A stretch of 34,908 nucleotides of DNA, taken from NCBI GenBank assembly GCA_947482555.1, contig CANKKB010000004.1:1-34908 (forward strand), written 5' to 3'. The notes beneath the pieces are model-generated. The model was not told the DNA's origin. It worked only from the letters and a program-made list of their open reading frames with translations, and searched no databases. The DNA is from Burkholderiaceae bacterium (GTDB lineage: Bacteria; Pseudomonadota; Gammaproteobacteria; Burkholderiales; Burkholderiaceae). Of this stretch, positions 1 through 34,908 are shown piece after piece (the first letter of the stretch is position 1; each line of letters begins with the position of its first letter). A program made the translations under genes and the position numbers.

Positions 1-161
1 TATTTACCCCCCTCGCTTGTTTCTTGAAATGAAATCGTTTGAGCTGTAAATGCTGATGAAAGTACATCACCGCGATTATTTTTTAAATTCAAATCAATCA
101 CGCCCTCTTCAAAATACGAGTTATTGTCTTCACCTGTCCATAAACGGATACATCGAATCAC
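1..161 (-). CDS. Cupin-like small protein, truncated by the window edge (VIRCIRLWTGEDNNSYFEEGVIDLNLKNNRGD...)
   Basis: Open minus frame to the left edge, GTG start at 161 preceded by GGAGGAG; N-terminus resembles small cupin-type proteins. Confidence 0.6.
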   Translation of the reverse strand, partial: MIRCIRLWTGEDNNSYFEEGVIDLNLKNNRGDVLSSAFTAQTISFQETSEGGK

Positions 162-213
162 TTTAACTCCTCCCAATATGAATTTTCAACCGATACCTTC
201 ATCTACACTTTCA

Positions 214-253
214 GCAGCAATGAAACTTAAAAATAAAGTTCTCGCATTGCTGC
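214..253. other. Nested inverted repeat (GCAGCAATG...CATTGCTGC with inner AACTT...AAGTT)
   Basis: 9-bp perfect outer arms (214-222 / 245-253) and 5-bp inner arms (224-228 / 236-240). Confidence 0.6.
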
Positions 254-267
254 AATTAGTACCGGGC

Positions 268-1371
268 TTATTTAATTAAACTCGTAGGAATATTGGCAAC
301 ATATCCATTTAATGCAATCGGACCCGGTAAATAGGTTCCTAAAAGGTTGTTTTGGTAAACAGTATTAGCATATTGGGTAGTGGCTCCAGGAAAGACTGCT
401 TGCACCCATGATGGCGTAGTTGTAAATCCAGCGGTCTTGAGGGGTCCTATGATGGTTCTAGTCATATTGACCAAAGCACAGGAAACAGGGCCCCCTGAGA
501 TTATTTGACCAAAACCAGCCAAATAATATCCACCGTTGCCATTAGTAGTAATACCTTCAAAATGGGTCAGGGCAGAAGCTTGGTTATTGTAGGTATACGA
601 GGTCGTATTCGTGATATCCCCTGAGCTTGAATCGTAATCAAGGATATAGGCCTGCTCTTTGGTAGATATATCGGTATAGCCACCCACAATGGTGTAACTG
701 GTACCACCATTGTGCCAAACCCCATAAGCCGTCACGGCATTGTTGGCATCAGTCACCACTTTAAGATCCGTAAATTGGCCAGTACTAATTTGGTAAATAA
801 AAGCCCGCAATTTACCCAGCGGCGTTTCATACCCGCCAACCACTAAATCATTCATAACGCTATGTGGAATGGTTTGACGCGCGCCCGGGTAACTCAGCGT
901 CACAAATCCAGAAGTAGGATTATTCGTAACTGGTCCAGTATAAATATAGCCCTGTTGATTAGCATTTTGAGTAGTGGTATAGCTACCAACTAAGTTCACT
1001 GCACCATTTGCAAGATTGGCAGCACTATAGGAATTAGTAGTGCTAATAGTAGATCCAGCAGAAGATGGGAAGGGCATCGTATAGTATGTGCCACCTCCAG
1101 TAAGCGGACCTTTATAGAGCTGGGCTATATATGTTGTTCCTATAATAGTTGCTCCAGTAATGTAAACATCAGTTGAATTATCAACACCACGAATACCAGT
1201 CAGGCTCATATAATTTGCTGAAGTGGCTATGGGGTTATTCAAAGTCGTATAAGTAATAGCAGTTGAAGGACTACTAGTACTGTCGCCACCACAGGCTACC
1301 AATGCACTGGCGATAACAATGGCAGTTAAAAAATACATACGTTGAATTGCTGATTTCACAAAAAACTCCAT
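268..1371 (-). CDS. Hypothetical lipoprotein
   Basis: 367 aa ORF; N-terminal signal with lipobox-like ALVACGGD. Confidence 0.75.
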   Translation of the reverse strand: MEFFVKSAIQRMYFLTAIVIASALVACGGDSTSSPSTAITYTTLNNPIATSANYMSLTGIRGVDNSTDVYITGATIIGTTYIAQLYKGPLTGGGTYYTMPFPSSAGSTISTTNSYSAANLANGAVNLVGSYTTTQNANQQGYIYTGPVTNNPTSGFVTLSYPGARQTIPHSVMNDLVVGGYETPLGKLRAFIYQISTGQFTDLKVVTDANNAVTAYGVWHNGGTSYTIVGGYTDISTKEQAYILDYDSSSGDITNTTSYTYNNQASALTHFEGITTNGNGGYYLAGFGQIISGGPVSCALVNMTRTIIGPLKTAGFTTTPSWVQAVFPGATTQYANTVYQNNLLGTYLPGPIALNGYVANIPTSLIK

Positions 1372-1658
1372 TTCTTATATTGGCTACACGCTATTAATAA
1401 GTAATCTTGATAATATTACCTTTGTTAGGCCTGAGCAATAAGATAACTAAGATGTCGAGCCCACTATGCCCTTATTTTGGGCAATTTGGGAGTTCACCGG
1501 CCTTACGGAAACCAAATATGGGCATCGTATTGGGCAACGCGGTACTTGTACGCTCTATATGAATAGCGCACCTACTCGTTACTGTGACTCTACCTAAAAA
1601 TCAAGCCATATCGAGAGCATTAAATTACGTGATTTAGAATATAGCCCACTTCATCCCT

Positions 1659-2168
1659 TTGAATGACAAGGAAAACATGCGGGAGATTAATGCTTTTATT
1701 AACTCACTTCAATTGCAATCCCATCCTGAAGGTGGCTTTTATCGTGAAATGTATCGCTCACCAACAATCGTGCAAGCCATCAATTCGCCTAATGATAAGT
1801 CTGCCTATACAAGTATTTATTACCTACTTTCAGGGCGGGACTTTTCATCCTGGCATCGCATTAAATCTGATGAAACCTGGTTCTTTCATTATGGCTGTGA
1901 TGTACTGATTTACTTTTTTGATGCTGAAAATATGTTACAGAGAATTCAATTGGGTCTAATTGGCAAGAAATTTCAAGCTACTATTCCAGCAAATACCTGG
2001 TTTGCTGCCAAGCCGCTAGATGAGGCCTCCTTCTGTCTTGTTAGTTGTGTAGTAGCACCTGGCTTTGAATTCAGTGATTTTGAAATGGGTAAACGCCAAG
2101 AATTGCTTGTTCAGTATGGTCAAACCCAAATGAATAAAGATGTGATTACAGCGCTCACACGTAATTAA
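1659..2168 (+). CDS. Cupin_5 / DUF985 family protein (true start probably an internal ATG, MREINAF)
   Basis: LQSHPEGGFYREMYRS...SWHRIKSDETWFFHYG...is typical of the DUF985 family. Confidence 0.85.
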   Translation: MNDKENMREINAFINSLQLQSHPEGGFYREMYRSPTIVQAINSPNDKSAYTSIYYLLSGRDFSSWHRIKSDETWFFHYGCDVLIYFFDAENMLQRIQLGLIGKKFQATIPANTWFAAKPLDEASFCLVSCVVAPGFEFSDFEMGKRQELLVQYGQTQMNKDVITALTRN

Positions 2169-2247
2169 ATAATCGCTACCAAGCGCTTGCCTAAGTCTTT
2201 TGGCTTCAAAGACTACATTGACTATTTACTATGATACTTAAATGTAA

Positions 2248-2832
2248 TTATTTACAAGTACCGACTTCAACAGCCTTATGTTGAGAGGCTTTTTTAGCCA
2301 TCACTTCAAAACGGTTGCGAATATTATTTTTAATAAAATAAGAAATTACAAATGATGGAATAACTGAATCGAGCTCAACTACGCTATCGTACCTAAAGAC
2401 TGTTTTATCTTTATCAGTTAATAGCTTCCAAGTGCCTTTATAAAATTTAGCATCACCACTAATTTGTTCAAAACTTAGAAGTTGATATGGAACCTCAGTG
2501 TATTCAACTACGGACTTCAATTGAACATGAAAAAATAGAATTTCCTCTTCAATTATCCTACGTACCCGAACTTTATTACCAAGCCGTGAGACGATTTTTG
2601 CATCAATGATGCCGGGAATATTTTTTGATGCTTCATAGTCAGTAATAAACGAATAAGCACTACAAATATTTATTGGTACGGCATAAATTGCATTAATTTG
2701 CAAGCGCTCACCTAGGGGGGATATCGTAACCTGCACATCATATAGATTGGCATTTTCTTGGGAATAACCTGGGGAGATAAAAACTGCCGTCACTAAGAAG
2801 GCAAATAATTTCATTAATATGCTCGTTTTCAA
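2248..2832 (-). CDS. Secreted SRPBCC/START-like protein
   Basis: 194 aa ORF with signal peptide; polyketide-cyclase-like pattern. Confidence 0.55.
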   Translation of the reverse strand: MKTSILMKLFAFLVTAVFISPGYSQENANLYDVQVTISPLGERLQINAIYAVPINICSAYSFITDYEASKNIPGIIDAKIVSRLGNKVRVRRIIEEEILFFHVQLKSVVEYTEVPYQLLSFEQISGDAKFYKGTWKLLTDKDKTVFRYDSVVELDSVIPSFVISYFIKNNIRNRFEVMAKKASQHKAVEVGTCK

Positions 2833-2838
2833 ATCAGC

Positions 2839-3123
2839 TCAGGTATCAAGCACTTCGACGCCCTTCCAAAAAGCAATATAACCCGCAATATTACCTGCCG
2901 CAGTCTTGGGCTCGGGATAATACCAGGCTGCATCTTTATTAATCTTGTCATTAACCTCTACATCATAATAATTGGCCGTTCCTTTCCAAGAACAGATTGT
3001 ATTTTTTTCAGACTTTTTAAAATACGCTGTATTTAAGGCTAACGGCGGAAAGTAATGATTCCCTTCAACTTCAATAGTTTGATTTGAGTCTGCCAAAACT
3101 ACATTATTCCAAATTGCTTTCAT
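2839..3123 (-). CDS. DUF427 domain protein
   Basis: IWNNVVLADSNQTIEVEGNHYFPP...SWKGTANYYDV...AAWYYPEP family pattern. Confidence 0.9.
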   Translation of the reverse strand: MKAIWNNVVLADSNQTIEVEGNHYFPPLALNTAYFKKSEKNTICSWKGTANYYDVEVNDKINKDAAWYYPEPKTAAGNIAGYIAFWKGVEVLDT

Positions 3124-3273
3124 CTTTTATTTCTCCTTTGGTTACAGAATAAATCAAATTCTAGTGTAATGTTGATTTAAGTCTGACATAATTTCAGGGG
3201 CTACTTAAATTTTAAAAAATGATATTTCGATATTTTTATATGACGTTAGTTCATCGCTTTAAATGAGGCTTTT

Positions 3274-3861
3274 ATGATTATTCTTATTCTAGGATTGGTA
3301 CTATTTTTAGGCATTCATTCGATCAGGATTTTTGCAGACCCCTGGCGCACTATGCAAACTGAAAAAATGGGTGAGCAAAAATGGAAAGGCATTTGTTCGC
3401 TGATTGCCCTTTTTGGATTCATATTGATTATTTATGGCTATGGACAATCTAGTCCGAGTTTCACGATTTGGTCGCCACCACTTTGGACGTGGCATATTAC
3501 GGCGGTACTGACCCTAATCGCTTTTATCCTGCTAGCAGCTGCCCATGTCCCTAAAAATGGGATTAAAGCAAAAGTAAAAGACCCCATGGTTTTAGGCGTC
3601 AAGACCTGGGCTTTAGCCCACTTAATTTCCAATGGCTCCCTTGTAGGAATCATTCTATTTGGTAGTTTCCTGATTTGGGCGATCCTCGATTTTAAATCCT
3701 GTAGGCGCAGGAGGAGTAATTCTTTGAATGCCCCAACTGAAACATCTTTAACGATGACGATCGCTACTTATGCTATTGGTATTGCAGTTTGGTTTATCTT
3801 TGCCATCTATCTACATCAATCCTTATTTGGAATTAGCCCCTTTGGCTATTTTGCGTACTAA
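3274..3861 (+). CDS. NnrU family membrane protein
   Basis: Multi-TM; GIHSIRIF...HVPKNGIKAKVKDPMVLGVKTWALAHLISNG. Confidence 0.85.
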   Translation: MIILILGLVLFLGIHSIRIFADPWRTMQTEKMGEQKWKGICSLIALFGFILIIYGYGQSSPSFTIWSPPLWTWHITAVLTLIAFILLAAAHVPKNGIKAKVKDPMVLGVKTWALAHLISNGSLVGIILFGSFLIWAILDFKSCRRRRSNSLNAPTETSLTMTIATYAIGIAVWFIFAIYLHQSLFGISPFGYFAY

Positions 3862-3895
3862 ACGATGACTTAAGTTGGGATTTAAAAAAATAGTA

Positions 3896-5098
3896 ATGGC
3901 TGATATAAAAAAATCCCTTCTCGCAATGGCCGCGCTAAGCGTTTTTTCAGGAACTGCATCTGCCCAGTCAAGTATTACTATTTATGGCGTCGTAGATATT
4001 GGGTACTTTAATGAGAAATCAAGAGGAGCGGGTAGTAATGCTAATTCCCAGGCCAATGCTAGTGCGATTGTTTACTCTGCGCAGCAAATTAGTCGTTTAG
4101 GATTTAAGGGGACAGAAGACTTAGGGGGTGGCCTAGTTGCCTTTTTTGCTGCTGAAACCGACTTACAGCCAGCCAATTCTTCCTTATCTACCTGGCAGAC
4201 TAGACAAGCATTTGCCGGTTTAGGTAAGTCTGGCATCGGTCAGTTTGCCTTTGGCACCCAATACACCCCAATTTTTAATCAACTATCAGCAACTGATGTC
4301 GGCAACACTAATAATATGCCTGGGTCAGCAGTCTTCCCGGTCTACTCTATCTATTCTTCAAGCTTAACTTCCAGTAATACTTATTACTCAGGCAATGTAG
4401 GGGTAGGAGATGTTTCAGATGCATTCACAGTGCGCGCCCAATCTGCCTTATCCGTTCAGTCTGCTAACTTTGCAGGCTTTAAAGTCGCGGGTTTATATAC
4501 CCTTAGAAATGACACTATTAAAGGTAATTCAAAGAACGCGCCAGTGCCGATAAGCAATAATTACAGTGGCTGGGGTTTATCGACGGACTACACTTGGAAA
4601 AATTTATATATTGGCATCGCTTATCAAGCACTTAAATCCTCTAATTTAGGTTATGGCTGCGATGTGCCTGGTGAATGCGCCTCTACTGTGTATACTCCGC
4701 AGGCCAAAGGTTGGGCTGCAACCAGCGGCGGAGTGAATACGCAAGACAATCAATTTTATGGCGGCTTAACTTATAATTTCGATAAGTTTAAGTTGTACTT
4801 GCAATATATCAATCGAAAAGCCACAAATATTCTGGATACTCAATATTACTCGAGTCGCTCAGCCCAACAAATTGGCGTGCGCAGTTTTCTTACGGCTGCT
4901 ATAGAGGGATGGGCAAACATTGGTTCTGGTAAATATACTAATTACGCCAAAACCTACGGTGCCGCCACTTTTACAGCGTGGCAACTGGGATTAAATTATT
5001 ACCTGAGTAAGCGCACAAATTTATACACAATCTATGGATCTGAAACCGAAGCCACTTCAGCAAATGCCTTTGCAGCCGGTGTGCGGATGACTTTTTAA
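3896..5098 (+). CDS. Gram-negative porin (Burkholderiales general porin type)
   Basis: MADIKKSLLAMAALSVFSGTASAQSSITIYGVVDIGY...signal and beta-barrel pattern, terminal F; start trimmed from 3875 to the ATG at 3896. Confidence 0.9.
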   Translation: MADIKKSLLAMAALSVFSGTASAQSSITIYGVVDIGYFNEKSRGAGSNANSQANASAIVYSAQQISRLGFKGTEDLGGGLVAFFAAETDLQPANSSLSTWQTRQAFAGLGKSGIGQFAFGTQYTPIFNQLSATDVGNTNNMPGSAVFPVYSIYSSSLTSSNTYYSGNVGVGDVSDAFTVRAQSALSVQSANFAGFKVAGLYTLRNDTIKGNSKNAPVPISNNYSGWGLSTDYTWKNLYIGIAYQALKSSNLGYGCDVPGECASTVYTPQAKGWAATSGGVNTQDNQFYGGLTYNFDKFKLYLQYINRKATNILDTQYYSSRSAQQIGVRSFLTAAIEGWANIGSGKYTNYAKTYGAATFTAWQLGLNYYLSKRTNLYTIYGSETEATSANAFAAGVRMTF

Positions 5099-5173
5099 TT
5101 GATTAGATAGCTGAATTAAAAAGAGCAATAGAAATACTTTCGAATAGTCATTTGCTATTCTGTAATTTAAATA

Positions 5174-5326
5174 TTAGCCGCCTTGACAAGCTAGCGGCAT
5201 ATCCCACAAGGTGCGGGCACTTCCATAATTACAATTAGGCCCAACTGGCGAAGAAGTGCTGGCAAGACATCCGCTTAATGCCAAGCTTATCCAGATTCCT
5301 AACGATATCTTTAATAATTCTTTCAT
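5174..5326 (-). CDS. Small lipoprotein, 50 aa (MKELLKISLGIWISLALSGCLASTSSPVGPNCNYGSARTLWDMPLACQGG)
   Basis: Not in ORF track (<60 aa); ATG start, lipobox LSGC, TAA stop. Confidence 0.7.
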   Translation of the reverse strand: MKELLKISLGIWISLALSGCLASTSSPVGPNCNYGSARTLWDMPLACQGG

Positions 5327-5348
5327 ACCAAATTTCTGATGTAATTAT

Positions 5349-5792
5349 TTAAGGGTTAAGTTTATTCAGTTGCTCATCCTCAATGAGAGCCCACGTACTA
5401 TCGCCCAATTTTTTTACCGCCATAGAATATGTCCAGTTTTCAGGGATGCCACAACTCCACTCTGATGGACCACTTTGAATCAGAATATTTTCTGAATTAC
5501 GTTTATCAAAATAAAGGTGGTAAATTTTTCCATGAATTGGATTAAAACTAAATTTTGCACGATGAACTAATTCTGTCGCATCAAGTCTTGCTTGCAAAGC
5601 CCTCGCCTGCTTCATTAAAATCTCAGCCTGCTCCATAATTCGCTCATACTCTTGCTTGGCATTTTGACGAGCGACATTAACAGCTTTATCTTTTTCTTCG
5701 ACGATTTTGATTGGGGCAAAGGCTGGGGAACCAACCTCCATTGGGTATTCAATACCGGCATGTCTAGCGGGATCAGTGTCTTCTATTCGCAT
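5349..5792 (-). CDS. DUF2452 domain protein
   Basis: SFNPIHGKIYHLYFDKR...SGPSEWSCGIPENWTYSMAVKKLGDSTW. Confidence 0.8.
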   Translation of the reverse strand: MRIEDTDPARHAGIEYPMEVGSPAFAPIKIVEEKDKAVNVARQNAKQEYERIMEQAEILMKQARALQARLDATELVHRAKFSFNPIHGKIYHLYFDKRNSENILIQSGPSEWSCGIPENWTYSMAVKKLGDSTWALIEDEQLNKLNP

Positions 5793-5847
5793 AGGAAGTC
5801 ATTTTAATCAAAAATAGACTTATCTGCTTGAGTCTTAATTAAGCCAG

Positions 5848-6246
5848 TTAAATTTTAAAATTTACCAACCAAAGTGCGCTAGGCCCCAATAGTCTAGATA
5901 TTAGCGATCTATTTTTAGCAAAAAAATTATAAGCAACTTTAAGTGCGGGCTGTAACAATTTTCTTGAGAAAAGCCATGCTAAGAAAGGTAGCCGCGCCCG
6001 ACGATAGGCCTCTGGAAAAACAGAAATGCCATTAATGAGCGTTCCATCCGCAAATTGACCATACATGGCAGCCAAAGCCTGTTCGCATGTAATGCCAATT
6101 TTTTGAGGATCATAATGAGCAGAGTTAATATCAACAAAATTTAAAAGTCCAGCTCCATTACGCTTGGATAAAAATAAAATCTCTGCTTGGCACAAAGGGC
6201 ATGCCCCATCAAAAAAAAGAGTTAAGGTTTGTAGATTAGGGGCCAT
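5848..6246 (-). CDS. DUF393 / DCC-family thiol-disulfide oxidoreductase-like protein
   Basis: FFDGACPLCQAEILFLSKRN motif. Confidence 0.88.
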   Translation of the reverse strand: MAPNLQTLTLFFDGACPLCQAEILFLSKRNGAGLLNFVDINSAHYDPQKIGITCEQALAAMYGQFADGTLINGISVFPEAYRRARLPFLAWLFSRKLLQPALKVAYNFFAKNRSLISRLLGPSALWLVNFKI

Positions 6247-6357
6247 TTTATTTGCTATAAAAAAATTACTTTACCTATTTTATACAAAGACCCGCCTACA
6301 ATAGACCAAGTAGCGCCTATTTTGGTGCATTTGAAGAGGGCTTATTAGGGCCGCTTT

Positions 6358-6828
6358 TGAAACAATTGTTCAAACAGTTAATTACCTTTGCTTTGCCCGA
6401 AGCAGCCTCAGTTTCGTGGTTGGAGCGTTTTAGGTCTGTTTAGGTGTAGCGTTAGCCTTACTAGCAATGATTGGCCTTGGTTTTTTGTTCGCCAGTTATG
6501 GCAATACATCTTCATGGATTGTTGCCTCGATGGGCGCTAGTGCATTTTTACTTTTTATCCTCCCCTCAAGCCCAATGGCACAAACCTGGGCGGTTATTGG
6601 AGGTAGTTGTGTAATAGTTTGCCTAATGTCATTTGGCAGGTAATGAGCATGCCGGTGAAGGTTATTAGTGAAGATCGTAATATGCTTGACTTAGCTGAAA
6701 TATTTTGTGGTGATGGTCACCATCACATTCCCGTAATTAATGCTAATCAGCAGTTAGTTGGAATGATTACCCAATCTGACTTTGTACAAGCTGTCGATCA
6801 GTCCGTTATTTTTAATGAAATGGACTAA
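6358..6828 (+). pseudogene. HPP-family membrane protein with C-terminal CBS domain, decayed
   Basis: KQLITFALPEAASVSWLERFRSV* | (+1) LGVALALLAMIGLGFLFASYGNTSSWIVASMGASAFLLFILPSSPMAQTWAVIGGS | frameshift and loss | CBS fragment (VISEDRNMLDLAEIF...HHIPVINANQQLVGMITQSDFVQAV). Confidence 0.75.
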
Positions 6829-6849
6829 GATTATTGGTCATACTCAGTG

Positions 6850-7971
6850 CTATTTTCTCGTATATATTTCTGCCGATGCCACTGCAGCTACATTATCTCT
6901 GCCGCCTACAATCAAGACATCGCCATTTAATAAACGTGTTGCATTATGACGCCAGCGCGGTATAGTCATTGATCCTGTCGCAGCGAATTTGCCTGTTACT
7001 GGATCATATAGTTCGGCTGAGGAAAGTGCATCTACTCCATCATAGGCTCCACCGGCTATCAGCACTTTGCCATCAACCAGAAGTGTGCCAGTTTGGCGCC
7101 CTGTTGCATTGATCATCGAGCCCGTAAATGAGAAGGTACCCGTTTGGACGTTATATAGGCTCGCAGATGCTAGAGTAGTTGAGCTATCGCCGTAACCGCC
7201 TGCTATCAGCACTTTACCATCCAATAAAAGATTAGCGGTTGGAAAGCGTCGCGGTGTTCCCATTGAACCAGTAACACTAAAGACGCCAGTACTAGGATCA
7301 TAAATTTCTGGTGCATCTAAATAGGCGCCGTTATAACCACCCGCTATTAATACCTTGCCGTTACTCAGTAGCGTTGCAGTATGGTTGCGACGTGCAGTAG
7401 ATAAGGATCCAGTTGGTGAGAAGGTTCCGGTTGTGGGATCATAGAGTTCAGCGCTAGCAAGTGGAAAAGAATTGTCATTAATGCTATACCCACCAACCAC
7501 TAGCACCTTACCATTATTAAGTAAGGTTGCTGAGGGGTTAACACGCGCAGTGCTCATATTACTTGTAAGTGTCCACGTACCGGTTGTAGGATTGTAGAGT
7601 TCCACCGCGGCAATAGCAGTCGCAGTATTATCTTCGCCTCCAGCCACAAAAACTCTGCCATCTAAAAGTCGCGCAGAGGCTGCAGCATCGCGAGGGAACG
7701 ACATAGATCCAGTTGCGCTAAATGTCCTTGTTGTTGGATCGTAGAGGTCAGCTGAAGCAACTGCGATTGCCGCGGATCCTATACCCCCTGCTACTAGTAC
7801 CCGTCCATCAAGCAATAAATCCGCCGTTGGCATGGAGCGGGGCGAAGTCATCATACCGACCGCAGAGAATGATCCCGTGGCGCTCGAAGAATTAGTTTCT
7901 CCACTGTTACCACAAGCAACCACAATGGCACCAGCGCAGATAAATAAAACTAAATAGATAAAATTTTTCAT
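6850..7971 (-). CDS. Kelch-repeat lipoprotein (predicted beta-propeller)
   Basis: Lipobox VACGNSG; seven repeats of the type R..xTATLLxxGKVLIAGG...AELYDPxTGxFS. Confidence 0.85.
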   Translation of the reverse strand: MKNFIYLVLFICAGAIVVACGNSGETNSSSATGSFSAVGMMTSPRSMPTADLLLDGRVLVAGGIGSAAIAVASADLYDPTTRTFSATGSMSFPRDAAASARLLDGRVFVAGGEDNTATAIAAVELYNPTTGTWTLTSNMSTARVNPSATLLNNGKVLVVGGYSINDNSFPLASAELYDPTTGTFSPTGSLSTARRNHTATLLSNGKVLIAGGYNGAYLDAPEIYDPSTGVFSVTGSMGTPRRFPTANLLLDGKVLIAGGYGDSSTTLASASLYNVQTGTFSFTGSMINATGRQTGTLLVDGKVLIAGGAYDGVDALSSAELYDPVTGKFAATGSMTIPRWRHNATRLLNGDVLIVGGRDNVAAVASAEIYTRK

Positions 7972-8076
7972 ATATAAATTTCTAATTAGTCTAAGTATAA
8001 TTACAATTACCTGAAAATAATTAATTTATTGAGGGTAATTTTTGTTAGTAACCAAAACAAGAAAAAGGAAGAACTG

Positions 8077-8226
8077 ATGTCTAGGGATAAGTTAGGTTTA
8101 TTTGCTTTTGGCTTAACATTGCTTGGGTTTATTATTCTTGTGCGAACTAACTCCTATATATTATTTTCTATCGGAATAGTAAGCGTGGCTTTTTTGGTTT
8201 TTACAAAAAATAAGTATATTAAATAG
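8077..8226 (+). CDS. Small membrane protein, 49 aa
   Basis: ATG at 8077 preceded by AAGGAAGAA; two hydrophobic segments. Confidence 0.5.
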   Translation: MSRDKLGLFAFGLTLLGFIILVRTNSYILFSIGIVSVAFLVFTKNKYIK

Positions 8227-8297
8227 AAAAAATACTAACCCTGAAATTTAAATTCTAAATAAAGAATTAATTTTTACTAAATAAGTGGATTAATATC

Positions 8298-8771
8298 GTG
8301 CTCCCCAATATCGCCTTAGAGCGTCTTAATGGCAACTCTGAAAACACTCACGACTATGCTGGAAAAGTTCTGCTTATTGTTAACGTAGCAAGTGAGTGTG
8401 GCTTCACCCCTCAATATCATGAACTGCAGGCGCTTTATGATGAATTTCATAATCAAGGCCTTGAGATACTGGGCTTTCCCTGCAATCAATTTGGTGGGCA
8501 AGAGCCCGGAAATGCTGAGCAAATTCAGGTATTTTGTAATACAAAATTTGGCGTCACTTTTCCAGTGTTTAAAAAGACTGATGTCAATGGACTTCATACC
8601 CATCCCTTATTTGAATATCTCAAATCTGCAGCGCCTGGCTTACTTGGCACTGAGGCCATTAAGTGGAATTTCACCAAGTTTTTGATTGATCGCAATGGTT
8701 TGCCCGTCAAACGATATGCCTCAACTACATCTCCTAAAAATATTAGTGAAGATATCAAAAAACTGCTTTGA
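8298..8771 (+). CDS. Glutathione peroxidase family protein
   Basis: NVASECGFTPQY...LGFPCNQFGGQEPG...KWNFTKFLIDR; GTG or internal start. Confidence 0.92.
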   Translation: MLPNIALERLNGNSENTHDYAGKVLLIVNVASECGFTPQYHELQALYDEFHNQGLEILGFPCNQFGGQEPGNAEQIQVFCNTKFGVTFPVFKKTDVNGLHTHPLFEYLKSAAPGLLGTEAIKWNFTKFLIDRNGLPVKRYASTTSPKNISEDIKKLL

Positions 8772-8804
8772 AAATATCAGACTAAATTGATATCAGAGTA
8801 ATTA

Positions 8805-9225
8805 TTACTTAGAAGTAACATGGGAAAAGCCATGCCAGTGCTTAGCATTAACTGGTACAAAATCAATGTATTGCGTTTTTATTTCGCCCCCAGGTGGGAC
8901 AAAATTCGGCGATAAAACACCAACGGGTCCTAAGGATCTTATAAATTGATAGGTAGCACGAAAATCTGACTCGGAAATCATTTGCAGCGTAAACCAAGGC
9001 ATGGGCGGTCTAGCCTCTAAATGCTTCGAAAAATTAACCCATTGATCTTCGGTTAAATTCTGTATCAATAAGCGCAAATTTGCAGGATAAGAAACTCCCC
9101 AATCTCCTTTATGGCCAATTGAGTTTCCCGTGATCCTCATCTGCATTTGCATGAGTTCCAGATATAAGCAAAAGAACAGTAGCAAACCAAGGCAAGGTGA
9201 TACTTTTAAAATTTAGTTTGATCAT
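8805..9225 (-). pseudogene. c-type cytochrome-like protein, decayed: signal peptide out of frame, heme motif lost
   Basis: MIKLNFKSITLPWFATVLLLISGTHANADEDHGKLNWP* (9109-9225) is in a different frame from GNSIGHKGDWGVSYPANLRLLIQNLTEDQW...PPMPWFTLQMISESDFRATYQFIRSLGPVG...PNFVPPGGE; no CxxCH remains. Confidence 0.75.
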
Positions 9226-9261
9226 TGGCCTACCGCGAATAAAATGAGCTACTCACCAACG

Positions 9262-9735
9262 CTAATTTGCCCCTAATGAACATTTTTTATTCATTTGGGC
9301 ACAAATTTTTAGAATTGCATTTGCTGCAGTTGAGGTACTTGATGCATCTCCATCCGCAGGAGCACTCGCAGAAATCATGATTTCAGAAGATTGATCGCTT
9401 AATGGAACAACTTTTAAAGCAACATTTTTATTATTTTCTGATACTTTAAGTGTTAAATTTTTAGCATCTTGAGAGACTATAGTAATTGCTTGGTTTTGTT
9501 TAACAATATTAATTGCTGTTGCATAAACATTGCTTGCTGGGGCATTTAAAACAACCGTGGCCATTTGAGCTGTAGGTTTTCCATTTTGATCATCTTGAGT
9601 GAGCTGATTGATCCGACCTGCTATATGCTTAGCAGCAAAAACCCATTGGGCTGATACTGGTTCGCTAACTAAAAATAATGAGCCAAGCAATAGCCCCACT
9701 GTTGCAATTCGTAACCCTGAATCTTTGATAGCCAT
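9262..9735 (-). CDS. Secreted protein, DUF3568-like
   Basis: Signal peptide; APASNVYATAINIVKQNQAITIVSQDAKNLTLKV. Confidence 0.5.
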   Translation of the reverse strand: MAIKDSGLRIATVGLLLGSLFLVSEPVSAQWVFAAKHIAGRINQLTQDDQNGKPTAQMATVVLNAPASNVYATAINIVKQNQAITIVSQDAKNLTLKVSENNKNVALKVVPLSDQSSEIMISASAPADGDASSTSTAANAILKICAQMNKKCSLGAN

Positions 9736-9903
9736 AGTTCCCCCTAATTAGCGTTCTATTATGGCATCTACTTGATGACATTCTCAAGAATAAGCGTTAA
9801 ATATCAATCCCAATTTAGTTAATTTTCCATTAATGGCAAATATTTTTCTTGAGGCTCTGGTAGAATTTTCTAATTAACAAGAATTTTCTTCTATATACCT
9901 ACT

Positions 9904-10338
9904 ATGAATTCAATTACCCTAGAACTTGCTAACTTAATATCGGATAAAGCTTTAGAAAAAGCGCAGTCAATGGGTTTTCAGCCTCAAACTATAGCCATTC
10001 TCGATATTGGCGGACACATTAAAGTTATTAAACGCTCTGATGGCGCCAGCATATTGCGTCCTGAAATAGCTGTTGGCAAAGCCTGGGGAGTTTTAGGAAT
10101 GGGATTCGGTGGTCGTGACCTAGCTAGGCGTGCAGAAGCAGCTCCCGCTTTTTTTAATTCATTGATGGCAATGTCAAATGGTCGCATGGTGCCTGTAGCA
10201 GGTGGTGCATTAATCAGAAATTCCAATAAAGAAATTATTGGATCAATTGGAATTAGTGGAGATACCTCTGATAACGATGAAATCTGTGCCGTTGCCGGGG
10301 TAGAGGCGGCGGGATTAATTGCGGATACTGGCACGTAG
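9904..10338 (+). CDS. GlcG/HbpS-family heme-binding-like protein
   Basis: AIGKAWGVLGMGFGGRDLA...GRMVPVAGGALIRN...IGSIGISGDTSDNDE. Confidence 0.88.
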   Translation: MNSITLELANLISDKALEKAQSMGFQPQTIAILDIGGHIKVIKRSDGASILRPEIAVGKAWGVLGMGFGGRDLARRAEAAPAFFNSLMAMSNGRMVPVAGGALIRNSNKEIIGSIGISGDTSDNDEICAVAGVEAAGLIADTGT

Positions 10339-10393
10339 TATTAGTAGCCAGCTACTACTCAACTTATACCCAATACCAACCACAGAGTTAGTG

Positions 10394-10440
10394 TTTTACT
10401 TTCTAGTGATCCCAATCGGACATGAACCTTGAAACACAAA
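10394..10440 (-). repeat. tRNA-3'-derived repeat, copy G (degenerate)
   Basis: CTAGTGATCCCAATCGGACATGAACCT matches 21/27 of copy E, with similar TTTACTTT flank. Confidence 0.5.
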
Positions 10441-10459
10441 CTTTGCTATTAAAAAGTAA

Positions 10460-11188
10460 TTAATTTTTTTGCTGAAAAATTTTCTCAGTTATCTGCAAAT
10501 GGGTAACGATATAGCAAACATCGCTTTTGTATGCGAAAGCCAATATCTTAACTTCAAACCATCTTTTTTCTTCTTTGCTATGGCAGGGATATTTAATCTT
10601 AAAACTTTTGCTATTGTCATAAATAACATCGCGAATAGATTTTGCTACTTTATGCGCTTCTTCTGAATCTGGCCCTCTAGCCTTGTCACAAAGCTCAAGA
10701 TAATTAATTCCCTCGCACCCTAGATTTCCATCTTTTAATTTTGGATAAACCATTGCGGCTGCCCGCCAAGCATTATTCACGAGAATAATAAAACCCCCTT
10801 TATCTAAGATTGCAGTCAAAGGCGAAACAAAGTTAATTGCAGCTTGTCCTAAACCCTCTATTTTTCTCAGCCTATAGGCTTCTAATTTTTTTATATCATC
10901 CCTGCTCTCAACTTCATTCTGTGGGTGCTCGATTTCCATGACGCTAGTTGCGAAAATAAAAGATGCGTCTAAGTTGAGCCAGCTAATTAAAGTTTTAAGT
11001 CTTGATGATTCAGGTAATGATTGTCCATTAATCCACTTTCTTGCAGATTCACGAGAAATTGAGTTTGACTGACTATTGCGAAAATTAAATTCAATCGCAA
11101 GCTTATTAGCTGTCGGTATTTCACCAAACCGATTTATTAACCCCGCTCTGAAGGCTAAAAGAAAACGTTCAATTACGAGTTGGTTAAT
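10460..11188 (-). CDS. Putative HTH + PAS-domain regulator, extended beyond the track ORF (10460-10939); start codon uncertain
   Basis: Frame stays open upstream of the ATG at 10939: INQLVIERFLLAFRAGLINRFGEIPTANKLAIEFNFRNSQSNSISRESARKWINGQSLPESSRLKTLISWLNLDASFIFATSV-MEIEHPQ...; no ATG/GTG/TTG in the extension, in-frame TAG at 11201-11203. Confidence 0.6.
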   Translation of the reverse strand: MNQLVIERFLLAFRAGLINRFGEIPTANKLAIEFNFRNSQSNSISRESARKWINGQSLPESSRLKTLISWLNLDASFIFATSVMEIEHPQNEVESRDDIKKLEAYRLRKIEGLGQAAINFVSPLTAILDKGGFIILVNNAWRAAAMVYPKLKDGNLGCEGINYLELCDKARGPDSEEAHKVAKSIRDVIYDNSKSFKIKYPCHSKEEKRWFEVKILAFAYKSDVCYIVTHLQITEKIFQQKN

Positions 11189-11242
11189 TTTATTTTCTCC
11201 CTACATGAGGCTAATCATTTCCTCTCCTCTCATCATGTTCCT

Positions 11243-11274
11243 TTAATAGGACTAAATCAGGTTAATTAATAGGA
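11243..11274. promoter_or_regulatory. Direct repeat TTAATAGGA x2 upstream of the HTH-PAS ORF (possible operator)
   Basis: 11243-11251 and 11266-11274, 23 bp start to start. Confidence 0.3.
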
Positions 11275-11486
11275 TTGATCTAATTTTTCTGATTTGCCAA
11301 CTTGAAGGTGGTATTTAATGATTAATTAAGACTAATTTATTCAGATATGAAGTACTTCTACCAAACAAAGAGAAAGCTTGGGGTAGCTATCCCAATCACG
11401 CAAATAACATGGTAAAGGAATAAGATCACCACCATAAAAAACTGCCAGTGCAAGAATCTTGGGTTTGCTAACCCATATAAAGCTCA

Positions 11487-12095
11487 ATGAATACACTAGT
11501 TGATATTTTTACAACAGACTGCATTGCGCTTAATTGTCCAGCTAGAACTAGAGCCGAATCTTTTAGCATTGCTGGGGATCTTTTTGAGAAAAAATTAGGG
11601 ATACCATCAAGTTCCGTAGTCCATTTTTTAAATACCCGTGAAGATTTAAGTTCTACTGCCCTGGGTTTCGGAGTCGCCATTCCCCATGGGACTGTTTCTG
11701 GAATTGACATGCCTGTTGCATGTTTTATAAAGTTAGCTGAAGCGATAGACTTTTATGCCCCAGATGGGATTAAGATCTCCATCCTAATCTTTTTATTGTT
11801 ACCAGAGAAGGCTGTTCAAGGACATATTCAAATTCTTTCGTCACTTGCACAACTGCTACTAGATAATGATCAACGCCAAAATTTATTATCAATACATGAG
11901 CCTGAGAAAATTTGTCAGCTACTTAACCTGGTGATAGACTTTAGTGAGATTCTGCAAACTCAAGACTTACAGAATAACTTTAAGCAATCTATTAAATCAA
12001 GCAATCAATATATTCTGAGCTATTTAGCTGAATGGGCAATTCTCGAAGTATCAAGAAAAAAAGATGGGGAAATAGTATCTTCTAGTAAGCGTTAG
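11487..12095 (+). CDS. PTS IIA (PtsN/nitrogen-type EIIA) domain protein
   Basis: FLNTREDLSSTALGFGVAIPHGTVSGIDMPVACFIKL...phospho-His context IPHG; fructose/ntr EIIA pattern. Confidence 0.85.
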   Translation: MNTLVDIFTTDCIALNCPARTRAESFSIAGDLFEKKLGIPSSSVVHFLNTREDLSSTALGFGVAIPHGTVSGIDMPVACFIKLAEAIDFYAPDGIKISILIFLLLPEKAVQGHIQILSSLAQLLLDNDQRQNLLSIHEPEKICQLLNLVIDFSEILQTQDLQNNFKQSIKSSNQYILSYLAEWAILEVSRKKDGEIVSSSKR

Positions 12096-12118
12096 TTTGC
12101 CTAATTAAATAGAATACA

Positions 12119-12160
12119 AGCTCACTAGGACGCCATCCTGAGACCAAAAAATTCTAGTTG
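12119..12160 (-). repeat. tRNA-3'-derived repeat, copy F (degenerate)
   Basis: GCTCACTAGGACGCCATCCTGAGACCAAAAAATTCTAG compared with GCCCGCCAGGACTTGACTCTGGGACCAAAGGATTCTC (copy B). Confidence 0.5.
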
Positions 12161-12225
12161 TGTAGCAAGCAAGTATCTATATGCTCCCATGAGTACGCTT
12201 TATATATTTTCCTTAACACCACAAG

Positions 12226-12741
12226 CAGCTAGCTCCTTTTAACACTGCACAAGATGCAACACAAACATCGCTTGCGGAGGCAGGGGACTATTCTGCGCTC
12301 GTTGCAATGCATATAATGGCCAATGAAATCTTGTAATGGACTATGGAAATTTTTTATTGGCAACCTGGTCCCGATGCCCCTATGCAGTTTCCAGGCAGCA
12401 AAATGTAAATGACTGATAGTGTTACTGGCCCCTACCGTAATTTTGCAACCTGCCAAGCATGGTCCAATACGAATTTAACGCCCTGCTTTAGTCCTTACCT
12501 AGAAACTTGCCCTGGAATTCCAGCTGCTACGACCAGTAATTGCATGTCATGTCATAACCTCGCAAGAATAGGTGGGCCGCCACTTTCAGGAATACCTAAC
12601 GGTGGCTTAAACTATCCTCTAAATTATTTAACGCCGACAACAACTAGCAGCTCTCTTTGGAGCAACCCTATATACACAAAGTTAGACGGTATGTGGTCCA
12701 TCAACCAAAATGCATTGCCCCCGGTAACAGTGCAGCAGTAA
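12226..12741 (+). pseudogene. Heme-motif (CMSCH) secreted protein, C-terminal part, decayed
   Basis: One frame reads LAPFNTAQDATQTSLAEAGDYSALVAMHIMANEIL*WTMEIFYWQPGPDAPMQFPGSKM*MTDSVTGPYRNFATCQAW...SNCMSCHNLARIG with two in-frame stops. Confidence 0.7.
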
Positions 12742-12782
12742 GATTTTAGAAAAAATATCGGTCCTAGAGTTGATGCTATTCG

Positions 12783-13625
12783 TTATTTACCCATCACAAA
12801 AGTAATTTGGGTTCGTGCACCCCATCCTCGGGGAGTACCAGGATATTGCAGAGTTTCAGGGTAACTGCTTACGTTGTAACGCGCACCAATTGAAAATTCA
12901 AAAGGTGTCTCCCCAATACGAATTACTTTTCCCACTGTGGCATTAATTGGGTTGTAGGTTCTGCGAACATCATAGTTATAGCTTGATTCGGTGTCTAAGG
13001 AGAAAACCCAAGCTCTCGGTGTTACATAAGATATAAAAGGCCAAAAAGAGAAAGTATTAGTTGTGGCAGTTCCTAGACTACTATTTGTTCCAGAGCCTAC
13101 TGGCCCTCCTAGACTCCATGATTGGTAAGTAAATAGCCCAAAAGTCCAAGGTTTAGGCATTGTTACAAATACCGCTCGTAAGCCGCCGCCCCATTGGGCA
13201 CTTCCATAATATCCACTTTGCCCTCCAGGAACTTGCAGGTAGGGGCCAATACCAAAAATAGTCTCTAGATCTGCTTTGGGTGTAAAAATCGTCTCAAATT
13301 GGGTTGGGCCAAGACCATAACTATTATTGCCATTGATATTTTGAAGTTTTGCGGCATTGATATATACGCGGGTAAGGGTTTTCCAATTTTCAGAAACATC
13401 AATTTTAATTTTCGGAGCAATTTGTAGGGTTTGATCTTTACCAGCATTGTTTAAGCCTAACCCGTGACTATGATTCCATTGAATATCAATTAACTGTAAA
13501 TTTGATAGTGGATTAGTTAACTCATAAGCAATATTTACATCACTTTTAGCGCTATTTTCTGCCCGAGCATTTAGACTAGTTATAGCAATTATAAAAAATG
13601 AAATAAAGTAAGCGAGATAATACAA
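12783..13625 (-). CDS. Outer-membrane beta-barrel / transporter-like protein
   Basis: Signal peptide, alternating barrel-like pattern, GPYLQVPGGQSGYYGSAQWGGGLRAVF. Confidence 0.65.
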   Translation of the reverse strand: MYYLAYFISFFIIAITSLNARAENSAKSDVNIAYELTNPLSNLQLIDIQWNHSHGLGLNNAGKDQTLQIAPKIKIDVSENWKTLTRVYINAAKLQNINGNNSYGLGPTQFETIFTPKADLETIFGIGPYLQVPGGQSGYYGSAQWGGGLRAVFVTMPKPWTFGLFTYQSWSLGGPVGSGTNSSLGTATTNTFSFWPFISYVTPRAWVFSLDTESSYNYDVRRTYNPINATVGKVIRIGETPFEFSIGARYNVSSYPETLQYPGTPRGWGARTQITFVMGK

Positions 13626-13724
13626 AGTGCAGAGTTTATTTTACTGTGGCGGCAAAAATATGCAAAGCTGATAAGAGGCTCAAAAGAATCAAAAGATGAC
13701 TAGTAAAAATTGAATTTAGTGCGA

Positions 13725-13749
13725 TTAAAAAACCACTCCATAGAGTGGT
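13725..13749 (-). terminator. Rho-independent terminator
   Basis: Minus-strand ACCACTC TATG GAGTGGT followed by TTTTTT, just downstream of the 13781-14578 gene. Confidence 0.8.
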
Positions 13750-13780
13750 ATTACATGAATTAAATAACTTATCTTGTAAC

Positions 13781-14578
13781 TTAAAATACATAGCCAACAC
13801 CCGCTAAGAATTGATAGGTATTGAGACTACTAAAATTAGGAACTATGGTTTTACTACCAGTAGCGCCAACGGCACTAGTTTGAACATAACTAGGAGCGCT
13901 ATAGCCCATGTAGCTGCCTTCGGCAAATCCATATAAACCACTCATAATCATTTGTTTGTAGCCTAATCCAACCAGGTAACCGCCTTGATTGGAGGAAGGA
14001 TTCTCGCCTGGTTTAGCTGGGGATGTAGTAGATAGCCCATTTAGCGTGTTGGTGAAAGATGTTGAACGGTTATATTGTGCAGTGACTTGACTGTAGCCTG
14101 CTTTAAGATAAACCAATTTATCTTTATCAATTGCATATGCTGGAGTGAGAAAGAGATTAAAGCGATTGGAGAGCTGTACGGTTTCACCATTACCGATTCT
14201 CGTTTCGCCAGCAACAAGCGAAGTATTACCCATAGCATTAGAAACAGTTTGAGAGATGTTAGAACTGGTTTGTGTTATTGCTGAATAATCAGCGCCCACA
14301 CCGATCAACCATTTCTCACTAACTTGCCAGTAATAACCCGCTCCAAAGACTAAGGGAGCTCCACCAAAGTTTTGACTGGGGCCACTTCCTTTAGTGTCCG
14401 TGTTAAGGTTGGGTGTATCTATGCTAGCACCACTGAAAGTACCCAATTGATTGCCTTCATAGCCAGTAGAGACCTGTCCATAAAACCCAGCAAAGGCACT
14501 TTGAGCCTGAACATTTGAACTACTAAAGCCAATCATCAGCAAAGAAGTCAATAGACTAAGCGTGAATTTGCATTTCAT
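13781..14578 (-). CDS. Outer-membrane beta-barrel protein (opacity/OmpA-like barrel)
   Basis: Signal peptide, glycine/aromatic-rich barrel pattern, C-terminal YVF. Confidence 0.75.
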   Translation of the reverse strand: MKCKFTLSLLTSLLMIGFSSSNVQAQSAFAGFYGQVSTGYEGNQLGTFSGASIDTPNLNTDTKGSGPSQNFGGAPLVFGAGYYWQVSEKWLIGVGADYSAITQTSSNISQTVSNAMGNTSLVAGETRIGNGETVQLSNRFNLFLTPAYAIDKDKLVYLKAGYSQVTAQYNRSTSFTNTLNGLSTTSPAKPGENPSSNQGGYLVGLGYKQMIMSGLYGFAEGSYMGYSAPSYVQTSAVGATGSKTIVPNFSSLNTYQFLAGVGYVF

Positions 14579-14758
14579 AAGCCACCCCTGTTAGATTGAA
14601 AAATACTTCACTATGAGTATTTCCAATCTCAGGCGATGCACTAGATATATCTAGTCGAAGGAATAAACTGGTTATAGAAACTATATTCCTATATATGCGT
14701 GAAGGGCCTGCTGGTATACCCTTGGTTAAGCAATGAATCGAGTATCGTTTCTCCCACA

Positions 14759-14779
14759 AGCGTTACTTAAAGTAACGCT
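14759..14779. promoter_or_regulatory. Perfect palindrome AGCGTTACTT-A-AAGTAACGCT
   Basis: 10-bp perfect arms, 1-nt centre, no T-tract on either side. Confidence 0.5.
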
Positions 14780-14823
14780 CAAAAGACAAAACCCCCAATA
14801 TCGCTAGTAAGGGTTTATTTTAC

Positions 14824-14899
14824 TGGTGGGCCCACCAGGACTTGCGCCTCAAAATAAAGGATTCTGCGTTGTGTCAGCATCCTAATTCCTTGAGCTATG
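14824..14899 (-). pseudogene. Degenerate tRNA(CAU)-like relic, copy A (near full length)
   Basis: TGGTGGGCCCACCAGGACTTG (CCA end, acceptor, T-arm) ... AAAGGATT ... TGAGCTATG (D-arm/5' end) in correct register; anticodon region scrambled. Confidence 0.65.
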
Positions 14900-15070
14900 T
14901 ATCAATCTGGGATGGAAAGTAATCTGAAGATGAAGAGTAATACTTATCATGCCTGTTTTAAGAGCAAAAGAAATGAAAATAATCTACTAAGTTTCGCTTC
15001 AAGCAGATTTAGGATTTTTTTATTAAACTTGGTCTATTGTCCCTATCCGAAATCATGAACTAAGCCCCCT

Positions 15071-15442
15071 ATGCCTAAAGAAGTTAATCTCAATGTTTTG
15101 GGACAGCCTCTCGTCCCCTGTTCATTTGATCCTTTAACTGGATTCTATCGAGATGGTTGCTGTAAAACCGATGAAAATGATCATGGTAGACATCTTGTCT
15201 GCGCGATTGTTACAAAGGCATTTTTGCAATTTAGTTTAGAAAAGGGTAATGATTTAATCACTCCCAGGCCCGAGTTTCAATTTCCGGGTCTAGTACCGGG
15301 AGATCAATGGTGTCTTTGTATTAGTCGGTGGGCTGAGGCACATGAAGCTGATTGTGCGCCTCAAGTTAAGTTAGAGAGTACCCATATTAGCGCCCTCGAA
15401 ACTATCTCTCTTCAAACGCTAGAGCAATTTGCAGTTGCTTAG
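15071..15442 (+). CDS. DUF2237 family protein
   Basis: NVLGQPLVPCSFDPLTGFYRDGCCKTDENDHGRHLVCAIVT...PGLVPGDQWCLCISRW. Confidence 0.92.
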   Translation: MPKEVNLNVLGQPLVPCSFDPLTGFYRDGCCKTDENDHGRHLVCAIVTKAFLQFSLEKGNDLITPRPEFQFPGLVPGDQWCLCISRWAEAHEADCAPQVKLESTHISALETISLQTLEQFAVA

Positions 15443-16341
15443 TGAAGGCGTTTTATACAGATCACTTTGTCTTGCCTTTGCCCGCTGGGCATCGATTTCC
15501 CATGGAAAAATATTCTCGTTTACGTGATCTAGTCGCAGCACTTCCAGAGGTGAAACTCCTTGAGGCTCCAAGCGCAACGGATACACAAATTCTATATGCC
15601 CATGATCCAGCTTATTTAATTAAGGTTCTTAAGGGTAATTTAAGTCCCGGAGAACAAAGAGAAATAGGTTTTCCTTGGAGCGAAAAAATGGTTGAGCGTT
15701 CACGCAGATCTGCCGGTGCTAGTGTTGCTGCTGCCAAAATAGCCTTTAACGAGGGAATCGCAGCTAATCTTGCTGGCGGTACACACCATGCCTATCGAGA
15801 TCAAGGAAGTGGTTTCTGCGTATTTAATGATGCTGCAATTACGGCTAGAACGTTACAAAAAGAAATTAATCCTAAATTAAAAATTGCAGTGATTGACTTA
15901 GATGTACATCAAGGTAATGGCACAGCCTCTATTTTAAAAAATGATCCTTCGATTTTCACCTTATCTATTCATGGCAAAAATAACTTTCCCTTCACTAAGG
16001 AGCAAAGTGATCTAGATATTGATTTGCCTGACGGTTGCGATGACCAAAATTATCTGCATGCCCTTGAAGCCGCTCTTGAAGAGCTCAATACGCGCTTTTC
16101 AGTAGATTTCATTATTTATCTGGCTGGCGCAGATCCACACGAGCATGATCGACTAGGCAAATTAAAACTAAGTAAAAATGGAATGCAAAGAAGAGATGAA
16201 ATGGTCTTTCAATATGCAAAGGAAGGCCAAATACCTTTGGCCCTCTCAATGGCAGGAGGGTATGGTAAAAATATTGAGACTACAGTTGAAATTCATTTTC
16301 AAACAGTTCAATCTGCCTTAAAATTTCAGCAACAATACTAG
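15442..16341 (+). CDS. Histone deacetylase family protein
   Basis: GGTHHAYRDQGSGFCVFNDAAITAR...VIDLDVHQGNGTA...LAGADPHEHDRLG; GTG start. Confidence 0.93.
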   Translation: MKAFYTDHFVLPLPAGHRFPMEKYSRLRDLVAALPEVKLLEAPSATDTQILYAHDPAYLIKVLKGNLSPGEQREIGFPWSEKMVERSRRSAGASVAAAKIAFNEGIAANLAGGTHHAYRDQGSGFCVFNDAAITARTLQKEINPKLKIAVIDLDVHQGNGTASILKNDPSIFTLSIHGKNNFPFTKEQSDLDIDLPDGCDDQNYLHALEAALEELNTRFSVDFIIYLAGADPHEHDRLGKLKLSKNGMQRRDEMVFQYAKEGQIPLALSMAGGYGKNIETTVEIHFQTVQSALKFQQQY

Positions 16342-16376
16342 TTGATTTAGCGATCCTGTCTCAGGCTCATCTTCGG

Positions 16377-16573
16377 CTATTTGTCGTAATCATTAGCAAA
16401 GTGGTGGTTTTTGTCACGATGATGCGCTTCATCATTACGTACAGCAATTACAAAATCCCGTAGGGTTGCGCTGGACTTAAAAAGGTATCTGCAAAAAAAC
16501 GCATGCCTTTAGTGAAAGCTAGTGCAACTCGATCAGAAAATTGAAGGGGTTTGTAGTGGTCAATCTGTTTCAT
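16377..16573 (-). pseudogene. Alternative oxidase (AOX) remnant, internally deleted
   Basis: MKQIDHYKPLQFSDRVALAFTKGMRFFADTFL (AOX N-terminus) joined out of frame to SATLRDFVIAVRNDEAHHRDKNHHFANDYDK* (AOX C-terminal di-iron segment). Confidence 0.8.
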
Positions 16574-16702
16574 AGAAAATACTTTAATTGATTTTTAGAT
16601 TTTATGCCCCAATGATAATTGGCAGCCATCACCTGCATTTAAGCAAGGGGCTCAGTCCTACATGGAGTAAAGCAATTTCTATTATGTAACTTTCTAAATA
16701 CT

Positions 16703-16891
16703 CTAGCTTGACTTGGTGGGATCAGTAGCGCTTGCTACTAGCGTTTTTTCGTCTTTGGGCTGGACTGGCATTACTTCCAAGCTTGGGGGTGCCATTTTGC
16801 TTCCATTCCATACCTGTCCACACCAGCATTCTCCTGCATCATTAATGATGCAAACACCTGAACCACAACACCGCTCATCTGACTTACTCAT
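16703..16891 (-). CDS. Small Cys-rich protein (CCGSGVC...CWCGQ)
   Basis: 62 aa ORF with conserved-looking Cys motif. Confidence 0.6.
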   Translation of the reverse strand: MSKSDERCCGSGVCIINDAGECWCGQVWNGSKMAPPSLEVMPVQPKDEKTLVASATDPTKSS

Positions 16892-16953
16892 TTTTTACTC
16901 CCAATCATTCAATTACTTTTATTTAATATTTGCTATCTAATGGTTTTTTTTCA

Positions 16954-16980
16954 AATATAGGGCTCATTGCAGCCTATATT
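16954..16980. other. Hairpin AATATAGG...CCTATATT
   Basis: 8-bp perfect arms, extendable with one bulge. Confidence 0.4.
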
Positions 16981-17085
16981 AAGTCCTTTTGAAAAATTTT
17001 GCTTACTGGTTTACAGCAAAGAATTTAATACCCATACTAGTTAATATCGTCCGTGCCATCGTAGAAACTAAGCAAATAGATTGGG

Positions 17086-17241
17086 CTACTTCTTGGGTAC
17101 TTTTTTTCGACAAGCAGCGGAGCAATACTTAATTGACTCCCAATTCTTTTCCCAAGATTTTCTCCAGGTCATTTCTTTTTTACAGACTACGCAAAACTTG
17201 CTCGGTAGATAGCTCTTATTACCCTTAAAAGAAGTGTTCAT
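17086..17241 (-). CDS. DUF2256 zinc-ribbon-like protein, 51 aa
   Basis: MNTSFKGNKSYLPSKFCVVCKKEMTWRKSWEKNWESIKYCSAACRKKVPKK; below track cutoff; immediately downstream of the photolyase. Confidence 0.85.
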   Translation of the reverse strand: MNTSFKGNKSYLPSKFCVVCKKEMTWRKSWEKNWESIKYCSAACRKKVPKK

Positions 17242-17248
17242 TTAAGCT

Positions 17249-18784
17249 CTAAAGATCATTTAAATGATTAAGTACATATTCAGCATGCGCAACAATGGAT
17301 GTCTGATCATCATCGCTAATTCGTTTTAAATTTGCAGTCATTAAACGAGTACGGGGATTTGATTCAAATTGGGTGCGATGCTTGATTAAGAAGTTCCAAT
17401 ATAAGGTTGTGACAGGACATGCCATTTCGCCAAAACGAATTTCTGGCTTGTATTTACAGGATTCGCAGTAATTGCTCATCCGTTTAATATAAGCGCCACT
17501 AGCTATATAGGGCTTACTTGTAAAACGACCACCATTAGCAAAAAGTGCCATTCCTGCAGTGTTAGGCAGCTCTACCCACTCAATTGCATCAACATAAATT
17601 GCCAAGTACCAGTCACATACAGCGGAGGGTAAGATTTCAGCTAATAGGGCAAAATTTCCTGTGACCATCAGACGTTGAATATGATGCGCGTATCCATATT
17701 TAAGTGTTTGACCTATGGCATCTTTCATACAGGACATATGGGTTTTGGCATTCCAATACCAATTGGGTAAAGCACGATGGTGGTCATAAAAGTTATCTTG
17801 AGCTAACTTAGGCATATCCAGGTAATACATTCCCCTTACAAACTCTCTCCAACCCAATATTTGACGAATAAATCCCTCAACACTAGATATTTCTAAAGCA
17901 TATTTTTGTGAAGCTTGTAATACAGCAGCAATTACTTCTCGTGGATTCAGTAGTTTCAAATTCAGAGAGCTAGAGAGAATGGAGTGCCAACCAAAAGGAG
18001 TATCTGTCCACATGGCATCCTGAAAAACCCCAAAATGTCTTAACCGGTATTCGGTAAAGTAGTCCAAGGCTTCAAGAGCTTGTGCACGAGTAACTGGCCA
18101 CCGAAAGTCATCTAAAGCCCCAGGGTGCTTTTCGTAATTGCATTTTACAAATTCAATTACTTCCTGCGTTATTGCATCTGGTTCAAATAAAGCAGGAGTT
18201 TCAATAATTCCAGGGCCTTTTTTTGGATAAGACTTACGGTTATCTTGATCAAAATTCCATTGACCACCTTCGGGATTACCGTCAGCATCGACTAAAATAT
18301 GATGGGTCTTACGCATTAGGCGATAAAAATATTCCATCCGGAATTCTTTTTTTCCAGCAGCCCAATCATTAAACTCTTGATGCGAGCAAAAGAAATGATT
18401 ATCTTCGCGCATTTCTAAGCAGATAGATAAGTCTTTTGCCAACCCCTCTATCTCCAGCTTTAAGCGAAATTCACCAGGCTCAATACAGATCAAATGGGTA
18501 ATCTGCTCGCAAACTATTTTGTCCTTTAGTGTCTCGACTATGGATAGAGGTGAGTTTTGAATGTAACAGAGGGGATATTTAAGCTCCTTTAGCCTGCCTG
18601 CAAAGTGCCGCATGGCCGATAAAAATAGTGTGATCTTCGCTTTATGTGACCAAACATATTGCGCCTCTGGAATTGACTCGATCATAACCACCTCATCGAC
18701 TTTGAAATCAAAATCTCTAAGGGCGGCTCCATTTTCGTCTAACTGATCACCAAGAATCAGAACTAGTTTTTTAAGTGGCTTCAT
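17249..18784 (-). CDS. Cryptochrome/photolyase family protein (FeS-BCP / PhrB-like)
   Basis: LVLILGDQLDENGAAL...GWREFVRGMYYLDMP...YCESCKYKPEIRFGEMACPVTTLYWNFL. Confidence 0.92.
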   Translation of the reverse strand: MKPLKKLVLILGDQLDENGAALRDFDFKVDEVVMIESIPEAQYVWSHKAKITLFLSAMRHFAGRLKELKYPLCYIQNSPLSIVETLKDKIVCEQITHLICIEPGEFRLKLEIEGLAKDLSICLEMREDNHFFCSHQEFNDWAAGKKEFRMEYFYRLMRKTHHILVDADGNPEGGQWNFDQDNRKSYPKKGPGIIETPALFEPDAITQEVIEFVKCNYEKHPGALDDFRWPVTRAQALEALDYFTEYRLRHFGVFQDAMWTDTPFGWHSILSSSLNLKLLNPREVIAAVLQASQKYALEISSVEGFIRQILGWREFVRGMYYLDMPKLAQDNFYDHHRALPNWYWNAKTHMSCMKDAIGQTLKYGYAHHIQRLMVTGNFALLAEILPSAVCDWYLAIYVDAIEWVELPNTAGMALFANGGRFTSKPYIASGAYIKRMSNYCESCKYKPEIRFGEMACPVTTLYWNFLIKHRTQFESNPRTRLMTANLKRISDDDQTSIVAHAEYVLNHLNDL

Positions 18785-19050
18785 TTATTTTTATACTGGG
18801 TTGGGCAGTACGCACGATCTACTGACTTACTTCGAAGGGCGACATGCTTGGTTACTCTCCCAGTTACTCGCTTACGCCACAGCTCAAAAGAGCCGCGCTT
18901 GAGCTCATGACGCATTAATTGAATCACTTGAGCCTCAGATAAGCCAAATGATTTCTCAATTACGTCAAATGGGGTCCGGTCCTCCCAGGCCATTTCAATC
19001 AGGCGGGACTTATCAGACTCAGAAAGTGTTTTTGATAATAATTTTGGCAC
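18781..19050 (-). CDS. TIGR03643 / DUF2805 family protein
   Basis: IEMAWEDRTPFDVIEKSFGLSEAQVIQLMRHELKRGSFELWRKRVTGR; overlaps the photolyase start. Confidence 0.9.
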   Translation of the reverse strand: MPKLLSKTLSESDKSRLIEMAWEDRTPFDVIEKSFGLSEAQVIQLMRHELKRGSFELWRKRVTGRVTKHVALRSKSVDRAYCPTQYKNK

Positions 19051-19109
19051 TCAGCAAGTTTATGACTTATTTACTAAACTTGTACTACACATTAATTTTT
19101 TAAAATAAT

Positions 19110-19457
19110 ATGATTGGGAAAATTCGCCAGAAACTGATTTCGCTTGCTCCAAGTCCATACCTAAAAATGGTAGATTTGGTGTGTCCTATCTGCGACCGTA
19201 CCATCCCAGAATCTCATAAGGATGCTCATCACCTAGTACCTAAGTCAAAGGGTGGAAAAAATACTGCATTTCTCCATCGAATTTGTCATCGTCAAATACA
19301 TGCCCTCTTTACGGAAACTGAACTAGCCACACAATTTAACAATGCCGCAGCCCTTCAAGAGCACCCTGAAATGCAACGATTTATTCATTGGGTTAAATCG
19401 AAGCCAAATCACTTTTATGAAAAATCACGCAAAAGTACACGCTTGAGAGAAACTTAA
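19110..19457 (+). CDS. HNH endonuclease (start possibly 19167)
   Basis: CPICDRTIPESHKDAHHLVPKSKGGKNTAFLHRICHRQIHA. Confidence 0.88.
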   Translation: MIGKIRQKLISLAPSPYLKMVDLVCPICDRTIPESHKDAHHLVPKSKGGKNTAFLHRICHRQIHALFTETELATQFNNAAALQEHPEMQRFIHWVKSKPNHFYEKSRKSTRLRET

Positions 19458-19499
19458 CAATCAATTAAATGAAAGATGAAAAAAAACCACCGCTATCAG

Positions 19500-20897
19500 T
19501 CATATATTTAATTGGATAATTTGATTTTTATAAGCCCCATTTATTGCTTTTTTCACAATCTTATAAATATCTAAGTCAAACTCCGCCTCACCAGAATCGG
19601 CAAGCTCGTATATCTCATCCTGATTAATGGCAATACCTAAGTAACACCACTTATCAAGCACAATCATTTCTGCGCCATCTTTAATGGCTATTGGGCCACG
19701 ATATGGCCAAATTTTAATTTTGTATAACTCCAGTACAGTTTGAAGCTGTAAATTATGCATTTCAGTAGAGGTTAAGCCGATACATGCACCCCCACATTGC
19801 TTTACTTGAAAACCAAAACAGGGCTTCCCACTTTCAAATTTTTCTAATCCCAATAATGCCTCGCATAAGCGATACTTTTTGGCGATGGCCTTTAAATAAG
19901 AGTTGGCCTCTCTTTTGCAGTAAAACAATCCATATAGATTATCTTGAACGCCAGGCAGTAAATCCTGATGGGTTATGAGAAATGGCTTGAGTAAGCCTGT
20001 AGCATCTTTGTTCAAACTCCAGGCACAAAGATCTTTTGAGCGACGTAGCTTGATATTCATACTTGGCATTCGCTCTTTAATTAATCTAGATTCTAAAATC
20101 AATGCACTTAATTCACCGCCCGTTTCTATCCAGTCAATATCTTTCACCTGTAGCAATAATTTCATTTCTTTGCGCTGAGTTAATGCACCTTGAAAGTGAC
20201 TCATTACCCTACTTCTTAAAGAAATACTCTTACCGATATAAAGTGGTACTTTATTTTCTCCATAAAAAATGTAGCAGCCAGGGTTATCGGGAATGGAGTC
20301 GACTAAACATTGATCAATATTAGGGGGTAGAGTCATATTTCCCAATAATTGATTTATGGCTTTTAGCAATCGATCCTTACCCACCAACCTCTCACAAACC
20401 CTCCAAAACTGGAGTAGAAGGTCAGCATCACCAAGGGCTCTATGTCTAGCACTCACGTGTAAATCATGAGCCTTGATAATTGTGTCTAAATTATGACGCG
20501 CTTGATCTGGAAAAAGTAACCTAGATAATTTAACGGTGCACAATACTTTAGGCTTGAAATCAATCCCAATTCTCTTAAAGGATGCTTTGATAAAGCCGTA
20601 GTCAAATTGGGCGTTATGAGCTACGAATATTTTTCCCTCTAGCTCTTTTTTAATTTGCTCTGCTAGTTCTTCAAAACCAGGTTGATCCAAAACCATTTGT
20701 GGAGATATGCCAGTGAGTCTTTGAATATTTTGCGGAATAAAGGTGCCCGGATTAATGAGTCTTTCCCAGGCTTTAACCTCGCCATTTATTAGGGTTTTGA
20801 TGCCAATTTCTGTAATACGATCACGCTCAAAATGAGATCCGGTAGTTTCTATATCTACAAAAGCAAGTATTGGATTAGTGTCGTATTGATCTTTCAT
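19500..20897 (-). CDS. DnaQ-like exonuclease fused to GIY-YIG (Cho/UvrC-N-like) nuclease
   Basis: FVDIETTGSHFERDRITEIGIK...VAHNAQFDYGFIK...RHRALGDADLL plus PGCYIFYGENKVPLYIGKSISLRSRVMSHF. Confidence 0.92.
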   Translation of the reverse strand: MKDQYDTNPILAFVDIETTGSHFERDRITEIGIKTLINGEVKAWERLINPGTFIPQNIQRLTGISPQMVLDQPGFEELAEQIKKELEGKIFVAHNAQFDYGFIKASFKRIGIDFKPKVLCTVKLSRLLFPDQARHNLDTIIKAHDLHVSARHRALGDADLLLQFWRVCERLVGKDRLLKAINQLLGNMTLPPNIDQCLVDSIPDNPGCYIFYGENKVPLYIGKSISLRSRVMSHFQGALTQRKEMKLLLQVKDIDWIETGGELSALILESRLIKERMPSMNIKLRRSKDLCAWSLNKDATGLLKPFLITHQDLLPGVQDNLYGLFYCKREANSYLKAIAKKYRLCEALLGLEKFESGKPCFGFQVKQCGGACIGLTSTEMHNLQLQTVLELYKIKIWPYRGPIAIKDGAEMIVLDKWCYLGIAINQDEIYELADSGEAEFDLDIYKIVKKAINGAYKNQIIQLNI

Positions 20898-20956
20898 GAA
20901 TATCTACAGCCAAAACAAAGAAAGCATCCTTCCTTTAGTAATAAGAATAAACGGGG

Positions 20957-21118
20957 TTATTCATTCATTATTTTACAAACAGAGCCTGATATAGTAATTA
21001 AGAAATATAACGCCATACCAATAACAAAGATTAAATAGTCGCCGCTGCTGAAAAATTGCAATAAGCCCACTATTACTGAGCCCAAGGCAAGAATACTAAG
21101 TATTGATTTAGCAAACAT
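20957..21118 (-). CDS. Small membrane protein, 53 aa
   Basis: MFAKSILSILALGSVIVGLLQFFSSGDYLIFVIGMALYFLITISGSVCKIMNE; below track cutoff. Confidence 0.5.
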   Translation of the reverse strand: MFAKSILSILALGSVIVGLLQFFSSGDYLIFVIGMALYFLITISGSVCKIMNE

Positions 21119-21198
21119 ATTGAATCCCAAAAGTTGAATTTTTAATATTAATCAATCTTAAGACAAAACTAGATTTCATGCCGAACATGATTTGACAT

Positions 21199-21240
21199 AC
21201 TGGTGCGCCTAAGAGAGCTTGAACCTAACACGAAAGTAGT
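21199..21240 (-). repeat. tRNA-3'-derived repeat, copy H
   Basis: ACTGGTGCGCCTAAGAGAGCTTGAACCTA vs copy E ACTGGTGGGCCCAAGAGGACTTGAACCTA: 25/29. Confidence 0.6.
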
Positions 21241-21250
21241 TTTGGTATTT

Positions 21251-21311
21251 CTTGGAAGGCCCGCCAGGACTTGACTCTGGGACCAAAGGATTCTCTAGGG
21301 CTCACACCCTC
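21251..21311 (-). repeat. tRNA-3'-derived repeat, copy B
   Basis: TTGGAAGGCCCGCCAGGACTTGACTCTGGGACCAAAGGATT (T-arm, variable loop, start of anticodon stem). Confidence 0.7.
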
Positions 21312-21323
21312 TACAATATGTAA

Positions 21324-21869
21324 ATGTTGATACAAATCATAAACCTACTACTACAGGTATTCGTAAGTATTGTCGCCGGGGCCTGTCTTTTGCGTTGCTA
21401 TATCCAGTGGCTTGGTTCTAATCTTGGGGCTGGTCAAATTAAATCTATTGGGTCTTACTTATTCCCTCTAACCAATTGGATCATTCTGCCAATTCGCCGA
21501 ATTATCCCCAGCCTAGGTCGATTCGATACTGCTAGCTTTCTTGCTGCCTATGTTCTCGTTTTAGGCAAAACAATTATCTTATCTTGGATATCTGGGCTAT
21601 CACCTTTAACTTTATTCTCGCTGATTTTTACTGCGATTGAGCTTTTAGACTTATCCATTTCGGGCCTCATTGGGCTAGTTTTTGCAAGCGTCATTCTCTC
21701 TTGGATCAGTGCTGGCTCTCAAATCCAATACCTTATAGCTCTTTTAGTCGAACCACTTCTTAGACCCATTCGACGAGCAATACCCCATCTAGGCGCCCTT
21801 GACCTATCTCCAATTGTCTTATTATTGATTTTGCAAGTACTGCAGATTGTTTTAAGCAGTCTAAAGTAA
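21324..21869 (+). CDS. YggT family membrane protein
   Basis: Two YggT repeats (FPLTNWIILPIRRIIPSLGRFDTASF; VEPLLRPIRRAIPHLGALDLSPIV). Confidence 0.92.
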   Translation: MLIQIINLLLQVFVSIVAGACLLRCYIQWLGSNLGAGQIKSIGSYLFPLTNWIILPIRRIIPSLGRFDTASFLAAYVLVLGKTIILSWISGLSPLTLFSLIFTAIELLDLSISGLIGLVFASVILSWISAGSQIQYLIALLVEPLLRPIRRAIPHLGALDLSPIVLLLILQVLQIVLSSLK

Positions 21870-21900
21870 AAAAAATTCAACCCCTAGAGTTGGTATTGTG

Positions 21901-21965
21901 ATTCTTGATGAAGCCCAAGAGGACTTTAACCTGGGACCAAAGTATTCCGGTTTGTGTGCGTTTCC
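21901..21965 (-). repeat. tRNA-3'-derived repeat, copy C
   Basis: GAAGCCCAAGAGGACTTTAACCTGGGACCAAAGTATT. Confidence 0.7.
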
Positions 21966-21973
21966 TCGCGCTA

Positions 21974-22339
21974 TTAACTATCTTTAGCTATGTTGACACG
22001 ACTAATGATCCAGCAAGCTCCAGCAATTAAGATAATAGCCCCGCTCTCATAGATCAAAATTGCAGGATTCCCATCTTTACCCTGAAGGATAATTAATCTA
22101 CTCAATGCAGTCATGGCGATAAATAAAGGTATCGTTATTGGGATGCGGTGGCTAGCATAAAAGGCTGCTAGCATCCCCAGCACCTCTGCATAAATAAACA
22201 TCAGCAAAAGGTCCTGCAACTCTACACGACGACTACCAGTTAGGGAAATAATTTCTTGGACCATCGCTGCAATAGTAAAAAGAGCAATAATAATCAGGAA
22301 TAATTTTTCCACTAAACCAATGATATTTTTCACATTCAT
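21974..22339 (-). CDS. PsiE-family phosphate-starvation-inducible membrane protein
   Basis: VEKLFLIIIALFTI...ELQDLLLMFIYAEVLGMLAAFYASHRIPITIPLFIAMTALSR. Confidence 0.88.
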   Translation of the reverse strand: MNVKNIIGLVEKLFLIIIALFTIAAMVQEIISLTGSRRVELQDLLLMFIYAEVLGMLAAFYASHRIPITIPLFIAMTALSRLIILQGKDGNPAILIYESGAIILIAGACWIISRVNIAKDS

Positions 22340-22421
22340 ATGCTCACCTTTTTAATTTGAATTTCAGCTACGCAAACACATTAATATGTCTAAAAAAATA
22401 TTAGGGACATCTCTAGGTAAG

Positions 22422-22454
22422 AAAAACGACTTAGGAATTTCTCCCTAAGTCGTT
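22422..22454 (-). terminator. Rho-independent terminator
   Basis: Minus-strand AACGACTTAGG (8-nt loop) CCTAAGTCGTT then TTT; 11-bp perfect stem. Confidence 0.75.
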
Positions 22455-22462
22455 AATTTCAT

Positions 22463-22510
22463 TGCTGGGTCCAAGAGGACTGAAACCTGAGATCAAAGGA
22501 TGCACAATCC
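22463..22510 (-). repeat. tRNA-3'-derived repeat, copy D
   Basis: TGCTGGGTCCAAGAGGACTGAAACCTGAGATCAAAGGAT. Confidence 0.65.
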
Positions 22511-22930
22511 TTAAGGTTTAAGTTGGGCTCTAATTTCGCCAGGCTTGTTAGTTGCGCTGTGAACATTGAGGTAAAGATTTCCATTCTTCAAACTTTGAAG
22601 TTGTGCATCTGTCAATTTGGCGCCAGCAGGAGCTGACCAAATATTGTCTGCAGTTTTAGTAAATGGCACGATTACGGGACCATTTTGACCCATTGGCGCT
22701 TCATGAATATGAGCCATTGTTCCTTCAACACCAGTGGTAGTAATTGTTCCTGATACTGCTCCATCTGGAGCAACCATAATTGAACCCACTCCGGAAGCCG
22801 AGGTCATTACAGGGGGAACTTCTTGGGCCCCAGAAAGAGTTACTTTCATTGATTGCGCCGAAACGGCTAAAGAGAGCATTCCAAAACCTAAGCCAATTAG
22901 TGCTTTACTTAAAATTCGTTGTGTTTTCAT
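22511..22930 (-). CDS. CHRD domain secreted protein
   Basis: VTLSGAQEVPPVMTSASGVGS...HIHEAPMGQNGPVIVPF...NLYLNVHSATNKPGEIRAQL. Confidence 0.92.
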   Translation of the reverse strand: MKTQRILSKALIGLGFGMLSLAVSAQSMKVTLSGAQEVPPVMTSASGVGSIMVAPDGAVSGTITTTGVEGTMAHIHEAPMGQNGPVIVPFTKTADNIWSAPAGAKLTDAQLQSLKNGNLYLNVHSATNKPGEIRAQLKP

Positions 22931-23000
22931 TCATATCTCCTAGGTTGTTTAACAAACTCATTCTAAACAAATTTAAGAATATAAAACCATCATATAAGTA

Positions 23001-23036
23001 AGGGCTTTTGAAAAACTTTTTTGATATAAAAGCCCT
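23001..23036. promoter_or_regulatory. Hairpin AGGGCTTTT (18 nt) AAAAGCCCT in the intergenic leader
   Basis: 9-bp perfect arms between divergent genes. Confidence 0.5.
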
Positions 23037-23070
23037 AAAATGGTTCTTCTTGTAATAAGCCCTGAGATTT

Positions 23071-23256
23071 ATGAAACTGACCGTTTTTCGCTACAAAGTC
23101 TGGGATCATCAAGATGATAACCAAGCTCAAATACCCCCTTATTACGCTATTCGGGAATATATTGAGCAATTAGAGGGGGCATCTGTAATTGAAGATGACT
23201 ATTTAGAAGTAGATGAGTCTGATCTTGATGTTTTTGGAAGAATATCTACTATTTAG
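23071..23256 (+). CDS. Small acidic hypothetical protein
   Basis: 61 aa, ATG start, tight spacing to the next gene. Confidence 0.55.
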   Translation: MKLTVFRYKVWDHQDDNQAQIPPYYAIREYIEQLEGASVIEDDYLEVDESDLDVFGRISTI

Positions 23257-23265
23257 GCCTAAAAA

Positions 23266-23604
23266 ATGAAAGTCGCCATGCCAATAATTCGTGCAGTATC
23301 GTTGTTTACTTTTTTATTATTATTATCCCACCAGCTATTTGCTCAAGCAATCTCGAAGGACTATCAAAAAATTTGTATGCGCGAGCAAGTATCTGAACAT
23401 CAGGGTACTAAGGGGAAAGCGCTAACTGAAGATGACTTCACAACTTATTGCAGCTGCCAGGCTGAATACATTTCTCAAAATGCGACTAAGCAACAAGTAA
23501 ATGAACTACTGAAAAATCCAAAAGCTAAGCCCGAATGGTTAAAAGTGATTGAGTTAAAGGCCATGAAATCCTGCATTCCCTCCGACTCAAAGATGCGTAC
23601 TTAG
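23266..23604 (+). CDS. Hypothetical secreted protein
   Basis: Signal peptide, Cys-containing C-terminal region. Confidence 0.6.
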   Translation: MKVAMPIIRAVSLFTFLLLLSHQLFAQAISKDYQKICMREQVSEHQGTKGKALTEDDFTTYCSCQAEYISQNATKQQVNELLKNPKAKPEWLKVIELKAMKSCIPSDSKMRT

Positions 23605-23708
23605 TAATCTAGTATTCCTGCAACTGAATTAAGGTTACTGTACGTTAATAACAAATTGGTAATTTTGCTAAGGTCTTTATTCATTGAGTAATTAACCCTA
23701 TTTTCTCG

Positions 23709-24335
23709 ATGAATCAAAACTCCTTATTTAGAATTGATCCTGACCAATGTAGGCTAAATCTATTAGCCAAGGATGGGTCTGTTAACTACTATCCAGAATT
23801 TATAAGTGCGACAGACAGCGCTAAATTAATAGATAAACTGAAAGAGTCACTTCGATGGGAGGTAGATCAGCTCATCATGTTTGGGAAATTAGTATCAACA
23901 CGTCGTAAAGTAGTGTGGATAGGAGATCAGAATTGTGCTTATACCTACTCTGGAGTAAGCAAACAACCTCAAGCATGGACCCCAGAACTACTACTCATAA
24001 AAAATCAGCTAGAAAAACTTTCCGATTCAGTATTTAACTCTTGTCTACTCAATCTCTACCATGATGGTAAAGATGGAATGGGCTGGCATAGTGACAATGA
24101 AAAAGAGCTTGATACACAGTCTCCCATTGCCTCATTAAGCCTTGGTGCTAGCCGTAAATTTGCCTTCAGGCACAAGAAAGATAAAACAACTGCCTCCCTT
24201 ATCCTAGAAAATGGTAGCGCTCTCATCATGTATCCGCCCACTCAGAATTTTTGGCACCATGCATTACTAAAAACGAAAACCATTCATACATCTCGAATCA
24301 ATTTGACCTTTAGAAAAATTAATCACTCATCATGA
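23709..24335 (+). CDS. AlkB-like 2OG-Fe(II) dioxygenase
   Basis: NLYHDGKDGMGWHSDNEKELDTQSPIASLSLGASRKFAFRHK...TWRHHALLKT-like pattern (FWHHALLKTKTIHTSRINLTFR). Confidence 0.92.
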   Translation: MNQNSLFRIDPDQCRLNLLAKDGSVNYYPEFISATDSAKLIDKLKESLRWEVDQLIMFGKLVSTRRKVVWIGDQNCAYTYSGVSKQPQAWTPELLLIKNQLEKLSDSVFNSCLLNLYHDGKDGMGWHSDNEKELDTQSPIASLSLGASRKFAFRHKKDKTTASLILENGSALIMYPPTQNFWHHALLKTKTIHTSRINLTFRKINHSS

Positions 24336-25043
24336 GTAAAAACCAACCCAAAGGAACAAGTGTAGCCGTCATTGGCGCTGGTATTTCAGGGCTAAGCTGT
24401 GCAACTCAGTTAAAAGCACTGGGCTACCAAGAACAGCTCTACGAGAAAATTCGGGGGGGTCAGTGGTCGTATGAGTACTCGCAATGAAGATAATTGGTCG
24501 GTAGACCATGGAGCCCAGTATTCCTTCTATGAATTCACCTGGCAAATATTTAACTAAGAGCCTACCTATTGCCTTGAATCAAATAATTGATCAATTACCT
24601 ATCGCCAAGATAAATGGCACCTGCGCAGCCTAGAGAAGGGGGATATTGTGCAGCAATATGAATGGCTTGTTTTAGCGCTACCTGCACCACAATCTGTGGC
24701 TCTTGCTAAACCGATAGATAAATCAATTCAGAGGCTAGCTACCAAAGCGCATATGCAGGGCTGTTGGACAGTGATGGCAAGTTTTACCGAAAATTTAAAT
24801 CTACCCCTTGATGCCGCTTTTATCAATGATGAAATTATTAGCCTGATTTCTCGAAATAACTCTAAGCCAAAGCGTATGGGCCTAGAGAGTTGGATAATTC
24901 ATACCAATCTACCGTCCGGCTTTAGCCTCCAAGAGGATCTAAAAATAGGATTTTGTAGCGATTGGCTCAATGGAGGTAGAGTTGATGACGCTTGGCTCAG
25001 TGGTTATAAATTAGCCCCCCAGATTGAAAGTGTGAAAAATTAA
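24332..25043 (+). pseudogene. NAD(P)/FAD-dependent oxidoreductase (renalase-like), decayed
   Basis: MSKNQPKGTSVAVIGAGISGLSCATQLKALGYQEQLYEKIRG | frameshift at G7 | VSGRMSTRNEDNWSVDHGAQYSFYEFTW | loss | YEWLVLALPAPQSVALAKP...GFCSDWLNGGRVDDAWLSGYKLA. Confidence 0.85.
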
Positions 25044-25061
25044 ACTTATCGCGAAAATACC

Positions 25062-25445
25062 ATGACAACTAATGCATGTATTGAATTAAAAGATCTGAAG
25101 CTCCAGACCCAAATTGGAACATATGGACCTGGCGCAATAATTCCTAAGCAGCATCTATTAGATTTAACGCTTTGGATTGACCCAAAACTGGTCTTCATCT
25201 CAGAAGACGTCATGGAAAATGTATTTGACTATGATCCTCTGGTAATTGAAATTGATAGGCTAGCTGGAGACGGTCATTATGAAACCCAAGAAAGGCTAAT
25301 GACTCGAATAGTTCATGCTTGCGCACAATATCCTGAAATTGAATCAATGCAAATTAACCTGAGAAAAACTCCGGTTCATTCTGGCTCTGGCTCGCTTGGC
25401 GTTCGCCTCTCAGTAAATAAAACTATCTTAGATGGCTTGCGATGA
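25062..25445 (+). CDS. FolB-like dihydroneopterin aldolase
   Basis: IELKDLKLQTQIGTYGPGAIIPKQHLLDLTLWIDP...VFDYDPLVIEIDRLAGDGHYETQERLMTRI. Confidence 0.82.
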   Translation: MTTNACIELKDLKLQTQIGTYGPGAIIPKQHLLDLTLWIDPKLVFISEDVMENVFDYDPLVIEIDRLAGDGHYETQERLMTRIVHACAQYPEIESMQINLRKTPVHSGSGSLGVRLSVNKTILDGLR

Positions 25446-26089
25446 CCTTACTTCAAACTGAGGAGCTTGGTCGTCGAGTGTCTGCTGATCGCTGGCTGTT
25501 TCGGCATCTTAATATCTCCCTTGCCGCCGGTGAGCAACTTGCTCTTCAGGGTGCCTCTGGGGTGGGCAAATCGACGTTGCTCAATCTCTTGGCAGGTCTT
25601 GATCAGCCCGATGAGGGTCGGCTGCTCTTTGAGGGTAAAGATCTAAAAACAATGGGGGAAAATGAGCATCTCCATCTACGCCGAGTTGCCTTTGGATTTG
25701 TATTTCAGGCATTTCATTTAATGCCACATCTCAATGCTCTACAAAATGTGATGGTCCCATGTTTAATTGCTGGGCTTCCTCTTGACCAAGCAAAAGATCG
25801 TGCTAAGGGCCTTTTAAGCGCATTAGGTTTAGCAGCATCTTATGCGCAATTTCCGGCAGTCTTATCCGGCGGCGAGCAACAACGAATTGCCCTCGCGCGT
25901 GCCTTGGTCCATCATCCAAAAATCGTGCTCGCCGATGAGCCAACCGGTAACCTCGATCCGATTACTGCTGATCTTGCCTTAGAACTTCTGTGCAGTTCTT
26001 GTCGTGAGCACAATGCCGCCTTAGTAATGGTGACCCATTCAGAGAAAGCAGCTGAGCGCCTAGATCGTCGTTTAGTTTTAACAAACTAA
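25442..26089 (+). CDS. ABC transporter ATP-binding protein (LolD/MacB-like)
   Basis: Walker A GASGVGKST, signature LSGGEQQR, Walker B VLADEPTGNLD. Confidence 0.95.
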   Translation: MTLLQTEELGRRVSADRWLFRHLNISLAAGEQLALQGASGVGKSTLLNLLAGLDQPDEGRLLFEGKDLKTMGENEHLHLRRVAFGFVFQAFHLMPHLNALQNVMVPCLIAGLPLDQAKDRAKGLLSALGLAASYAQFPAVLSGGEQQRIALARALVHHPKIVLADEPTGNLDPITADLALELLCSSCREHNAALVMVTHSEKAAERLDRRLVLTN

Positions 26090-28644
26090 TGCTGTTTTAT
26101 TGGCTACTTTCATCTGCCTTTAAGGCGCAGCCGGGTCGTTGGTTTATAGCGGGTCTTGCAGTAGCTTTGGGTATTACACTTGCCGTCGCAATTCATACCG
26201 TAAATCGTTCAGCGCTAAGCGAGTTTAGTCGTGCCTTAGATCTAGTCAATGGCCAGGCATCTGCCCAAATCGTGATGCCTACCGGTGAATTCTCAGATCA
26301 GCTATACGACCAAATTGTTGCGCAACAAACTGAGCTAGGAATCCGCGCAGTCAGCCCAGTTTTAGAACGCAATACCGCACAAATTCGTGTTCTCGGAATT
26401 GATATTTTTCAGGCAGCCCGAGTATCACCTTCTCTGGTGCCTTTAGTTTCTGAAAATCAAGATCAAGATCAAGATCAAGATCAAGGATTATTTTCAGATG
26501 ATGCTATCTTTTTATCAGCCGCTGCCTTACAAAAGTTGCAATTATCAGTAGGCGACTCCTTGGCACTGGATTACGAAGGGAAGACCGTTCGATTTAAGAT
26601 TGCTGGTACGGTACCGGGCGCGATTGGTCAAGTTATTGCTGTGATGGACTTGGGTTTACTACAGTGGCGCCTTGGAGGCGTTGGTCGGATTAGCCGGCTA
26701 GATGTGCAACTTCTGAATGACAAAGGAATCGAGGAGGTAGCTAAGGCTGTTCAGAACCTCAATCTGGACCTACGTTTAATTAGTGCGCAAGAGCGCGATC
26801 GCCGTGCCTCCAATTTGTCGCGCGCATATCGTGTTAACTTAAATGTTTTAGCGCTCGTTGCCCTTTTTGCAGGCGCTTTTTTGGTCTTTACGACCATCAG
26901 TTTTTCGGTTCTGCGCCAACAATCCCAACTAGCACTTCTGAGTATTTTGGGTGCAAGTCTTCGCTGGATATTTTCATTGGTGCTTGCGCAAGCTGCTGTC
27001 ATCGCTGCTTTAGGAGGTCTGCTAGGTATTGGTCTGGGTCTTACTTTGGCCTTTGTTTTACTGAATATACTTGGCGGTGATTTAGGGGGAGGCTATTTCT
27101 CTGGCGCAGTGCCTCCCTTAGAAATTGATTACGTCGCACTTCTGGGCTTTTGGATCCTTGCTATTGCGGTGGGTTTATTGGCTGCGTATTTTCCAGCAAA
27201 AACTGCCACATCAAAACGCCCCACCGAGCTATTAAGATCTGGCTCTACTGAGCAGGTCTTGCGACCTGTAATGCATCATCGTGTTGCTCTTATTTTCAGC
27301 GTTGCCAGCCTAGTCTTAGCATTTATCCCCGCCATTAATGATCTTCCCCTCGCTGCATACGCTTCAATTGCATGTTTATTATTTGCAGGCTTAGCGCTTA
27401 TTCCATGGTTAGTTCAGCATTGCTTTTCAGCACTCGCTAATAGTTTGTCGCGCTGGCAAAAGCAGCCATCGTCTCTCATTTTTGCAATCTGGCGCTTAGC
27501 TCAAGCACCAGCTAGCGCTGCAGGATTAATTGCAGGTGTAGTTGCTGCTCTTGCCCTTACTGTAGCCATGGTGGTGATGGTTGCTAGTTTTCGAGACTCG
27601 ATGACCCAATGGCTTGACCAAGTATTGCCAGCAGATTTATATGCAAACTTTAAACAGTTAAAGCAAGACAATGAGTTTCTCAAAAACCCCAATCTATTAA
27701 AACGTATGGCGCAAGTTCCAGGTATTGAACGATATGAATTAAGCGTGCAACGTAAGATTCTGTTTCAGTCCGATCGACCCGAGGTCACTTTAATTGCTCG
27801 ACCAATCCAACAGGCTCGTGCAGCAGAAGCTCTACCCTTAATTGGTTCAGTCCATCCCCAAAACTCAACACCAAATCAGCCTGCCTTGCCAGTAGCCTAC
27901 GTATCTGAGGCGATGGTGGATTTATATGATTGGCGTCCCGGTGAAATTCATACCTTACCAGCCTTTAATGGGCAGCAGAACGCCCAAAAAGTCTGGATTG
28001 GAGGCATTTTTCGGGACTATGGTCGACAGCACGGTGCGCTAATCATCGATCTTGCTGCATACCAAAATATGAGTGGCGATCAACAGTATTCGGGTATCGC
28101 GATCTGGCTAGTCAATCAAGCAGATCCAACCACAGTACTTAATGCACTGCGTGTTGCAATTCCCCAGTTTCGTGATCAGGATTTTATTAATCGCAGTAGC
28201 CTACGAGCTCTCTCTTTGACGATTTTTGATCGTAGTTTTGCCTTGACTTATGCTCTAGAAGTCGCCGCTCTTTTAGTGGCACTGTTTGCAGTAGCGACAG
28301 GCTTTGCAGGTCAAGCATTGCTTCGACAGAAAGAATATGCCTTGGTGCATTACTTAGGCCAAACTAGCGCTCAACGCACAAGCTGGATTAGCGCCGAGTC
28401 AGGCCTTTTATTAGGATTAGCAGTTATTTGGGGAGCAATCTTAGGTTTATTAATGAGTCAGATATTAATCCACCGCGTTAACCCACAATCCTTTCATTGG
28501 ACAATGGACACAAGCGTGCCATATCTTGCACTAATTACACTCATGCTGGTCTTGGTTGGCTCAGGGATAGTAGCAGCCTTATGGGCTTCAAAGCGCAATT
28601 TAAATCGAGTAAATTTAATCACTGCATTACGAGAGGAGTGGTAA
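26089..28644 (+). CDS. FtsX-like ABC permease
   Basis: 851 aa, multi-TM FtsX/MacB-type; overlaps ATPase stop (TAATG). Confidence 0.93.
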   Translation: MLFYWLLSSAFKAQPGRWFIAGLAVALGITLAVAIHTVNRSALSEFSRALDLVNGQASAQIVMPTGEFSDQLYDQIVAQQTELGIRAVSPVLERNTAQIRVLGIDIFQAARVSPSLVPLVSENQDQDQDQDQGLFSDDAIFLSAAALQKLQLSVGDSLALDYEGKTVRFKIAGTVPGAIGQVIAVMDLGLLQWRLGGVGRISRLDVQLLNDKGIEEVAKAVQNLNLDLRLISAQERDRRASNLSRAYRVNLNVLALVALFAGAFLVFTTISFSVLRQQSQLALLSILGASLRWIFSLVLAQAAVIAALGGLLGIGLGLTLAFVLLNILGGDLGGGYFSGAVPPLEIDYVALLGFWILAIAVGLLAAYFPAKTATSKRPTELLRSGSTEQVLRPVMHHRVALIFSVASLVLAFIPAINDLPLAAYASIACLLFAGLALIPWLVQHCFSALANSLSRWQKQPSSLIFAIWRLAQAPASAAGLIAGVVAALALTVAMVVMVASFRDSMTQWLDQVLPADLYANFKQLKQDNEFLKNPNLLKRMAQVPGIERYELSVQRKILFQSDRPEVTLIARPIQQARAAEALPLIGSVHPQNSTPNQPALPVAYVSEAMVDLYDWRPGEIHTLPAFNGQQNAQKVWIGGIFRDYGRQHGALIIDLAAYQNMSGDQQYSGIAIWLVNQADPTTVLNALRVAIPQFRDQDFINRSSLRALSLTIFDRSFALTYALEVAALLVALFAVATGFAGQALLRQKEYALVHYLGQTSAQRTSWISAESGLLLGLAVIWGAILGLLMSQILIHRVNPQSFHWTMDTSVPYLALITLMLVLVGSGIVAALWASKRNLNRVNLITALREEW
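26456..26485 (+). repeat. Hexanucleotide tandem repeat (ATCAAG)x5 within the permease gene
   Basis: Encodes DQ repeats (NQDQDQDQDQG). Confidence 0.95.
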
Positions 28645-29753
28645 TGTACCAGTGTAATCGCCGATATTTTATGCAAGCACTACTCTTGTCAAACGCCCTC
28701 CCAGTTTCTCAATGGGCAAATTCTGCTTCAGTTGTCTATCCACCTGTTCGTTCCAGAGTGTTGGTATTCCCGAAAGATTATGGAGCACACCCAGAGTTTA
28801 GAACTGAGTGGTGGTATCTCACTGGCTGGCTTGGCTCAGGAGAAAATGTGATGGGATTTCAGATTACTTTCTTTCGCAGTCGTACTCAACATTCATCCGA
28901 TAACCCAAGTCGTTTTGCACCTACTCAACTCCTATTTGCACATGCCGCGTTAGCTATACCAGCAGAAGGTAAATTACGATATGCTGATGTTGCGGGACGA
29001 GTTGGGACTGCAGGCGCCACTTTCAATACCGCCGATACAAAATTATATTTAGCTAATTGGACGATGGAGAGAACTGATAATGATCGTTATCAGTTTTATA
29101 TACCAGCAGATACCTTTACGATACGTCTGGAAGCAATTCCCTCACAGGGTCCAGTTTTAAGGGGAGATCGGGGTTATTCTGCTAAAGGTCCGAGCCCAGA
29201 ACTCGCTAGCTATTATTACAGCCGTCCTCAGCTAGATGTCACAGCCCAAATTGAGATTAAAGAAAAATCGTTAAAAGCCAAGCAAGGCGATCTCATTAAG
29301 TACTCTGGAGTTGGCTGGTTAGATCATGAATGGTCGAGTAGCTTACTGATGCCTGGTGCAGTTGGATGGGATTGGATTGGAATCAATCTTCTCAATGGCG
29401 ATAGCATCATGGCCTTTCGGATAAGAGATCAGGCAGGTAAGACCTTGTTTAGTGAATGGGATCGACGTGATCAAAAAGGTCGAATCCTAGAGCGCCACTC
29501 AAGTGCTATTTGGGAAGCAGTAGGCCAATGGCGTTCGCCGCGATCTCTTGCAAATTATCCAAAAGGCTTTTTAATTCGAGTGGGCAATCAAGAGCTTCGA
29601 TTACAAACCCTGATAGAAGATCAAGAGGTAGATGCTCGCGCTAGTACGGGTGGGTTTTACTACGAAGGTGCGGTAGAAATGAGTCAGAATCAAGTTGTTA
29701 TTGGCCGTGGCTATCTTGAGCTAACTGGATATAGTCAAGCAGTGAAGTTATGA
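28644..29753 (+). CDS. Lipocalin-like AttH/CrtC-family protein, possible Tat signal
   Basis: FPKDYGAHPEFRTEWWYLTGWL...GVGWLDHEWSSSLL; N-terminal NRRYFMQALLL; start corrected to the ATG overlapping the permease stop. Confidence 0.88.
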   Translation: MYQCNRRYFMQALLLSNALPVSQWANSASVVYPPVRSRVLVFPKDYGAHPEFRTEWWYLTGWLGSGENVMGFQITFFRSRTQHSSDNPSRFAPTQLLFAHAALAIPAEGKLRYADVAGRVGTAGATFNTADTKLYLANWTMERTDNDRYQFYIPADTFTIRLEAIPSQGPVLRGDRGYSAKGPSPELASYYYSRPQLDVTAQIEIKEKSLKAKQGDLIKYSGVGWLDHEWSSSLLMPGAVGWDWIGINLLNGDSIMAFRIRDQAGKTLFSEWDRRDQKGRILERHSSAIWEAVGQWRSPRSLANYPKGFLIRVGNQELRLQTLIEDQEVDARASTGGFYYEGAVEMSQNQVVIGRGYLELTGYSQAVKL

Positions 29754-29798
29754 CAACTATCATGCTGCAACCAATGGTGAAGACTGAAAAGAAAGTAA

Positions 29799-30515
29799 AT
29801 GAACATTATTAGGATTATTAGCTTATTTACTTTATTGCTTGCTACTCATCTCACGCTGGCACAGCAGACTGCCACGCCAGGTTATATCTCGGTCCCAGCC
29901 AGCGCTGATGGCATCGGCAAGCGCTATATGGATCGTGAAATCTCAGGGGTGATGGGCTGGCAAGGTGCTGCATGGCTTGAGCGGGAGCAGAGGGAGCGCG
30001 AAGAACGTACGGATTTGTTACTAGATGCATTGGCTTTGCAACCAGGTATGGTTGTTGCTGACATTGGCGCCGGTACTGGCTACCTATCTCGTCGCATGGC
30101 ACCGCTTGTGATGCCAGGCGGAAAAATCATAGCGCTTGATTTACAGCCTGAAATGGTAAATTTTCTCCAGACTGGAATGAAACGTTTAGGGCTTTCGCAG
30201 ATCGAAGTAAAGCTGGGCACGGTCAACAATATTAAATTATCTAAAAACTCAATCGATATGGCCATTATGGTCGACGTATACCATGAACTATCCTACCCCT
30301 ATGAGGTAATGATTAGCATCATGCAAGCTCTCAAACCCCGTGGTCGCATCGTCTTCGTAGAATATAAAGCAGAAGATGCGCGCATACCAATTAAGTCCCT
30401 ACATAAAATGAGTGAGGCACAAATTAAGCGGGAAGCAGGTATTTTTGCCCTGGAATGGGAGCGGACTGTGAGTACACTACCATGGCAACATGTTGTAGTG
30501 TTCCGTAAACGATAA
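29799..30515 (+). CDS. SAM-dependent methyltransferase-fold protein with predicted signal peptide
   Basis: MNIIRIISLFTLLLATHLTLAQQ leader; VVADIGAGTGYLSRRMAP, IALDLQPEM. Confidence 0.88.
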   Translation: MNIIRIISLFTLLLATHLTLAQQTATPGYISVPASADGIGKRYMDREISGVMGWQGAAWLEREQREREERTDLLLDALALQPGMVVADIGAGTGYLSRRMAPLVMPGGKIIALDLQPEMVNFLQTGMKRLGLSQIEVKLGTVNNIKLSKNSIDMAIMVDVYHELSYPYEVMISIMQALKPRGRIVFVEYKAEDARIPIKSLHKMSEAQIKREAGIFALEWERTVSTLPWQHVVVFRKR

Positions 30516-30563
30516 TATTTACGACCTACCCTTACAGTCGCTACACCTTCTAAACATCGCTGC

Positions 30564-30677
30564 TTAATTTGACCAGAGATCAGCTAACCATCGTTTTAAT
30601 TCTTGAAACATAAGCACCAAGCCAACAAAGACTAGTAGAACGATAAATGCTGCAATTAATGATAAAGAATTATTCAT
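30564..30677 (-). CDS. Small single-TM protein, 37 aa
   Basis: MNNSLSLIAAFIVLLVFVGLVLMFQELKRWLADLWSN; below track cutoff. Confidence 0.5.
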   Translation of the reverse strand: MNNSLSLIAAFIVLLVFVGLVLMFQELKRWLADLWSN

Positions 30678-30697
30678 TAAGCTAAAAAGCTTTCGAA

Positions 30698-31174
30698 TTA
30701 ATTCTTTTTCATATTAAAAATATCAATTGAATCAACAGCATGAATCATGCCATTCGTAGCAATAATATTTTCGATTTTAATGCTCACCTGATTTACGCTC
30801 CGGCCACTCAAGTTAGATTCAATTAATAGATCATCGCCAGCCACGGAGGAATAGTGAGAATTATGAATTTTAGTTGAGGCAAACTCTGGAACAATAAAAT
30901 GATCAATGAAGTCGTTTAATTCCTCTGGATTAGATTCAAGTGACTGAAGATACTCCGGGGAGACTCTACTGAATGCAGTATCAGTTGGTATAAAAAGCGT
31001 AAAAAATCCACCGTTATCAAGCAACCTAAGCCATTCTGATTTTTTAATCAATTTTGTCCAGATTTTAAAAATTCCAGAGCTAATTGCGGTATCAATTAGC
31101 CCACATAAAACACAGCCTTCATAATGCTCATAGGTGCTCGTACTCATCTTTGGAACCTTATTGTTTTGCTGCAA
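30698..31174 (-). CDS. Fasciclin (FAS1) domain protein
   Basis: GGFFTLFIPTDTAFSRVSPEYLQSL...NIIATNGMIHAVDSI. Confidence 0.9.
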   Translation of the reverse strand: MQQNNKVPKMSTSTYEHYEGCVLCGLIDTAISSGIFKIWTKLIKKSEWLRLLDNGGFFTLFIPTDTAFSRVSPEYLQSLESNPEELNDFIDHFIVPEFASTKIHNSHYSSVAGDDLLIESNLSGRSVNQVSIKIENIIATNGMIHAVDSIDIFNMKKN

Positions 31175-31244
31175 ATCCAGTTAGAAATACATGGGTTTAA
31201 AGTGGTAAGGGAATACCCTTAATTAATATACGCTTTTTGGCGCA

Positions 31245-31308
31245 AAGCTGTGGAGAGGTGTAATTCCCCTATTAATAGAGTTGCTTTACCAATTGAACTG
31301 AGTTTCTC
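31245..31308 (-). pseudogene. Possible degenerate tRNA (D-arm clear; anticodon arm loosely tRNA-Asn-like)
   Basis: Minus strand: ACTCAGTTCAATTGGTAAAGCAACTCTATTAATAGGGG resembles GCTCAGTTGGTAGAGC..ACTGTTAAT. Confidence 0.4.
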
Positions 31309-31313
31309 AATTC

Positions 31314-31380
31314 TAGTGAGGGTTTACTTTACTGGTGGGCCCAAGAGGACTTGAACCTAGTTCTAGGGAATTGAATGGTA
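31314..31380 (-). repeat. tRNA-3'-derived repeat with flank, copy E
   Basis: CTAGTGAGGGTTTACTTTACTGGTGGGCCCA vs copy A CTAGTAAGGGTTTATTTTACTGGTGGGCCCA: 29/31; then AGAGGACTTGAACCT. Confidence 0.7.
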
Positions 31381-31389
31381 CCCGCTTTT

Positions 31390-32043
31390 CTAGGTCGGTA
31401 AATGCCCCGTCTTCACAAAGATAGTGCAGCCCTCTTTACTAAAGGGTTGATGCTGACTCAGATGAGGACTTCTTATCCATGATCCGGCTGGGTAACGGCC
31501 ATGCTCATCCTCAAATACCCCATCAATCACAAAGATCTCTTCTCCTCCGTAATGCCGATGTGGATTAAAGTACGTTTGCGGCGCCCATCGAACTAAAGTA
31601 GACCCGCTTCCCTGCTGCATGAGAGGCATAACATTTAGGCCTGGGACCATACCTTGATGCCAAGGAGCTGTTTTTGTATCAATTACTTCGCGCTCCACTT
31701 GATCTGGGCCAAGATGCCGCAACTTCACAAAGAGGGTGCAGCCAGATTCACTAAATGGTGTATGGGCAGAGCCTGGAGGATTCATGATGTAGGTACCAGC
31801 AGGATAATTACCGATTTCATCACTAAATATCCCGTCTAAAACGAATATTTCCTCACCATACTCATGGGTATGCACTTGAAACTTCGATCCTGGTTGGTAG
31901 CGAACAATAGAAGTTGCCTTTGCCACCTCATCCCCCAGACGCTCAAGCATTCGCCGCTCTACCCCTAATTCAGGGCTCTTAATCCACGGCAAATCATGAT
32001 GGTTCATCACGACCTTCTGACTGTAATCAGCATTGATATTCAT
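31390..32043 (-). CDS. ChrR-like double cupin protein
   Basis: Two tandem cupin repeats: HTHEYGEEIFVLDGIFSDEIGNYPAGTYIMNPPGSAH and HRHYGGEEIFVIDGVFEDEHGRYPAGSWIRSPHLSQH. Confidence 0.9.
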   Translation of the reverse strand: MNINADYSQKVVMNHHDLPWIKSPELGVERRMLERLGDEVAKATSIVRYQPGSKFQVHTHEYGEEIFVLDGIFSDEIGNYPAGTYIMNPPGSAHTPFSESGCTLFVKLRHLGPDQVEREVIDTKTAPWHQGMVPGLNVMPLMQQGSGSTLVRWAPQTYFNPHRHYGGEEIFVIDGVFEDEHGRYPAGSWIRSPHLSQHQPFSKEGCTIFVKTGHLPT

Positions 32044-32190
32044 TTATTCAGTTGGGCTAGTTAAACAGATAACAAGCATATCAAGGAAATTACATATGCG
32101 CTAAAAAAAATACCAACTCTAGAATTAAGTGGCTCTCAAGTACAGCAGATACTAATTAGTATTTTTAGTTTATTAATCTTACAATGGATT

Positions 32191-33063
32191 ATGGAAAATA
32201 AAAAAGTTTCAACCGTAAAAACATTTTTTGATGGGCCCACCTCTACTTTTACGCATGTGGTATTTGAAAAGGTGGGGAGTCATTGCGCAATTATCGATTC
32301 AGTGCTTAATTATGATCCCAAGTCGGGAAGAACAAGTACTGAATCAGCGGATGAGGTAATTGAGTTTATTCAACAACAAAAACTACAAGTTGATTGGATT
32401 TTAGAAACGCACGCTCATGCAGACCATCTTTCGGCAGGCCCATATATCAAAAAGCATCTTGGCGGAAAACTAGCAATTGGCAAGCATATTCAAGAAGTTC
32501 AAACAGTTTTCAAAAGTATTTTTCACTTAGAGGATACTTTCAAAACTGACGGCTCTCAATTTGACTTTCTGATTGAGGCAGATGAAGAGTTGCCTTTAGG
32601 TAATCTCAAGATTAAATGCCTATTTGTACCAGGACATACTCCTGCATGCGTGGCTTATGCAATAGAAGATGCTATTTTCATCGGCGACACGATGTTCATG
32701 CCTGATGTTGGTACGGCTAGATGTGATTTTCCTGGTGGTAATGCAAAAGTTTTATATCAATCGGCAAAGAGAATATTAAGCTTTCCAAATGAAACGAAGC
32801 TGTATATGTGCCATGACTATCCCCCAAATGAGCGAGAAGCAGCTTACATAACAACTGTTCTTGATGAGCGTCAACATAATATTCATATTCATGATGGCGT
32901 TTCAGAGGAAGACTTTGTAAGAATGAGAATGGCAAGAGATGTAACACTAGAAATGCCCGCGTTAATTTTGCCAGCCGTACAAATAAATATTCGTGCAGGA
33001 GAATTTCCTCCTAAGGAAGCTAATGGAGTTTCTTATCTAAAGATTCCGTTAAATTATTTATAA
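32191..33063 (+). CDS. MBL-fold metallo-hydrolase (persulfide dioxygenase/Blh-like)
   Basis: THAHADHLSAGPYIKKHLG...VPGHTPACVAYAIEDAIFIGDTMFMPDVGTARCDFPGG. Confidence 0.92.
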   Translation: MENKKVSTVKTFFDGPTSTFTHVVFEKVGSHCAIIDSVLNYDPKSGRTSTESADEVIEFIQQQKLQVDWILETHAHADHLSAGPYIKKHLGGKLAIGKHIQEVQTVFKSIFHLEDTFKTDGSQFDFLIEADEELPLGNLKIKCLFVPGHTPACVAYAIEDAIFIGDTMFMPDVGTARCDFPGGNAKVLYQSAKRILSFPNETKLYMCHDYPPNEREAAYITTVLDERQHNIHIHDGVSEEDFVRMRMARDVTLEMPALILPAVQINIRAGEFPPKEANGVSYLKIPLNYL

Positions 33064-33171
33064 AGTTCTCTTAAATTAGTCAAAAGCAAACCTCACAAGC
33101 GGTAGCTAAAGTAATTCTTTCGACTTAGGTAGGAACCAAACTTTGCTCTGGAGGGCTTTTTTATTTCTTGC

Positions 33172-33495
33172 TTAAGTAGATGTTTTGGCTATAAAGAACA
33201 CTTTCGGAACTGGTGTACACCAAACCACCCCATCACCCATCTGCCCTGTCTGACAAATCGATACAATTCGATCCATTAGTATTTCAGCAATTTCATCATT
33301 ACAAATAATTTCAATTCGTACTTTTGCAGAGTAATCTGTGAGCTCATCTTTAATATTGGCTTTACTGGTCTTCGATGGCGCACTACAACCCTCTACCTTA
33401 GTAACTGTCATTCCTGGAAATCCAGGCGATTCTATCAAAGCCGTTCTTAGAGCGGCTAACTTATTTGGACGAATGACTGCTTTGACTTCCATCAT
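33172..33495 (-). CDS. PII-like regulatory protein (metal-transport-associated PII group)
   Basis: KAVIRPNKLAALRTALIESPGFPGMTVTKVEG...VRIEIICNDEIAEILMDRIVSICQTGQMGDGVVW; overlaps RND gene. Confidence 0.88.
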   Translation of the reverse strand: MMEVKAVIRPNKLAALRTALIESPGFPGMTVTKVEGCSAPSKTSKANIKDELTDYSAKVRIEIICNDEIAEILMDRIVSICQTGQMGDGVVWCTPVPKVFFIAKTST

Positions 33496-34908
33496 GCTTC
33501 CACCTCTTTTTCTTCAAACCATCTATATAAAACGGGCAATACTAGTAATGTTAATGCTGTTGAGGTGACCAAACCAGCAATAACCACTGCGGCAAGAGGG
33601 CGAGTAACCTCAGACCCTGGACCGCCTGAGAAAACCATGGGAACCAGTGCTAGCATCGCAACTGAAGCCGTCATCATGACAGGTCTAAAGCGATGACTAC
33701 AGCCATGAAGTAAGGCATCCTCCATGCTATAGCCGTCCTCGCGCAGTTGCTTAATACAGGAAATCAATACCACCCCATTTAGCACTGCTATACCCCATAG
33801 ATTGATAAACCCTACTGCCGCCGGAACAGAAAGATATTCCCCCGTCAAAAATAAACCAAACACGCCGCCAATTGAGGCAAATGGCAGCACTAAAATAATT
33901 AAACTAGCTAATCTAATAGATTTAAAGAGCATAAAGAGTAAAAAGAAAATTGCTAGGATTGTTAGTGGAATAATAATCATGAGGCGCGCCATCGCTCTTT
34001 GCATATTTTCAAATTGACCACCCCATTGCAAGGTGTATCCCTGAGGTAGCTCTACGCTTTTAGCAATGAGTGCCTGCGCCTCTTGAACAAACCCGCCTAA
34101 ATCACGGCCCTCAACGTTAACACCAACAACCAAACGACGTCTACCGGACTCACGAGAAATCTGGGCTGGCCCTTCAAGTAAAGCTATCTCAGCTAAGTCT
34201 CGCATTAAGACTTGAGCGCCATTAGGCGAATGTAAAACAATATTTTTAATAGCATCGATTTTGTTTCGATAAAAATCCGGGTAACGTAACATTAGAGGAA
34301 AGCGCCGCTCTCCTTCATATACCGTGCTGGCCTGCTTACCACCAATTGCGGTCTCTATTACCTCATTCACATCCGAAACATTTATGCCATAACGTGCAAT
34401 CGCATCTCGATCAATTTTGATATTAAGATAATTTTGACCAGAGGCCTGTTCTATGCGTAAGTCATTACTACCTTTCATCTTTGTGAGAATTTGACCGATT
34501 TGTGATCCAAGCTTTTGAAGAACGGCAAGATCTTCTCCAAAAATCTTTACTGCTACTTGTGAGCGAACACCAGATACCATCTCATCAACACGCGCTGCGA
34601 TTGGCTGAGAGATGGCCAACTCAATACCAGGAAGTGTTTTAAGCTTTTCACGAATTTGCTGAGCGATTTCTTCTTGGCTTAAGTCTCTATCGCCTAATGG
34701 CTTTAGAGTAACAATCGGATCTGACTCATTAGGCTGACCTGGATCGGCAGGTGATTCACCTTTACCCAATCGAGAGACCGCCATCTCAACGCCGGGGATG
34801 GTCATGATGCGCTTAATTGCCTCGAACTCTAGCTTAATAGATTCATCTAGGGAGATATTTGGCGCCCTGACAATGACTGGCGTAATTGAACCTTCTTGCA
34901 TCACTGGA
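33492..34908 (-). CDS. Heavy-metal RND efflux permease (CusA/CzcA family), C-terminal part, continues past the window
   Basis: GVEMAVSRLGKGE...MVSGVRSQVAVKIFGEDL...LWGIAVLNGVVLISCIKQLREDG. Confidence 0.93.
   Translation of the reverse strand, partial: PVMQEGSITPVIVRAPNISLDESIKLEFEAIKRIMTIPGVEMAVSRLGKGESPADPGQPNESDPIVTLKPLGDRDLSQEEIAQQIREKLKTLPGIELAISQPIAARVDEMVSGVRSQVAVKIFGEDLAVLQKLGSQIGQILTKMKGSNDLRIEQASGQNYLNIKIDRDAIARYGINVSDVNEVIETAIGGKQASTVYEGERRFPLMLRYPDFYRNKIDAIKNIVLHSPNGAQVLMRDLAEIALLEGPAQISRESGRRRLVVGVNVEGRDLGGFVQEAQALIAKSVELPQGYTLQWGGQFENMQRAMARLMIIIPLTILAIFFLLFMLFKSIRLASLIILVLPFASIGGVFGLFLTGEYLSVPAAVGFINLWGIAVLNGVVLISCIKQLREDGYSMEDALLHGCSHRFRPVMMTASVAMLALVPMVFSGGPGSEVTRPLAAVVIAGLVTSTALTLLVLPVLYRWFEEKEVEA

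Follow-up and report, generated by a model that had tools for sequence, protein, structure and literature searches.

The window analysed here is the whole of contig C4 (34,908 bp) of genome G000, an assembly of 205 contigs that is 78% complete and belongs to Polynucleobacter, a genus of freshwater betaproteobacteria; a cyanobacterial host, to which the analogy with Prochlorococcus might have pointed, was rejected. Between its larger open reading frames lie short fragments of a tRNA gene, which are listed below with the terminators and gene modules that accompany them.

31333–31377, minus strand: copy E, tRNA-Ile2 3' fragment ending GTCCTCTTGGGCCCACCA (34–37 bits)
22463–22507, minus strand: copy D, 3' fragment, then a perfect intrinsic terminator (17–28 bits)
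22425–22454, minus strand: terminator AACGACTTAGGGAGAAATTCCTAAGTCGTT behind copy D, 13-pair stem
21974–22507, unstranded: PsiE-family cassette of a single gene, flanked by copies C and D and shared with genome G001
21907–21968, minus strand: copy C, 3' fragment after the end of an Azoarcus-like group I intron (..GAAACGCACACAAACCGG joined to AATAC..; 32.6 bits)
21878–21892, minus strand: degenerate terminator behind copy C (CAACTCTAGGGGTTG plus a T run; class ACCAACTCTAGGGTTGGTATTTTTT)
21266–21876, unstranded: YGGT-family gene module between copies B and C (Pfam)
21253–21297, minus strand: copy B, 3' fragment (CCTTTGGTCCCAGAGTCAAGTCCTGGCGGGCC; about 28 bits)
21201–21245, minus strand: copy H, a worn 3' fragment that follows copy B after 8 bp (10 bits)
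14824–14903, minus strand: copy A, remnant of a whole tRNA-Ile2 from the D-arm CATAGCTCA to the CCA end (32–40 bits)
14761–14823, minus strand: terminator (ACCCTTACTAGCGATATTGGGGGTTTT) and island palindrome GAGCGTTACTTTAAGTAACG behind copy A
14610–14784, minus strand: cassette start behind copy A, 98% identical to positions 1–175 of contig C35 of G000
12110–12155, minus strand: copy F, doubtful 3' fragment (about 6 bits)
10394–10436, minus strand: copy G, doubtful 3' fragment, then a diverged ACTAACTCTGTGGTTGGTATT terminator (2.9 bits)

The terminator of copy D is of the class found behind intact tRNA-Ile2 genes and behind the attR copies of congeners, and copy D itself has an orthologous fossil in G001 (C18:29341). 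On its lower-coordinate side copy E has a broken terminator behind it (AAACCCTCACTAG), and a G001 fragment at C18:38214 lies near the end of the synteny block that adjoins it. Copy C runs on into the 3' end of the group I intron; its tRNA end is worn, and the intron end was recognised by comparison with the intron-bearing spare tRNA genes described below. The YGGT-family gene is found elsewhere in genomes G050 (C13) and G001 (C12).

Source, orientation and synteny of the fragments

The fragments were scored with a profile of the tRNA-Ile2 3' half that was made without any window copy. The scores for copies E, C, A, B, D and H were 34.2, 32.6, 32.3, 28.6, 17.0 and 10.0 bits, respectively, while 200 dinucleotide shuffles of the window returned 0.015 matches per window at 10 bits or more and 0 at 15 bits or more. 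Six of the eight repeats named in the original prediction (A–E and H) were found above this shuffled control, most of them far above it. Copies F (6.2 bits) and G (2.9 bits) were indistinguishable from noise in the profile search of the window and are not convincing as true copies; copy G gains slight support from a diverged version, behind it, of one of the terminators that follow good copies. The single orientation that had been described was confirmed: all real window copies are on the minus strand, and the orientation is uniform on 23 of 23 contigs of G000 and its congeners that carry at least two copies (≥20 bits). The composite 32-mer core proposed for the repeats was absent from the window at three or fewer mismatches, because wear differs from copy to copy.

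The tRNA whose 3' half the fragments match reads GGGCCCATAGCTCAGTTGGTTAGAGCAGAGGACTCATAATCCTTTGGTCCCAGGTTCAAGTCCTGGTGGGCCCACCA; a CAU anticodon had been proposed for it. ARAGORN calls all three CAU tRNAs of G000 Met; since the two others are the elongator Met and initiator fMet tRNAs, the third, and with it the source of the repeats, is taken to be tRNA-Ile2(CAU). The extension of copy A to the D-arm was also correct, with an alignment over most of the tRNA. Further copies are present in G000 on contigs C1, C9, C31, C50 and C156, and 48 of 61 Polynucleobacter genomes contain at least one match to the 18-nt 3' end of the tRNA. In the congeners, the tRNA-Ile2 gene directly follows rpoD, with C-terminal RpoD codons reaching the tRNA (RpoD was identified by eye, not via a family search). 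In the window, neither ARAGORN nor Rfam called a tRNA, and nothing relevant appeared with Rfam at E ≤ 10. The stated lack of an integrase agrees with the open reading frame list, with the Pfam results for 20 proteins of the window and with genome-wide integrase searches.

Between 16.5 and 31 kb the window is collinear with G001, its closest relative (about 93%), with mainly one exception, a region of difference bounded by copy C (window position 21,968) and by a G001 fragment (27,166). Among G000, G001 and G050, 28 of 102 internal synteny ends fall within 60 bp of a fragment, compared with an expectation of 4.0 ± 2.9 (maximum 14) when fragment positions were rotated 500 times; because both sides of a block enter the count, the ends are not all independent. 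The expected link between copies and breakpoints in gene content was therefore found.

Junctions and elements in complete congeners

Every CTCATAA in 20 congeners was sorted by its two flanks. This census gave 14 junctions of a left arm with a tRNA 3' half, 9 intact tRNA genes, 7 junctions of a tRNA 5' half with a right arm and 3 of a left arm with a right arm, so that attB, attL, attR and attP-type junctions are all represented. The common core at every junction is the 7-nt CTCATAA of the tRNA-Ile2 anticodon loop. At attL, the broken host 5' half and CTCATAA are followed by the right arm (GAAAGAAGCCC...), with no tRNA sequence past the loop; at attR, a left arm ending ...TCTGCT is joined to the displaced host 3' half. 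The finding of all four types supports the suggestion of serial tRNA-targeted insertion. Inverted repeats (TTACACACCGA / GGTGTGTAGTAAAT and similar) are present in the arms, a feature expected of the arm sites of an integrase.

Behind the right arm, about 230 bp inside attL, lies a second and complete tRNA-Ile2 gene. The alternative idea, that a family of elements spreads its own target site, is in part correct as well, since the elements bring this whole spare gene and not merely a 3' half. In most genomes the spare gene is split after the anticodon by a group I intron of ~210 nt, which is Azoarcus-like and reaches the Rfam gathering score (RF00028); it is intronless in G014, G058, G072 and G098. 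The intron-bearing gene is the sole full-length match among those listed in at least 15 of 54 genomes, usually with a broken 5' half adjoining it, and from this we regard the spare tRNA as presumably a functional and required gene. It is followed by an intrinsic terminator, often with the palindrome GCGTTACTTTAAGTAACGC. The palindrome also occurs around integrase genes and element ends, and within G000 it is confined to fragment-bearing contigs and to C35.

It was considered whether the intron protects the gene from re-insertion, an idea that is weakened by two junctions that contradict it. In P. sinensis L111 a left arm is joined to CTCATAG-CGAAAG-intron, and in G007, at position 173312, a left arm is followed by CTCATAA and then by CGAAAG-intron. 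Insertion at intron-bearing copies thus seems to occur.

A protein of ~450 aa encoded behind the spare tRNA, where this was checked, matches a PHROG integrase family (E = 4e-32). The Pfam integrase model missed it at its cut-off, and a PDB sequence search with it returned nothing informative. The protein is 95–97% identical in G007, G014, G016, G031, G047, G076, G081 and G110, and truncated remnants are present in G012 and, as a C-terminal piece, in G001. Divergent integrases accompany different right arms (G026 and G076, 40%; G075 and G062, 66%). The integrase elements also carry a recombinase of ~190 aa (PF00589) and several shared proteins with no assigned function.

Ordering the junctions along the arrays gave 22 intervals that end in a left arm. 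Each of the five that carry the integrase is preceded by a right arm and a spare tRNA; for G014 the interval was counted from the intronless spare gene, 225 bp past the right-arm junction. The seven elements that start with the R2 arm (CTCATAACCAGAGAACCTAAAC) are 1.5 to 23.7 kb long and lack an integrase in every case, and they end in the same left arms as the integrase-bearing elements. One and the same nitrate assimilation block with an NMT1-like protein and a nitrite reductase is carried by an integrase element in G047 and by an R2 element in G012.

Within the family, 12 of 40 genomes from Polynucleobacter and 0 of 260 from elsewhere have the R1 arm. The viral contigs, phages and plasmids searched yielded no record that carries it. 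The same collections gave no relatives of the elements, whose genes were sampled in part; as candidate sources they were rejected, the matches being only chance or ordinary tRNA.

Contig C35 of G000 contains a junction of left arm, CTCATAA and right arm from which the spare tRNA has been deleted, followed by the 175 bp with 98% identity to the region behind copy A. This identity ties the window to the element family. With neither an integrase nor an intact arm, the window is best described as an eroded array.

Origin of the array

The copies in the window are very probably fossil attachment junctions of integrative elements that target tRNA-Ile2. An element with a tyrosine integrase of ~450 aa would enter the CTCATAA anticodon loop of tRNA-Ile2(CAU) downstream of rpoD, leaving the host 5' half at attL beside its right arm and displacing the host 3' half and terminator to attR behind its left arm. 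The complete tRNA-Ile2 carried by the element, usually with its group I intron, would then replace the broken host gene. Subsequent elements, among them cargo elements that lack an integrase and share the left arm, could enter an intact or an occupied CTCATAA, so that 3' halves of the same orientation would accumulate downstream, with or without intron ends. In the lineage of the window, integrases and arms would have decayed, with the 3' halves and terminators remaining between blocks of one to several genes.

Comparison of the genomes establishes the anatomy of the junctions, the spare tRNA with its intron, the shared arms and the synteny breaks at the copies. We infer from these that the integrase catalyses the insertions, that the events took place in this order, that the spare tRNA functions and that cargo may be mobilised in trans. 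No circular form, no pair of empty and occupied strains and no excision was seen among the genomes compared.

A more specific proposal, which we put forward tentatively and rate a little below an even chance, is a two-tier, integron-like system on tRNA-Ile2. Autonomous elements with an integrase and an intron-bearing spare gene would break the host gene, and R2-start cargo elements, free of both integrase and tRNA and sharing the left arm, would enter only an occupied CTCATAA. An essential tRNA locus would in this way be turned into a growing cassette array shared among Polynucleobacter species.

Some observations count against the main reading: the window has neither arm nor integrase; G000 (78% complete), G001 and G050, the genomes richest in copies, contain no intact 450-aa integrase; and many short blocks (0.6–2 kb) fall below the size of the intact elements observed. 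The array must therefore also owe its form to deletion or to homologous recombination from copy to copy. It is somewhat unlikely that RecA recombination on the tRNA 3' halves and terminators was the main process that grew and shuffled it after one or a few founding insertions. The small blocks fit that explanation, as do single-gene modules bounded by copies at both ends. So does the gene content of G050 and G001, which have the most copies yet only two PF00589 matches each, ranked with the XerC/XerD-like matches of all congeners, and no intact 450-aa integrase. However, the fresh junctions of the congeners have 7 nt in common, which is too little for RecA, and an integrase and arms exist in the congeners and diverge together.

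We also regard it as unlikely that the copies were retained as terminators for the preceding gene, with selection acting on the array as insulated gene cassettes. A stop codon does precede copies C, D and E at a distance of no more than about 25 bp, and D, A and in part C have kept their terminators, but those of E and H have been lost, and the origin of the copies would be left unexplained. A self-spreading short repeat, such as a tRNA-derived SINE- or REP-like element, would account for many copies that each have a terminator and often the conserved palindrome behind them, but it is highly improbable given the single orientation, the clustering near one locus, the absence of a copying module, the presence of element arms or intron at the left boundaries, and the occurrence of the palindrome at integrase genes and element ends.

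Such integration at tRNA-Ile2 would explain the build-up of accessory genes at one locus in a streamlined, abundant freshwater bacterium. The rpoD–tRNA-Ile2 locus and its CTCATAA junctions may serve as a simple search rule for cassettes, including nitrate assimilation cargo. The genomes in which an intron-bearing gene is the sole full-length match listed may be natural cases where a self-splicing intron from a mobile element seems to be needed for an essential tRNA.

Relation to known integration systems

Integration of the tRNA-dependent kind is already known; the variant found here adds an intron-bearing spare gene and cargo elements that share arms. The closest precedent appears to be the tRNA-dependent lysogeny of mycobacteriophage Fionnbharth and others (PMC10865867), and the closest island analogue the tycheposons of Prochlorococcus. 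The phage system and the present one both use a tyrosine integrase and arm-type repeats flanking the core, both have a very short core inside a tRNA gene (here 7 nt), so that the host tRNA is not rebuilt, and in both the element brings along an entire tRNA gene of matching isotype. The Polynucleobacter islands differ in having no recognised virion genes in the parts examined, in the position of the spare tRNA ~230 bp inside attL and its usual group I intron, and in their tandem arrays, integrase-free elements with shared arms and betaproteobacterial hosts. They would thereby extend tRNA-dependent integration from phages to cargo islands.

Islands in tRNA genes catalogued by Islander (PMC4383910) likewise leave displaced 3' fragments in the orientation of the tRNA, occur in tandem and include a class with the crossover centred on the anticodon. 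The integrase gene typical of such islands is present in the Polynucleobacter congeners and absent from the window. Islander islands restore the tRNA from junction sequence, whereas the Polynucleobacter attL does not. Tandems of three or more were rare under the stricter rules used there (4 cases in 2168 genomes), in contrast with the 4–12 copies of several Polynucleobacter arrays.

Tycheposons are known in Prochlorococcus and Methylophilaceae, and as described in PMC10872708 they resemble the present elements in a tRNA at the border, a tyrosine recombinase (here in congeners) and large cargo that includes nitrate assimilation genes, such as the nitrite reductase and NMT1-like transporter of G047. 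The additive flexible islands of Ca. Methylopumilus carry 20-bp repeats of tRNA-Lys (PMC10872708), which are also partial tRNA repeats recurring along an island of freshwater plankton; the tRNA is different and the repeat is shorter than that of Polynucleobacter. An intron-bearing spare gene with arm-sharing cargo elements is not described in the parts of PMC10865867 and PMC10872708 that were consulted, and an account of Polynucleobacter islands (PMC5644125) mentions neither tRNA nor integrase.

The arrays are somewhat like those of integrons in being built of cassettes. Integrons have an IntI integrase with attI and folded attC sites; in Polynucleobacter each site is instead a tRNA half whose core is 7 nt long. 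The Azoarcus-type group I intron of tRNA-Ile(CAU) has in common with it the tRNA, the insertion point after the anticodon and a very similar 3' part. The Polynucleobacter intron differs in travelling within a mobile spare gene.

Second insert and second boundary class

The tRNA-Ile2 gene is also found split after AGAGGACT by a second, different insert of approximately 280 bp that ends ..GGCAGTGAAAACTGTAGTGGTAAG. Present in both the genome under study (G000) and its congener G050, this insert has the appearance of a further group I intron, although Rfam returned no match for it. It is located at:

G000:C31:1-189
G000:C50:5030
G050:C14:17716-18020

Another class of left boundary, ATCAAAC.TCCTA.A..CCAGG|CTCAAG, lies closer to the T-arm and was perhaps generated by a different integrase with crossover in the T-loop. 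The positions are:

G050_C14 1899
G050_C14 8448
G050_C16 2816
G000_C1 36704

Exceptions in position and orientation

The tRNA-Ile2 3' half at G017:C1:394968 departs from the general rule: approximately 760 kb separate it from the tRNA gene, and it is oriented the opposite way. In G040 (C1:342000-347000), the tRNA copy is flanked 5' by a recombinase-bearing element rather than by rpoD, and this suggests that the copy itself was targeted or moved.

Other genes and repeats

A 189-aa tyrosine recombinase (G000:C5:30137-30706) is distant from all of the tRNA copies seen in this analysis; its convergent neighbor encodes a 244-aa protein similar to one from the tRNA-Ile2 elements. The element of G031 carries a SAM-I/IV riboswitch close to the integrase gene (L313:930-1027). 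Within the window, the gene for a kelch-like repeat protein (6850-7971) contains repeated 147-bp units, and the ChrR-type double cupin gene adjoining copy E, a worn tRNA 3' half, has an internal duplication (31402-31452 and 31714-31764).
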